Shown here: positions 1-45,466 of the stretch, piece by piece | How positions within the stretch are numbered: position 1 is the stretch's first letter | How the letters are laid out: each line of letters begins with the position of its first letter | Virus record (IMG/VR): IMGVR_UViG_3300018719_000006 | Coordinates: 1-45,466 of that record | Source: a virus | Length of the DNA stretch: 45,466 nucleotides | Reading direction: 5' to 3' (one strand) | Made by a program: the position numbers and the translations under genes | Notes under the pieces: model-generated | What the model was told of the DNA's origin: nothing | Seen by the model: only the letters and a program-made list of their open reading frames with translations | Databases searched by the model: none

Positions 1-116
1 CTTGATCATTGCGGACCTCTCTGTGACGGCGCATATTTAAGACACGGGGCGCCGGATGACGAGAGACGGGCGTGAGACTTGTCGTCTTTTCGCCGCATTT
101 TCCCCGGTAGTGCAGG

Positions 117-127
117 TTACTGAGCCG
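117..127. repeat. Candidate left attachment-site core (attL)
   Basis: TTACTGAGCCG here is repeated exactly at 45369-45379, just after the integrase. Allowing one mismatch the match is TTACTGAGCCG(G/T)TAA. Tyrosine integrases usually recombine at short identical cores next to int, so this pair would delimit a prophage of about 45.25 kb. The core is short and no tRNA gene overlaps it, so chance remains possible. The two CCGGTA(G/A)TGC direct repeats around it could be integrase or excisionase arm sites. Confidence 0.3.
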
Positions 128-312
128 GTAATGCTAAGCCGTTGATTTTCATAAGAGCCGTTCCCGGCTTTCATGCATTTGCCCAGCAAACAGAAATCAT
201 CCCCACAATCCACAGGATCGAAGATTTATTCTTGTGAAGTAGGCGCTACCGGGAAAGCCTTGCTGCCCTCCACAAGCGATCCACAGGGCGCTCCCGCGTG
301 ACCGGTGATAGC

Positions 313-340
313 TTGACTCATCCGTGAACAAAATAAGAAC
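313..340 (+). promoter_or_regulatory. LexA (SOS) box overlapping a promoter
   Basis: GAAC-AAAATAA-GAAC (326-340) matches the GTTC-N7-GTTC LexA box of alphaproteobacteria exactly in its inverse orientation. A TTGACT -35-like hexamer (313-318) and a TAAGAA -10-like hexamer (334-339) surround it with a short 15-bp spacer, so LexA bound here would cover the -10 region. The gene start follows 28 bases downstream. The box is seen directly; SOS induction of the downstream genes is inferred. Confidence 0.65.
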
Positions 341-367
341 ATTGCGCTAACGGAAACGAGGGCACTT

Positions 368-622
368 ATGCAGCAGACAGCACGGATGACGATCTACGGT
401 GTACAGTCCTTCACTCTACTCAAAGGCGGCGTGAAGATTGATGACCCCATCCCGGCATCTACAGCTGATCTTGCAAAGCGCATGGCAAAGCGATTGGCTG
501 ATAACAAAATCGGCGTCGTAGCGTACTCGCGCTGCTATGACGCCGAGAATGGTGAGATCGAAGAGCCGAAGGTGATCGCCAGCTATGGAGATATCCCGTT
601 CGATATTCGGGAGCTGCTATGA
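368..622 (+). CDS. Hypothetical protein, first gene of a LexA-box unit
   Basis: This 84-residue protein is of unknown function. It has no signal peptide, membrane segment or recognisable motif; the sequence reads as a small mixed alpha/beta soluble protein with a LAKRMAKRLA helix in the middle. An ATG start with GAGGG upstream looks sound. The stop overlaps the start of the next gene (ATGATG), so the two are probably translationally coupled. The upstream LexA-type box suggests expression after DNA damage, which would fit a role in prophage induction or host SOS response. That role is inference only. Confidence 0.6.
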   Translation: MQQTARMTIYGVQSFTLLKGGVKIDDPIPASTADLAKRMAKRLADNKIGVVAYSRCYDAENGEIEEPKVIASYGDIPFDIRELL

Positions 623-897
623 TGGCCTCCCTGAACAGCCGTAAAATCCGGACTTTTGGAGGGGCAGCCGGGCGCCGCTACTTCTATCATATGACAGACG
701 GCATCTGCCTGATCGTGGATCAAGTGGGGCGTCGATATCGCTCGAAGAGACAAATCACGCCCGAGGCACTTCGGCAAGCGAAAAGGGTGATGCAGTCCGC
801 CCCTCCGTCTATCGACTGGTCCGACTGGCAGATCAGTGTTCAGGATCAGGATGGGTATGCGGTGGTTTATCTGCCATTTCCGGTGAACCGCGCCTAG
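619..897 (+). CDS. Hypothetical protein, second gene of the LexA-box unit
   Basis: This 92-residue protein of unknown function is basic in its first half (GRRYRSKRQ) and has a tryptophan-containing segment (IDWSDWQISVQDQDGYAVVY) near the end. No known domain is recognised. It starts four bases inside the preceding gene, so it shares that transcript and its LexA-type control. Its 3' end overlaps the end of the convergent minus-strand gene by 65 bases, an unusual but feasible tail-to-tail overlap. Confidence 0.55.
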   Translation: MMASLNSRKIRTFGGAAGRRYFYHMTDGICLIVDQVGRRYRSKRQITPEALRQAKRVMQSAPPSIDWSDWQISVQDQDGYAVVYLPFPVNRA

Positions 898-1081
898 CAG
901 GCGGTTCCGCAAGTCCCATCTCGACTGCCAGATCGAGGCGCTTGGCCATTTCCTTCAAGAGGATTGCCATGGCCTCGGATCCGCGAGCATTCCAAACCGC
1001 CTCTTGTCGGAAGGCGGCAGCAATTTCAAAGCGGGCTACGATAGGTTTAACAACCTCAGCCCAGGTCATGCTATGTTCCAT
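833..1081 (-). CDS. Hypothetical small protein
   Basis: An 82-residue protein of unknown function, predicted to be mostly helical over residues 5-60, with a polar, proline- and histidine-rich tail (KPPHTHPDPEH). It overlaps the end of the upstream gene at 1071 by 11 bases, suggesting co-transcription. A second in-frame ATG (1069, MTWAEVV) preceded by GGAA is an equally good start. It converges on the LexA-box unit and overlaps it by 65 bases. No homologue is recognised. Confidence 0.45.
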   Translation of the reverse strand: MEHSMTWAEVVKPIVARFEIAAAFRQEAVWNARGSEAMAILLKEMAKRLDLAVEMGLAEPPARRGSPEMADKPPHTHPDPEH

Positions 1082-1322
1082 TGACCATTCCGAGCAAAGC
1101 GACGTGATAGTCGCGTACCCGCGTTGCGCGAAGATTCAGTTCGGCGCTGAGAACCGCCAGTGTATTTGGATTCACCCGGGTATCCTCAGTGAGGATGACT
1201 AAGGTTTCACTGAAGGCCGCAAGCTGCGCCACAATCGGCTCCATCTCCCTGATGCCGGTTCGAATTGCCGAAAGAGAACCTTCCCCTTCTCCAGAAGAGG
1301 TCTTATAACTTGAGTCTGTCAC
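1071..1322 (-). CDS. Hypothetical small protein with strong ribosome-binding site
   Basis: An 83-residue protein starting at a GTG preceded by AGGAGG at ideal spacing, one of the strongest ribosome-binding sites in the window, which argues the gene is real despite its lack of known domains. The sequence is soluble and largely helical from residue 17 on. It heads a two-gene minus-strand unit with the 833-1081 gene. The promoter is probably just upstream, where a 15-bp palindrome (1403-1417) and a large hairpin (1351-1394) lie. Confidence 0.5.
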   Translation of the reverse strand: MTDSSYKTSSGEGEGSLSAIRTGIREMEPIVAQLAAFSETLVILTEDTRVNPNTLAVLSAELNLRATRVRDYHVALLGMVNGT

Positions 1323-1350
1323 CTGCAGCCTCCTTTTGGTTGTTGTGAGG

Positions 1351-1402
1351 ACGGCGACGAAGCTGGTTTCCTAGGCCTAGCGCTTCGTCGCCGTTTATCT
1401 TT
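1351..1402 (+). terminator. Long hairpin, terminator-like on the plus strand
   Basis: Arms ACGGCGACGAAGC (1351-1363) and GCTTCGTCGCCGT (1382-1394) form a perfect 13-bp stem around an 18-base loop that itself contains the palindrome CTAGGCCTAG. The plus strand continues TTATCTTT, a weak U-tract. It could stop plus-strand transcription or structure the 5' leader of the minus-strand gene at 1322. Confidence 0.45.
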
Positions 1403-1417
1403 GACACCTTAGGTGTC
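1403..1417. promoter_or_regulatory. Palindromic operator-like site
   Basis: GACACC-TTA-GGTGTC is a perfect inverted repeat with six-base arms, and the flanking CTTT/AAAG extends it imperfectly. It overlaps a TTGACA -35-like hexamer at 1401-1406. The symmetry suggests a dimeric repressor site controlling one of the flanking small genes; the repressor is unknown. Confidence 0.35.
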
Positions 1418-1525
1418 TAAAGGTTGCCGATGTGTTAACATGCGGACGTCTCGTTAACCTTTCGTTTACTTATCTTAAAATTCACCAGCCTCGTTTAATA
1501 ACTGTACTTTGCTGCGGCAGATTTT

Positions 1526-1723
1526 TTATTGTTTAGCATTAGCGCGCTGTCCCTTCGCGAATGCCTCCTTCCCTTTTTTGATAAGCATTCTGATCGTCTC
1601 AGCCCGGCTACCGATCCGCTCCGAGAATCTCACGTCATCGATCTCTCGCAACTCTTCCGCTGAGAACAACATCTGGAAGCGCTCTGTCTTGGGCTCGTCA
1701 TTGTCCTTCCCTCTGCCTGACAT
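1526..1723 (-). CDS. Short ribbon-helix-helix-like regulator
   Basis: A 65-residue protein starting at the ATG at 1723, which has GAGGTGAG close upstream; a longer upstream reading has no such site. The segment TERFQMLFSAEELREIDD followed by SRAETIRMLIKKG fits the MetJ/Arc strand-helix-helix DNA-binding fold. It is clearly similar (about half of the aligned residues) to the N-terminal part of the divergent gene at 1854, so the two are paralogues. Palindromic TGAGC...GCTCA sites lie between them. This gene is AT-richer than the phage structural genes. Probably an autoregulated repressor, or an antitoxin without an obvious toxin. Confidence 0.6.
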   Translation of the reverse strand: MSGRGKDNDEPKTERFQMLFSAEELREIDDVRFSERIGSRAETIRMLIKKGKEAFAKGQRANAKQ

Positions 1724-1740
1724 GCTCACCTCGCTGTTTA

Positions 1741-1755
1741 TGAGCGATATGCTCA
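1741..1755. promoter_or_regulatory. Operator 1, TGAGC-N5-GCTCA
   Basis: TGAGC-GATAT-GCTCA is a perfect inverted repeat 18 bases upstream of the start of the minus-strand regulator gene. It shares its arms with operator 2 and is most simply a binding site for one or both flanking ribbon-helix-helix proteins. Confidence 0.5.
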
Positions 1756-1808
1756 TATTGCGTTTACCATGATGTGAGTATCGGCTGGAGTCAAGCGACA
1801 TTAGCGAC

Positions 1809-1825
1809 ATGAGCATATTGCTCAT
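1809..1825. promoter_or_regulatory. Operator 2, ATGAGCA-TAT-TGCTCAT
   Basis: A palindrome with seven-base perfect arms, 29 bases upstream of the plus-strand regulator gene. Next to it lie a tandem AGCGACAT direct repeat (1794-1810) and a further inverted repeat ATAAGT...ACTTAT (1836-1855) that runs into the start codon. Together these make a compact bidirectional control region. Confidence 0.5.
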
Positions 1826-1853
1826 CATGCGCGTGATAAGTAAGTTTTGACTT

Positions 1854-2297
1854 ATGAGCGAAGAACCCAAACTGCCGGAAGTTAAGCCTGAGCTGAAGAC
1901 CGAACGTGTTCAGCTTCTCATGTCTCCCTCCGAGGTGAAGGCCGTAGATGATTATGGCTTTTCACATCGCATAAGGACGCGCGCGCAAGTCATACGGCAT
2001 CTAATTTTAGAAGGAATGGTCACAGAGTCAGCCGAGGCTTATATAGAGCTACTTACTGAAGTCTTGACAGACTTTGCTAAAGGGGAGCCTAACCCAGAGA
2101 CTATATACAAAATGCTTGAGGCAAGTGACCAGTATATGGAAGCCTCGAAGAAAAGACTGGCATATGCTGAAGAACTCTCTAGCTGGCATGAAACACGCTT
2201 GAAGCATCTTCAAGATATAATAAATTTTGCAGAAAAACTTGAAGAACAACTAAAAGAACAGCAGGCTAAAGAGGCAGATTATCCCGAGCGTGAATAA
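1854..2297 (+). CDS. Ribbon-helix-helix regulator with coiled-coil tail
   Basis: A 147-residue protein. Residues 15-55 (TERVQLLMSPSEVKAVDD, then TRAQVIRHLI) resemble the ribbon-helix-helix DNA-binding fold and are closely similar to the divergent 65-residue protein. Residues about 60-140 are charged and heptad-like (KKRLAYAEEL, LEEQLKEQQAKEA), predicting a coiled coil absent from the paralogue. It may form higher-order oligomers or bind a partner. No good Shine-Dalgarno is visible before the ATG. Base composition is AT-rich, a sign of separate acquisition. Function beyond DNA binding is unknown. Confidence 0.6.
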   Translation: MSEEPKLPEVKPELKTERVQLLMSPSEVKAVDDYGFSHRIRTRAQVIRHLILEGMVTESAEAYIELLTEVLTDFAKGEPNPETIYKMLEASDQYMEASKKRLAYAEELSSWHETRLKHLQDIINFAEKLEEQLKEQQAKEADYPERE

Positions 2298-2319
2298 ATC
2301 ATTGGTTACAACTAAATCG

Positions 2320-2348
2320 AAAAACCCCGCCTGCCTAAGCCAGCGGGG
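2320..2348 (-). terminator. Terminator of the late (lysis) operon
   Basis: Arms CCCCGC (2325-2330) and GCGGGG (2343-2348) form a stem. Read on the minus strand it is followed directly by TTTTT (2324-2320). It lies just past the last lysis gene (ending 2431), the expected place for the end of the late transcript. Confidence 0.7.
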
Positions 2349-2430
2349 CGTGTTGTCCAAGCGATGTGCCGCATCTCCTGGGGGAGAAAATGTCTGAGCG
2401 AAGATAGGCGGCATGATGGCGACACAGAGC

Positions 2431-2760
2431 CTACTCCCTCCGGTGCTGGATGACCTCCCGAAGAAGGCTGTCCAGCCGGTCGCCGAGCTTTTCGATCGAG
2501 CCCGCTAGCCGCTCCTCCACTTCCCGCAGTACCTCTCGGGACACGAGCCGTTCGGCCTGTGTGACCTGATAGGCGTTCACGGAGGCCTGGAGGATGGCAA
2601 TCTTCTCATGGGCCTTGTCGGCTTTCTCCTCGGCTGCGATGGCTCGCTTCTCTGCCTGGATCGCCTTCTGCTCTGCATTGAGCCAGAACTTGATGACGGC
2701 AAGCGCCGTGCCGCCGATCATGAAGATGGTGGCGAGGTTCACATCCCAACTGAACTGCAT
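2431..2760 (-). CDS. Membrane-anchored coiled-coil protein of the lysis cassette
   Basis: A 109-residue protein with one N-terminal membrane segment (residues about 8-26, ATIFMIGGTALAVIKFW), then a long alanine- and glutamate-rich coiled coil to the end. This topology fits an inner-membrane spanin-like or holin-associated protein. No overlapping second gene with a lipobox is seen, so a two-component spanin cannot be claimed. It is the last gene of the lysis cassette, two bases downstream of the holin-like gene. Confidence 0.6.
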   Translation of the reverse strand: MQFSWDVNLATIFMIGGTALAVIKFWLNAEQKAIQAEKRAIAAEEKADKAHEKIAILQASVNAYQVTQAERLVSREVLREVEERLAGSIEKLGDRLDSLLREVIQHRRE

Positions 2761-2762
2761 GC

Positions 2763-3314
2763 TCAGTGCCCCGCACGGCCAGGAAGGGTCTCAGCAATGG
2801 CCCGCTCGGCAATGGTCCGAACAGCATCCCCCGACCGCTTGGAGCCAGAGGAGCTGCCCAGCCAATAGTTGATGACCTGCATCTGTGCCGCGCCGAGCAC
2901 GCCGAGGAGGATGTTGGCGATCGTGGCCGCCCTTTCATCGAGCGCCAGGGACCCGGCCAGGACCAGATACAGCGCCCCGCCGAACATCACGGTCACGAGG
3001 GTCGAGACGATGGCCGCACCCCAGGCCATGACGGAGCCCTGCTGGGAGAGAGCAAGGGTCTGCTGGCGGGCATCCTGCACGTCCTGTATCTCGAGGCGAA
3101 ACACTTCAAGCTCCGCCCTGACCTGCTCGACGAAAAGCTCTGCAAGCCTCGGGTCGGCGTCGATATGGGCCTGCGCCTTTTTCGGGTCGTCCGTCCCGAA
3201 CACGACCTTGGCGGCGTCTACGACCTTGCCGGCCGCGGTGCCTGCCCGGTTCCCGGCGAACACCCCGACAAGATCAGGGGCATACTGGAGCAGCAGTCCG
3301 ATGATGGGGTGCAT
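2763..3314 (-). CDS. GTA-type 3-TM holin-like protein
   Basis: A 183-residue protein with a hydrophobic N-terminus, a soluble charged stretch (residues about 40-90) and two strong membrane helices: SVMAWGAAIVSTLVTVMFGG and, near residue 140, IANILLGVLGAAQMQVINYW. This resembles the three-TM holin family of gene transfer agents and related alphaproteobacterial phages. Holins form inner-membrane lesions that release the endolysin. Its start overlaps the stop of the endolysin gene (TGATG), so translation is coupled. Confidence 0.7.
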   Translation of the reverse strand: MHPIIGLLLQYAPDLVGVFAGNRAGTAAGKVVDAAKVVFGTDDPKKAQAHIDADPRLAELFVEQVRAELEVFRLEIQDVQDARQQTLALSQQGSVMAWGAAIVSTLVTVMFGGALYLVLAGSLALDERAATIANILLGVLGAAQMQVINYWLGSSSGSKRSGDAVRTIAERAIAETLPGRAGH

Positions 3315-4078
3315 CAGGCTTTCCTTCCGAAGATGGTCTCGAGGAGGTTCTTGAGGGCCGCATAGAAAAACCCGCCTGAAGAGGCGGGCTGAGGAGTGGG
3401 GACCGGCGGGGGCTCGATGTCCGGTGGTGGCGGAATTGGAGCCTCGGCAATGGGGGCCTCTCTCTGAGCCCCCTTCAGGGCCATCAGGAACTTGCGATGG
3501 TATTCGGCAATCTCCGCAGCTCGGTCCAAGCCGTTGATAATGCGGCGGGCGTTATACGGGTCACTGAGTCCCGGCTTGAAATAGTCAGAGAGCCTCTTGC
3601 CGGTGAACCATCCGGCCTTCATGCCAGAATACATGATGACCGCGGCAATCCCCGGCTGCATGGCAAGATCCGGATTGCCTACCAAGTCGAACCCGACCTC
3701 CTTCGACGCGCGGGTATAGTTCGTGCGTCCCGTGAGCTGCACATAGCCGCGACCCGCGAACTTGGCCCCGTCGCCCGGCGTCAGGTTGCCGAGTTCCCGC
3801 GCCTTGGCCGGACGATCGCCCTGGATGTCGTACATGCGCTTGTAATAGGCTGCGCCCCCGAACTCCTTGATCGGCTGCATGGTTCGGGCCGTCTCGTGGT
3901 AAGCCGTGGCGAGACAGTACGCCAGATGCTCCAGCGGCATGTCGGCAGGCGCCGCATCGAGAAGGGCATCCATGCCCTCAACCTGGCTCTGGTTTAGGCG
4001 GCCGCCAAAGAGCGACGAGCGCACAGCCGCGAAGAAGGCGGCGCGATCAAGCGCCCGCCCGAAGTTCTCGGTGGTCAT
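3314..4078 (-). CDS. Glycoside hydrolase family 19 endolysin
   Basis: A 254-residue chitinase-like (GH19) lysozyme that cleaves the peptidoglycan glycan backbone. AYHETARTMQPI carries the probable catalytic glutamate (E62), and GRGYVQLTGRTNY is the family's hallmark substrate-cleft motif. The catalytic domain spans about residues 15-200; a proline-rich linker (PIPPPPDIEPPPVPTPQP) leads to a short amphipathic tail. No signal peptide is present, so release should depend on the adjacent holin. It is the first gene of the lysis cassette and lies downstream of a hairpin that separates it from an antisense acyltransferase gene. Confidence 0.88.
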   Translation of the reverse strand: MTTENFGRALDRAAFFAAVRSSLFGGRLNQSQVEGMDALLDAAPADMPLEHLAYCLATAYHETARTMQPIKEFGGAAYYKRMYDIQGDRPAKARELGNLTPGDGAKFAGRGYVQLTGRTNYTRASKEVGFDLVGNPDLAMQPGIAAVIMYSGMKAGWFTGKRLSDYFKPGLSDPYNARRIINGLDRAAEIAEYHRKFLMALKGAQREAPIAEAPIPPPPDIEPPPVPTPQPASSGGFFYAALKNLLETIFGRKA

Positions 4079-4100
4079 GGTGTCCTCGTGATGGGGATGT

Positions 4101-4123
4101 AAAAAGCCGCGCTGTAGCGGCTT
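4101..4123. terminator. Bidirectional terminator-like hairpin
   Basis: Arms AAGCCGC (4104-4110) and GCGGCTT (4117-4123) enclose a six-base loop. On the minus strand the stem ends in TTTTT; on the plus strand it is followed by GCTTTAGTTTT. It separates the endolysin gene from the plus-strand acyltransferase and could block late minus-strand transcription arriving from the fibre gene, unless that transcription is antiterminated. Confidence 0.55.
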
Positions 4124-4173
4124 GCTTTAGTTTTCTCGGGTTGGCATCTTCCCCGGCGAGGGGGCAGCCAACA

Positions 4174-5253
4174 TTGTACCAATTCTCGCGATATAAAGGG
4201 CGGCACCTGCCGCTAGATTTTCTTCGAGGTGTCGCCGCTCTAGGGATTGTCGTTCACCACTACCTCGCGTGGACAAAAATCGGTGGCGTGCAGAGCCTCG
4301 GCACCTTTGGTGTCTACACTTTCTTTATTCTCTCCGCGCTGACCATGATGATGGTCTACGACCAGGAATTTTCATCCGGCATCAAAGTCGAAAGTCTCAA
4401 GGCCTTCTACCGTAATCGGTTCGCGCGAATTGTACCGTTGCTGACCCTAGTGGCAACGATTTACCTCCTGCTCGCTCCTGGGGGGTCTTGGGACAAGACT
4501 GTCATTCGTTTGGCTCAAGCCGTTCTAACCGGTACCGGCCTGTTCGCCTTCCATCTCCCCGGCTATATCGGAACCGGAGCAGGCGTTTGGTCGCTCGGGA
4601 TTGAGATCCTCTTTTACGCCCTTTTCCCGATGGTGTGTCTCTTGGCTAGGAGCACCACGACCTGGAATTTTGCGATTGCCCTAGTCGTCTCAATCGTTGG
4701 TCAGATGGCCCTCTTCTCGGTTATCGCGCCGATGTACGGGAAGACGCCGGGGACTCATTTTGACTTCTTCAATGCATTCCTGATGCACGCGCCCTTCTTT
4801 GTGATCGGCGTACTGATCTATGCATTGCCCAATGGCAAAATCCGCGGAGCATTCCCTATCGGAGCGGCGATTTTCCTCGGAGCTGTGGCCTCGTCTTTAT
4901 GGATCAAGATCCCCGTGTTCACGAGCCAAGGCTATTTTCTTGCCCTGACAGCAGCGTGCGGGCTTAGCGTGGCCCTGCTTTACAGGTCGGAGCTTCCCCC
5001 GTTCCTAGCAGCTCCGTCCACATTCTTCGGGGAGATCAGCTATTCCCTGTATCTCCTCCATCCCATCGTGTTCAACCTCTGGTCCAAGGCAGGCTTGAAC
5101 CTTACGGGCCCATTGAACGGCACTGCCTTCTTCTTGGTTGCAATAGGGACGGCTTACCTGTCCCATCGCTTTTTCGAGAAACCAGCACGGGACGCCCTGC
5201 GTGATCGCAAAGCGTCCCGTCCCTCCGATGTTCCGGCTAGCTCTCCACTCTGA
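4174..5253 (+). CDS. Acyltransferase 3 family membrane protein (OafA-like)
   Basis: A polytopic membrane acyltransferase with about ten hydrophobic segments. The start LPLDFLRGVAALGIVVHHY carries the family R-G-x-A signature and the HH pair thought to be catalytic; SYSLYLLHP near the end is another typical motif. Such proteins O-acetylate surface sugars, including O-antigen. I prefer the TTG at 4174 (GAGGGGG upstream) to the in-frame TTG at 4141. It runs antisense to the late operon between the fibre and lysis genes, flanked by hairpins, so it is probably a lysogenic-conversion moron altering the surface receptor. The role is inferred from family and context. Confidence 0.82.
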   Translation: MYQFSRYKGRHLPLDFLRGVAALGIVVHHYLAWTKIGGVQSLGTFGVYTFFILSALTMMMVYDQEFSSGIKVESLKAFYRNRFARIVPLLTLVATIYLLLAPGGSWDKTVIRLAQAVLTGTGLFAFHLPGYIGTGAGVWSLGIEILFYALFPMVCLLARSTTTWNFAIALVVSIVGQMALFSVIAPMYGKTPGTHFDFFNAFLMHAPFFVIGVLIYALPNGKIRGAFPIGAAIFLGAVASSLWIKIPVFTSQGYFLALTAACGLSVALLYRSELPPFLAAPSTFFGEISYSLYLLHPIVFNLWSKAGLNLTGPLNGTAFFLVAIGTAYLSHRFFEKPARDALRDRKASRPSDVPASSPL

Positions 5254-5305
5254 GCGCCTCCGGTTCCTCCGAAGCGCGTCCAATGGTCGACCAGCCGGAC
5301 GAAAG

Positions 5306-5331
5306 CGACCGCCGAGAACTTCGGGCGGTCG
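5306..5331 (+). terminator. Hairpin after the acyltransferase gene
   Basis: Arms CGACCGCC (5306-5313) and GGCGGTCG (5324-5331) form a perfect eight-base stem with a ten-base loop. There is no U-tract. A second small hairpin, AATAGC-TAC-GCTATT, follows at 5353-5367. These probably end or stabilise the acyltransferase message before the next tiny gene. Confidence 0.35.
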
Positions 5332-5427
5332 TGGGCCTCGTGATGGAGATAGAATAGCTACGCTATTGCGGCTTGCCCTGTTCCGCTCGCCCGGATAATG
5401 GTCCTAGCACAAAGGTAAGGAGATCCC

Positions 5428-5550
5428 ATGGACGGGGAAGAGGGATACTACGTTGCAGACGACATTCTTCGCGGGTCTGTCGACCCGTTCGCGCCCCAGC
5501 CCGAACCTGAAGAATGGGACGAGCCGGATCGGAACGAAGACGACCAGTGA
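5428..5550 (+). CDS. Tiny acidic protein, 40 residues
   Basis: A 40-residue, strongly acidic protein (about 14 Asp/Glu; ends EPDRNEDDQ). It has a very good ribosome-binding site, AAGGAGAT at 5417-5424, five bases before the ATG, which is the main reason to call it a gene. It contains no membrane or nucleic-acid-binding motif. It lies on the plus strand with the acyltransferase, antisense to the late operon, and ends shortly before the convergent fibre gene. A DNA-mimic or inhibitor role is conceivable for so acidic a protein, but nothing here shows it. Confidence 0.5.
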   Translation: MDGEEGYYVADDILRGSVDPFAPQPEPEEWDEPDRNEDDQ

Positions 5551-5558
5551 CCTCCTTA

Positions 5559-5588
5559 CTGGCGGCACCTGAACCGGATGGCCGCCAG
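5559..5588. terminator. Hairpin between convergent genes
   Basis: CTGGCGGC (5559-5566) and GCCGCCAG (5581-5588) form an eight-base stem with a 14-base loop, exactly between the end of the plus-strand tiny gene and the end of the minus-strand fibre gene. There is no clear U-tract on either side. Confidence 0.3.
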
Positions 5589-5606
5589 AGCAAAAATGGG
5601 AGGGGG

Positions 5607-7943
5607 TTACACCTCCTCCTTCGCCTCAAGAGCGGCTAGTCGCAGCCTCAACTCCCGCACCTCCGCCCACAGGACCGGCACAACCTTACCGGGATCGACA
5701 AGCCACGCCTCGAAGCCCTCATTGCCAGGCCTCTTGTCAGGATCGTCGTCTCCCCTCAGCACAGCCTGCGGCAGATGCTTGGCGAGTTCCTGAGCTGGAA
5801 AGCTGTAGGACCACTCATCCGACGATGTAAGCCAGTTATGGTAGATCGGGACGACCGCGTCGATGATAGCGCCAGAGTTTTCGATCGGCTTGCGGATGGG
5901 CTTGACACGCACGTCAGAGGTGGTGGCGTAAGTCGTAGTTGTCCCACTAACCGAAATGCTACCGACGACACCATTCGTATTCCGGAATGCTGCCACCTGC
6001 CGCAGGTTCGCAGAGAAAACTTCCGTTACCAGCGCCGGGGTCGCTGAATCCAGGCCGACGGTCAGATGACCGCGCTGAGTAGGCTGCGCTACGCCGAACC
6101 CGACTTGCAGCTTGCGGAAGAAACCGAAATCAGCTTCCGGGTTACGCACAAACTGCCGCGCCACAGAGAGCATGTCAGCGCCTGTAGCCAGGAAGTCTCC
6201 GAGCAGGAACAGCTTGCTGTAGGCATGGTTTTCCCAATCTTCGCCCGCGACGAACGTAGCATACCAACGTCCATCGATACGGAACGGATGGAGGTAGCCA
6301 GATGCCCAATTCGGAATGGCCGAGAATGGCGTCCAACCGATCCCAAGCGTCCCGAACCGACCGCCGGCCGTCCACAGTGCATCTGCATCAGCCGATGCAA
6401 GGGTCATATAGCTTTCAAGCCCAGTCGAACTCGGCGAGCTGTAAAGTCCTCGGTCCCTGCGGAAGAACCCGATGAACCAGATCTTGTTGGTAGCCGGGTC
6501 ATAAAGTGCCTGAGGTGGATTACCCTCCAGATGCAGTCCGGTGTCGGCCTGGGCGCTCCACGTCAGCATGCTCGTAGAGGTAAAAACAACAGCATTATCT
6601 TGGCCAGAGACACGGGCATACATCAGCCATTTATTCTGTGTCCCGACGCGGACGACTGCCATCTCGTTAAGACTTGTGGCCGGAGCAACGGGCGCTGCAA
6701 TGCCCGTGCTCCATGTCCACGTGGCCCCATTGTCCGTTGTCCGAACCGCGTCGATGTTACCGGTGGTGCCGCTGTAGGAATAGGCAATAAACCCGTTGGT
6801 GTCGTCCCCCCCGACGCTGGCCGGGTATTGGTTCAGATTGCCGTGGAAGTTGATCCCGAATCCCGCAGAAGGGGCGTTCACGGTGACCGTGTTCCAAGTC
6901 ACTCCCTTGTCGTCGGAGTAGATGAAAATGCCATTTGTATAGGTCAGATTGCCAGCCTGGCGCCTACTGCAGATTATGCCGAGCCGGCCGTTGCCCATGA
7001 CCCCCGCGACGAAGTTGCGAGTGTCATAGTTAGGATCAGTGTAGATCAGCCGATCATTTACCCGCGTAGCCCCTTTATCATACGTGTCAAAGGCGCGGAT
7101 TTCGGAGCCGTTGGTGACGGTGTGGTTGGAAGCCTTGCGATAAACGACGACCCACTTGCCGTTGCCAGCGTCAAGGATGCCGCTGTTGAAGCCATAGTGG
7201 GCATCCTCCAATTCCCCCAACAGAATACGCATGTTGGCGAGGCCGAAGGGCGAGGCATCCTGCGGCAGGAGCGGGATATCGAGATCCATGGCCGCCTTGA
7301 GATCCGCTAGCGTCACATCGCTTGGATCGGCGGTACTTCCGCTCAGGTTGGCCTTGACCGTCCCAGCCGGCATGTCGGCCAGCTTTGCGTTGGTAACGCC
7401 ATTATCGGGGAGAACACCGGAGGAGGCTGCTTCCGCCCATTGTCTGGCCTCATCCGCGCTGTCTGCCGCTGCCGTGGCCGCCCCCTGCGCAGATCCTGCA
7501 GCCGCCTCGGCAGCTTCCCGATCTGCATTTACGCTCAACTCGATCTGCTGCAGCGTGACCATCGCCGCATCGATCGCCTGCCGGTCGGCGTGGATCTCCG
7601 CCGCCACCTGTTCGATGTTGTCAGGAATAGCCTTGAGCCGCGTCAGATATTCGGACACGCGCACCGCGTAGACTCTCGGGTCCGTATGCCTGACCCAGCG
7701 CAGCACGAAGTAAGGAACGTTGGTCAGTGTTGGCCCCGTCCACGGCTTGGCGAGCCTGAGCTGATTGACGGACAGCACCTCCTTGATGACCGTGACGCCG
7801 TTCTGCCCATCGTTGGCGTAGAGCGTGTCGAATGGCAGGACGGCGGTGTCCCAGAACACCATATCGCCGGTTGCGATATCGGACCCGTTGGTGAGCGTGA
7901 TCGTGCCGTCAGAGTAGAAGAAATATGCAGGGTCGAGGGCCAT
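5607..7943 (-). CDS. Tail fibre with sialidase-like propeller and S74 chaperone
   Basis: A 778-residue receptor-binding protein. Residues 1-110 are probably the virion-attachment part. An Ala-rich coiled coil follows (AAEAAAGSAQGAATAAADSA), then a central region with Asp-box-like motifs (SDDKGVTW, TTDNGATW) as in sialidase/BNR beta-propellers. The C-terminus (from about 675) resembles the peptidase S74 intramolecular chaperone: TSDVRVK has the Ser and Lys five residues apart that perform autocleavage after trimer folding, and the end is a leucine-rich helix (ELRLRLAALEAK). It probably binds or trims host surface glycan. Catalytic sialidase residues cannot be assigned, so enzyme activity is uncertain. 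Confidence 0.82.
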   Translation of the reverse strand: MALDPAYFFYSDGTITLTNGSDIATGDMVFWDTAVLPFDTLYANDGQNGVTVIKEVLSVNQLRLAKPWTGPTLTNVPYFVLRWVRHTDPRVYAVRVSEYLTRLKAIPDNIEQVAAEIHADRQAIDAAMVTLQQIELSVNADREAAEAAAGSAQGAATAAADSADEARQWAEAASSGVLPDNGVTNAKLADMPAGTVKANLSGSTADPSDVTLADLKAAMDLDIPLLPQDASPFGLANMRILLGELEDAHYGFNSGILDAGNGKWVVVYRKASNHTVTNGSEIRAFDTYDKGATRVNDRLIYTDPNYDTRNFVAGVMGNGRLGIICSRRQAGNLTYTNGIFIYSDDKGVTWNTVTVNAPSAGFGINFHGNLNQYPASVGGDDTNGFIAYSYSGTTGNIDAVRTTDNGATWTWSTGIAAPVAPATSLNEMAVVRVGTQNKWLMYARVSGQDNAVVFTSTSMLTWSAQADTGLHLEGNPPQALYDPATNKIWFIGFFRRDRGLYSSPSSTGLESYMTLASADADALWTAGGRFGTLGIGWTPFSAIPNWASGYLHPFRIDGRWYATFVAGEDWENHAYSKLFLLGDFLATGADMLSVARQFVRNPEADFGFFRKLQVGFGVAQPTQRGHLTVGLDSATPALVTEVFSANLRQVAAFRNTNGVVGSISVSGTTTTYATTSDVRVKPIRKPIENSGAIIDAVVPIYHNWLTSSDEWSYSFPAQELAKHLPQAVLRGDDDPDKRPGNEGFEAWLVDPGKVVPVLWAEVRELRLRLAALEAKEEV

Positions 7944-8005
7944 GAAAATCCTCCCGGCCAGGAGGTTCCTGGCCGATGGTGGCGGACTTGGATTGTGAGG
8001 AAGAG

Positions 8006-8353
8006 TTAGCGGTTCAGGCTGATGCCGTTCTCAGCGAGGATCTTGCGGATCTTCTCAGCCGTCAGTGCCTTGCGCACTTTTGCTTTAAGGGCCACGCGCT
8101 GCGGCTCGGAGGCCTCGTCGGCTTCCGCGAGCGCAACCACCTGGCGGGCGATCTCGTCGGCCTTCACGCGCCGGATCTGCGCTTCGCGGTTGAGCATATC
8201 GGAATGGTCTCCGGCGAGATGGCGCCGAGCCTCCGCGACCTTTCTGGTGTAAATCGCCATGCGCTGCCGCACCGGCTCAAAATGCTTGTCGATGGCCTGT
8301 TCCGCAAGTGCGCGAACCTGTTCGATATCCGGCCCGATTTCAAGACGCGCCAT
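8006..8353 (-). CDS. Hypothetical helical phage protein
   Basis: A 115-residue, almost entirely helical and charged protein; the C-terminal part is lysine-rich (LKAKVRKALTAEKIRKI). The start at 8353 (MARLEIGPD) is chosen because it follows the upstream stop by one base (TGACATG), consistent with coupling; an open frame extends further upstream but overlaps the previous gene in full. It sits between the fibre and its upstream partner, where fibre-assembly chaperones often lie, but no family is recognised. Confidence 0.6.
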   Translation of the reverse strand: MARLEIGPDIEQVRALAEQAIDKHFEPVRQRMAIYTRKVAEARRHLAGDHSDMLNREAQIRRVKADEIARQVVALAEADEASEPQRVALKAKVRKALTAEKIRKILAENGISLNR

Positions 8354-8354
8354 G

Positions 8355-8771
8355 TCAGGCCTCCGTCGCCGTAACCTGGAGGAAGATCGAGACAGGCTGA
8401 TAGGGGAACGGATCGAAGGAGACCGCGTAATCGCCGGGGATGCGCAGGACGAGTTCAAGGTCGTCGCCATCCGCCTCGATCGATTGCCCGTGTTCGGGGC
8501 CCTGAACATGAACCGTTGTCCCGGCCGGGATGCCGGAAATCACCGTCACCTTGTCGTTGCCTTCCGCCTTCTCGCTGAGCGTGTAATCAAGCCGCGGGCG
8601 GATTGTCGGAACGCCATCCGGGAAATACCACCACTCATGCGAGAACGGCGGGAGGTCGACAGCGCCTAGGTCAGTGTCCAGTCTCACCTTTTCCAAAACA
8701 TCAGGTCGAGCCGGATAACCCTCCTCAAGATGCCCGATATAGCGCCCTTCAGCATCATACTGAACGATCAT
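8355..8771 (-). CDS. Hypothetical tail-region protein
   Basis: A 138-residue protein, beta-rich in appearance, starting MIVQYDAEGRYIG and containing the aromatic stretch HEWWYFPDG. The C-terminal half (SGIPAGTTVHVQGP to the end) looks like a small beta-sandwich. No family is recognised. Its place just upstream of the fibre gene suggests a fibre-connector or accessory baseplate role. No signal or membrane segment is present. Confidence 0.6.
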   Translation of the reverse strand: MIVQYDAEGRYIGHLEEGYPARPDVLEKVRLDTDLGAVDLPPFSHEWWYFPDGVPTIRPRLDYTLSEKAEGNDKVTVISGIPAGTTVHVQGPEHGQSIEADGDDLELVLRIPGDYAVSFDPFPYQPVSIFLQVTATEA

Positions 8772-8792
8772 TGGATTGTCTCCGTTGTGATT

Positions 8793-9323
8793 TTAGATTT
8801 TGATCGCGAGCCAGCGCACCCGGATAGAATAGGGAGTGGCGTTCGTGATGGTGATGGACGAACTGTTCCATTCCAGCTTCCAGCCGCCCCGCAGTTGCTG
8901 CAAACGATCGCCATCGTCGTAGTCCGATGTCAGCCAATGCGGCGAACAGTAATTGCCGTCCATCTGACCGAATTCGTATGTGTGATAGTGGATGTCGCCA
9001 GTACCCGAAAAATGGTTAGCCGTCGCATGGACCCAGTACCAGCGATTGTCTGACGACAAGGGATAGGCCAGCCCCATGATGATGGACGGGGAAGTCCCAT
9101 GGGAGAACGTAACCTTGCCCGGATACCAGAGTTCCACCTCTCCGCTGACGGGCCCACGGCCGCCCGGGCAAGTGACCGTGCCCTCTGTCTCGAAGCGGGC
9201 GGGAATATTGTCGGCATCGAAGAGGAGACCATCGAGATCCGCGGTTGCCGCGTCATAGCCGGCGCGGGAGACGCGGAACACAAATTCTGATCCCACCCTC
9301 CCGAGAACGATCCGTCGCGCCAT
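8793..9323 (-). CDS. Tail tip accessory protein, paralogue A
   Basis: A 176-residue protein with the N-terminal motif MARRIVLGRVGSEFVFRVSR followed by GYDAAT, shared with the next two upstream genes. The C-terminal portion is beta-rich and aromatic (WYWVHATANHFSGTGDIHYH), much more variable, and longer than in the paralogues. The conserved first 30 residues probably dock on a common site of the tail tip; the divergent remainder may contact host or fibre. Inference is from sequence comparison within the window. Confidence 0.65.
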   Translation of the reverse strand: MARRIVLGRVGSEFVFRVSRAGYDAATADLDGLLFDADNIPARFETEGTVTCPGGRGPVSGEVELWYPGKVTFSHGTSPSIIMGLAYPLSSDNRWYWVHATANHFSGTGDIHYHTYEFGQMDGNYCSPHWLTSDYDDGDRLQQLRGGWKLEWNSSSITITNATPYSIRVRWLAIKI

Positions 9324-9327
9324 GGCC

Positions 9328-9711
9328 CTATCCTTGGTTCTTCATGAAAGCGAACCATCGAATGGTTCGGCCTGCCGCTGGATAAGTCCCTGGGTCTTCG
9401 GGCGACTCCCCTGCCCTGGCGTAGAACCCGGATCGATCAACCTCGCTGTAGACGGTCGCGAACGTTGGGAACTCCACCAAGCGCCCGCAGAACAGGAACG
9501 GCACCACGGGAAAAGTTTGTCCGAAGCTCACTCTGGTTCGGCTGCCCCCGGCAGGGCAGACGAATGTCCCGGAAGCCAGGGCCATGAGATACTTCATGCT
9601 CATAGAAAACAAGGCGGCTGAGTCGCTGACTGTGTTGGCGTCCACGCCAGGCGGTGAGACCCATAGGCCGTATTGCGATCCTCGCTGTCCGAGAATGACC
9701 CGCCGCGTCAT
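9328..9711 (-). CDS. Tail tip accessory protein, paralogue B
   Basis: A 127-residue protein beginning MTRRVILGQRGSQYGLWVS with G-x-D-A-x-T after it, the same N-terminal pattern as its neighbours on each side. The rest is distinct: a hydrophobic helix (ALFSMSMKYLMALASG), then a segment with one cysteine each at CPAGG and FCGRL. The start overlaps the end of paralogue C by four bases. No catalytic motif is seen; probably a structural tail protein. Confidence 0.65.
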   Translation of the reverse strand: MTRRVILGQRGSQYGLWVSPPGVDANTVSDSAALFSMSMKYLMALASGTFVCPAGGSRTRVSFGQTFPVVPFLFCGRLVEFPTFATVYSEVDRSGFYARAGESPEDPGTYPAAGRTIRWFAFMKNQG

Positions 9712-10133
9712 GGCCGCACCGTCATGAAGATGAACTTATCGCCGGGGGAGATCGGCGATTGCTTAGGGAAAGGGACGCCGACCATGACTGCCGTTTGGGA
9801 AACGACCAGAGCATAGGGCGTACCGTCCCACCAACCCAGATCGAAGTCGCCCACAAAGTATTGCCTTTCAATCTGATCGATAACCATCTCTCCGCTGCGC
9901 TTGAGCGCGAAAAGGCATGGGGGCGGAAGGGTGTAGGATGTTCCCAAACTGACCCATTGGAACAGCTGCGTGATCTCGCCAACGGAGACGGCTTTCGCAT
10001 TCGCATCCCTTAAGGCTGAGAACGAGATGACGCGATTGTCGTTGATATTGCCTGTGGCGGCGTCATAGCCCTTCCTCGAAATGCGAAGGTCATAGGCCGT
10101 GCCGATCCTGCCCATCACGATGCGGCGTGTCAT
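9708..10133 (-). CDS. Tail tip accessory protein, paralogue C
   Basis: A 141-residue protein starting MTRRIVMGRIGTAYDLRISR then KGYDAAT, close to paralogue A at the N-terminus and different afterwards (WWDGTPYALVVSQTAVMVG). It is immediately downstream of the J-like tip gene with three bases between them. The triplicated arrangement suggests tandem duplication followed by C-terminal diversification, as in genes that contact variable host surfaces. Confidence 0.65.
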   Translation of the reverse strand: MTRRIVMGRIGTAYDLRISRKGYDAATGNINDNRVISFSALRDANAKAVSVGEITQLFQWVSLGTSYTLPPPCLFALKRSGEMVIDQIERQYFVGDFDLGWWDGTPYALVVSQTAVMVGVPFPKQSPISPGDKFIFMTVRP

Positions 10134-10136
10134 AGT

Positions 10137-13100
10137 TTAATCCCAGACCTCAATGCGGCGGTTCGGCCCGTCCAAGCGGAACCCGCCCGCTGTGGTCACG
10201 TCGCTCGACGACGCAACCGTGCCGATGTTCGCGCTGATGGCCGACAGGGCCACGACATTTATCTGGTTGGCGTTAATCGAGCCGTCCGCGATGAAATCCC
10301 CGCGCATGGTCACGCGGGCGACACCGTTGCGAGTGGAGATGCCGAACACTGCCTCCTCCCCGAACCCGCTGCCGGGGGCGCCGACGAGGAACTTGTCGAC
10401 AGCAATCTTCAGCTCGCTCCGCGTTCCACCGGGGCCATTGGCCCCGACAAGCTGGAACCCGGAAAAATAGCCGCCAGCATTGATCGAGACGGAGTAAGCC
10501 CCGATCATCTGCCCCGTCACGTTGGTCACGGCGGTAAAGCGCTGCTCGACGCTCGTTTCGAAGTCGTCGAACTGCGTTTCCACCGTGGTTGTCAGATCCG
10601 CGATGGCCTGCTCGGTATCGACCCGGACCTTGGCGACTTCGGTGATGGCCGCCCTGCCCCGGTCGTCGGCCTCTTCCGCCAGGACGCGGGTTTCGCCCGT
10701 CACGTCGGCGAGTTGGTCAAGAAGGTCAAGCCCGTCGAGATCCCGAGCGAGTTCAGGGATGAAGTCGTCCGGCTGGATCTCCATCATCACGAAATCGTTC
10801 TTCAGCACGAGAGGCGGCGGGGTGATGATGACGACGCTGAAGACACCGGTCACGTTCGAGGCCGTAACCCCTGCCACGCGAAGCCGAATGGCCTGGGCGC
10901 CCGCGACAATGGCCTCAAAGGTCGTCTTGTCGCCCTCATAGGCGCGGACCCATGTCTGGCCGCCATCATAGGACACGTCGGCGATGTAGCTGATCGCGCC
11001 CTTCGCCGGCTGCCAGCCCGCTTGCAGGATGAGGTTTACGCCGCGCTGGTAGATATTCCCACCGAGGGTCGTGATCACCGGGATCGACGGCGAGAAGATA
11101 TCAGGGGTGGACGGCAGCGGCGGAACACCGTCCTCGCTGATGTCATAGACGGCGGGGTCATCGATTACGCCCGTGAGCGTGATGTGCTCGCCGTCCGTGT
11201 CGGGGGTGCCCTCAGTGATGAGCGCACGGAAGGTCCGCGGCTGGCCGGGGGAGAAGGCGGCGGTCGGACGGTCCATGAGATCGGAGCGCGCGACCGCATC
11301 GGCGAGGGTCATGCCCTGCCGCGTCGTCTCAGTGGCGAGATCCGTAGCGTTCACGATGGCGATGCGGGCAGAGGCGCCGCGTGTGACGCGCACAGGCCCC
11401 CACGGCTGACCGTCCCGGCGCCGGACTTCCACATAATGGTTGCCGGAGGCATTCCATTCCAGATCGTGGTCGAAGGTCAGCGCGCGGGTGGCGTCGTTGT
11501 AGGTGACAACCTCTGCCGACTGCCCCCAGGTTTCCGGCTCCTCGCAGGACAGGACGACAAGATCGCCGCGCTTGAGCAGGCGCCCCTCGGCCCGCGCCGT
11601 CCACGACACGGTGATGCGGCGAAGCGCGTTCTCAGCCGCCATGAAGCGGACGAGCCCTGCCGCCTGGGATCGCTTCTGGACGCCCAGCAACTGCACACGA
11701 GCGGGTTTGGCGAGGGTCGTTCCTTCGGGGGCGGACGAAACCTCCGCCAGCCGGAACGTGGTCTCGTCGAGATACTCACCCACGATGCCGTCAGCGATAT
11801 CGTCATCCGCCAGGGTGTAATCGATGGTCAGGCTGTCCCGAACGATGTCGTAATCCGTGAACATCATGCGGGGGATGCCGCGCGGCTCGTCGCGGACGAT
11901 GGTCAGGCGGTCGCCCACCGGGGCCGGCATGGCGCGTCCCGCCTTGAGGATCGTCTCGAGCGCATCGTCGAGCGTCTGCGGCTCCTTGAACACATGGTCG
12001 AAGGTATGCCCAAGGGTCGCCCATAGCTGGTCGTAGGCGTAGAAACTCTGGAAATCGATCTGATTGAGCGGGAGCCCTGCCCCGTAATCGGCATTGCGCC
12101 ACATATCGAGGGCCGCCCAGGCGATCGAACGGGAGGGACGCTCCACAAAGGCCGTGCCGTTCCAGACCGGAACGATGCGCGTGGCGATGACGCCGAGCTG
12201 CCCGTTGGTGATGCCCTGGAGGGCTTCGCTCGCCTTGGCCCGCACGGCAATGGTGGTCACACGCGGGAAGCGGTTCGGCCCGTCGATCTGGGCGCGCAGA
12301 GCCGACCAGATGATATCGTCGGCTCCCGACAAGCGCGGATCCGGCGGCATGTCCTTGATGGGCGTGTTCGTCCGCCGCGCCCGGACCTCATAGCGGCCGT
12401 TGGGCACGTCGATCCGCTCGGTGACACGGATCTGCGAATCCTTGGTGTAGGTGTAGTCTCGGGTCCAGATCGTCGTCCAGGCGCTGGTCGGAGCCCCGGC
12501 ATCGTTGATCGAGCGCGTCTGCACCTCGACGCCCACGGTATGAGCCCTGAGTTCCCCCTTCCACCTCCAGAAGCAGCCGGACGGGAAGACAAAATCCATC
12601 AGGAGCGTCATCGCTTCGGTGCCCGCCGCATTGGCGCTGAAGCCGGACGTGAACGAGGTGGACAGCTCAAGCCCTGAGACCTCGCTGGCCGTGACCACGT
12701 TGACGGGGAAGAGCGTCACCTTCTCGCCGGGGTCGCAGATCTGGATTTTGATGCCCGGGAAGGAGGGATTATAGCCGCCGCTCTTCGTCCAGATGCGGGT
12801 ATCCGAGATGCGCAGTTCCTCGATGTCCGCCTTTCCGGCCGTCACGCACAGCAGGGCGTATTCCGTCATGCTGTCGCCGTCGTACTCGCTGTACTTGGGC
12901 GCGGCGAAGTCGGGGAAGCTGAGCGTGCGGCCGTAGAGAACCGGGATCGGCTGGAGCGGGCGGGCCTGGTTGCCGCCGAAGCCGAAGGAATAGAGCTCGT
13001 CCTTGGCGTCCGTCTGGCCGCCTGCCTTGGGCTGCAGGAAATGGCTGATCGCCATCGCACCGCCCGCGATGAGCAGGCTGGAGCCGACGCTTGCCGCGGT

Positions 13101-13475
13101 GCCGGTGAGGCCGATCGCGCCCATGGCCCACGGAGCGAGCGCGGTGAGCGCCACCATGGCGATGATGGCGCCGATGCTCTTGCCGGAATAGCCGCTGTTG
13201 CTTCCGCCGAGCGGACGAGAAAGGAACTCGACGTTGTCGTTGGCCGCGAGCCGGTGCGTGGCCCATTCGGTGCGGGAGTAGTAGACGCCATTGACCTTGC
13301 AGACGGTCGGCAAATCGAACCGCCAGCCGGTCTCGGCGAGAACCTGCTCGATCGTCGGCTTGCACTTGCGGGTCTTGTGCTCGGCAATGGGGAGCACGAG
13401 GCCGCTCTCAGGCAGGCGAACGTCGTCGCGCTCCGGGTCGAAGACCAGGAGGTTATGCTTTACAGCAAGGGCCAT
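10137..13475 (-). CDS. Phage tail tip / host specificity protein J-like
   Basis: A 1112-residue central tail tip protein. The N-terminus (about 1-90) resembles tail assembly/tip entry domains; residues about 98-150 contain two glycine/alanine-rich hydrophobic segments (IGAIIAMVALTALAPWAMGA) as in lambda gpI/J relatives; the middle holds tip-hub and fibronectin-like beta domains. The C-terminus (about 950 onward) has a coiled coil and a DUF1983-like segment ending GGFRLDGPNRRIEVWD. J-type proteins seal the tail tube and determine adsorption. It follows the NlpC/P60 gene by two bases, so translation is coupled. Confidence 0.85.
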   Translation of the reverse strand: MALAVKHNLLVFDPERDDVRLPESGLVLPIAEHKTRKCKPTIEQVLAETGWRFDLPTVCKVNGVYYSRTEWATHRLAANDNVEFLSRPLGGSNSGYSGKSIGAIIAMVALTALAPWAMGAIGLTGTAASVGSSLLIAGGAMAISHFLQPKAGGQTDAKDELYSFGFGGNQARPLQPIPVLYGRTLSFPDFAAPKYSEYDGDSMTEYALLCVTAGKADIEELRISDTRIWTKSGGYNPSFPGIKIQICDPGEKVTLFPVNVVTASEVSGLELSTSFTSGFSANAAGTEAMTLLMDFVFPSGCFWRWKGELRAHTVGVEVQTRSINDAGAPTSAWTTIWTRDYTYTKDSQIRVTERIDVPNGRYEVRARRTNTPIKDMPPDPRLSGADDIIWSALRAQIDGPNRFPRVTTIAVRAKASEALQGITNGQLGVIATRIVPVWNGTAFVERPSRSIAWAALDMWRNADYGAGLPLNQIDFQSFYAYDQLWATLGHTFDHVFKEPQTLDDALETILKAGRAMPAPVGDRLTIVRDEPRGIPRMMFTDYDIVRDSLTIDYTLADDDIADGIVGEYLDETTFRLAEVSSAPEGTTLAKPARVQLLGVQKRSQAAGLVRFMAAENALRRITVSWTARAEGRLLKRGDLVVLSCEEPETWGQSAEVVTYNDATRALTFDHDLEWNASGNHYVEVRRRDGQPWGPVRVTRGASARIAIVNATDLATETTRQGMTLADAVARSDLMDRPTAAFSPGQPRTFRALITEGTPDTDGEHITLTGVIDDPAVYDISEDGVPPLPSTPDIFSPSIPVITTLGGNIYQRGVNLILQAGWQPAKGAISYIADVSYDGGQTWVRAYEGDKTTFEAIVAGAQAIRLRVAGVTASNVTGVFSVVIITPPPLVLKNDFVMMEIQPDDFIPELARDLDGLDLLDQLADVTGETRVLAEEADDRGRAAITEVAKVRVDTEQAIADLTTTVETQFDDFETSVEQRFTAVTNVTGQMIGAYSVSINAGGYFSGFQLVGANGPGGTRSELKIAVDKFLVGAPGSGFGEEAVFGISTRNGVARVTMRGDFIADGSINANQINVVALSAISANIGTVASSSDVTTAGGFRLDGPNRRIEVWD

Positions 13476-13477
13476 GT

Positions 13478-13900
13478 TTATGCTTTGCGACGGAAGAACC
13501 GAAGGAAATTGAAACCTGATGCCCGGAGAGCCGGGATATCGTCCACCACGACACCGGCATGGCGGTCGATGTGGAGCACGGCGCCGGTCGTGGTGAGTTT
13601 GACATAGGTGCCGAGGTGGAAATCACGCTTGGCGACATTGCCCATCAGCACGAGGTCAAGATCGCGCACATCGGCCTCTTCCACCTCCTCCCACGCCTGA
13701 CGCTCGGGGTGGGAGAGCATGGCCTCGGCCTGGGCCCGGGTCGTGGGCTCGGCAAAGGTCACATCCGGCATGTCGACGCCTGCTAGCTCCATCTGAATGT
13801 AGCGGGCGAGGCCGTAGCAATCGAACTCGTCGGGGCCCCGTGCGCCGATCTTGTAGGGCTTGCCGACAAGGCTTTCGAGAAAATCGAGACGCTCCATCAC
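13478..13900 (-). CDS. NlpC/P60 family tail assembly peptidase
   Basis: A 140-residue NlpC/P60-type cysteine peptidase like the lambda gpK C-terminal domain. DEFDCYGLARY carries the catalytic Cys28 and HLGTYVK the likely His95, with a polar residue following at HIDRHAGV. It probably opens peptidoglycan during DNA entry or processes the tail tip. The start overlaps the upstream DUF1833 gene by four bases (ATGA). The length is short because the JAMM metalloprotease half of lambda gpK is missing. Confidence 0.82.
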   Translation of the reverse strand: MMERLDFLESLVGKPYKIGARGPDEFDCYGLARYIQMELAGVDMPDVTFAEPTTRAQAEAMLSHPERQAWEEVEEADVRDLDLVLMGNVAKRDFHLGTYVKLTTTGAVLHIDRHAGVVVDDIPALRASGFNFLRFFRRKA

Positions 13901-14433
13901 GACACCGCCAAGAGGCTCGGGAACCGAACCATATCATAGACCTCGCGCATCACCCGCATGTTCTGCGGGCGGGCGATGGACAACTGCCCCTCAAGCTGCC
14001 GCGCCGTGCGCTTCACGTTCCGGAGGATCAGCCGGTAAGGCCCCTGCCCGACCGTGTTCGGATCGGACGAAAGATAGCCGCGGAAGATGGCCTGGATGGG
14101 CGTGTTCAGCTTCACGGCTTCCCCAAGGTAGCGGGAGGCCTCCCGGTTCACGTTGTCGATCCGGATGGTGGCCTCCGCTCCCAGCGCGCCGATGCGGGGA
14201 TAGTCGATCTCGAACGGAATAGCCTTGAAGAGAACCGTCTGACCGCTACCGACCGGAGCGCCGGCCTCCAGCTTGAAATTCATGTCGACCGTATTGCGGA
14301 CGGCCCGAATGGGGGCAGGAGCACCGTTCTCGACAAAGACAGGATGGATCAGCTCAATCGTAATGAGCATGACCTCATCCTTGGGCGTGGAGGCGGCGGC
14401 CTCGGCCCAGGCTTGCGTTGCGGAAATCGGCAT
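13897..14433 (-). CDS. DUF1833-like minor tail protein
   Basis: A 178-residue protein matching what I recall of the DUF1833 family: LITIELIHPVF at the front, EATIRIDNVNRE in the middle and a YRLILRNVKRTARQLEGQL segment near the end. This family sits between tape measure and NlpC/P60 genes in many alphaproteobacterial siphophages, the position of lambda gpL, and is presumed to be a distal tail protein. It directly abuts the upstream gene with no gap. Confidence 0.75.
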   Translation of the reverse strand: MPISATQAWAEAAASTPKDEVMLITIELIHPVFVENGAPAPIRAVRNTVDMNFKLEAGAPVGSGQTVLFKAIPFEIDYPRIGALGAEATIRIDNVNREASRYLGEAVKLNTPIQAIFRGYLSSDPNTVGQGPYRLILRNVKRTARQLEGQLSIARPQNMRVMREVYDMVRFPSLLAVS

Positions 14434-14811
14434 TTAGAGCCCCTGAACCTTCAGAACCATGGTCACGAGCGTGCGGCCGCCGCCCATATCGCTTTCGCTG
14501 ATGCCTGCCATGGCATCGTCAATCTGCACGGTGTGCTCGACGTACGCCTGTGTCGGGGCCTTCCAGACAGGCATGGTGAATTCTGCCGTTCCGGCCCCGA
14601 GCTCGTTCATAACAAAGGAGCGGAAGACGCCGAGCTGCTCAGCCGTGAAATCCCTCGTCCAGTTCATTGTCGTGATGCTGACCGTGAACTGCCGGCGCAT
14701 CCGGATTTTGCCCGATTGCATCTCGGACTTGACCGGAGCGGAGCCGAACTGCGGGATCTGGTAACCGTCCCGCAGGGATTCATAGGGGAGACCCGTAGGC
14801 CACGTCGGCAT
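14434..14811 (-). CDS. Minor tail protein (lambda gpM position)
   Basis: A 125-residue protein starting MPTWPTGLPYESLRDGYQ, rich in beta structure. It lies between the tape measure gene (stop and start overlap in TGATG) and the DUF1833 gene, the position of gpM-type minor tail proteins in lambda-like tails. A tail-tip structural role is inferred from place; no catalytic residues are apparent. Confidence 0.7.
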   Translation of the reverse strand: MPTWPTGLPYESLRDGYQIPQFGSAPVKSEMQSGKIRMRRQFTVSITTMNWTRDFTAEQLGVFRSFVMNELGAGTAEFTMPVWKAPTQAYVEHTVQIDDAMAGISESDMGGGRTLVTMVLKVQGL

Positions 14812-17078
14812 CAGCGGCCTCCCATTCTATTGCGCTGGAGATGCTTCAGGGCGGCCCCGGTTTTCTGCCCTCCTAGAAGGGCATTCGCGACTGCATCATC
14901 GACTTGCGCGAGGAAGGTCGGGCCTTGGGGGCCGTCTGGCCCGCGCGACACTTTCACACCTGGCCCTTCCTGGATCGTCACATGGAAGTTGCTGTTGTTG
15001 TTCGCCGGGGCAGGCATCCCCTGCATGGTGACGGGGATCGAGCGCCCATCTGGCAGCGGCACGTAGGCCTCCGGCATGCGTCCTTCACCATAGAGAGCCA
15101 GTTGAGGAGAATTGGCGATCCCACCCTTGGCGTATGTGTTCAGTGGCAATGAACCATGCTCGGTCATGATGCCGCCATTGGCGAATGGCCATGCTGATTT
15201 CAAGCCGCCAAACAGCGCTCCGAATAATCCGCCGGGTGCCCCGTTCTGCCCTTGAAGACCAAGGATTCCGGCAAGTGGCCCCTGCCCCATCAACGCAGCC
15301 TGAAGAGCCGCATTGGCGATACTCTTGGCGATGTTGTTGAACACATCCTCAACGCTCTTGCCCTCAATCAGGAGGTCCGACAGGGCGTCGGTGGCGATAT
15401 CACCGAAGTACTGCTGCGCCTGATTAAGGGCTTCCTGCCGTTCCCGGATGGCCTCCAACTGCGCGACAGCAGCACGGCGGCCTTCGACCTCGGCATCGAT
15501 CGCTCGCTGCATGTCGGCAGAGATATCCAGTCCACGCTTCTTTGCAGCCGTCTCAAGTTCAATGCGCAGGCGAGCGGCCTCAAGCTCGCCTCCATATGTG
15601 CCAAAGAGACGGATTTCCTCTTGGATCTGCCGTGTGCGGCCTTGGGCGGTAATGATTGATCTTTCGAACGCATCCTCTGAGGCTGCACCACGACGTGCAT
15701 TCGCTTCGGCCTCACGGCGCTTCTTCTCAGCTGCTTGCAGATCTTCGTCTCTCTTAATTCGATCTAGAGCTTCTCGACGCTCCTTTTCAGCCGCCTGCCT
15801 ACCCACTTCTGTATCCGCAGCCGACAACATTTCTTGGTAGTACTTCTCGACCTGCTCCCGATCGCTGAGACGGATTGGGGCAATGTTGCGAAGGTTTCGC
15901 ATTGCCTCATCAAATTTTGCGATCTGCTTTGCATTGTCCGAAGCTGCATTGCCTATAGCATCAATTGCACTTCGCGCTTGATCGAGCGCACCCTGAAGCC
16001 TGAGGCTGCCGTCAGTGGCGTTGATCAACTCCTGAGCCAGTTTCTCTACTTTATTATTCCCGGCCTCGGCGGCCGCGCGGCCAATGGCCTCTACTGCCTC
16101 CTGGAATGCCCTGAAATTTGCCTCTCCTCGCGATGCCTCCTCTTGGAGCCGGGTTATGACATCTGCGAACGCTTGATATTCCTGGCGCACTTGAAGATCA
16201 GCGCCACCAAAACCAACACCAGATGCAGGATCTGTAAATGCTGGCACCGACGTGCTGACGGATCGTTCAAGCTCACGCGCGAGCTTCTGGAGCTCGGCGT
16301 TCAGGGTGGCGATCTGGCCCTTCAACTGGAATTCGAGGACTCGCCCACTTTTCTGCGCATACTCCTCCACGCCCTTTGCCGCCTCTCCATAAGCGTCCTT
16401 AACGCTTTTGATGAGATCCGCATGGCGTTTGAGTTTGTCGTCAAGGCTTTCGGCTTCCTTGCCAGCATTCATAAAGTACTGAATGGCCATGCCACCGAGG
16501 GTAATAACGCCGATGGTCGCCAAGTTGACGGGGCTGATCAGAGACATGAATGCCCCACCTAGCGCAGTTACTGCCCCACGAGCACCGCCCGGTGCATCCC
16601 CGAGGACCTGCGCAATCTGAGTGCCCTGTTGAACTGCAATCGTCAGCGGATTAGTTCCCGACTGCAACTGCACGGCAATGTCATTGAATTGCGCCGCTAA
16701 GTTGCCGGTCTGACTGACTAGGTTATTGTTAGCAGCCCCCAAGGTGCCGTAGCGGGCACGAACACGATCCATGGCGGCTGCGTACTCGTTGGCACTGATA
16801 GCTGATTGCTGAAACGCTCTGTCTATAATCGCTTGATCCCTCGCCATCTCGCGCTGAGCACGAAAGACGGGGTCGTTCTTAGCCATCACACGCTCAAAAG
16901 CGTTGGCGACGGATAGCTGCCGCTTGGCGCTGCTGTCCGTGACCTTTGCCGCCTCTTCGCTAGCCTGAGCGACTCGACCATGGGCGTCGGATACTTTATT
17001 CAGATCAGACGTAACCTTGTCCAAGCCTTCGGATACGCCTCGGACTGTTACCGTATCGATTGTATTTTGGGCGGCCAT
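14811..17078 (-). CDS. Tail length tape measure protein
   Basis: A 755-residue protein. The N-terminal 120 residues are a helical coil; QFNDIAVQLQSGTNPLTIAVQ is typical of TMP_2-type tape measures. Hydrophobic segments follow at about 170-210 (LGGAFMSLISPVNLATIGVI), as expected for a protein that enters the host membrane. Long coiled coils fill 220-580, and the C-terminus resembles the lambda tape C-terminal part (NNIAKSIANAALQAALMGQG). It sets tail length and aids DNA entry. Its immediate upstream region is occupied by two plus-strand genes, so it must be read from the chaperone transcript or its own promoter. Confidence 0.88.
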   Translation of the reverse strand: MAAQNTIDTVTVRGVSEGLDKVTSDLNKVSDAHGRVAQASEEAAKVTDSSAKRQLSVANAFERVMAKNDPVFRAQREMARDQAIIDRAFQQSAISANEYAAAMDRVRARYGTLGAANNNLVSQTGNLAAQFNDIAVQLQSGTNPLTIAVQQGTQIAQVLGDAPGGARGAVTALGGAFMSLISPVNLATIGVITLGGMAIQYFMNAGKEAESLDDKLKRHADLIKSVKDAYGEAAKGVEEYAQKSGRVLEFQLKGQIATLNAELQKLARELERSVSTSVPAFTDPASGVGFGGADLQVRQEYQAFADVITRLQEEASRGEANFRAFQEAVEAIGRAAAEAGNNKVEKLAQELINATDGSLRLQGALDQARSAIDAIGNAASDNAKQIAKFDEAMRNLRNIAPIRLSDREQVEKYYQEMLSAADTEVGRQAAEKERREALDRIKRDEDLQAAEKKRREAEANARRGAASEDAFERSIITAQGRTRQIQEEIRLFGTYGGELEAARLRIELETAAKKRGLDISADMQRAIDAEVEGRRAAVAQLEAIRERQEALNQAQQYFGDIATDALSDLLIEGKSVEDVFNNIAKSIANAALQAALMGQGPLAGILGLQGQNGAPGGLFGALFGGLKSAWPFANGGIMTEHGSLPLNTYAKGGIANSPQLALYGEGRMPEAYVPLPDGRSIPVTMQGMPAPANNNSNFHVTIQEGPGVKVSRGPDGPQGPTFLAQVDDAVANALLGGQKTGAALKHLQRNRMGGR

Positions 17079-17107
17079 GGGTCTAACTCATGTGCTGCAG
17101 GGGGACT

Positions 17108-17608
17108 ATGATGCGCCGGCTATGCGTAATTTTATTTTGTTCTTTATGCGTGACACAAGTCCAAGCCGAAGCACCGCCACAGAAATTCGGCAGGTGGACA
17201 GTAATAACAAGCAAAGATAAAGTTGATGATACTATTGAAGTAATTGCCATCAACGTCATCTCGACTAGCAAACGTGGTGATCCTGGATCACTGGCTATTG
17301 GTTGCAAAAAGAATAAAACCCACTTCCTAGTGCAGAGCAGCGGCTATTGGGGCAGGGGTAACTTAACTGTTATCTACCGCCTAAACAGCGACAATGCTGT
17401 TAGACTAGTATGGGAGAGCAGTGCTGATGGCGCCTCTGCATTCTACCCATCCGCCACGGTTCCATTTATCAAATCGTTGCCGGATACTGGGAGGCTGTTT
17501 TTTCGCGTCCACGATTTCCGCGGGATTCCCTACGAGGCCGAGTTTCCCCTTGAAGGTGTAGAAGAAGTCAAGAAACGCATCGGTGCTGCATGTTCTTGGA
17601 AAGAATGA
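17108..17608 (+). CDS. Secreted VasI/TagO-like protein (T6SS-associated family)
   Basis: A 166-residue secreted protein. The start at 17108 (AGGGGGA upstream) gives a clear signal peptide, MMRRLCVILFCSLCVTQVQA, with a VQA cleavage site. The mature part follows the VasI/TagO pattern: KFGRWTVITS, a D-D-T-I-E segment, LAIGCKKNKT, VIYRLNSDNA, and PFIKSLPDTGRLFFRV then GIPYEAEFPLEG with a conserved C-terminal Cys-x-Trp. That family is linked with type VI secretion, but phages and chromosomes also carry lone copies. Lower GC and antisense placement between tape measure and chaperone genes mark it as a moron. Function in the envelope is unknown. Confidence 0.72.
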   Translation: MMRRLCVILFCSLCVTQVQAEAPPQKFGRWTVITSKDKVDDTIEVIAINVISTSKRGDPGSLAIGCKKNKTHFLVQSSGYWGRGNLTVIYRLNSDNAVRLVWESSADGASAFYPSATVPFIKSLPDTGRLFFRVHDFRGIPYEAEFPLEGVEEVKKRIGAACSWKE

Positions 17609-17669
17609 ATACTGCGTGGAAGCCAGTCAGCGGAACGCGTCACCTGTCACTAACTACCGAGAGGAAACA

Positions 17670-17942
17670 ATGTCCTTCACCCAAGATCACGGTCGTATCA
17701 CTGCCCTTGAGTGGTTCGTTGAGAAGCTAGTCGTAGAGCATTGTATGAAGCAGGCGAACCCGGCTGTCGCCGTTGCCGAACTCAAGGCGCAAGCCGAAAG
17801 CCATGGCCAGTTGCTGATCGAGATGACAGCTCAGCGTGATGATGACTCTTTGTCAGTGGCCGTAGACATCGCCTCAAGTCTTGGCACGCTCGCAGACGAG
17901 TTTGAGAATGCAGTCCGCATCGCAGTCGAGGAAGGTGGCTAA
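17670..17942 (+). CDS. Hypothetical protein of the same plus-strand island
   Basis: A 90-residue protein starting at the ATG at 17670, preceded by GAGGAAAC; a longer open frame upstream overlaps the preceding gene and lacks this site. It is acidic and helical throughout (ITALEWFVEKLVVEHCMKQA, then VDIASSLGTLADEFENAV) with no recognised domain. It probably shares a transcript with the secreted protein upstream. Confidence 0.6.
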   Translation: MSFTQDHGRITALEWFVEKLVVEHCMKQANPAVAVAELKAQAESHGQLLIEMTAQRDDDSLSVAVDIASSLGTLADEFENAVRIAVEEGG

Positions 17943-17944
17943 AA

Positions 17945-17967
17945 CGCGGTAAGCGCCCTTACCACGC
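17945..17967. terminator. Short hairpin between convergent genes
   Basis: GGTAAG (17948-17953) and CTTACC (17958-17963) form a six-base stem with a four-base loop, flanked by CGC and ACGC. It separates the end of the plus-strand island from the end of the tail chaperone gene. No U-tract is obvious. Confidence 0.3.
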
Positions 17968-17970
17968 ATA

Positions 17971-18722
17971 TCAAGCCTTTGGCCTCCGCTTCGCCATCTC
18001 GGTCATGTACGTGCCGTCCATGTCTCGTATGAGGAAGAAGAACCGCTCGAACTCGTCAGGATCGGTGATCCCGTAGCGAGAGGCGTAGCGGTCAACGGCG
18101 GTGAAGGGGATGGGGCCGGCCGCTCCGAAGCCGAGCGGCCGGTCATGGTTGAGATCCCAGAACGCCCGCCAGACGAAGAGAAGGTGAGGCGCGACCTCGG
18201 GCCGGTCGGCAACCGATTGCGCCAGGTCCTCGCCCCGCTCGGCGGCCACTTCCTGAAGCCACTCGGATATACCGCTTTGCCCCCAGGACAACCGCCACAG
18301 CAGGGCGTCTGTTAGTTTTTTGCGTCGTCCTCAATGCCGAGAGCGCCCTCGTCGGCTACGATGCTGGCAGCCCAAGCCACAGCATCACGGAACCGGCGCC
18401 ACTTCGGGCTGATCAGGAGTTCCTTCGCCTGTTCCTTGGAGTACGGCGCGGGCTTCCCGTTGATCATGATACCGTCCCAATCGAGCAAGACCGTCTCGAG
18501 GAGACAGGTTGCGGTGATCCGGTCGAGCTCCTCCGGATCGATCTTGCCGCCCTGCTTCTTGGCGCGCGGCAGCGCATCGATCAGGCGGGCTTGCAGCTTG
18601 CGATAGTCGGCATTCCCGACACCCCGCACCTTCAGACGCAGATCGCCCATCTCGGGGATGTGATCGACCCAGGCGCCCTGTTCGAACCGGTTCGCATCGA
18701 TCGCGATGTCGTTCAACTCCAA
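17971..18722 (-). CDS. Tail assembly chaperone GT, made by -1 frameshift
   Basis: The G frame (18722-18315) joins the T frame (18315-17971) through a -1 slip on AAAAAAC, giving a 250-residue fusion. After the slip the sequence continues LTDALLWRLSWGQSGISEWL and runs 114 residues to the stop at 17971. The T part has no convincing independent start: only a TTG at 18291 without a good ribosome-binding site. Long-tailed phages use this G/GT pair to hold tail tube and tape measure proteins during assembly. The frameshift is inferred from the slippery site, the overlap and gene position. Confidence 0.8.
18312..18722 (-). CDS. Tail assembly chaperone G (unshifted product)
   Basis: A 136-residue protein beginning MELNDIAIDANRFEQGAW and ending EDDAKN at a TAA directly after the slippery sequence. 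It resembles the short gpG-type chaperone that precedes tape measure genes. It lies downstream of the tail tube region, separated from it by a small plus-strand gene and a membrane protein gene. The abundant unshifted form would coat the tape measure, with the longer GT form recruiting tube protein. Confidence 0.78.
   Translation of the reverse strand: MELNDIAIDANRFEQGAWVDHIPEMGDLRLKVRGVGNADYRKLQARLIDALPRAKKQGGKIDPEELDRITATCLLETVLLDWDGIMINGKPAPYSKEQAKELLISPKWRRFRDAVAWAASIVADEGALGIEDDAKN
18315..18321 (-). promoter_or_regulatory. Programmed -1 frameshift slippery site AAAAAAC
   Basis: Read on the minus strand the bases are GC-A-AAA-AAC-TAA: a canonical X-XXY-YYZ heptamer (A AAA AAC) placed one codon before the stop of the G frame. 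Slipping back one base opens the frame of the downstream T segment. Confidence 0.85.
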
Positions 18723-18807
18723 GTTAGGTCTCCTCTAGTTTGCAATGTGGACTCGACTCCCTCATCGAGAAAGGCCAATCTGCTCGTTCCTGGAAAAGGG
18801 GGAAATC

Positions 18808-18918
18808 ATGGCTGACGATGACAAGAAGCCAAAAGAACCGCCGCGAGAGCCACCGAAGGAGCCGCCTCCGGACTGGACTGGCGTTAAGGGCGATGTTCCA
18901 CGCCCAGTGAAGAAGTGA
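18808..18918 (+). CDS. Tiny proline-rich protein, 36 residues
   Basis: A 36-residue plus-strand gene with AAGGGGG upstream of its ATG. The sequence is charged and proline-rich (KKPKEPPREPPKEPPPDWTG), containing tandem KEPP/REPP repeats, and is likely unstructured. It lies antisense between the chaperone and the membrane protein gene. The strong ribosome-binding site supports expression. No homologue is recognised. Confidence 0.45.
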   Translation: MADDDKKPKEPPREPPKEPPPDWTGVKGDVPRPVKK

Positions 18919-18927
18919 TCGCTACCG

Positions 18928-19431
18928 CTATGGATTAAGCAGCCCATAGGTGATCAAAGAGAAAAGCAGGGTGGCAATCAGGGCCAGCGGCCCGAGTTGC
19001 CGCCCCCTTTTAAGATAACCGGCCGTCTTTTCATTAAGAACCCGGTTGCCTTCGATACCGGCCTTTGCCGCCTTAAAGTACGCATCGATGATATGGCGGT
19101 CTTCTATGCCGTCCTCGAAGGCCCACTGCCAAAACTCAGGGCCGCGACCGATTAAACCGAGGCGTGCCGTCTCCATCGCTTTGAAGCAGTACCATGCTCC
19201 GCCGAGGAAACAGATCGTAGCAGCAACCAACCCCCAGGCGAGTTCAATCCTGATCGGAGACAAGCCAAATAGGCTGCTTGCTGCTCCAGTCGCAGTGGCA
19301 AGCCCTAAAGTAACGTATAGCCGAAGCAGACCCATCGCCTGTTGATCAGTGAACGTGATCAGGTCGGTTAAGGCTTTATAACGGGCGCGAATATCGTCCA
19401 GCGCCAGCTTCAATTTATCGAACTCTGACAT
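18928..19431 (-). CDS. Three-TM membrane protein of unknown function
   Basis: A 167-residue protein; the start at 19431 (MSEFDKLKLALDD) is chosen for the GAGG before it. Residues 1-40 form a soluble helix, followed by membrane helices near 43-63 (LLRLYVTLGLATATGAASSL), 70-92 (IELAWGLVAATICFLGGAWY) and 143-165, with a soluble stretch between the last two. The arrangement is unlike tail genes, and the gene sits on the late strand between tail tube and chaperone genes. A superinfection-exclusion or envelope role is possible, but only by analogy with membrane proteins carried in such places. Confidence 0.6.
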   Translation of the reverse strand: MSEFDKLKLALDDIRARYKALTDLITFTDQQAMGLLRLYVTLGLATATGAASSLFGLSPIRIELAWGLVAATICFLGGAWYCFKAMETARLGLIGRGPEFWQWAFEDGIEDRHIIDAYFKAAKAGIEGNRVLNEKTAGYLKRGRQLGPLALIATLLFSLITYGLLNP

Positions 19432-19465
19432 CGTCAACCTCAACATCAACAGAGTATGCCTTAAC

Positions 19466-19657
19466 CTATTCGTCTCTAGAAGCATCCTTCTTTGCCGTGG
19501 CCTTGGGCCCGGTCTTGCTGGTGTCCTTGGCGAGACCCTTCTCAACCAGGGTGTCGGCATAGGCCTCCGATACTTCGACCACCTCGCCCTTGGTGAATGT
19601 GACCTTCTTGGAGGCCGGGTAGCCGTCGAAATTATCCAAGATCTCTACTGTCCTCAT
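19466..19657 (-). CDS. Small lysine-rich tail-region protein
   Basis: A 63-residue protein starting at 19657, whose ATG overlaps the stop of the tail tube gene by four bases. A short beta-rich front (KKVTFTKGEVVEVSEAYA) and helix (ADTLVEKGLAKD) lead to an Ala/Lys-rich tail (TGPKATAKKDASRDE). The same plan is seen in the 76-residue protein between capsid and connector genes at 22656, suggesting a common small-domain family. Function is unknown. Confidence 0.6.
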   Translation of the reverse strand: MRTVEILDNFDGYPASKKVTFTKGEVVEVSEAYADTLVEKGLAKDTSKTGPKATAKKDASRDE

Positions 19658-20583
19658 GCCACTGCCCTCGTGATTTGGATGCTGCACTGAGTAGCCGGGT
19701 CGTAAACGGCGCGGATCGGCATGCTGACGATCACGTCGTCGCTCTGACCGCCGGTCCGCACCTCGCCATTGCCGAAGATGACCTTCGGCAGCAGGAAGGT
19801 GTATTTCGACCCGGAGGCGAGACCGAGCGTGAAGGAGATCGAGCCGGATCCGTGGTCGAGCACCTTCTGGTACAGGTCGTTCGACTGGAAATAGGTCTCG
19901 ATGGTGCCCGTCACGTCGCACATGCCCTCGCCGAGCTCGTCGGAGTAGACATTGCCGACCAGCGGCCGGTTGCGCAGGTTGTTGGCGATCTGCAGGTTCA
20001 GCGTGCGGGTCGGTGGATTCGCACCCAGTCCGGTCACCGTCAGATCCGCCACACTAGCCGACGAAGACATCACCGGAGTGGCAGCCGGGGCCGCATAGGT
20101 CGCGCCGGTGACCGGCGCATCGTCCAGTTCCTCGCGAATCCCCATCAGGTCCATCGAACCGGTCACGATCTGACGGGAGGCGATGTCGAAGCTGATGCTG
20201 TTGACCATCACACCCGTAAAGCGGCGGTAGTTCTCGGCGCCGCCGACGGTCAGGGTCTCCTCGACGGTGAGGCTCTTGCGGGTCGTGCCGTTCTTGAGCA
20301 CGTCCGTGGCCCAATCGTTGAACAGGGCTGCTGCCAGGATGTCGTCAAAGCTGCCGTAGGAGAACTCGAACGGGTAAGAGCCTGTCACATCCATGCCGGT
20401 CAGGATTTCGTCGCGGATGTTGCGATCCGCCTGAACCTCCTGAGAGGTGGCCGTCGATTTGTTCGTTCGCAGGCCGCCGCCCGTAGTACGCAGCGTCTTG
20501 AACGACGGGGTTGCGGGCGTTTGCCCATAAATGGTCTCCGCGACATAAGCGACGCGGCGGCTGGCGCCAGTAGCGTAGGCCAT
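19654..20583 (-). CDS. Major tail tube protein
   Basis: A 309-residue protein starting MAYATGASRRVAYVAETIYG, with QADRNIRDEILTGMDVTGSY and a closing segment on FGNGEVRTGGQSDDVIVSMP. These match the phage tail tube family (Phage_tube_2 type) found in alphaproteobacterial siphophages. It polymerises into the tail tube around the tape measure. It is followed by the small lysine-rich gene and preceded by the terminator-like gene, the normal order. About 30 bases separate it from the upstream gene, with GGAG in a suitable place. Confidence 0.82.
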   Translation of the reverse strand: MAYATGASRRVAYVAETIYGQTPATPSFKTLRTTGGGLRTNKSTATSQEVQADRNIRDEILTGMDVTGSYPFEFSYGSFDDILAAALFNDWATDVLKNGTTRKSLTVEETLTVGGAENYRRFTGVMVNSISFDIASRQIVTGSMDLMGIREELDDAPVTGATYAAPAATPVMSSSASVADLTVTGLGANPPTRTLNLQIANNLRNRPLVGNVYSDELGEGMCDVTGTIETYFQSNDLYQKVLDHGSGSISFTLGLASGSKYTFLLPKVIFGNGEVRTGGQSDDVIVSMPIRAVYDPATQCSIQITRAVA

Positions 20584-20612
20584 GGGGTAGGTCTCCTGCA
20601 GTGAAGGGATGG

Positions 20613-21023
20613 TCAGCCGATACGGTCGAACTGATAGGGAACGGCGACCGAAAGTTGGAAGTAGTTGCCGATATCGTTGCTGTCATCGATGGCCGGCGGG
20701 GAAGGCGCGAAGGTCTCAACACCATCGAAGTGCTTGCCGCGGAACAGGGTACGCAGCTCGTCGGCCCATTGCAGGCCCTGCGCCACGCCACCACCGCGCT
20801 CGGCATGGATGACGAGCCGGAATACGCCCTCCTCGCGCCAGATATTGGCGCCGGGCGAACCGACCGAAATCTGTTCTTCGTTGGCGATAGGATACTGCAC
20901 CACGATAAACGGTGAGCCGTCGGCTGGGGCGCTCTCGTTCAGGTTCACCCCGACAAGCGGTACCTTGTTCCAGTTGGCCGCAAGGCGGGCGGCTACAGCG
21001 TTCACGACGGCTTCACTGGCCAT
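20613..21023 (-). CDS. Tail terminator-like protein
   Basis: A 136-residue protein starting MASEAVVNAVAARLAANWNK, with SPFIVVQYPIANEEQ and a closing beta region (NYFQLSVAVPYQF). The pattern resembles the DUF4128/lambda gpU-like tail terminator family, which caps the tail and joins it to the head. It sits directly before the tail tube gene. Assignment rests on family resemblance and order. Confidence 0.7.
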   Translation of the reverse strand: MASEAVVNAVAARLAANWNKVPLVGVNLNESAPADGSPFIVVQYPIANEEQISVGSPGANIWREEGVFRLVIHAERGGGVAQGLQWADELRTLFRGKHFDGVETFAPSPPAIDDSNDIGNYFQLSVAVPYQFDRIG

Positions 21024-21024
21024 T

Positions 21025-21711
21025 TCACACCTGAATCACGATAGCGGGCGTGCGGAGCGACTGCTCCATCTTCTGAGCCGTCCGATCCGCGCCGGACGCC
21101 CTAAAGCGCCCTCGCCTGTCGCGCCCGGCGGCGGATCCCACCGGCTGATAGGTCATGATGCCGCCCTCGCTTAGGGCACGATAGGAGAACCGGATGGACG
21201 CCAAGTTGCCGAAGCGCTTTTTGGCGAGGGTCGCCACGGCCTGAAACACGCCATCGGGGGCCTGATCCGACAGGCCACGCTCAATCTTGCGAGCATAGGG
21301 TTGGGTGTTCAGGAACACGTACTCATTGGCCGGGGGGACGTTGCCGCCCGGCTCCACCTCGACGCCGTCGGCGAAGAAGACGAAGGAGCGCTGATAATCA
21401 CCGGACTTGACCGGGGCATGAATCACGAGTTGCTCACCAATCCAGGCAAAGAGATCGTCCAACAGTTCGAAATCGAAGACGATCACGCCATCCGGCTTGA
21501 CCGACTCCAGAGGAGCGCCCTGCCGCCGGTCCACGAAGGTCTCATGCAGCGGGGTGCGACCGAGCGCCTGTCGGTTGATCTCCTGTGCCTCGGCGAGCCG
21601 CTCCCGCGCATGCGCCGCCAGCCGCCTGCTCTGCGCCTCAGGCGAGAGGGTCCGCTGCATGATCAACTCGATTTTCCGGTTGATCGGGGTAACCTTCGTG
21701 AGAACGGCCAT
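21025..21711 (-). CDS. Neck / tail completion protein
   Basis: A 228-residue protein beginning MAVLTKVTPINRKIELIMQR at 21711, where ATGA overlaps the upstream stop. A basic helical front is followed by an alpha/beta region (APVKSGDYQRSFVFFADG, EYVFLNTQPYARKIERG) like HK97 gp10-type tail completion proteins, which have the same K-S-G-x-Y-x-x-S and Y-A-x-x-x-E-x-G elements. Its position between connector and terminator fits. It is longer than the usual gp10 (about 130-170 residues) because of extra N- and C-terminal parts. Confidence 0.7.
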   Translation of the reverse strand: MAVLTKVTPINRKIELIMQRTLSPEAQSRRLAAHARERLAEAQEINRQALGRTPLHETFVDRRQGAPLESVKPDGVIVFDFELLDDLFAWIGEQLVIHAPVKSGDYQRSFVFFADGVEVEPGGNVPPANEYVFLNTQPYARKIERGLSDQAPDGVFQAVATLAKKRFGNLASIRFSYRALSEGGIMTYQPVGSAAGRDRRGRFRASGADRTAQKMEQSLRTPAIVIQV

Positions 21712-22046
21712 CAGCCCTTCACCTGAAGCTCTATGCGGACCAGGACATCGTTCATCGTCACCGGGACGGCAGCCACGATGGAGCGCACGCGCCCGTCGAT
21801 GGTGATCCAATCGCCTTCGGCCAGCATGCCCCCGGGCCAGTTCCTCAGACCGGATGGAGACAGGATGACCTTGCTGTCCTTCTGCGTGATGCCGCCGACG
21901 AGCTCCTCCGGGTCGTAGCCCCGGACATGAGCCTTCACGGAAGCCGTTGCCACCGGTGCCGATGTCGTGCCGCGGCGGAGAGCAACGGTCTGCCCGTATT
22001 TGGTGATGGCGCGATCCAACTTTGCGATGGCCTGCTGAGGGGTCAT
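21711..22046 (-). CDS. Head-closure (head-tail joining) protein
   Basis: A 111-residue mostly beta protein (QTVALRRGTTSAPVATASVK, EGDWITIDGRVRSIVAA). The mid-protein G-D-x-I-x-I-D-G segment and the position after the connector suggest a lambda gpFII/SPP1 gp16-like head-closure protein. It abuts the connector gene exactly (22046/22047). Its sequence family is not certain. Confidence 0.65.
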   Translation of the reverse strand: MTPQQAIAKLDRAITKYGQTVALRRGTTSAPVATASVKAHVRGYDPEELVGGITQKDSKVILSPSGLRNWPGGMLAEGDWITIDGRVRSIVAAVPVTMNDVLVRIELQVKG

Positions 22047-22652
22047 TCAGAGATACCGCCGGTAAGGCTGCAGAAAGCTCTCAGCCGTGGGATCCGGAAG
22101 GCGGCTACCCACCCCTGCCACCCAATAGTCTGTTCGCCCGATACCATCGACAGTCTCGCTCTTGGCGAGAGGATCGCGCTGCTGAGCGGACCACATGGCG
22201 CCGATCAGGAGCAGAACGGCGTGCTCGATCGTTGCCGGCAGATTTGCCCCTTCTTGTCCTGGCAGAATCCACCCGGCCGAATAAGTGATCTCGACTAGAC
22301 CGCCCCAGAAAGTGATCACGTCGCCGGTCAGGCGCGCGAGCACGTTGCGCTCAGGATCAAGATAGTAGCCATCCGCAGGAACGACTTCACCAGACTCACG
22401 CACTTCCGTAACGGTTGCGGGCGAACGCTCGAGCAGAATGTTTGAGCAAGGCCGACAGATGAGGTTGGTCTGCTTCACGAGTTCGTGGCCGAAGGTGCGG
22501 CCGCAAAAGTCCACCGCCATCCGGCTCGCAGTGTCGATCAGTCCCTCAATCACAGCGTCAGAGGCCTCACCGTCCGTGATGCCATAGCGGGCACGGACAG
22601 TCGGGGCCGTCGTCAGTCGTGTGGCCATGGCTGGCGTCAGGACGATGAGCAT
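22047..22652 (-). CDS. Head-tail connector (gp6-like) protein
   Basis: A 201-residue protein. Residues 15-60 are helical (ASDAVIEGLIDTASRMAVDF), then comes a beta region (VREVR-type hairpin with GYYLDPERNVLARL) and a C-terminal helical part (LPATIEHAVLLLIGAMWSAQ). This follows the Phage_connect/HK97 gp6 plan that forms the ring under the portal. It is followed without a gap by the head-closure gene. Several cysteines (DFCGRTF, LICRPCS) are unusual for the family. Confidence 0.72.
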   Translation of the reverse strand: MLIVLTPAMATRLTTAPTVRARYGITDGEASDAVIEGLIDTASRMAVDFCGRTFGHELVKQTNLICRPCSNILLERSPATVTEVRESGEVVPADGYYLDPERNVLARLTGDVITFWGGLVEITYSAGWILPGQEGANLPATIEHAVLLLIGAMWSAQQRDPLAKSETVDGIGRTDYWVAGVGSRLPDPTAESFLQPYRRYL

Positions 22653-22655
22653 AGT

Positions 22656-22886
22656 TTAGCCTTTGCGGGATTTCTTGGCAGGCGCTGCCTCTGCCTTGTT
22701 GGCACGGGCTTCCTCCGCCTTGTTCTGTGGCGCAGGCTCGCTCTTCGCCTCGCCGACCTTCTCAAGCACACCGAGAGAGACGAGGTGCTTGGCCTCGGCT
22801 TCGGTCATTTCGCGGGTATCGCCCTCGAAATACTGCTTGTCGCCGTCCATCTGACGGAGAACCTTGAAGGTGAACTTTTCGGCCAT
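22656..22886 (-). CDS. Small lysine-rich head-region protein
   Basis: A 76-residue protein; the start at 22886 (MAEKFTF) has AAGGAG seven bases upstream and is preferred over the upstream ATG. A short beta front (KFTFKVLRQMDGDKQYFEGD) and helix (TEAEAKHLVSLGVLE) are followed by an Ala/Lys/Glu-rich disordered tail. It parallels the 63-residue gene after the tail tube. It lies between capsid and connector, where decoration or small head proteins occur. Function is unknown. Confidence 0.6.
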   Translation of the reverse strand: MAEKFTFKVLRQMDGDKQYFEGDTREMTEAEAKHLVSLGVLEKVGEAKSEPAPQNKAEEARANKAEAAPAKKSRKG

Positions 22887-22949
22887 GATGATCTCCTTTC
22901 GGCTCATAGAGAGGGCAGCCGGAGCCGCCCTCCTTGATGAACCGACCGG

Positions 22950-24374
22950 TTAGGCCACGCGCCCGAAGTCGCCATAGATGAAGGCTTCGGGCCGATAGAC
23001 CGCCAGAGCAAGTCGCTCTTCCGCCAGGATGGTGACGAGGTTCTTCGTGAAGTCGTCGTTCTCGTAGCCCGCCTCGACACGAGCATCCCAGCGATCGAAG
23101 ACCTGAGCGCCGAGCTTGAACGCCCCCGTCAGGAACTTGTCGACCGCGATTGCCTGCGTCTGAACCACCGGCAGGCCCCAGAGAGTCGGAGCAATCGAGC
23201 CCTGCGGGTTGCCGATGATGTAGCGGCCGGTCGTATCCTTGAGGGTCTCGATCCATGCCCAATCGCTTGGGTGCATGACGTGGCCGGTCGCCGGATACTC
23301 GGCGAGAGCCGCCTGCAACATCGCGAGACGCATCGCATCGATGCTGGTCGGGCTGTCCAGTGTGATCGGAGCCGCATAGGCGGTGGCCTGCGGGATGATG
23401 CCGAGCAGGTTCTGGCCCGTGCCGTCGCCGTTCAGGAGCTGCGCCTCTTCCTTGTAGGCGAGGCCGTAGAGCAGACGTTGGTCGATGATCGAGCGAAGCT
23501 GCGCGATATCGCTCAGGACCTGGCGCGAAGCCTTCATCCAGTGCGCAATGACCTTGGCGCTGGTCGTCTCCAGATCGAGCTTGATGTCGGACGAGGGCTT
23601 GGCTGCACCTTCGGCCACCGGAGCGGCGTTGTTGGTGAAGCCCGTTTCCCGCACGTACTCAAGCGAGCTGCCGTCCATGCGGCCGGGAGAGATCAGGTCT
23701 CGCACAGTCAGGCGCCGCTGGGGGAGTTCCAGAATACCCGGCAAACGGGTCGTCCGAATGGCCGCGCCCACGGAACCGGCAGCGTCCGTCGTCGCAGATG
23801 TCAGGGTTGCCTTGATCTGCATGCTGCCCGCCTTCGCAGACTTCGAGAACCCGGCGTCCTGGAAGGCCTTGAAGCCCTCGCTCTCGACGAACTGCTCGCC
23901 GATGGACTTCTGCCCGTCGTCCTTGCCATCGCCGCCGCCGCGAGCGAGCTTCTGCTCGATCTGATCGACCTGCTCTTTCAGGCCGTTCATCTTGATCAGC
24001 GCTTCGTCCGCCTTCTCCTTGAGGGAGTTGGTCAGAGACTCGCCGCTCTTCGCCTTGCCGAGAGCCTCATCGGCAATGGCTTTGACGGCATCGAACGACT
24101 TCTGGAACTCGGCCTTCACTTCGGTCGCGAGCTGCTCGGCTGTCTTGGTGCCACCGTCGTTCGGAGCCTCGAAGAAGATGCGTGGGCCGATGGAGCAGGA
24201 TACGAGGCGCGCGATGCCAGCGCTAGCGCTGGCCGCGACGAGGGTGCCCAGGCTGTAGAGCTCACCCGGGCCAACGGGGCCGACAGCGGCTTGGGCGTCC
24301 CCGGAGGAGAGGAAGAACACCGACGCCACAAGCGCGAGCGTCAGCATCCCGAAAATGGTTCGGAAAGACTTCAT
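22950..24374 (-). CDS. HK97-family major capsid protein with unusual N-terminus
   Basis: A 474-residue capsid protein. From about 80 to 150 it has the scaffold-like coiled coil (delta domain), and from about 190 the HK97 fold (ILELPQRRLTVRDLISPGRM, WMKASRQVLSDIAQLRSIID, LLNGDGTGQNLLGI). The front 80 residues are odd: KSFRTIF, a hydrophobic run (MLTLALVASVFFLSS) and AQA look exactly like a Sec signal peptide, and a second hydrophobic stretch follows. No internal start codon lies between this and the coiled coil, and AAAGGG precedes the ATG, so the leader appears to be translated. The delta domain would normally be removed by the neighbouring protease. Confidence 0.85.
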   Translation of the reverse strand: MKSFRTIFGMLTLALVASVFFLSSGDAQAAVGPVGPGELYSLGTLVAASASAGIARLVSCSIGPRIFFEAPNDGGTKTAEQLATEVKAEFQKSFDAVKAIADEALGKAKSGESLTNSLKEKADEALIKMNGLKEQVDQIEQKLARGGGDGKDDGQKSIGEQFVESEGFKAFQDAGFSKSAKAGSMQIKATLTSATTDAAGSVGAAIRTTRLPGILELPQRRLTVRDLISPGRMDGSSLEYVRETGFTNNAAPVAEGAAKPSSDIKLDLETTSAKVIAHWMKASRQVLSDIAQLRSIIDQRLLYGLAYKEEAQLLNGDGTGQNLLGIIPQATAYAAPITLDSPTSIDAMRLAMLQAALAEYPATGHVMHPSDWAWIETLKDTTGRYIIGNPQGSIAPTLWGLPVVQTQAIAVDKFLTGAFKLGAQVFDRWDARVEAGYENDDFTKNLVTILAEERLALAVYRPEAFIYGDFGRVA

Positions 24375-24409
24375 GAGATTGCCCTTTCGAGGCTATGGAG
24401 GTGGATGGA

Positions 24410-25063
24410 TCAGCCGGCCCGAAGCGATTCCAGGAACCGAACTGCGTCATTCGCCTTCGCCTCGGGCTCCCCCCGAAGATGCGGCGCCGCCTTGCTCGCG
24501 ATTGCGGCAGCAAGGCTCTTTGAGAAGCCGCCTGCATCCCGCAGGAACTCCTCGAACTCGCGGACGGTCGGCATGTTGCCGGCCTCCAGAATGGATTTGA
24601 TGCTCGTCACGCGCGCCTGGATCAGCATCGGCATGGTGACAAGAGAAATCTCGCGAAGATCGATCTTCTTGAGGCGGCGAGCACGACGCTTGTCGTCGAA
24701 TTCAGCCCCACCGGGCGGCAGACGATATCCGATCGATAGGCCGCCCATCGTCTTGCGCTTCAGTTTGCCGTATGCACGGCGGGCCAACGGATCATCCTCG
24801 ATATCAAGATAGCCTTTGACATACAGGCCCTTGGTATCCTCGGCGATATCCGTCCACCCACCGATAGGCTCGCGTTGATCATGCTGCCAGAGCATCGGGA
24901 TCATGCGGCCTTCCTTCTTTGCCTGCACCAGCCCTTCAATGAAAGCACCGGGCTCCACGATGTCGCCGCCCTGGTCCATGGCGCCGAAGATCGAGGCATA
25001 GCCCTCAAACTCACCGGTTTCCTTGAGATCCTTCGTCTCGAAGGTGAAATCAAGCGTCTGCAT
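24410..25063 (-). CDS. Prohead protease (S78 family)
   Basis: A 217-residue serine protease that removes the capsid scaffold domain during head maturation. It starts at 25063 (MQTLDFTFETKD), with GAGGAAC upstream and a 14-base overlap with the portal gene. FEGYASIFGAMDQGGDIVEPGAF is typical in its pattern, LWQHD holds the catalytic His and LREISLVTMPM the catalytic Ser. The C-terminal 60 residues are charged and helical. Gene order portal-protease-capsid is standard for HK97-like phages. Confidence 0.88.
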   Translation of the reverse strand: MQTLDFTFETKDLKETGEFEGYASIFGAMDQGGDIVEPGAFIEGLVQAKKEGRMIPMLWQHDQREPIGGWTDIAEDTKGLYVKGYLDIEDDPLARRAYGKLKRKTMGGLSIGYRLPPGGAEFDDKRRARRLKKIDLREISLVTMPMLIQARVTSIKSILEAGNMPTVREFEEFLRDAGGFSKSLAAAIASKAAPHLRGEPEAKANDAVRFLESLRAG

Positions 25064-26291
25064 TGGTGTTCCTCGCAGGTGCAGGGAGCGCGGCTTGGCC
25101 GGCCTGCGTGATCGGCACGTTCTGGCTCTGCATCCGGGGCACATTCCCGCCCTCGACGGGCGGCATGTTCTCCAGTGCGCGGACCTCGTTGATGGTCATC
25201 CAGCCGTTGGTGAGGGCCGATTGATAGAAGGACGCTCGCGCCTTGCTGTCGCCGCGCAGGAGGCCCTCAAGGTTGAATTCGATGGTAATGCCTGCCGAGC
25301 GGTCCGCGGGCGTCAGGAGCTGCTTCTCGAGCGCCTGCTCGATCCTCTTCAGCCGACGGCGCAAGGTGAACTTCTGGAAGCCGAGGGTCTGTTGCTCAAG
25401 GCCCGTTCCCCAACTCGTGGTCTTCTCGGTATGGCCGACCATATGCGGCGGCACACCAAAGAAGCGGCAGATTTCCTCGACCGAGAAGGCGCGACTTTGC
25501 AGCATCTGAGCGTCTTCGGGATTGATCGTCAGTTGGCTCCACGTCATGCCGCCTTCGGCGATGAAGGGGCGCCCTGCATTGATGGTGCCGAGGAATTTCT
25601 CGGCCAACCTTGCATCCAACTCTTCGCGCTGCTTAGGCGTGAGAAAGTCCTTAAGGGAGAGAACCCCAGACGGACGCATGCCATTCTGGAACGTCTTCCC
25701 GGCCGCCCGATCGATGGCCGTGGCCAGCCCGAACGCATGACGCCCGAAGGTGAGCGTCGACATCCCACCAAGAGGATTTCCGCCGAATCCGCGGATATGC
25801 AGGACATCCTTGTCCGTGAGAACATAGGACTTGCGGTCCTGGCTCCAGCGGTACTCGATATCTCCGTTCTCAAGCCGCCGTACGTTGACGATATCGGGCT
25901 GGATCGGCTCCAGTGCGATGATGCGGCCATTCTCGCGGACCTTGCGGGAGTAGGCGTTGCCCCAGAGCTCGACCGATGCCGCCTTGAACTCCCAGTAATC
26001 GACCGCCGTCTGGTCGTAGTTCGGGCTGTCGTGCAGAATCCGGTAGAGCGGATGATCATCTGCCACCTCGCGGGCGCCATCCTCCTTGGTGCGGTAGACC
26101 ATGAGCGGCAGGGACGCGATGGTCCCCGCCAGGAGATTCACGCAGGCCCAAGCAGCCGACAGCCCGAGCACGCTCGATGCCGTGACACCCTCTCCCGCAT
26201 GACTCTCGCTCCCCGGGTCGCGCCAGCCCGCAGGATCAGTCAGCGACAAGCGCTGGACGAAGAACGCTGCCATCTTTTGAAGCAGTTTCAC
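25050..26291 (-). CDS. HK97-family portal protein
   Basis: A 413-residue portal protein, forming the dodecameric ring through which DNA enters the head. SAAWACVNLLAGTIASLPLM near residue 45 and YWEFKAASVELWGNAYSRKV near 105 are hallmark segments; GVPPHMVGHTEKTTSWGTGL marks the conserved C-terminal part. Translation is coupled with the terminase gene by an ATGA overlap. Length is normal for the family. Confidence 0.9.
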   Translation of the reverse strand: MKLLQKMAAFFVQRLSLTDPAGWRDPGSESHAGEGVTASSVLGLSAAWACVNLLAGTIASLPLMVYRTKEDGAREVADDHPLYRILHDSPNYDQTAVDYWEFKAASVELWGNAYSRKVRENGRIIALEPIQPDIVNVRRLENGDIEYRWSQDRKSYVLTDKDVLHIRGFGGNPLGGMSTLTFGRHAFGLATAIDRAAGKTFQNGMRPSGVLSLKDFLTPKQREELDARLAEKFLGTINAGRPFIAEGGMTWSQLTINPEDAQMLQSRAFSVEEICRFFGVPPHMVGHTEKTTSWGTGLEQQTLGFQKFTLRRRLKRIEQALEKQLLTPADRSAGITIEFNLEGLLRGDSKARASFYQSALTNGWMTINEVRALENMPPVEGGNVPRMQSQNVPITQAGQAALPAPARNTNADA

Positions 26292-28129
26292 GCCGGCGCT
26301 CCTAGGCTCGCGATGAAGTCGTTCAATGTCCCGCCCTTCGTCGTCAGTTCAGCGTCCGCCGATCCCGTCGCCATCGCGATCGTCACCAGCCCGTCAATGC
26401 GTCCACGTGAACGCTTCTTGTCGAAGGCCCGGTTCTTCTGCCCGTCGCTGATCAAGGCCGCATTCGCCGCGCACGAGTACGTCACCGGGGAAGCATCGAT
26501 GGTGATGCCGCCGGTCAGGATCCGGTCCTCAAGTCGTTCGATGGAACGCGGCATGCAGAGCTGCTTGTCCTCGAACATGACGCGGGTGCCCTGGGCATGA
26601 CTCACGAGCTTGAGTCCCTGCCCTTCCGGCTTGTCGGGCCCTTCGTATTTCCAGACGTCGAGCCCAACGTCGTCGCAGGCCTTCATGAAGTCCGCCATGC
26701 CGGCAGGATCGAACGCGAGGAACTGCACGTCATGTTCGGCTACGATCTCGGCGACCCGCTGCGCCACGTAGGTCTTGTCGATGACGGCGCCGGGGACGGC
26801 GGTCAGATGCCCTTGCTCAACCCACTGTTCATACGGCGCCTGGTCGGCACGCGCGCGGTCAGCCAGCCCCTGTTGCGTGGTCCAGTACCAAGTCTTAGCC
26901 GCAAGATGGCCATTCTCATCGATCCAGACGGCCGTCAGAGCCGTAAGATCGTTCTTCTGCGACAGGTCCAGCGAGAGCCAGCACTTGCAGCCCTTCAGCG
27001 TGTCCGGAACAACCGTACCTTGAACAGCGGACCAGGCCTCTTCCGCGATCCAGAAGTCGATGGCGCCGATCGGGATCCCGAAATACAGGCGCTTGACCGA
27101 CAAGGCCGTCGAAAGCAGCTGGCGGGCCGTGTTGACCTCGCCGCGGATGTTCTCGATCGGGAACGTCACTCCGAGCGCCGGCAGAGCCTTTGGCCAGGCC
27201 GCCTCGTTGTCGAAGATGTTCTCCCGATCCGCCTTGTCGACGCGAGCGATGAACGCGAAGGCCTCATCGTCCCTGATCTCGCCCCTGGCGACCTTCTGAT
27301 AGAACTCCGAATACTCCGTCCCGACGATCTGAGTCGACGCCGGGGTATTGGTGCCCAGCAGCATGATCGCGTCCCCCGGCATCTTCGCGATCGCGCGGCG
27401 CCAGGTCTCGATCGATATGCCGTGCTTGAACTCGTGGATCTCGTCCGCCAGAACCGCCGTCGGGCGCGGGCCCGAGATGGCCTCACCGTTGGCGAGCGAC
27501 TGAAACTTGCTGTTCGTCTCCGGGTGCTCGATCTTCCAGGCGTTGTCTCCTTCGCCGCGGATGACGACCTCGCCCCGCTCCTCGAGCGTATCGGTCTCGT
27601 CGCCGCCTGGGATCGGAGCCCGGCACATGGCGACCGCGTCCTTGAAGAGCACGTTCGCCGTGGCCCGGTCCTGGCCGATCGAATAGATCTCCGAACGCGG
27701 AATGCCGTAATAGCCCATCAGGTAGATCCCGATCGCGGCCATCAGTGGCGATTTAGCCTGTCCCTTGCCCGTCTCCAGCCAGCCGGCACGGAAACGCATC
27801 CGTCCACTGTCCTTGCGCCAACCGAACAGCGAGCCGATGACGAAGGTGTGCCACGGCAGCGGATGAAACGGCTCCCCGGCCTTCGCGCCGGCAGTCACCG
27901 ACAGCACTGCCGGGAAGAACCCAAGCGCGTGGGCTGCCTTCTCAGGCGACCAGTGGAGCCCGCGGGCCGAGCCGTCCCTCAGATCCTTCAGATGCCGCTC
28001 GGCGGCGTGTCGTACGATCTCCCCTGCAATGATCCGGCCATCGACCACATCGACCGCCCACGCGGTCGTCGGGTCATTTGGATACCGGCTTGAGGTAGGC
28101 GTCTGCTGCCCTTTGGGCTTTCTTGCCAC
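26288..28129 (-). CDS. terL: Terminase large subunit
   Basis: A 613-residue packaging ATPase/nuclease. YPNDPTTAW near the start and WLETGKGQAKSPLMAA (Walker A-like) are typical of Terminase_1 enzymes; TAVLADEIHEF is the Walker B with catalytic Glu. The nuclease domain shows acidic motifs in LSLDLSQKNDLTAL and FLAFDPAGMADF. I choose the GTG at 28129 (AAGG upstream); an in-frame GTG at 28153 is possible. It overlaps the small subunit gene by 56 bases. It cuts and pumps concatemeric DNA through the portal. Confidence 0.9.
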   Translation of the reverse strand: MARKPKGQQTPTSSRYPNDPTTAWAVDVVDGRIIAGEIVRHAAERHLKDLRDGSARGLHWSPEKAAHALGFFPAVLSVTAGAKAGEPFHPLPWHTFVIGSLFGWRKDSGRMRFRAGWLETGKGQAKSPLMAAIGIYLMGYYGIPRSEIYSIGQDRATANVLFKDAVAMCRAPIPGGDETDTLEERGEVVIRGEGDNAWKIEHPETNSKFQSLANGEAISGPRPTAVLADEIHEFKHGISIETWRRAIAKMPGDAIMLLGTNTPASTQIVGTEYSEFYQKVARGEIRDDEAFAFIARVDKADRENIFDNEAAWPKALPALGVTFPIENIRGEVNTARQLLSTALSVKRLYFGIPIGAIDFWIAEEAWSAVQGTVVPDTLKGCKCWLSLDLSQKNDLTALTAVWIDENGHLAAKTWYWTTQQGLADRARADQAPYEQWVEQGHLTAVPGAVIDKTYVAQRVAEIVAEHDVQFLAFDPAGMADFMKACDDVGLDVWKYEGPDKPEGQGLKLVSHAQGTRVMFEDKQLCMPRSIERLEDRILTGGITIDASPVTYSCAANAALISDGQKNRAFDKKRSRGRIDGLVTIAMATGSADAELTTKGGTLNDFIASLGAPA

Positions 28130-28505
28130 GCTGCACCTTCGCCGCCTTGCCACGTCGAACAGGTGGAATGCCGAGTTCCACTTCCAGGACCCGGATCTCC
28201 TCGCCCGCCTGGCGCATAATGCCCCAGTACGGATTCACCTGCGGGACCTTGGTCCGCTTCGCCTTCATGATCGTGCCGTGCTCGGCGACTTCCCGGGCTG
28301 CCCGAATGAACTGCACCCGGTATATCACCAGACGCTCGATCATGTGGCCGTTTTCGATCGCGAGCGTCTGCATCTCCTGCAGGCTGCGGATCACAAGCCC
28401 CCACTCGTCATGAGCGAGGGCGATATCAAGTTCATCTGAGAAGAGCTGCGACCAATCCGGTTCGGCCGGAACACCATCGCCGCCTGTTAATATCTGCAAC
28501 GTCAC
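28074..28505 (-). CDS. terS: Terminase small subunit (P27 family)
   Basis: A 143-residue protein fitting the P27/Terminase_4 family: a helical DNA-recognition core (IERLVIYRVQFIRAAREVAE), the segment KVPQVNPYWGIMRQAGEEIR typical of the family, and a basic tail. It recognises the packaging site and regulates the large subunit. The start is a GTG with a weak ribosome-binding site, only 32 bases from the divergent GIY-YIG gene. That leaves little room for a dedicated late promoter here, so expression probably comes from farther upstream. Confidence 0.82.
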   Translation of the reverse strand: MTLQILTGGDGVPAEPDWSQLFSDELDIALAHDEWGLVIRSLQEMQTLAIENGHMIERLVIYRVQFIRAAREVAEHGTIMKAKRTKVPQVNPYWGIMRQAGEEIRVLEVELGIPPVRRGKAAKVQRGKKAQRAADAYLKPVSK

Positions 28506-28537
28506 GCTAGCTTTGTCGGTAATTGAGAGGAACAGCC

Positions 28538-28957
28538 ATGGAAAATGACGAGATCCGAAAACTCCCTGCAGACTGGTACCAGCACGAGATTAGAGAGGGG
28601 GTTCGTCTCGACCTGCCCGGCATCTATGAGTGGATCGTCGAGGGATCCGGCCGCTATATTGGCAAGTACACTCATCAGTCACGACCCTTCCGGGAGTACG
28701 AGAGAAATGTTCTCCGGATCCTTCGCGGGCATGCTTATCGACCAAGGAAGCCTGACGGCTTCCGGAGGATTCACAGGTCCCTCGCTCAAGCAGTCTTAGA
28801 TGGCCGGCGGATCACCCTCGTTATACTCGAGAACTGCAGCTTGGATCGTCTTCACGCTCGAGAAGCCGAACTCATCGCTGAGCGTGGCACCTTAAACGGG
28901 CGTGACAAAGGTTGCACCCTCATCCCCGAAGGGGATGGCCGAAACCCCCCTTCCTAA
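28538..28957 (+). CDS. GIY-YIG nuclease-like protein
   Basis: A 139-residue protein starting at 28538 (GAGAGG upstream). LPGIYEWIVEGSGRYIGKYT contains both GIY (28-30) and YIG (40-42); RPFREYERNV supplies the usual arginine and AREAELIAERGTLNGRDKG the metal-binding Glu and closing Asn. This matches a minimal GIY-YIG fold with no attached DNA-binding domain. Such proteins act as homing endonucleases, restriction or anti-phage nucleases, or repair enzymes. It is antisense to the late operon and next to the terminase, so it may be a moron or a selfish nuclease. Confidence 0.72.
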   Translation: MENDEIRKLPADWYQHEIREGVRLDLPGIYEWIVEGSGRYIGKYTHQSRPFREYERNVLRILRGHAYRPRKPDGFRRIHRSLAQAVLDGRRITLVILENCSLDRLHAREAELIAERGTLNGRDKGCTLIPEGDGRNPPS

Positions 28958-29069
28958 ATTTCATCGCAGTGTAAACGGAGGACCCCGGTCGGTCTCGCTC
29001 CTAAATGGCCTAGACTTTTGATCCTCCCCCCGGCCATGGTGCTCAGACCTACGGACATGGGGGCATAGA

Positions 29070-29603
29070 TTGGACTGGACACGTGCGGACATCATTTCTG
29101 CCTTGGCTCTTACCGTGTCAGCCATCAGTGGCTGGATCTCTTGGAAGGCCTACCGACGGACAGCTGCGGCACAGCACCCACACTTCAGCTTTGACTTTGA
29201 GGCGTTCGACAAACCCGAGTGGTGGCAACTAGAGTGCTTTATCGATAATCGTTCGCTCGTGGGACTGAAACCGATCGAGGTACGCACGTCTAGGTTCAGA
29301 GCACCAATCTTGTCACTGTATAAGGGCGCGTACGTTGGCGGCGAGATCTGGCAAGTGAGCGACGATATCGAGAATGCTCCACTCACTAAATCTCTTGCAC
29401 TCGGTGAGTTAGCTTACCCGATCGACCCTCAATCTCAGGGACGGTTTAGCGTACTCTTGAAAGCACGACCTGGCAGACGGCGTCTCGTGGTGCGGTGTAA
29501 GACAATCGAAGCGAAGCCTCGGCTGAAACGATTTGTTCTGCACCTGACAATCCCAGAGAGCCCAGAGATACAATGGATCGAAGCCCCCAGCCCAAACACC
29601 TAG
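29070..29603 (+). CDS. Membrane-anchored protein of unknown function
   Basis: A 177-residue protein starting at TTG (GGGGG upstream). Residues about 7-25 form one membrane helix (IISALALTVSAISGWISWKA), with a basic stretch YRRTAAAQ after it. The rest is a soluble beta-rich domain (GRFSVLLKARPGRRRLVVRC, RFVLHLTIPESPEIQW). Similar single-span layouts occur in many uncharacterised proteins. It is antisense to the late strand, in the same island as the GIY-YIG gene, and its stop shares a CTAG with the stop of the convergent HNH gene. Confidence 0.6.
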   Translation: MDWTRADIISALALTVSAISGWISWKAYRRTAAAQHPHFSFDFEAFDKPEWWQLECFIDNRSLVGLKPIEVRTSRFRAPILSLYKGAYVGGEIWQVSDDIENAPLTKSLALGELAYPIDPQSQGRFSVLLKARPGRRRLVVRCKTIEAKPRLKRFVLHLTIPESPEIQWIEAPSPNT

Positions 29604-29971
29604 TTCCTGCGGTTCCAGGGGTGGCTAGGATCAGTCGGCCTCCCTGTCACATCCACACCCACGCATGAGAGACCGCGCTTCTCTTCCCTTTGGATCGCGC
29701 TGTCGTGACAGGGCTTACAGACGCTTTCATGATTGCGGGGATCGATGAATAGCGCCCAGTCACCGCGATGAGGGCGGCGATGGTTCACCACCGTCATGGG
29801 CACATGCTCACCTCGCTTGAGATGCCGCTCGCACCAAGGTTGGCGTTCCTTCTGTGCCTTCCTAGCTGCCTTCCACTCAGGGGTGTTGTACCAAGCTCTC
29901 CACGGCTTCTCTGCCCTGCGCTTAGCGTCGTGCTCTCGATTCCGAGTGCGCTGGTCTATAGGCTTGCCCAT
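29600..29971 (-). CDS. HNH endonuclease
   Basis: A 123-residue HNH nuclease of the kind found beside terminase genes. RAWYNTPEWKAARKAQKERQ precedes Cys47; VVNHRRPHRGD stands where VDHIxP normally occurs and provides the first His; DPRNHESVCKPCHDSAIQRE holds the Asn/His and the CxxC zinc ligands. In cos phages such HNH proteins help terminase cut DNA. The start at 29971 has a weak site; a TTG six bases upstream (GAGAGGAAA) may be used instead. It is separated from terS by two plus-strand genes. Confidence 0.8.
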   Translation of the reverse strand: MGKPIDQRTRNREHDAKRRAEKPWRAWYNTPEWKAARKAQKERQPWCERHLKRGEHVPMTVVNHRRPHRGDWALFIDPRNHESVCKPCHDSAIQREEKRGLSCVGVDVTGRPTDPSHPWNRRN

Positions 29972-30017
29972 CGCTTGCAATAATGATTTCCTCTCGTCTC
30001 TTTGACTGGAGACAGAG

Positions 30018-30380
30018 ATGCGATTCAGCCCGAATATCGAACTTGAAAGAAACTCAGACCGCACATCTGACCTACGATGCCCACGGTGCGGCGGCATACA
30101 TCTGCATCAAACGAAGGTATCTATTTTCAACCGGCAGGAAGATGAAGAAACCGTCTTTTTAGTCACCGTGAACGGGAAAAATACGTCTACGGGCTTTGTG
30201 TCCAATGATGAGAGCGGCAATCCAAGCTCGCGCCGCCAAGGCCTCGCGATCGAATTCGATTGTGAGGGGTGCAGCACGGGTGATCCAGATGATGTTCTTG
30301 AGCTTACAATAGCCCAACATAAGGGCTCGACTGAGATGGGCTGGCGCTTTACGCCTCGGAAATCCGGCGGTCCCCGCTGA
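30018..30380 (+). CDS. Zinc-ribbon-like hypothetical protein
   Basis: A 120-residue protein with two cysteine pairs: LRCPRCGGIHLHQ near residue 20 and FDCEGCSTG near residue 81, separated by beta strands. This fits a zinc ribbon with a beta-sheet insert (VFLVTVNGKNTSTGFV) and a QHKGSTEMGWRF closing segment. Zinc ribbons of this type often bind nucleic acid, but nothing more can be said. GGAGAC upstream supports the start. It is a plus-strand gene next to the HNH gene. Confidence 0.6.
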   Translation: MRFSPNIELERNSDRTSDLRCPRCGGIHLHQTKVSIFNRQEDEETVFLVTVNGKNTSTGFVSNDESGNPSSRRQGLAIEFDCEGCSTGDPDDVLELTIAQHKGSTEMGWRFTPRKSGGPR

Positions 30381-30395
30381 TTGAGAATCAGCTTA

Positions 30396-30430
30396 CAAAA
30401 ACGGCTCCTAACAGATACCTGTCGGAGCCG
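30396..30430 (-). terminator. Terminator downstream of the NusG-like gene
   Basis: CGGCTCC (30402-30408) and GGAGCCG (30424-30430) form the stem; the loop contains its own ACAG...CTGT pairing. Read on the minus strand the stem is followed by TTTTT (30401-30397). It would end the transcript of the antiterminator-like gene before the late genes. A smaller hairpin GCTGATT-GAG-AATCAGC (30376-30392) follows. Confidence 0.65.
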
Positions 30431-30445
30431 ATCCACCATTGCTAA

Positions 30446-30476
30446 AGCGGGACAGGGTGAAAATCACCTGCCCGCT
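30446..30476 (-). other. Bulged long hairpin after the NusG-like gene
   Basis: AGCGGG-ACAGG-GTGA pairs with TCAC-CTG-CCCGCT around an AAA loop, a stem of about 13 pairs with single bulges. It lies 13 bases past the stop codon of the NusG-like gene and just before a terminator. It may be a terminator half, an RNA stabiliser or a loading signal; the role is unknown. Confidence 0.4.
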
Positions 30477-30488
30477 GTGGATTCTCAT

Positions 30489-31016
30489 TTAACCCACTGC
30501 CCTAATTTTGGCAAGTGGCACCGTCGCCTTCGTCTTCCTTCCAAACAAATTCAGGATGACATGGATTCGTTCCTCGGAAGCAGTCGCCATGATTTCGGCG
30601 GCCAAGTCGAACGCACCGTCGCTGACGATGACGCGATCTCCCGGCTTGAACTTCACGCTGCTTCTGGGCTTCGGCTTAGTCTCATCGAATGCGCCGTTGC
30701 GCTCGGCCTCGTCGAGCTGCTCCAGGATCCTCGCCGGTATCTCGGCGGGCTTCCCTGCATTCGATACTAGCCAGTCCACTCCGAACGATTTGCGGACCTC
30801 GCCAAAGGGGCCCTCGGGATGATCCAGGCCCACGAACAGGTACCGGACAAAGAGCGGCCGGGAAACGATCTGCTTCGTCCTGGCGTGCTTGATTTCCTTC
30901 GTCACCATCGGGAGGTAAACGCCAAAGCCTTTCCGGGCCAATGTATCGGCGGTCAGGCGTTCAGCTTGATGCTTGGTATGAACTGCAAACCAGTGGCGGC
31001 CTTCAAAGGCTGACAT
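30489..31016 (-). CDS. NusG/RfaH-like transcription antitermination protein
   Basis: A 175-residue NusG paralogue. It starts at 31016 (GGAGA upstream). Residues 7-110 form the NGN domain that binds RNA polymerase (HWFAVHTKHQAERLTADTLA, and SRPLFVRYLFVGLD in place of the usual PLFPGYVFV). A KOW domain follows near 125-175 (FKPGDRVIVSDGAFDLAAEI). Such paralogues suppress termination and pausing in chosen operons. Its place at the upstream end of the late strand, before a terminator and operon-interrupting antisense genes, suggests control of phage late expression. That job is inferred. Confidence 0.85.
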   Translation of the reverse strand: MSAFEGRHWFAVHTKHQAERLTADTLARKGFGVYLPMVTKEIKHARTKQIVSRPLFVRYLFVGLDHPEGPFGEVRKSFGVDWLVSNAGKPAEIPARILEQLDEAERNGAFDETKPKPRSSVKFKPGDRVIVSDGAFDLAAEIMATASEERIHVILNLFGRKTKATVPLAKIRAVG

Positions 31017-31109
31017 GGGGTCTCCGTGGTGTGAGACCCGCATCGGTTCGGCGACGTGGCGATTCCGAATATGGCGGAGTGGTTATGGGCAAGCAAGCCC
31101 AAGAATAGC

Positions 31110-31402
31110 TGTCACACGTCTTTTCGTGTTGTCACATGACTCGATATAGCAACTTTCATTTGTAATTCAGGCACTTGGATGAATTTGTCACCTGACTTCC
31201 TGTCACATGACTGTTCCAACACCTATATGTATAAAAATATATGTCCGTCCTTATTTCTTATTTTCTATACACGATACTAAGAGAAAAGATGTGTGACATT
31301 GGTGACAAAATAGACAAGATATTGAAAATACTCGCATTTTGATTGTCACACATCTCCAAAAATGACGTGTGACAGTTGGTGACAAGAGCAGGACGTGTGA
31401 CA
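31110..31402. repeat. TGTGACA-type repeat array around an AT-rich core
   Basis: The gene-free stretch 31017-31463 holds at least seven copies of an 11-mer: TGTCACACGTC (31110), TGTCACATGAC (31130 and 31201), TGTCACCTGAC (31186), and in the other orientation GATGTGTGACA (31288) and GACGTGTGACA (31364, 31392), plus TGTCACACATC (31344). Two TTGGTGACA half-copies follow at 31299 and 31376. A very AT-rich segment lies at about 31212-31287, between left-facing and mostly right-facing copies. This looks like iterons flanking an unwinding element (phage origin) or a multi-site operator. Confidence 0.6.
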
Positions 31403-31463
31403 AAAAACGATTACGCTAGCATTTTGTGCTTGCATAATATATCACACCTGATACATTGCTTGC

Positions 31464-31718
31464 ATGAACAGCAAGCACACCAAAACGCTTCAGGCGATCT
31501 TTAAGGACCCGGTCTCGCCGACCATCGAATGGGCTGCCATCGAGGCTCTTCTGGTGGCCGTAGGCTGTAAGGTGATCGAAGGTTCGGGCTCGCGCGTGCG
31601 CTTCGAACACAAGGGCATTGTGGCGTCGTTCCACCGCCCTCACCCAGCCAAGGAAGCCAAGCGTTATCAAGTGCGCGATGCCCGTGAGTATCTCATCAAG
31701 TTAGGAGTTCGGCCATGA
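31464..31718 (+). CDS. hicA: HicA-type mRNA interferase toxin
   Basis: An 84-residue HicA toxin of a type II system. It has the double-stranded-RNA-binding-like fold with GCKVIEGSGSRVRFEHKG and the active-site histidine in SFHRPHPAKEAKRYQVRDAR. HicA cleaves mRNA and tmRNA when not held by HicB. The antitoxin start overlaps its stop by four bases. The TGTGACA array lies directly upstream and may also serve as its promoter region. Confidence 0.88.
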   Translation: MNSKHTKTLQAIFKDPVSPTIEWAAIEALLVAVGCKVIEGSGSRVRFEHKGIVASFHRPHPAKEAKRYQVRDAREYLIKLGVRP

Positions 31719-32068
31719 ACGTCATGACCTACAAGGGCTATTCTGCCCGCATCGACTTCGATGCCGAGGACGGCATCTTCGTCGGCCGCATCGCCAACAT
31801 CAACGATGTGGTCGGCTTCCACGGCACGTCCGTCGACGAGCTGAAGGCTGCATTTCAGGAGGCCGTCGACGACTATCTTGCGACCTGCGAAAAGGCGGGC
31901 AAGTCACCCGAGAAGCCGTTCTCCGGGAAGGTCATGTTTCGCGTGGATCCGGAGGTGCATGCCAGGTCCGCCCTGGCGGCCGAGCTGACAGGTAAGAGCC
32001 TCAACCAATGGGCTGAGGAAGTGCTCGATCGGGCTTCACGCGAAGACTTGGAACGCGTCACGGGCTGA
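31715..32068 (+). CDS. hicB: HicB-type antitoxin
   Basis: A 117-residue HicB antitoxin: an N-terminal partial RNase H-like fold (YSARIDFDAEDGIFVGRIAN, FHGTSVDELKAAFQEAVDDY) that blocks HicA, and a C-terminal ribbon-helix-helix (VMFRVDPEVHARSALAAELT, SLNQWAEEVLDRA) that binds its own promoter. It is coupled to hicA by ATGA. The pair probably stabilises the prophage or acts as an anti-phage abortive system. Confidence 0.88.
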   Translation: MNVMTYKGYSARIDFDAEDGIFVGRIANINDVVGFHGTSVDELKAAFQEAVDDYLATCEKAGKSPEKPFSGKVMFRVDPEVHARSALAAELTGKSLNQWAEEVLDRASREDLERVTG

Positions 32069-32069
32069 C

Positions 32070-32095
32070 GCCCTCGTGCCGATGGGCACGAGGGC
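32070..32095. terminator. Strong hairpin after hicAB
   Basis: GCCCTCGTGCC (32070-32080) and GGCACGAGGGC (32085-32095) form a perfect 11-base stem with a four-base loop immediately after the hicB stop. There is no U-tract; it probably ends or stabilises the hicAB message and separates it from the convergent early operon. Confidence 0.5.
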
Positions 32096-32111
32096 TGGCA
32101 CGACGCCACCC

Positions 32112-32417
32112 TCACGTTTCGTCGTCTGGGGTCTCTTCGCTTGGCATGTGAACCCAGAGCTGGGGTCCAGGTGGATCCGTATCGGTCACTCTGAGCCCTT
32201 CCGCTTCAAGAACCTGTCTGGCGCGATTCAGGAGATTCTGCTTCTCCCGTACGTCCATCACTTTCCGAGTGGAATGGGTATCAAGGCCCAGCTTGGTGCT
32301 TCCCTTGAAAAGGCGCAGGGAAAGTTCATCCCGCGGGGTGATGTAATATGGCAGGCCGGCCAGAACCAAGAGCCCTGTCACTCGCTGCAGGAATCTCTCT
32401 TGCGGTGTCCTTCTCAT
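32112..32417 (-). CDS. Hypothetical protein at the end of the early operon
   Basis: A 101-residue protein starting MRRTPQERFLQRVTGLLVLA with GAGGGAGAA upstream, a strong site. It is basic at the front and acidic at the tail (PSEETPDDET). No family is recognised. It follows the primase/helicase gene by about 60 bases, an interval that contains a CCCCTA/TAGGGG hairpin (32469-32485) overlapping the primase stop. It is probably the last gene of the replication operon. Confidence 0.6.
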   Translation of the reverse strand: MRRTPQERFLQRVTGLLVLAGLPYYITPRDELSLRLFKGSTKLGLDTHSTRKVMDVREKQNLLNRARQVLEAEGLRVTDTDPPGPQLWVHMPSEETPDDET

Positions 32418-32478
32418 TCTGTTCTCCCTCGGTGGTGAACTTCGAAGGACGTCTTTTGCATGCTAGGCCCCCTACTGC

Positions 32479-35010
32479 CTAGGGGCGCCGATACCGCCAT
32501 TCTCGATCCGATCCTGCCCTCTTTTGATAGCGCTCCCACTTGCTGCGCTTCAGGTAGGCTGTCACCCGGAGTTGGTCTGCGCGCGTCCACCGGCCGGGTT
32601 CGAGCCCAATGGCTCCCTTTAGAATTTCGCTCACCGAAACGTCTATTATCGGCTCATCACGGGGGACATCTTCTTCCCGCCAATCATCAGCGAACCCATA
32701 ACCATGGTTCACCCGCTTCCGTTCGACGACGAGCCACCGTTCGATCAAGTCGTCCCAAGCGTCCGACTGGAAACGAGCTTCCTGGGCTGCACCGGCCTCG
32801 GCGATCAACTCAGGGTCGGTCAGCCACCATACCGCTCCGTCGCCATGCCTGAATGTGGCCTCAGCCCATAGTTGGTCCCGATCCCGCCTCAGGGCCGCAA
32901 TATCCACAGTGCCGCACTTGATGGGCCAGAAGCGCCGGTTTCCCGTCTCGTCCCGCAGGTACGCATCATGGTTGACCGTTCCGGCGAAGACGCACTGCCG
33001 GGGCACCTCGATCACATAGCGTTCATAGGGCGGCCGGTACCTGTCGACCGTGCGTGTCGCAAATGCCTTGATGCGCGATACCTCGGCGCGACCGATGACG
33101 TCGAGCTCGCCGATCTCGATGATCCAGACGCCTCGTAGCTGCTGTGCCGCGTCTTTGGAGCTGATTTCCGCAAGATCGTCCGTGAACCAGTTTTCGCCGG
33201 CGAGCACCTTGAGCGCCGTCGACTTGCCCGCTCCCTGCACACCTTCCAGGACGATGATGTGGTCCGTTTTCGCCCCTGGCTCCATGATCCTGGCAACGGC
33301 TGAGATCATCCATAGGGCGCCGAAGGCCCGATGAAGGCGCGTGTCCTCAGCTCCAAGGTATGCCACCGCCCAGCGCTCGAGCCGGGGTACGCCATCCCAC
33401 TTCAGGTTCTTCAGATAGTCCCGTACCGGATGGTATGGCGATTTCTTGGCGTAGGTTGCCGCCGTACGGCTCACGATACCCGGCGACACGTTGATGTTTC
33501 TGTGCTGAAGCCAAATCGCCACCTCGACGTCATCAGCTTCGGTCCAAGGCCTCACCTCGAAAGTCGCTCTGTCATCCCAGGGCAATGGCCGGACGACCTC
33601 GATCTCATATGTGAATTCGTTGAAGGCAAGCACGCCAGCGAAGACCTCATCATTCGACAATGCCGTCATGATGTTAGCCTCGTTGCGCTCCGGCGTTCCG
33701 GACATGTCCAACCGCAGTTGACCGAACCACCGCGGCTTGAGCGGGCGATGGTTCACGTCACCTGTGATGATAACGCGACGCCTCAGGTCATCAACCTGCT
33801 TTGTCAGGATCGAAACCGGGATGCCGGTGGCCTCCTTCACGATGGCCATCACCTGGCGCTCGGTGAGAGGATCTAACTCGGCCAACACCAGGTGTCCGAG
33901 TATCTTGCCGACCTCCGCGACATCCGGCGGCTTCGTCAGCGCACGCGCTGCTGCTTCGAACTCTTGCAGCGTCTTGAGTGTCGTACCGCGCGGCATGTCG
34001 TTTTTTCGATAGTCCTCCGCCTTCGCTCCCTTCCTGAGATCGTCGTTGAAGTCGTCGCCATGGAGGGGCGCGACAATGGTGTTGGCTATACCAACAGCGC
34101 TGAGGCGCGCGGCAAGGCCCACGGCGCTCTGCTCTCCTGCCTCACCAGCATCCCGGAAAATCGTCACCTCGCGCACGCCGTCGGGCCATTTCCAGTCCTT
34201 CACGTTCCCGGCCGACAGTGCCGCCCAAGTCGGAATGCCGAAGATGGCGTGAGCGGAAAGAGCGGTCTCGATCCCTTCTGCAATGCCCAAGCGACCGTCG
34301 GGCAGCATCGGCATAAGCTGCACTGCACCGCCGCCGGTCTGACCGAGCATCTTTTTGCTCTTGTCCGCCGGTGCCTTGCCGGAACCGTCATCCAGCAGAA
34401 ACGTGCGGTGAATGCCTCCAGTCAGCGTTCCGTCGGCATTGCGGACGATGGCAACTAGCCCGGACCATCCTCTCTTGCTATCGAAGTCGGTCAAATCAGG
34501 ATGGAACAGAAGATCGGGACACCCCGGATCCTTGAGTCCTCTCGACACGAGGTACGATTCTCCGATCGTGCCAGCGACAGGCTCGCAGCCGCTCTTGATC
34601 CTGGCGATCTCCAGGGAGTGATCCGGTTTAGAAGGTGCGGCCGCGCGCAACGGCACCGGCACATCCATTCGCGCCAGATGGGCAGCTTCCTCGAATAGCC
34701 TAGAGCCGCTGTAACCCGTCGCGTGATGAATGAGGTCAATCGGCCCGGCACTCTCGTTCGTCGCCCAATCGAACCCCCAGCCGGCCCGCGGCCCGCTTAG
34801 ATAGATGGTGCACGACCCTTCCTTACGGGGCGGCCGCCCGGACAAGTCCGCGCATCGCAGCGTCTGCTTGTCCCGCGAGATCTGCGCTTGTGGAAACAGA
34901 CCAGGGATCCATTCAGCGGCCCGTGCGCAGAGACGCGCCTTCACCTCATCGAGGTCGTAGCGTTCGGGTGGGGTGAATACGTCATTGAAGTCGAACATCG
35001 CCATCATCAT
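32479..35010 (-). CDS. Toprim-VirE primase/helicase
   Basis: An 843-residue replication protein. The N-terminal region (about 50-110) resembles a primase zinc/CHC-like part; a Toprim-type segment follows (GIAEGIETALSA at 242-253, then VTIFRDAGEAGEQSA), where the second Asp of the usual D-x-D is Gly. The C-terminal half is a VirE/P4-type helicase (Walker A LEGVQGAGKST near 590; NRRFWPIKC; WAEA). It would prime and unwind phage DNA. The ATG at 35010 overlaps the helicase stop (ATGA) and is preferred to later ATGs. Confidence 0.86.
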   Translation of the reverse strand: MMMAMFDFNDVFTPPERYDLDEVKARLCARAAEWIPGLFPQAQISRDKQTLRCADLSGRPPRKEGSCTIYLSGPRAGWGFDWATNESAGPIDLIHHATGYSGSRLFEEAAHLARMDVPVPLRAAAPSKPDHSLEIARIKSGCEPVAGTIGESYLVSRGLKDPGCPDLLFHPDLTDFDSKRGWSGLVAIVRNADGTLTGGIHRTFLLDDGSGKAPADKSKKMLGQTGGGAVQLMPMLPDGRLGIAEGIETALSAHAIFGIPTWAALSAGNVKDWKWPDGVREVTIFRDAGEAGEQSAVGLAARLSAVGIANTIVAPLHGDDFNDDLRKGAKAEDYRKNDMPRGTTLKTLQEFEAAARALTKPPDVAEVGKILGHLVLAELDPLTERQVMAIVKEATGIPVSILTKQVDDLRRRVIITGDVNHRPLKPRWFGQLRLDMSGTPERNEANIMTALSNDEVFAGVLAFNEFTYEIEVVRPLPWDDRATFEVRPWTEADDVEVAIWLQHRNINVSPGIVSRTAATYAKKSPYHPVRDYLKNLKWDGVPRLERWAVAYLGAEDTRLHRAFGALWMISAVARIMEPGAKTDHIIVLEGVQGAGKSTALKVLAGENWFTDDLAEISSKDAAQQLRGVWIIEIGELDVIGRAEVSRIKAFATRTVDRYRPPYERYVIEVPRQCVFAGTVNHDAYLRDETGNRRFWPIKCGTVDIAALRRDRDQLWAEATFRHGDGAVWWLTDPELIAEAGAAQEARFQSDAWDDLIERWLVVERKRVNHGYGFADDWREEDVPRDEPIIDVSVSEILKGAIGLEPGRWTRADQLRVTAYLKRSKWERYQKRAGSDREWRYRRP

Positions 35011-36329
35011 GAAAGCAGCACAAGCCCCTGTTCCGCGCGCGTGATGGCCGTGTAGAGCCACCGCCGCCGATCCAGGTCAGTCTGCCCCAGGCCATCATCC
35101 CACACGATGACGTTCTCCCACTGCGACCCTTGTGCTTTATGGCAGGTGATCGCCCATCCGAAGGTCGCCTCGATCAGCGGCTTTTTGATCTTCCAGTCAC
35201 GGTCACCACGATTCTTGTCGAACGCGACATGATCCTCGAAATGGCCTTTGTAGATCCGAAGGCGGCTTTGCTCAGTCTTTGCGTCGGGGGGGCCGATGTG
35301 GTTGCCGTCTTCGTCCGTCACGACAGCGGAAAAATAATGGCTCCCCTCGTCGACGATCTCGTCGAGCGTGAGGAACATGCCGTTGATCAAGCCCAGGTCG
35401 TTCTGGTTCTTGAGGCATATGATCTTTTCGCCCTTGCCCGTCGGCAGATATCCGCCGCCGAACCCGGCCGCATGCCGCATTGCGTTGTTGAGCTGGAAGC
35501 GGGTCGCGTTCTTGCCGCAGATGACTTGACCACCGCGGAGCGCCTGCTCCGGCGTCACATCGTTCTTGTGCATTTTCCAGACGTATGTGTCGTACTGGCC
35601 GAAGCCGATCGGTACACCCTCCCTCGCCATCGTAGCCAGCCGGATGATTGCGCTCTCACCGGCCTGCCGATGGATCTCGGTCAGCATGATGTCCGGCGTA
35701 GCCTGCGTAAATGCGCCCTCTCCTTTGATGGGTGGCAGCTGGCCAGGGTCTCCGAGAACTAGGATTGGCTTCTTGAAGGACAGCAGATCGCGGGCCATGT
35801 CTTCGCCGACCATCGACACCTCATCGAGCACGATCAGCTTGCATTCAACAGCGTCGCTCTGAGGGTTCAGGGCGAACCTAGGTTTCTTCATACCGGAGAG
35901 AGCCTGACGCATTGCTTCGATGCCGGCCTCCGCTGTGGTCCTCTCAAAACCCGACAGGGATAGGACCTCCTGTTCGGCTTTTTCGATAGCCTTCTGAGCT
36001 TCCTTGATTTCCTCCTCAGTCGCTTCCAGCACGCTGTAGATCAGGCTGTGAATCGTCCTGGCGGGGGTGCCTTTGCGCCGGAGCACCAGGGCAGCCTTTC
36101 CGGTGAATGTCGCCGTGACGACGCCCGGAACACATTTGCCGCCATCCTTGCTGCTGCGGTGAGGATCAAGGCCGAGCTCGTCGAGAGCAAATTTCAGGAC
36201 CGTGGATTTCCCGGTGCCGGCATAGCCGAAGAGCCGGAACACCTGCTGTTCCTCGGTGCGGTTTCTGAACCAATCCTTGATGGCCGCGATGGCCTGCTTC
36301 TGCGTATCGGACGGGCTGACGCTACTCAT
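35007..36329 (-). CDS. RecD/Dda-like SF1 helicase
   Basis: A 440-residue superfamily 1 helicase. FRLFGYAGTGKSTVLKF is Walker A; LIVLDEVSMVGEDMA is motif II; LVLGDPGQLPPI is motif III; LTEIHRQ motif IV; ATFGWAITCHKAQGSQWENV and LYTAITRAEQGLVLL are the C-terminal motifs of UvrD_C_2/RecD2-type enzymes. The start at 36329 has GGAGGA and overlaps the upstream stop. Probably a 5' to 3' DNA helicase for phage replication or recombination. Confidence 0.88.
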   Translation of the reverse strand: MSSVSPSDTQKQAIAAIKDWFRNRTEEQQVFRLFGYAGTGKSTVLKFALDELGLDPHRSSKDGGKCVPGVVTATFTGKAALVLRRKGTPARTIHSLIYSVLEATEEEIKEAQKAIEKAEQEVLSLSGFERTTAEAGIEAMRQALSGMKKPRFALNPQSDAVECKLIVLDEVSMVGEDMARDLLSFKKPILVLGDPGQLPPIKGEGAFTQATPDIMLTEIHRQAGESAIIRLATMAREGVPIGFGQYDTYVWKMHKNDVTPEQALRGGQVICGKNATRFQLNNAMRHAAGFGGGYLPTGKGEKIICLKNQNDLGLINGMFLTLDEIVDEGSHYFSAVVTDEDGNHIGPPDAKTEQSRLRIYKGHFEDHVAFDKNRGDRDWKIKKPLIEATFGWAITCHKAQGSQWENVIVWDDGLGQTDLDRRRWLYTAITRAEQGLVLLS

Positions 36330-37123
36330 TGATTCGTCCTCCAGCACCGGTCGAGCCAGGCACAACGGGAATGGAATTTGCCGCCACTGAATCCGCCGCG
36401 ACACATGTTGGCCGTGGGCGACGAGGAGGATCGAGGGAGGAGTTCTTGCGCATCTGTGGCTTGGATAACCTGCACGGCGCGGTCACTCATCTCCTGCGCA
36501 AGAGCGGCATTGAACGGCACCAGCTCGCAGTAGAGTTCCCAGGTGTCCCGGTTCAGGGCTGTGAACAGCGCAGGATTCGGGAGATCCATATAGCTCTGGT
36601 AGAGAGCAACCTGCGCCGCATAGACCGGCTTCGACACTGCAACGCCACGCTTGACGGTGTCGCTCCACGAGTCGGCTCCAAGGGCCTTGTTCTCCCACAG
36701 GGCCGGATAATCCATAGCGACAGGCCCGGACACGATGCAGCCGTCGATATGGCCCTTGAAGCGCCCATTCAGCGTTGTGAATCCAAATTGACTTCCATCG
36801 GCGCGCGCCGTCCTGAGATCGAAGCCCGCCGCTCTCAGCCAGCCTGCAACGACGTCTTCCAGCAGGTGCCCCGCCTTGAAGATCCGGAGCGTTTTGGGCT
36901 GGAACTCGCCATCCTCGTCCTTAGGCGCCGCGACAAAATCATACTGGATCTGGCGGAGGCAATCCCGGCCGATACCGGACGTGCTGACGTAGGTTCTGGG
37001 GCGCTGCGAACGGTTCTCGTTCACGAGGAAGGCATTGATAGCGTCGTTGATCGGGCCCGACACCGCGAGAGACGGTTTGATCGGAGCATACGTGGCGCCG
37101 GAACCATGGTTGAGGTCGATCAT
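36326..37123 (-). CDS. Cas4/RecB-like exonuclease with Fe-S-type cysteines
   Basis: A 265-residue PD-(D/E)XK nuclease. SGIGRDCLRQIQYDF supplies an N-terminal Cys, FKGHIDGCI the motif II Asp and LWENKALG the E-x-K. Three cysteines near the end (MCRGGFSGGKFHSRCAWLDR then C) complete a one-plus-three pattern like the 4Fe-4S cluster of Cas4 and AddB. The start at 37123 follows the upstream stop closely. It probably resects DNA ends for recombination by the nearby Sak4-like ATPase. Cluster and role are inferred. Confidence 0.78.
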   Translation of the reverse strand: MIDLNHGSGATYAPIKPSLAVSGPINDAINAFLVNENRSQRPRTYVSTSGIGRDCLRQIQYDFVAAPKDEDGEFQPKTLRIFKAGHLLEDVVAGWLRAAGFDLRTARADGSQFGFTTLNGRFKGHIDGCIVSGPVAMDYPALWENKALGADSWSDTVKRGVAVSKPVYAAQVALYQSYMDLPNPALFTALNRDTWELYCELVPFNAALAQEMSDRAVQVIQATDAQELLPRSSSSPTANMCRGGFSGGKFHSRCAWLDRCWRTNQ

Positions 37124-37133
37124 GGCCACCGTC

Positions 37134-37490
37134 CTAGAATGGCACGTCGCCGGACTTCGACTGCCGCAGCATCGAATCCTGGAAGCCGTCGACACACGCT
37201 TCAATGATCCGGTCGATATCCTCTGGCGATCGGTTATAGAAGGGCTCCATCAGGCCGAGTTCCTGAAGCGTCTCGGCCAGGAAGCGGCGGGCGTCCTTGA
37301 TCGCGCGCTGCTCCATGTCGGTCTTGTCGATCACTCCGCGTTTCCTTCTTGCTATCGTTGCTCCGGCGTCGAGACACGCTCGCGAGCAAAAGTGATACTG
37401 AGGGTATGCCGGTGAGAGGTACTGCTGGTATCCGAACCCACGGGCAGACCGGCCGCAGACGCCGCAAAGGCTGTTCAGAGCATGAGCCAT
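37134..37490 (-). CDS. Zinc-finger-containing early protein
   Basis: A 118-residue protein starting MAHALNSLCGVCGRSARGFG at 37490. CGVCG and HFCSRACLDAG give two CxxC/CxxxC pairs, a treble-clef or MYND-like zinc site, followed by a helical C-terminal domain (MEQRAIKDARRFLAETLQEL). The start lies within the previous gene by 16 bases. I recall similar small proteins in rhizobial prophages (DUF6511-type), but the function is unknown; a DNA- or protein-binding role is likely. Confidence 0.62.
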   Translation of the reverse strand: MAHALNSLCGVCGRSARGFGYQQYLSPAYPQYHFCSRACLDAGATIARRKRGVIDKTDMEQRAIKDARRFLAETLQELGLMEPFYNRSPEDIDRIIEACVDGFQDSMLRQSKSGDVPF

Positions 37491-37744
37491 TTGACCGCCT
37501 CGGCGTGGGAGGGATCGTCCTTCGCGCGGTTCGTGTTCAGAACGATCCAGCTGCTGATGGCGCTGATGGCCATAGCCTCCAGCTCCGGCATGGTGAGGGA
37601 GTGGATCGGCATGTGCAGCCTGCCCCGCTCCTCCAGCCATTGGCCAATGGCTTTGGCAGCCTCTCGGGTCGTGTGGGCCTGCCAGGCGTCGGACTGCGCG
37701 ACAGCCTCGTCCCGGCAGGCCTTCTGATCCGAGCGCGTGCACAT
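37475..37744 (-). CDS. Small helical early protein
   Basis: An 89-residue protein beginning MCTRSDQKACRDEAVAQSDA at 37744, whose ATG overlaps the stop of the SSB-like gene by three bases. It is helical and amphipathic with no known domain, ending DPSHAEAVKWLML. The next gene begins 16 bases inside it. It belongs to the recombination operon; function is unknown. Confidence 0.58.
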   Translation of the reverse strand: MCTRSDQKACRDEAVAQSDAWQAHTTREAAKAIGQWLEERGRLHMPIHSLTMPELEAMAISAISSWIVLNTNRAKDDPSHAEAVKWLML

Positions 37745-38445
37745 CAGCCGTTCAGCCAAGCCGGGCCGTTGCTGGCCGGCGGCGTGCCTTGCCCTGCGCC
37801 CTGCTGGCCGAAGCCCGGAGACTGCGTCTGGCCGGCGCCTCCGCTCTGCCATGCAGGCGTATTCTGTGGCGCTGCATCACGGGGCTTCCGTGCCTTTGCG
37901 CCGACCGGTTCCGGCGCGACGGTTTCACCTTTCATGACCGCCGCGTATTGCGGCTCTCCCGGGAGCACCACGTTGGCCAGCTTGTTCTGATCGGGGTAGT
38001 GTGGGTTCGTGTTCGGCTCGATCATGATGCGGCCAACGAACTTGATGCCGTCGAACTGTTTCAATCCCTGAATCACGCGCTTGGCTTTTGCCGCCTCGCT
38101 CATGTCTTTCGGGTCGAGGCCAAGAGCGCTGTCGATCATGGCGCGCAACACGCTCTTGGAGATGTTCCAGCCCTTGGAAACGCCCTTGTCATCCAGCTTG
38201 CCGCCGGACACGGTGAACATCTGCCAGAACTTGCGGCGGGCATAAGGGCCTTCAAGGACCGTGAACTCGCAATCGAGCATCATAGCATCGCTGGAGGTCG
38301 ATGCCTTCAGCAGGCCCGCATCCATAGGCACGGAGCCGTTCACGCCGCCCGGGCGGATATTCATCTGGATCTTCGCGAAGGTCCCGTCGGGGATCAGTTC
38401 GCCCATGGGGCCGGAATGCGGCTGTGCGTCGTTGAGATCAAACAT
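37744..38445 (-). CDS. SSB-like phage protein (DUF669-like)
   Basis: A 233-residue protein starting at 38445 (AAAGGACC upstream). The first 170 residues look like an OB-type beta domain (FAKIQMNIRPGGVNGS, LDCEFTVLEGPYARRKFWQM, KFVGRIMIEPN). The last 60 are low-complexity and Gly/Gln/Pro-rich, ending SNGPAWLNG, like the flexible tail of single-strand-binding proteins. It directly follows the Sak4-like ATPase gene, a pairing common in phages. A ssDNA-binding partner of that recombinase is the likely role. Confidence 0.68.
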   Translation of the reverse strand: MFDLNDAQPHSGPMGELIPDGTFAKIQMNIRPGGVNGSVPMDAGLLKASTSSDAMMLDCEFTVLEGPYARRKFWQMFTVSGGKLDDKGVSKGWNISKSVLRAMIDSALGLDPKDMSEAAKAKRVIQGLKQFDGIKFVGRIMIEPNTNPHYPDQNKLANVVLPGEPQYAAVMKGETVAPEPVGAKARKPRDAAPQNTPAWQSGGAGQTQSPGFGQQGAGQGTPPASNGPAWLNG

Positions 38446-38476
38446 TGGTGGTCCTTTCAGTGGTGAGAACAAAGAG

Positions 38477-39340
38477 TCAGGCTGCAATTGCGGCAGCGGG
38501 GCCGGGCCCGGGCTTGCCGTCGATCTTGGCGAGAAGCGCACCGAGGTCCGGAGGCTCGGTCACGTCGAGGCGGCCGGATCGGTCTTTCGCCGGCAGGCCG
38601 TAGGGGTTGCCGGCCTTGCAGATGAAGCGGCGTTCACTCGCCTTCTCGTCGAGGACGTAGTTCCCGTCCGCATCCTTCGAAAACAGGTGCATCGAGATGA
38701 CCTGGTCCACGATGCCGGGCAGCTCGCGCCCGACCTTCGAGCCCTCCATCTGCGGCTGCCATGAGGTCACGTTGAACTCGTCGGTGACCTTTTCCAGGAT
38801 GCCGACGAAGACGACGGTCTTGCCTTTGGCATGCTGCAGGTGCTTGAGCGACTGGATGACCTCGCGGCCGAGAAGCCCGTAAGCGCCGCGGGTATCGGGC
38901 TTCCCTGTCCGCTCGGAGAACGCCTCCGGCTGCTGCTTCGCGAAGGCCATCACCTGACGCGTCAGATCCGTGATGGAGTCGACGAAGATGATCGGCTTCG
39001 TGTTGAGCAGCTCGACGACGCCGGATCCCTCATATTGCTGAAGGGCGTACTGGTAATGAGCATCGCTGTAAGTGTCGGTGGGAGCTGCCGCGGGGTTCGG
39101 TCCGCCGATGAGCACGACAAGATCGCGGAAGTCCGGGTAGGAGCGGATCGGCAAGCTGACGCCGGGCCAGTCCTGGACCGATTTCATTCCTGCCTCGAGG
39201 TCGATGCAGAGGGTCTTGTCGGCCGGGAGCGTTTTGAGGAGCGTCGTCTTGCCGACGCCTGACGGCCCGACGATCAAGGCCGAAGTCTTGTTGTTTGCTG
39301 CCGAGAGCCGCTGCTCGGCCGTGACGATTTGAATAGGCAT
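38477..39340 (-). CDS. Sak4-like RecA-fold ATPase
   Basis: A 287-residue ATPase of the AAA_24/Sak4 type. SALIVGPSGVGKTTLLKTL is Walker A, IIFVDSITDLTRQVM Walker B, and VVFVGILEKVTDEFNV follows the core pattern. Sak4 proteins promote single-strand annealing between phage DNA ends together with an SSB. The gene is the first of a run with the SSB-like, helicase and nuclease genes, so it probably drives phage recombination. Confidence 0.83.
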   Translation of the reverse strand: MPIQIVTAEQRLSAANNKTSALIVGPSGVGKTTLLKTLPADKTLCIDLEAGMKSVQDWPGVSLPIRSYPDFRDLVVLIGGPNPAAAPTDTYSDAHYQYALQQYEGSGVVELLNTKPIIFVDSITDLTRQVMAFAKQQPEAFSERTGKPDTRGAYGLLGREVIQSLKHLQHAKGKTVVFVGILEKVTDEFNVTSWQPQMEGSKVGRELPGIVDQVISMHLFSKDADGNYVLDEKASERRFICKAGNPYGLPAKDRSGRLDVTEPPDLGALLAKIDGKPGPGPAAAIAA

Positions 39341-39485
39341 GTTTCATCCTTCGCGCTCGATGCGCGTCATGCGTCATGGGATAGGTGCGGAAGTGACGCC
39401 CCCATCGCGGGGCGAGCTCATGCGCCTTACGGCGGAATATCGATGTGCATTGCCATGCTTCTCTCCTCGCCATCATTTCCGGTGA

Positions 39486-39557
39486 CCGGGAGCGGGTCGT
39501 CCGGAGACAGGGATGGCGGACCTGCCCGGCTTACACCGGTGGATCTCCCGCTCCCGG
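39486..39557. repeat. Perfect 11-bp inverted repeat at the end of the resolvase gene
   Basis: CCGGGAGCGGG (39486-39496) and CCCGCTCCCGG (39547-39557) are perfect complements 50 bases apart, spanning the stop codon of the RuvC-like gene. The inner segment contains further CCGG repeats. It may fold as an mRNA structure limiting read-through or protecting the 3' end in the 190-base gap to the Sak4 gene. Confidence 0.5.
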
Positions 39558-40121
39558 CTGAACTGTGATGGGCGGTTGGGCGGAGGCCACCACGCCCCCG
39601 CCCGTCGCCACGCCACCGCCCCGATGCGGGCGTGTGGTCGTATTGGAGTTGAGAATGACCTGGTCGCCGTAAAGCGCGATCAGCGCCGCCTCAGCGCGGT
39701 TATGATCGCGCTTGCGAGCGAAGTACCCGGCACCAGGCCAGAGCTGGAGGGCGCGGGCTCGCGCCTCTTCCTTGTCCTTGGAGAGCCGGAAGTGGGCTTT
39801 CCATTTCGCGGGCGTCACAAGGTGTTGCGGGATCTTCAGCACGCTGATGACTGCGCGCAGCGCGCCATAGGTAGCGCCGAACTTGAACGTGGATGAAACG
39901 CCCTGCCCCGGCATGGCGCCGACGCGCTCGATGATCGCGACCGTCGGCGCCAAAGCGGCAATGATGCCGGCCAGAGTGTCCGTGTCGACCTCACCGTCGG
40001 CGACAGGTATGTCGTGGAGGACGATCCCGCCTGGACGATCGGGATAATAGAAGGCAATGGCGCCGGTCAGACCGGGGTCGATGCCGAGAATAACTGGATT
40101 GCGCGTGCTCATAGGGGTCAT
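39531..40121 (-). CDS. RuvC-like Holliday junction resolvase
   Basis: A 196-residue RNase H-fold resolvase. ILGIDPGLTGAIAFY carries the first Asp, TVAIIERVGAMPGQG the Glu, and KRDHNRAEAALIALYG the last acidic residues. It cuts four-way junctions and branched replication intermediates before packaging. It starts at 40121 with AGGGG and an ATGA overlap with the upstream Cro-like gene; a second in-frame ATG is at 40112. The C-terminal 40 residues are low-complexity (GGGVATGGGVVAS). Confidence 0.84.
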   Translation of the reverse strand: MTPMSTRNPVILGIDPGLTGAIAFYYPDRPGGIVLHDIPVADGEVDTDTLAGIIAALAPTVAIIERVGAMPGQGVSSTFKFGATYGALRAVISVLKIPQHLVTPAKWKAHFRLSKDKEEARARALQLWPGAGYFARKRDHNRAEAALIALYGDQVILNSNTTTRPHRGGGVATGGGVVASAQPPITVQPGAGDPPV

Positions 40122-40570
40122 CGTACGGCCCCTGGCTGGGTGTTAAGCGCGACGTCCGACGCAGACAGGGCAGCGCTGCGGCGCCGTTTGCCCCTGCCTG
40201 CTGTCGCGACGACTTGATCGACTTGCGCGAAATCAGACTTACCCGTGTTCCCCACCGCGCATACAGCCGATCCTTGTGCCGGACTTTCACCGGTCTCCCC
40301 GTTGTCCTGGACCGAGAGGGAGTCGTGGGGGCGGGTGTTGGGTGCTCTTTCTTCCAGAGCAGCATGGGCAATCAAGCCGAATTCCTGAAACTTGATCTTG
40401 CCCTGCGTAGCGGATTCGATCCGCACCGCCTCATCGACGGTGACGGCCCGCTCCTGGTTGAGGAGCCGTGAGATCGTCTGTTGGGACATGCAGATCGCAG
40501 CCGCCAGTTTCTTCTGGGAGCCGACGATCCGGATCGCTTCGCGAATGAGGGGGTGCTGTTTCGTGCTCAT
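40118..40570 (-). CDS. Cro-like HTH regulator (YdaS type)
   Basis: A 150-residue protein starting MSTKQHPLIREAIRIVGSQ at 40570. KLAAAICMSQQTISRLLN is a helix-turn-helix of the YdaS/Cro family, and the remainder (about 80 residues) is a low-complexity polar extension unusual for Cro. It lies divergent from the CI-like repressor with shared operators and heads the replication operon. Predicted to repress cI and its own promoter. The open frame extends upstream over the operators, which are therefore not coding. Confidence 0.78.
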   Translation of the reverse strand: MSTKQHPLIREAIRIVGSQKKLAAAICMSQQTISRLLNQERAVTVDEAVRIESATQGKIKFQEFGLIAHAALEERAPNTRPHDSLSVQDNGETGESPAQGSAVCAVGNTGKSDFAQVDQVVATAGRGKRRRSAALSASDVALNTQPGAVR

Positions 40571-40582
40571 TAAGCATACTGA

Positions 40583-40639
40583 TAACCCACATCTGAGTAA
40601 CCCACAATAGGGTGATGCATTCATACCCAAATTCGAGTA
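40583..40639. promoter_or_regulatory. Three operators between cro-like and cI-like genes
   Basis: TAACCCACATCTGAGTAA (40583-40600), TAACCCACAATAGGGTGA (40598-40615) and TACCCAAATTCGAGTA (40624-40639) share the pattern ACCC...GRGT with two downstream copies at 41327-41367. The first two overlap by three bases. A TATAAC -10-like hexamer (40641-40646) for the plus-strand repressor gene sits beside the third. This is a lambda-like divergent switch; which protein prefers which site cannot be told. Confidence 0.7.
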
Positions 40640-40682
40640 ATATAACCCCTAAGTCATTGAAATGCTGATTGGGGGGAGAACA

Positions 40683-41324
40683 ATGGAACTTGGGGAAAAG
40701 ATCAGGGCCGAGAGAGAAAGTCGCGGCTGGTCGCAAGAGCGTTTAGCCCAAGAATCGGGGACGACGCAGTCGACCATCGACCGCCTCGAGCGGGGCACTA
40801 CGAAGTTTTCTCGGAAGTTATACCGGGTCCTGGAGGTACTCGGACTGCAGGAGGCTGGACGGGATTTTCTCTCGGTATCGCCTGCGACAGGACAGCAATA
40901 TGAAATAGCCCTGCCAAACACGGGGAGAGACATGCCTCTCTACCCTGCAGTCGAAGGCGGCTCGGGCGCTTTGCTCATAGAAAAGAACCCCATTGGACGG
41001 GTGGCCCGGCCTGCTCACCTGGATGGAATCGAAGATGCTTACGCAGTCTATATTGCTGGCGAATCGATGTTCCCCGAATACGAACCCGGCGACATCGCCG
41101 AGGTAAACCCGCGACTGCCGCCAATCCCAGGAGCCACGTGCGTATTCTATACCAACGATCCGCACGATGACCGGGCCATGATCAAACGGCTGGAGAAGAT
41201 GACGCGCACGGAATGGCACCTCCGGCAGTGGAACCCGCCAGAGGGTGAAGAGGCAGAATTCCTCGTGTCTCGGATCGAGTGGCCAGTCTGCCACCGGGTG
41301 GTCGGACGGGTGCCGCGAAAATAA
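40683..41324 (+). CDS. CI-like repressor with S24 peptidase domain
   Basis: A 213-residue phage repressor. Residues 1-60 are an XRE helix-turn-helix (SRGWSQERLAQESGTTQSTI). Residues 110-213 are a LexA-type peptidase: Ser128 in AGESMFPEYEPGD and Lys168 in DRAMIKRLEK. RecA-stimulated self-cleavage would link induction to DNA damage. The linker has no clear Ala-Gly cleavage pair, so the cut site is uncertain. Start at 40683 with GGGGGGAGAACA. Confidence 0.87.
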   Translation: MELGEKIRAERESRGWSQERLAQESGTTQSTIDRLERGTTKFSRKLYRVLEVLGLQEAGRDFLSVSPATGQQYEIALPNTGRDMPLYPAVEGGSGALLIEKNPIGRVARPAHLDGIEDAYAVYIAGESMFPEYEPGDIAEVNPRLPPIPGATCVFYTNDPHDDRAMIKRLEKMTRTEWHLRQWNPPEGEEAEFLVSRIEWPVCHRVVGRVPRK

Positions 41325-41326
41325 TA

Positions 41327-41367
41327 TACCCATATGTGGGTTGACGATCTAACCCGTATGTGAGTAG
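41327..41367. promoter_or_regulatory. Two operators downstream of the repressor gene
   Basis: TACCCATATGTGGGTT (41327-41342) is almost palindromic (arms ACCCA/TGGGT), and TAACCCGTATGTGAGTAG (41350-41367) matches the operators upstream of the repressor. A TTGACG -35-like hexamer (41341-41346) lies between them, so they probably control the promoter of the 41399-45301 operon that ends with the integrase. The repressor may thus block this operon too. Confidence 0.68.
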
Positions 41368-41398
41368 CCTTGTCTCCATTAACCAATCGGAGACAAGC

Positions 41399-42328
41399 AT
41401 GGCGGCTGCATCCCTCAGAACCAAACTTACAGACTGTCCGGTCGAGGCTCTCGGCCGCGAGATGGCAATTCGGGTCGATGAGCACTTCGCGGCTGACGAG
41501 GCAAGTGTAGTCAGCCGACAGAGCAACGCTGTCGAAAGCGTGCGCCATGAAAATGCAATGAAGGCTGCCCAGGCCCGCATTGACGTGCTGGAAGAAGCAG
41601 CTTCGCATGTGCTGGCAGCCTCTCTCCCGGGCGCACTTTTCCAGGTGATGCTTGCTCGATCGAGCGCCGAGGCACTGCATTCGTGGGTCGATGAGAAGAA
41701 TCGCGAAGCCAAGAGCGAGGCCGATGAGCTCTTAGCCTACATTCAGCGCTGCCTGACTTCAGCTATGCGTGTCCTGGAGTCCGTTTCGGGGGTCTCACGC
41801 CTTGAACTTGGTGGGCGCTATTTCGGGCCGGAGCGCTACGATCATCTGTCTGGATTGCCGATTCCAGCGTCCCCCCCGGCGGCCGGCGCTGAGCAGCTTT
41901 CAATCATCACTCAATCACCGGAGGAGCAGCTGCTCGCGCTAAACCTCGAGTACGAGAGCTGGAACGCACTCTACTACGAAGCCTGCGATCAACTCGATGC
42001 AGCTACGGCAGCCAAAGATGAACTTGCAAAAGAGGAGGCTGAAACCCGGATTGCACATGCCACTCGTGTATGTCGGCAGTCGTTGCTCTTGTCATCCGGA
42101 ATTATCACAACATCGCGCCTGGGTCTGGCTCTGAAGGCTCGCCTGATCGCAGCAGAACTCTCTGAATGGTGGGATCGCCTTGATATTGAAGATGGGGAGG
42201 CTGCCGCTCGCTCTCTGTTCGATCAACTGATGTCAGCAGGCGGCGTCAGCCGTTTGGAAAAGCGCGATCACTCGATCGATGACGTTCGATCCTATCGCAG
42301 TATCAAGCGCGACCAGGTGGCGGCATGA
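41399..42328 (+). CDS. Hypothetical coiled-coil protein, first gene of the int operon
   Basis: A 309-residue protein starting at 41399 (GGAGAC upstream); an in-frame GTG at 41360 lies inside an operator and is unlikely. It is helical throughout, with coiled-coil-like parts (AAQARIDVLEEAASHV, AATAAKDELAKEEAETRIAH). No domain is recognised. It is the first gene under the downstream operators. A role in early phage functions is likely from place only. Confidence 0.6.
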   Translation: MAAASLRTKLTDCPVEALGREMAIRVDEHFAADEASVVSRQSNAVESVRHENAMKAAQARIDVLEEAASHVLAASLPGALFQVMLARSSAEALHSWVDEKNREAKSEADELLAYIQRCLTSAMRVLESVSGVSRLELGGRYFGPERYDHLSGLPIPASPPAAGAEQLSIITQSPEEQLLALNLEYESWNALYYEACDQLDAATAAKDELAKEEAETRIAHATRVCRQSLLLSSGIITTSRLGLALKARLIAAELSEWWDRLDIEDGEAAARSLFDQLMSAGGVSRLEKRDHSIDDVRSYRSIKRDQVAA

Positions 42329-42741
42329 GCTACATCGTGCAGCGCAACGGGATCGACATTCAGCTCAGTGACATCAGGTCCGTGGTAGAGGGTGAGGCTA
42401 TCCTCGACGAACTGGATCGCTCCCTCGTGTCGATCGAGCAGCAGATCGCTGATGGGAGCCGGTTTGGCTGTGATGGAGCATGGCTGATCAAGGCCAAAAC
42501 GGCCCTAAGGCACAAGAAGCTGGCTCGGCCGAAACTCCAGGCCCGCATTGCGGAGTTGCGACGGCAGGAAAAGGCCCAAGCCGCCGCAGAAGCACGGCAG
42601 TTTCAGCAGTCCCGAGACAACATGAAGCGGCGTGCATTCATTCTCGCTGCCAAGGAAACCTTGGATGCTGGGGCTTTCGATCGGATCTGGGCGAAAGCTC
42701 GCGAGATCCTGCCGGATGCGTTCACGGAGGATGTGGCATGA
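42325..42741 (+). CDS. Hypothetical helical protein
   Basis: A 138-residue protein, ATGA-coupled to the previous gene. It starts MSYIVQRNGIDIQLSDIRSV and becomes a basic helical rod (KLQARIAELRRQEKAQAAAE). The C-terminal part (FDRIWAKAREILPDAF) is typical of small phage accessory proteins. No function can be assigned. Confidence 0.58.
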   Translation: MSYIVQRNGIDIQLSDIRSVVEGEAILDELDRSLVSIEQQIADGSRFGCDGAWLIKAKTALRHKKLARPKLQARIAELRRQEKAQAAAEARQFQQSRDNMKRRAFILAAKETLDAGAFDRIWAKAREILPDAFTEDVA

Positions 42742-43049
42742 CCCGCACCGTTCTCCCTAACCGCCGCCCCTCGATCATCTTTGACTGTGAGTTCCGCGGA
42801 ACCGGCTACACGGTTGATGTCGGCTACGACATCGACGGCAGGCCCATGGAAGTGTTCATCGACTGCCACCAGGTGTCGAGCGACCTGACGGCCCTTGCCC
42901 GGGACGCAGCCGTCAGCATCAGTCTGGCGCTGCAGCATGGGTGCAGCCTCCAAACCCTCGCAGGCGCCATGACTCGCGACGAGCGTGGCAACGCGGCTGG
43001 CGTGGCCGGCACCGCCATTGACGAAATCCTGAAGCGGGGGTTGGCCTGA
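42738..43049 (+). CDS. TSCPD-domain protein
   Basis: A 103-residue protein starting at 42738 (ATGA overlap with the previous gene). YTVDVGYDIDGRPMEVFI, RDAAVSISLALQHG and GNAAGVAGTAIDEIL follow the TSCPD pattern otherwise found near the C-terminus of class II (B12-dependent) ribonucleotide reductases. A stand-alone copy may be a small binding domain of unknown ligand or an adapter to host reductase. No reductase gene is present here. Confidence 0.66.
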   Translation: MTRTVLPNRRPSIIFDCEFRGTGYTVDVGYDIDGRPMEVFIDCHQVSSDLTALARDAAVSISLALQHGCSLQTLAGAMTRDERGNAAGVAGTAIDEILKRGLA

Positions 43050-43645
43050 TGAAGCCCATCGCCAAACAAGCCAACACTTGGCCCCGCGACCCGCTCGACT
43101 GGTATGTCGAGGAGATGCGCGCCACTGAGCAGCTCCTGGAGGTCGAGCGCTTCATCGGCGGGGTCTGGGATCCGTGCTGCGGCCAAGGCAATATCCTCGA
43201 GGCGGCGATTGCGGCCGGATACGACGTCTGTGGTACCGATCTGGTGAAGAGGCGCAACTGCTACTTCATCCAGGGCGGCGTCGACTTCCTCGAGCAGAGC
43301 ATGCCCCGGGCCCAGAACATCGTGATGAACCCGCCCTTCTTCCGGGGCAAGGGCACGGAAGCTTTCATCCGGAAGGCGCTCGCGCTCGTCAACGGCAAGG
43401 TCGCCGCCTTCGTCGACCTGAAGTTCCTGGCGGGTGCCGGCCGTGCCAACGGCCTCTGGAACGAGTTCCCGCCTCACCGGATCTGGATCGTCACGCCGCG
43501 GGTTTCGTGCCCGCCAGGCGAATGGCTGGCGGCCGGCAACAGGGCCGGTGGCGGCACGGCGGACTGGTGCTGGGCAGTCTGGGATCTGACGGTGCCACCG
43601 GTGGATACCCCTGCCCTCGGATGGTTGAGGAGGGTGTCGACATGA
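43049..43645 (+). CDS. N6-adenine methyltransferase-like protein
   Basis: A 198-residue SAM-dependent enzyme. WDPCCGQGNILEAA is motif I; NIVMNPPFFRGKG is the NPPF catalytic motif of N6-adenine methylases. No target-recognition domain is apparent. No partner restriction gene follows, so a solitary methylase that protects phage DNA or affects regulation is likely. It is TGATG-coupled to the TSCPD gene and ATGA-coupled to the next small gene. Confidence 0.78.
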   Translation: MKPIAKQANTWPRDPLDWYVEEMRATEQLLEVERFIGGVWDPCCGQGNILEAAIAAGYDVCGTDLVKRRNCYFIQGGVDFLEQSMPRAQNIVMNPPFFRGKGTEAFIRKALALVNGKVAAFVDLKFLAGAGRANGLWNEFPPHRIWIVTPRVSCPPGEWLAAGNRAGGGTADWCWAVWDLTVPPVDTPALGWLRRVST

Positions 43646-43776
43646 CCCTCTTCAGTATCCAGCGGCGGATCTGCGGCTGGTTCTGGCGCGCGCGGGTCGC
43701 AATAGCTCTGCGACAGGCTCGCAGCGCCGTGAGTCGGCAGCAACGGGTATGGCTGCGAAATAGAGGCAACCTGTGA
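43642..43776 (+). CDS. Tiny arginine-rich protein, 44 residues
   Basis: A 44-residue basic protein (MTLFSIQRRICGWFWRARVA, then many Arg) coupled to the methylase gene by ATGA. The front part is amphipathic with Trp/Phe, so membrane surface association is possible. No homologue is recognised. The tight overlap with both neighbours in this operon supports its reality. Confidence 0.42.
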   Translation: MTLFSIQRRICGWFWRARVAIALRQARSAVSRQQRVWLRNRGNL

Positions 43777-43790
43777 CAGGGGGAAGAGCG

Positions 43791-44099
43791 ATGCCAAAAG
43801 CCTCCCGCCCGGTCAGCTTTGACGACTTGCCTCTGTTCGCCAGCGACGTGGAGATCGGCGCGGCTGTAGTAGGGGCCGCGAAAGCTAACCATTGGGCAAG
43901 CGTAACTGTCAAGCTGCTGGAGCGCCAGCCCGGGTTCCCCCGGTTCGACGAGGCGCACGGCGGCCGGTACACTCCTGGGGTTAGAAAATTTTACGAGGTG
44001 AAGCACGGCAGCCTGACAACAGGCGACCGGCTCCGAGTGCCGGAAAGGCCAGAGGACAACAGCGCATGGAGAGGCCGGACATCAAAGCGCCAGGGCTGA
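43791..44099 (+). CDS. Excisionase-like protein
   Basis: A 102-residue basic protein starting at 43791 (GGGGGAAG upstream; an in-frame GTG at 43773 exists). AAKANHWASVTVKLLERQPG followed by FPRFDEAHGGRYTPGVRKFY looks like a winged-helix excisionase/AlpA-type DNA-binding domain. It overlaps the integrase gene by 34 bases, the classic place of xis. It would bend attachment DNA for excision. Confidence 0.6.
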   Translation: MPKASRPVSFDDLPLFASDVEIGAAVVGAAKANHWASVTVKLLERQPGFPRFDEAHGGRYTPGVRKFYEVKHGSLTTGDRLRVPERPEDNSAWRGRTSKRQG

Positions 44100-45301
44100 A
44101 ATGGCGCGCCCGTAAGGATAGATGGATTCCATATTGGATCCCGCGCGATGACGCTGTCGCCGCCGGCTACCCCAGCGGGACGGTCAACCTCGACCCCCTC
44201 CTGGACGGTACCGAGCTTGGAGAGAGCTTGGTGCGGAGCCGGTGCCAAGCCCTTCAGGAGGACATGCTTCTATGGTTGGCAGGCTATCGGCGCGATCGCT
44301 CCGTCTTCGACGGGTCGCTGCGGTCGATCTTCGACATTTATGAGAGCCACGCTGACAGCCCCTACCGCGCTCTTAAGCCTGCCTCCAAGAAACCCTATGG
44401 CGTCTATCTGAAGAAGCTGCGGGAACACGTCGGTGGCCGCATCATCGTCAACGTGAGCGGGCTGGACGTAAAGCAGTGGTGGAAGGCCTGGGCCGAGGCT
44501 GACCAGCACGGCCGGAACCCCCAGAAGGTCGCGGCAGGCGCCATGGCATTCCGGGTACTCAAGGAGGCCATCAAGTTCGGTGTCGTCTGCGGCTATGAGG
44601 ATTGCGCCAAGCTCTTTGCCATGATCGACGTGCTCCAGTTCCCGCAGCCCAAGGCCAGGAAGATGGTGGCCACGGCCGACCAGGTCATTGCCGCCCGGAG
44701 GGAGGCCCACCGCGAGGGGAAGAAGGCCCTGGCACTTGCCTACGCTCTCCAGTTTGAAACTGTACTGCGGGAATGGGACGTCATCGGACAATGGTATCCA
44801 CTCGACTATCCCGCTGTCTCAGAAGTCATCGGGAAGCACGGGAAGTGGATCGGCCTAGACTGGCGGCACATCGATGGTGATTTGATATTGCGCTACACGG
44901 CCAGCAAGACGGAGAACACGACAGCGGCCAAGCACGTCGTGGACCTTAAGCTCTGTCCGATGGTGCTCGAGGAGCTGACACATTGGCCGGAGCATGAGCG
45001 CACCGGGCCTGTAATAAAGGACGCAAGGACTGGCCTGCCCTACTCCGAGCGCCTTTTTCGGGACAGTTGGAAACGAATTCGTGGCAACGCGGGCTTGCCT
45101 TCCGATCTTTGGGCACGAGATCTCCGTGCCTCAGCTGTGACGGAGGGCCGCCGCGGAAATGCCTCGATGGACGATTCAAGTAAGGTCGCCGCACATTCTA
45201 GCCCTAGGACCACCGCGCAGGTGTATGATAGAGAGCGCCTCGAAGCCCACCGGCGGTTTGCCCAAGCGCGCCTTTCGGCCCGAAACGGCTCGGGAACATG
45301 A
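44066..45301 (+). CDS. int: Tyrosine recombinase (phage integrase)
   Basis: A 411-residue integrase. The C-terminal catalytic domain shows Arg235 (TVLREWDVIG), Lys281 (YTASKTENTT), Arg354 in RDLRASAVTEG, where the usual His of H-x-x-R is replaced by Arg351, His377 and Tyr387 in AHSSPRTTAQVYDRE. The N-terminal part is an arm-binding and core-binding helical region. The integrase is the last gene of the phage operon; candidate att cores lie 68 bases after it and at the far left. It inserts and, with the excisionase-like protein, removes the prophage. Confidence 0.88.
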   Translation: MERPDIKAPGLKWRARKDRWIPYWIPRDDAVAAGYPSGTVNLDPLLDGTELGESLVRSRCQALQEDMLLWLAGYRRDRSVFDGSLRSIFDIYESHADSPYRALKPASKKPYGVYLKKLREHVGGRIIVNVSGLDVKQWWKAWAEADQHGRNPQKVAAGAMAFRVLKEAIKFGVVCGYEDCAKLFAMIDVLQFPQPKARKMVATADQVIAARREAHREGKKALALAYALQFETVLREWDVIGQWYPLDYPAVSEVIGKHGKWIGLDWRHIDGDLILRYTASKTENTTAAKHVVDLKLCPMVLEELTHWPEHERTGPVIKDARTGLPYSERLFRDSWKRIRGNAGLPSDLWARDLRASAVTEGRRGNASMDDSSKVAAHSSPRTTAQVYDRERLEAHRRFAQARLSARNGSGT

Positions 45302-45368
45302 TGGGGAACGCTAGGGAACAAATATGCCGCAAGGCTTTGATATGGTTAATTTTTGTGAAATTGCGTAC

Positions 45369-45379
45369 TTACTGAGCCG
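45369..45379. repeat. Candidate right attachment-site core (attR)
   Basis: TTACTGAGCCG repeats exactly the sequence at 117-127, 68 bases past the integrase stop, where an attachment site is expected; the match is 14 of 15 if extended to TAA. The 45302-45466 tail contains no gene I can support and is AT-rich around 45340-45365. No tRNA end is visible. Confidence 0.3.
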
Positions 45380-45466
45380 TTAACGACGTTCGCAAGTGGC
45401 AGGGGACATCGGGTTTCCTTGAACATGACCGGCCGCTAAACTCGCTTGGTAAATAGGAGATTACCG

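Follow-up and report, generated by a model that had tools for sequence, protein, structure and literature searches.

Why should a virus keep a gene for a NusG/RfaH-like protein directly ahead of the genes that build its virion? The question is raised by IMG/VR virus record IMGVR_UViG_3300018719_000006, positions 1 to 45,466, analyzed here as a single stretch of 45,466 nucleotides ("the window"). The reading we favor, to which we assign a probability of roughly two in three, is that the product is a phage-borne, specialised NusG paralogue that acts as a late-gene antiterminator and is a functional stand-in for lambda Q. An earlier note on this DNA had proposed a NusG paralogue that lets RNA polymerase run through terminators and antisense genes of the late operon. 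Comparison with other phages (gene position, ops cores) backs its placement before the late genes, but not the crossing of antisense islands as its purpose. The features under discussion are listed in Table 1.

Table 1. Features of the window relevant to late-gene control.
Feature	Position	Strand	Evidence or remark
Phage NusG paralogue, 175 aa, NGN + KOW domains	30489..31016	minus	proposed late-gene antiterminator
RNA hairpin directly 3' of the nusG-like gene, candidate loading/pause hairpin	30446..30476	minus	-18.7 kcal/mol, z -4.9
GCTTTAGC, candidate ops-like element, GC-NNTA-GC geometry	30441..30448	minus	place and hairpin context
Intrinsic terminator between nusG-like gene and late genes	30397..30430	minus	hairpin -18.1 kcal/mol, then TTTTTG
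Antisense ORF, island 1	30018..30380	plus	no family match; inside segment >99% identical to L002
HNH endonuclease, packaging module	29600..30097	minus	phrog_2323 1.4e-23
Antisense ORFs, island 2	28538..29603	plus	no family match
Terminase small subunit (TerS), GTG start	28074..28505	minus	phrog_83 1.1e-12
Terminase large subunit (TerL)	26288..28153	minus	phrog_9 1.6e-105; PF20441 3.5e-28
Remaining late operon: portal, protease, capsid, connectors, tail, tail fibre, lysis	2431..26291	minus	PHROGs
Antisense ORFs, island 3	17090..17942	plus	first ORF (17090-17608) = phrog_1848, 2e-27
Antisense acyltransferase, island 4	4141..5253	plus	PF01757 5e-26; phrog_3333 6e-40
Terminator-like hairpin, late region, ahead of endolysin gene	4101..4122	minus	7-bp stem, -10 to -11.6 kcal/mol, TTTTTA

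The nusG-like gene is real, as the earlier note held, on profile, structure-model and selection evidence. Its product matches Pfam NusG with full-length NGN and KOW domains (PF02357, 2.4e-14) and PHROGs family phrog_6386, "transcription antiterminator" (1.2e-20). The AF2 model (pLDDT 91.8) predicts an NGN domain and a five-strand KOW barrel, and Foldseek led from this model to RfaH and NusG. By sequence and predicted fold, an NGN followed by a KOW domain, the protein is a member of the NusG/Spt5 family. The gene is under purifying selection, with a dN/dS of 0.068 against the relative L002. No homology to lambda Q was detected: Pfam returned NusG only, and PHROGs matched just two families, both named "transcription antiterminator", which fits NusG. 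The name of family 6386 carries neither a genomic role nor a recruitment element.

Among solved structures RfaH of Escherichia coli is the closest relative in sequence (best PDB match by phmmer, 1.5e-11), and it shares the NGN+KOW architecture of a NusG paralogue. Tyr54 and Phe56 (RfaH numbering) are kept. The residue set that reads ops in RfaH (K10, H20, R23, Q24, R73) is incomplete in the window protein, which retains K10 and R23 and carries H20>T, Q24>K and R73>F; at RfaH positions Q24, T72 and R73 it has K, S and F. The residues of RfaH autoinhibition are absent as well (E48>R, I93>L, F130>I), and the alpha-helical CTD of RfaH is not predicted, the model showing a beta CTD instead. A further difference from RfaH is that the window gene adjoins its proposed target.

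By PHROGs matches, the minus-strand late genes extend from TerS (28505) through the lysis genes (2431), in agreement with the earlier description, and the order downstream of the nusG-like gene is terminator, HNH, TerS, TerL and virion genes. In lambda, Q closes the early region and immediately precedes the late genes, from which a terminator separates it. The window gene occupies this "Q position" of lambdoid phages: encoded on the late strand, it comes after the early region and before terminase. The likeness to Q is one of position and logic, while the proteins are unrelated. The minus-strand ORF at 30107-30439 (110 aa) was discarded as an additional gene in the nusG-HNH interval: its start overlaps the terminator, and it is unlikely to be a genuine gene.

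Four plus-strand islands had been described within this region. Two of them contain ORFs with protein homology (17090-17608 and 4141-5253), whereas the other two (28538-29603 and 30018-30380) do not. The 32 bases noted between the TerS GTG (28505) and the first ATG of the adjacent plus-strand ORF (28538) were confirmed; this gap is due to roughly 0.4 kb of inserted sequence, which the close relative L002 does not have. The ORF at 28538-28957 is missing from L002, and the place of the plus-strand ORF at 29070-29603 is taken there by a minus-strand ORF. Pfam gave no support to the former ORF as a GIY-YIG nuclease. Island 3 had no match among the records of 20 relatives, and the acyltransferase of island 4 is a probable O-antigen-modifying moron. 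We rejected the islands as part of the mechanism because relatives lack islands or carry replacements; in sequence comparison they look like variable, ordinary insertions and not like part of a design. Plus-strand ORFs and late-strand hairpins do occur in the operon, as would suit a NusG paralogue that exists to carry polymerase over obstacles spread across 28 kb. We nevertheless consider this explanation very unlikely: in L002, the nearest relative to keep the gene, islands are missing or replaced, one island is unmatched in the 20 relatives, terminator-like sites are not clearly more frequent than in shuffled sequence, and what is conserved is that nusG precedes terminase.

The nusG-like gene shares the strand of TerL and lies upstream of it, at a median distance of 1.2 kb, in 41/41 non-redundant viral loci, a count made of those loci with TerL inside the flanking sequence examined. 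When the search started from the window TerL, a same-strand NusG-like gene was found upstream in 27 of 80 relatives; among the 56 relatives with at least 4 kb of upstream sequence, 24 had the gene and 32 had none that could be detected. The layout is also present in Bradyrhizobium phage ppBjS10J-1 and Synechococcus phage MinM1 and, across the record origin, in Microcystis phage yong2 and Labrenzia phage vB_LagS-V1. A scan of genome contigs yielded only two loci, both distant and from Acidobacteriota, and megablast for near phages gave no lead. Primase divergence, considered as the partner of an iteron change, led nowhere.

The 32 relatives that lack a detectable gene admit another explanation, namely that the nusG-like gene is accessory cargo at a recombination hot spot beside the packaging module and that late control is achieved otherwise. 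The region is indeed mosaic: relative to L002, a segment >99% identical (30478-29850, recently exchanged) lies beside a gene that is only about 84% identical. Cargo would not be expected, however, to show invariant strand and order (41/41 and 27/27), a dN/dS of 0.07 and linked ops elements, and we regard this possibility as quite improbable.

The two minus-strand, terminator-like hairpins with U-tracts reported earlier, at 30430-30397 and 4122-4101, were both seen. The former had been viewed as one more block within the late operon; it is instead a strong terminator, the first to follow the NusG-like gene, and begins 58 nt past the stop codon of that gene. Its sequence is the same in L002, but this conservation is uninformative because the terminator lies inside the recently exchanged segment. 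A simple pattern scanner missed it, presumably owing to its bulged stem. Since counts of terminator-like sites in pattern scans showed no clear excess over shuffled sequence, individual sites are meaningful only in context. Terminators within 300 nt behind the nusG-like gene were found in 16/65 loci, against 33/364 random windows, and occur in several lineages; with 16 of 65 loci, a terminator behind nusG was rejected as a universal part.

An unbiased k-mer scan of the sequence behind nusG-like genes returned a single clear top 8-mer, GCGGTAGC, which is the core of the RfaH ops element. It was present 0-150 nt behind the gene in 9/66 loci, with 0.19 expected (p 7e-13 before correction for 65,536 tests), and was replicated in fresh loci (6/31; expected 0.13; p 4e-9), so that 15 of 97 related phage loci have it in the leader. 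An RNA hairpin usually abuts the core (median -17.9 kcal/mol, compared with -9.4 at background sites). In RfaH, ops9 (GCGGTAGTC) has a C3:G8 stem and its T6 is read by a pocket that includes Q24 (PMC5995543). Gln24 is found in all 15 proteins of ops loci and in 17 of the 82 others, an association not demonstrable under strict phylogenetic correction, which leaves only 2 independent pairs on supported branches. Related phages resemble the RfaH/ops system in both the GCGGTAG core and the glutamine that reads it. The possibility that GCGGTAGC is a feature of the packaging site was discarded: upstream of TerL in relatives of the window TerL it occurs at background level, and it still adjoins nusG where TerL is distant or not found.

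The window itself differs from RfaH/ops loci in having no GCGGTAGC within 150 nt of its nusG-like gene, where only the variant GCTTTAGC was found. The shared recruitment motif anticipated by the earlier note is represented by the ops core in a related subclass, and in the window by a variant at best. The hairpin at 30476-30446 precedes the terminator at 30430-30397. Its 3' arm stops at the GC of GCTTTAGC, and in most ops-bearing loci the 3' arm likewise reaches as far as the motif GC. In location and hairpin context, GCTTTAGC matches GCGGTAGC of ops-bearing loci and GCGTTAGC of loci L021 and L023. Enrichment of GCNNTAGC variants besides GGTA was marginal (p 0.04). With statistics that are marginal by themselves, GCTTTAGC is tentatively considered an ops-like element, and the loading site of the window is only a candidate because the window belongs to a non-ops clade. 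Two other sequences were discarded: an exact GCGGTAGC at 18928-18921, considered as a second loading site, abuts a weak hairpin (-6.4 kcal/mol), and about one copy is expected by background rate in a sequence of this size; TCACCC, considered as an element shared by the window's clade, is enriched mainly via related loci, and the window copy is misaligned in structure.

Late-gene antitermination is supported because the gene position is kept in 41/41 loci, ops cores appear in two independent locus sets, and terminators occur in several lineages. We infer that the window protein antiterminates, that its leader is the loading site, and that it persists across the operon. Early minus-strand transcription would yield the NusG-like protein and mostly stop at the terminator at 30430-30397. 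Once abundant enough, the protein would load on RNA polymerase paused in the leader, between stop codon and terminator, the candidate site being the hairpin followed by GCTTTAGC at 30448-30441. By staying on, it would suppress this terminator and later ones such as 4122-4101, thereby permitting expression of HNH, TerS, TerL, head, tail and lysis genes.

An alternative that we consider unlikely is that the protein regulates its own short operon or the host, as a NusG decoy or an anti-Rho factor giving phage RNA general protection, while late transcription starts at a separate promoter located past the terminator. A transcript cleanly ended by a terminator would suit a separate unit, and RfaH, unlike NusG, strongly inhibits Rho (PMC5449661). 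A host-directed factor, however, has no obvious reason to be placed upstream of terminase in 41/41 loci, nor for its gene to be followed by a loading element.

An antiterminator encoded beside its target has parallels in LoaP (Bacillus velezensis), UpxY and TaA, NusG paralogues whose genes also adjoin the target operon; their targets are polyketide or capsule genes, in contrast with the phage late genes proposed here. The LoaP leader is ordered as RNA hairpin, pause and intrinsic terminator (PMC12691694), and the window leader likewise has a hairpin and a terminator. The window hairpin differs in lacking the UNCG loop, and the window protein is nearest in sequence, among solved structures, to RfaH.

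The presence of a nusG-like gene before the virion genes in dozens of unrelated phages, some of them with ops, suggests a widespread, largely undescribed late switch. We see an even chance that NusG/RfaH-type paralogues form a hitherto undescribed but widespread class of late antiterminators in phages, equivalents of Q, that load on a composite element behind their own gene and open the late operon once the protein accumulates. In this element an RNA hairpin would be fused to a nontemplate-DNA hairpin resembling ops, either GC-GGTA-GC or a lineage variant such as GCTTTAGC or GCGTTAGC. A literature search on phage NusG paralogues as late-gene antiterminators found no paper. As far as the accessible text of PMC7593976 goes, that paper notes rfaH-like genes on prophages and plasmids but gives neither their position nor a role in late-gene control nor a cis element, and it poses as an open question how NusG paralogues are recruited when their genes lie inside the operons under their control. 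If our proposal is true, the element behind the gene offers an answer to that question, many phages beyond the well-studied models have one common answer to late-gene activation, and phages have taken over a universal elongation factor to serve in the manner of Q. The element and the Gln24 reading residue lend themselves to direct, simple tests, and two of the phages with this gene arrangement, Bradyrhizobium phage ppBjS10J-1 and Labrenzia phage vB_LagS-V1, are cultured.

The window, a single virus record of 45,466 bp, is the genome of a temperate siphophage of the HK97 type. In its annotation, the final minus-strand gene ahead of the packaging module encodes a NusG-like protein; in lambdoid phages, the matching position is occupied by Q. 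The most economical reading of our analysis is that this gene would serve late-gene antitermination.

Gene layout of the window phage
Feature	Position	Strand	Remark
Integrase	44066-45301		
CI-like repressor	40662-41324	plus	
Cro-like gene		minus	divergent from CI-like repressor
Recombination/replication genes: resolvase, Sak4, Cas4 exonuclease, helicase, primase		minus	
HicA/HicB toxin-antitoxin pair	31464-32068	plus	between primase and nusG
NusG-like gene	30489-31016	minus	
HNH, TerS, TerL, portal, protease, capsid, connectors, tail, tail fibre, lysis genes	down to 2431	minus	

The NusG-like protein (175 aa) matches Pfam NusG (2.4e-14) and PHROG 6386 (1.2e-20), and the solved structures closest to it by sequence are RfaH (1.5e-11) and then NusG (about 1e-5). 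An AlphaFold2 model built on an alignment of 47 viral proteins (mean pLDDT 91.8) shows NGN and KOW domains, the latter a beta-barrel, and a Foldseek search with this model retrieved NusG and RfaH in transcription complexes. Residues K10, R23, Y54 and F56 (RfaH numbering) are retained, while T20, K24, R48 and F73 replace H20, Q24, E48 and R73 of RfaH. By domain, structure-model and residue tests, the protein is a specialised NusG paralogue, not an RfaH. Comparison with the 91%-identical homologue of L002, a close relative of the window, gave a dN/dS of 0.068; hence, nusG is under purifying selection.

A profile scan of viral contigs yielded 80 loci with a NusG-like gene. When TerL was searched in whole records, 30 of 33 had it 0.3-8.3 kb downstream of the nusG-like gene and on the same strand; of the three exceptions, one had TerL at a distance of 23 kb, one on the opposite strand and one at the opposite end of the record. 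A homology search of the available flanking sequence, covering either direction and both strands, detected TerL in 52 loci; every time it was downstream and on the same strand, and this was true of 41/41 loci (median distance 1.2 kb) once near-copies were removed. Conversely, a NusG-like gene was found upstream in 27 of 80 relatives of the window TerL, all 27 on the same strand, and in 24 of the 56 relatives having at least 4 kb of upstream sequence. Bradyrhizobium phage ppBjS10J-1 and Synechococcus phage MinM1 share the arrangement, which in Microcystis phage yong2 and Labrenzia phage vB_LagS-V1 runs across the origin of the record.

Behind nusG, the earlier note had pointed to a terminator-like hairpin with a U-tract near 30396-30430, and a strong intrinsic terminator was indeed located there: it lies on the minus strand at 30430-30397 (-18.1 kcal/mol, TTTTTG) and starts 58 nt past the stop codon. 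The interval from the stop codon to the terminator contains another hairpin (30476-30446; -18.7 kcal/mol, z -4.9), whose 3' arm continues into GCTTTAGC. As a whole, the 94-nt leader folds far above shuffled sequences (z -5.6). Conservation of the leader in L002 cannot be used as evidence: the segment of more than 99% identity (about 30478-29850), which spans the terminator, the plus-strand ORF 30018-30380 and the beginning of the HNH gene, is embedded in DNA, nusG included, that is only about 84% identical (flanks about 84-87%), and has therefore been exchanged recently.

When 8-mers were counted without bias over the 150 nt that follow the stop codon, GCGGTAGC ranked first: of 66 non-redundant loci, 9 contained it, where 0.19 would be expected (p 7e-13, or about 5e-8 when corrected for 65,536 tests). 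Of the 256 possible GC-NNNN-GC words, no other matched it. The result was replicated in a new search with proteins unlike the first set (6/31 loci, 0.13 expected, p 4e-9). The DNA loading element of E. coli RfaH, ops, has GCGGTAG as its core. In the crystallised ops9, GCGGTAGTC, a C3:G8 pair closes a GGTA loop, and the flipped T6 is read by a pocket that includes R23, Q24 and R73 (PMC5995543). Upstream of TerL in relatives of the window TerL, GCGGTAGC does not rise above background, and it adjoins nusG also in loci where TerL is far off or was not found; it therefore belongs to nusG, not to packaging. In 12 of 15 GCGGTAGC loci, the end of a hairpin at least as stable as -14 kcal/mol falls in the motif's first bases, and the median for abutting hairpins is -17.9 kcal/mol behind nusG vs -9.4 at background GCGGTAGC sites. 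Loci L009 and L027 also have a terminator, about 60 nt past the motif.

All 15 proteins of GCGGTAGC loci carry Gln24, vs 17/82 of the others (Fisher p 4e-9), and all 15 carry T72, vs 37/82. Under strict independent contrasts, only two supported pairs remain for the association of Gln24 with GCGGTAGC, so that it may be owed largely to relatedness. Near-miss ops words, in which T6 would differ, are found behind Q24-bearing genes: GCGGAAGC and GCGGCAGC (L029 at +8, L152 at +9).

The window protein belongs to a supported clade of 21 proteins with zero GCGGTAGC loci. Its layout is nonetheless that of such loci: gene, hairpin, a GC-NNTA-GC word at the 3' end of the hairpin, and a terminator U-tract 47 nt on. 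Loci L021 and L023 have a like layout in which the word is GCGTTAGC and the terminators lie 43-69 nt beyond it. Since words of this form other than those with GGTA show only marginal enrichment (5 loci, 1.8 expected, p 0.04), GCTTTAGC is graded as a candidate ops-like element only. The shared recruitment motif that the earlier note sought near 30440-31020 exists as GCGGTAGC in a subclass of other loci, but the window has just this candidate. An exact GCGGTAGC on the late strand at 18928-18921, which overlaps the stop codon of ORF 18928-19560 and has a terminator-like hairpin about 45 nt beyond, does not exceed chance expectation within the window.

In L021, L023, L024 and L025, nusG is immediately followed by a long hairpin whose stem shows paired changes, and then by GCGTTAGC and a terminator. 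Further lineages carry conserved blocks of their own past nusG. In the Bradyrhizobium-phage lineage (L005, L087-L090, L018), such a non-coding block, GCAAATCA...CGGCCGGT...TTTCACCCGCCGGG-GGCTTGTG, lies about 190-260 nt past the nusG stop and is probably a cis element particular to this lineage.

Under the antitermination reading, the early transcript would cover nusG and mostly stop behind it. The NusG-like protein is predicted to load onto polymerase in the leader, to take it on into the late genes and to persist across the operon. LoaP is a precedent for the layout of the leader, as its hairpin, pause and intrinsic terminator have been tested (PMC12691694); RfaH is a precedent for the DNA element, and lambda Q for the gene position. 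Immediately after the last late gene, a strong minus-strand terminator (2349-2324) would be the natural end of the late transcript, provided that the antiterminator cannot override it.

Part of this is already known: PHROGs names the family 'transcription antiterminator', and rfaH-like genes on prophages are mentioned in PMC7593976, where recruitment of NusG paralogues encoded inside their own operons is stated to be unknown. Searches of open-access full texts, together with a preprint of 2026 and a survey of 2022, turned up no description of late regulation by phage NusG paralogues or of ops elements in phages; with this open-access scope, novelty is not proven.

The earlier note also envisaged polymerase crossing at least four plus-strand antisense islands. 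Of four such islands, two have protein matches, an acyltransferase (4141-5253) and phrog_1848 (17090-17608); a search of 20 records from relatives found no counterpart of the latter ORF, although an empty result of this type is weak evidence. L002 lacks the plus-strand ORF 28538-28957 and, where the window has 29070-29603, carries an ORF on the minus strand. The islands resemble ordinary insertions. The gap of 32 bases before TerS, read earlier as too short for an obvious late promoter, is real (28505 to the ATG at 28538) but is owed to an insertion of this type.

A block of about 93 bp just upstream of TerS (29010-28917), highly conserved in L002 amid diverged or inserted DNA, is likely the cos region. 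Upstream of nusG, a cluster of TGTGACA/TGTCACA repeats (31040-31420) may mark a replication origin (as iterons) close to the primase-helicase gene, or may be a set of regulator sites; L002 has GGTGACA/TGTCACC at the matching places. The primases of the window and L002 differ little except at both ends.
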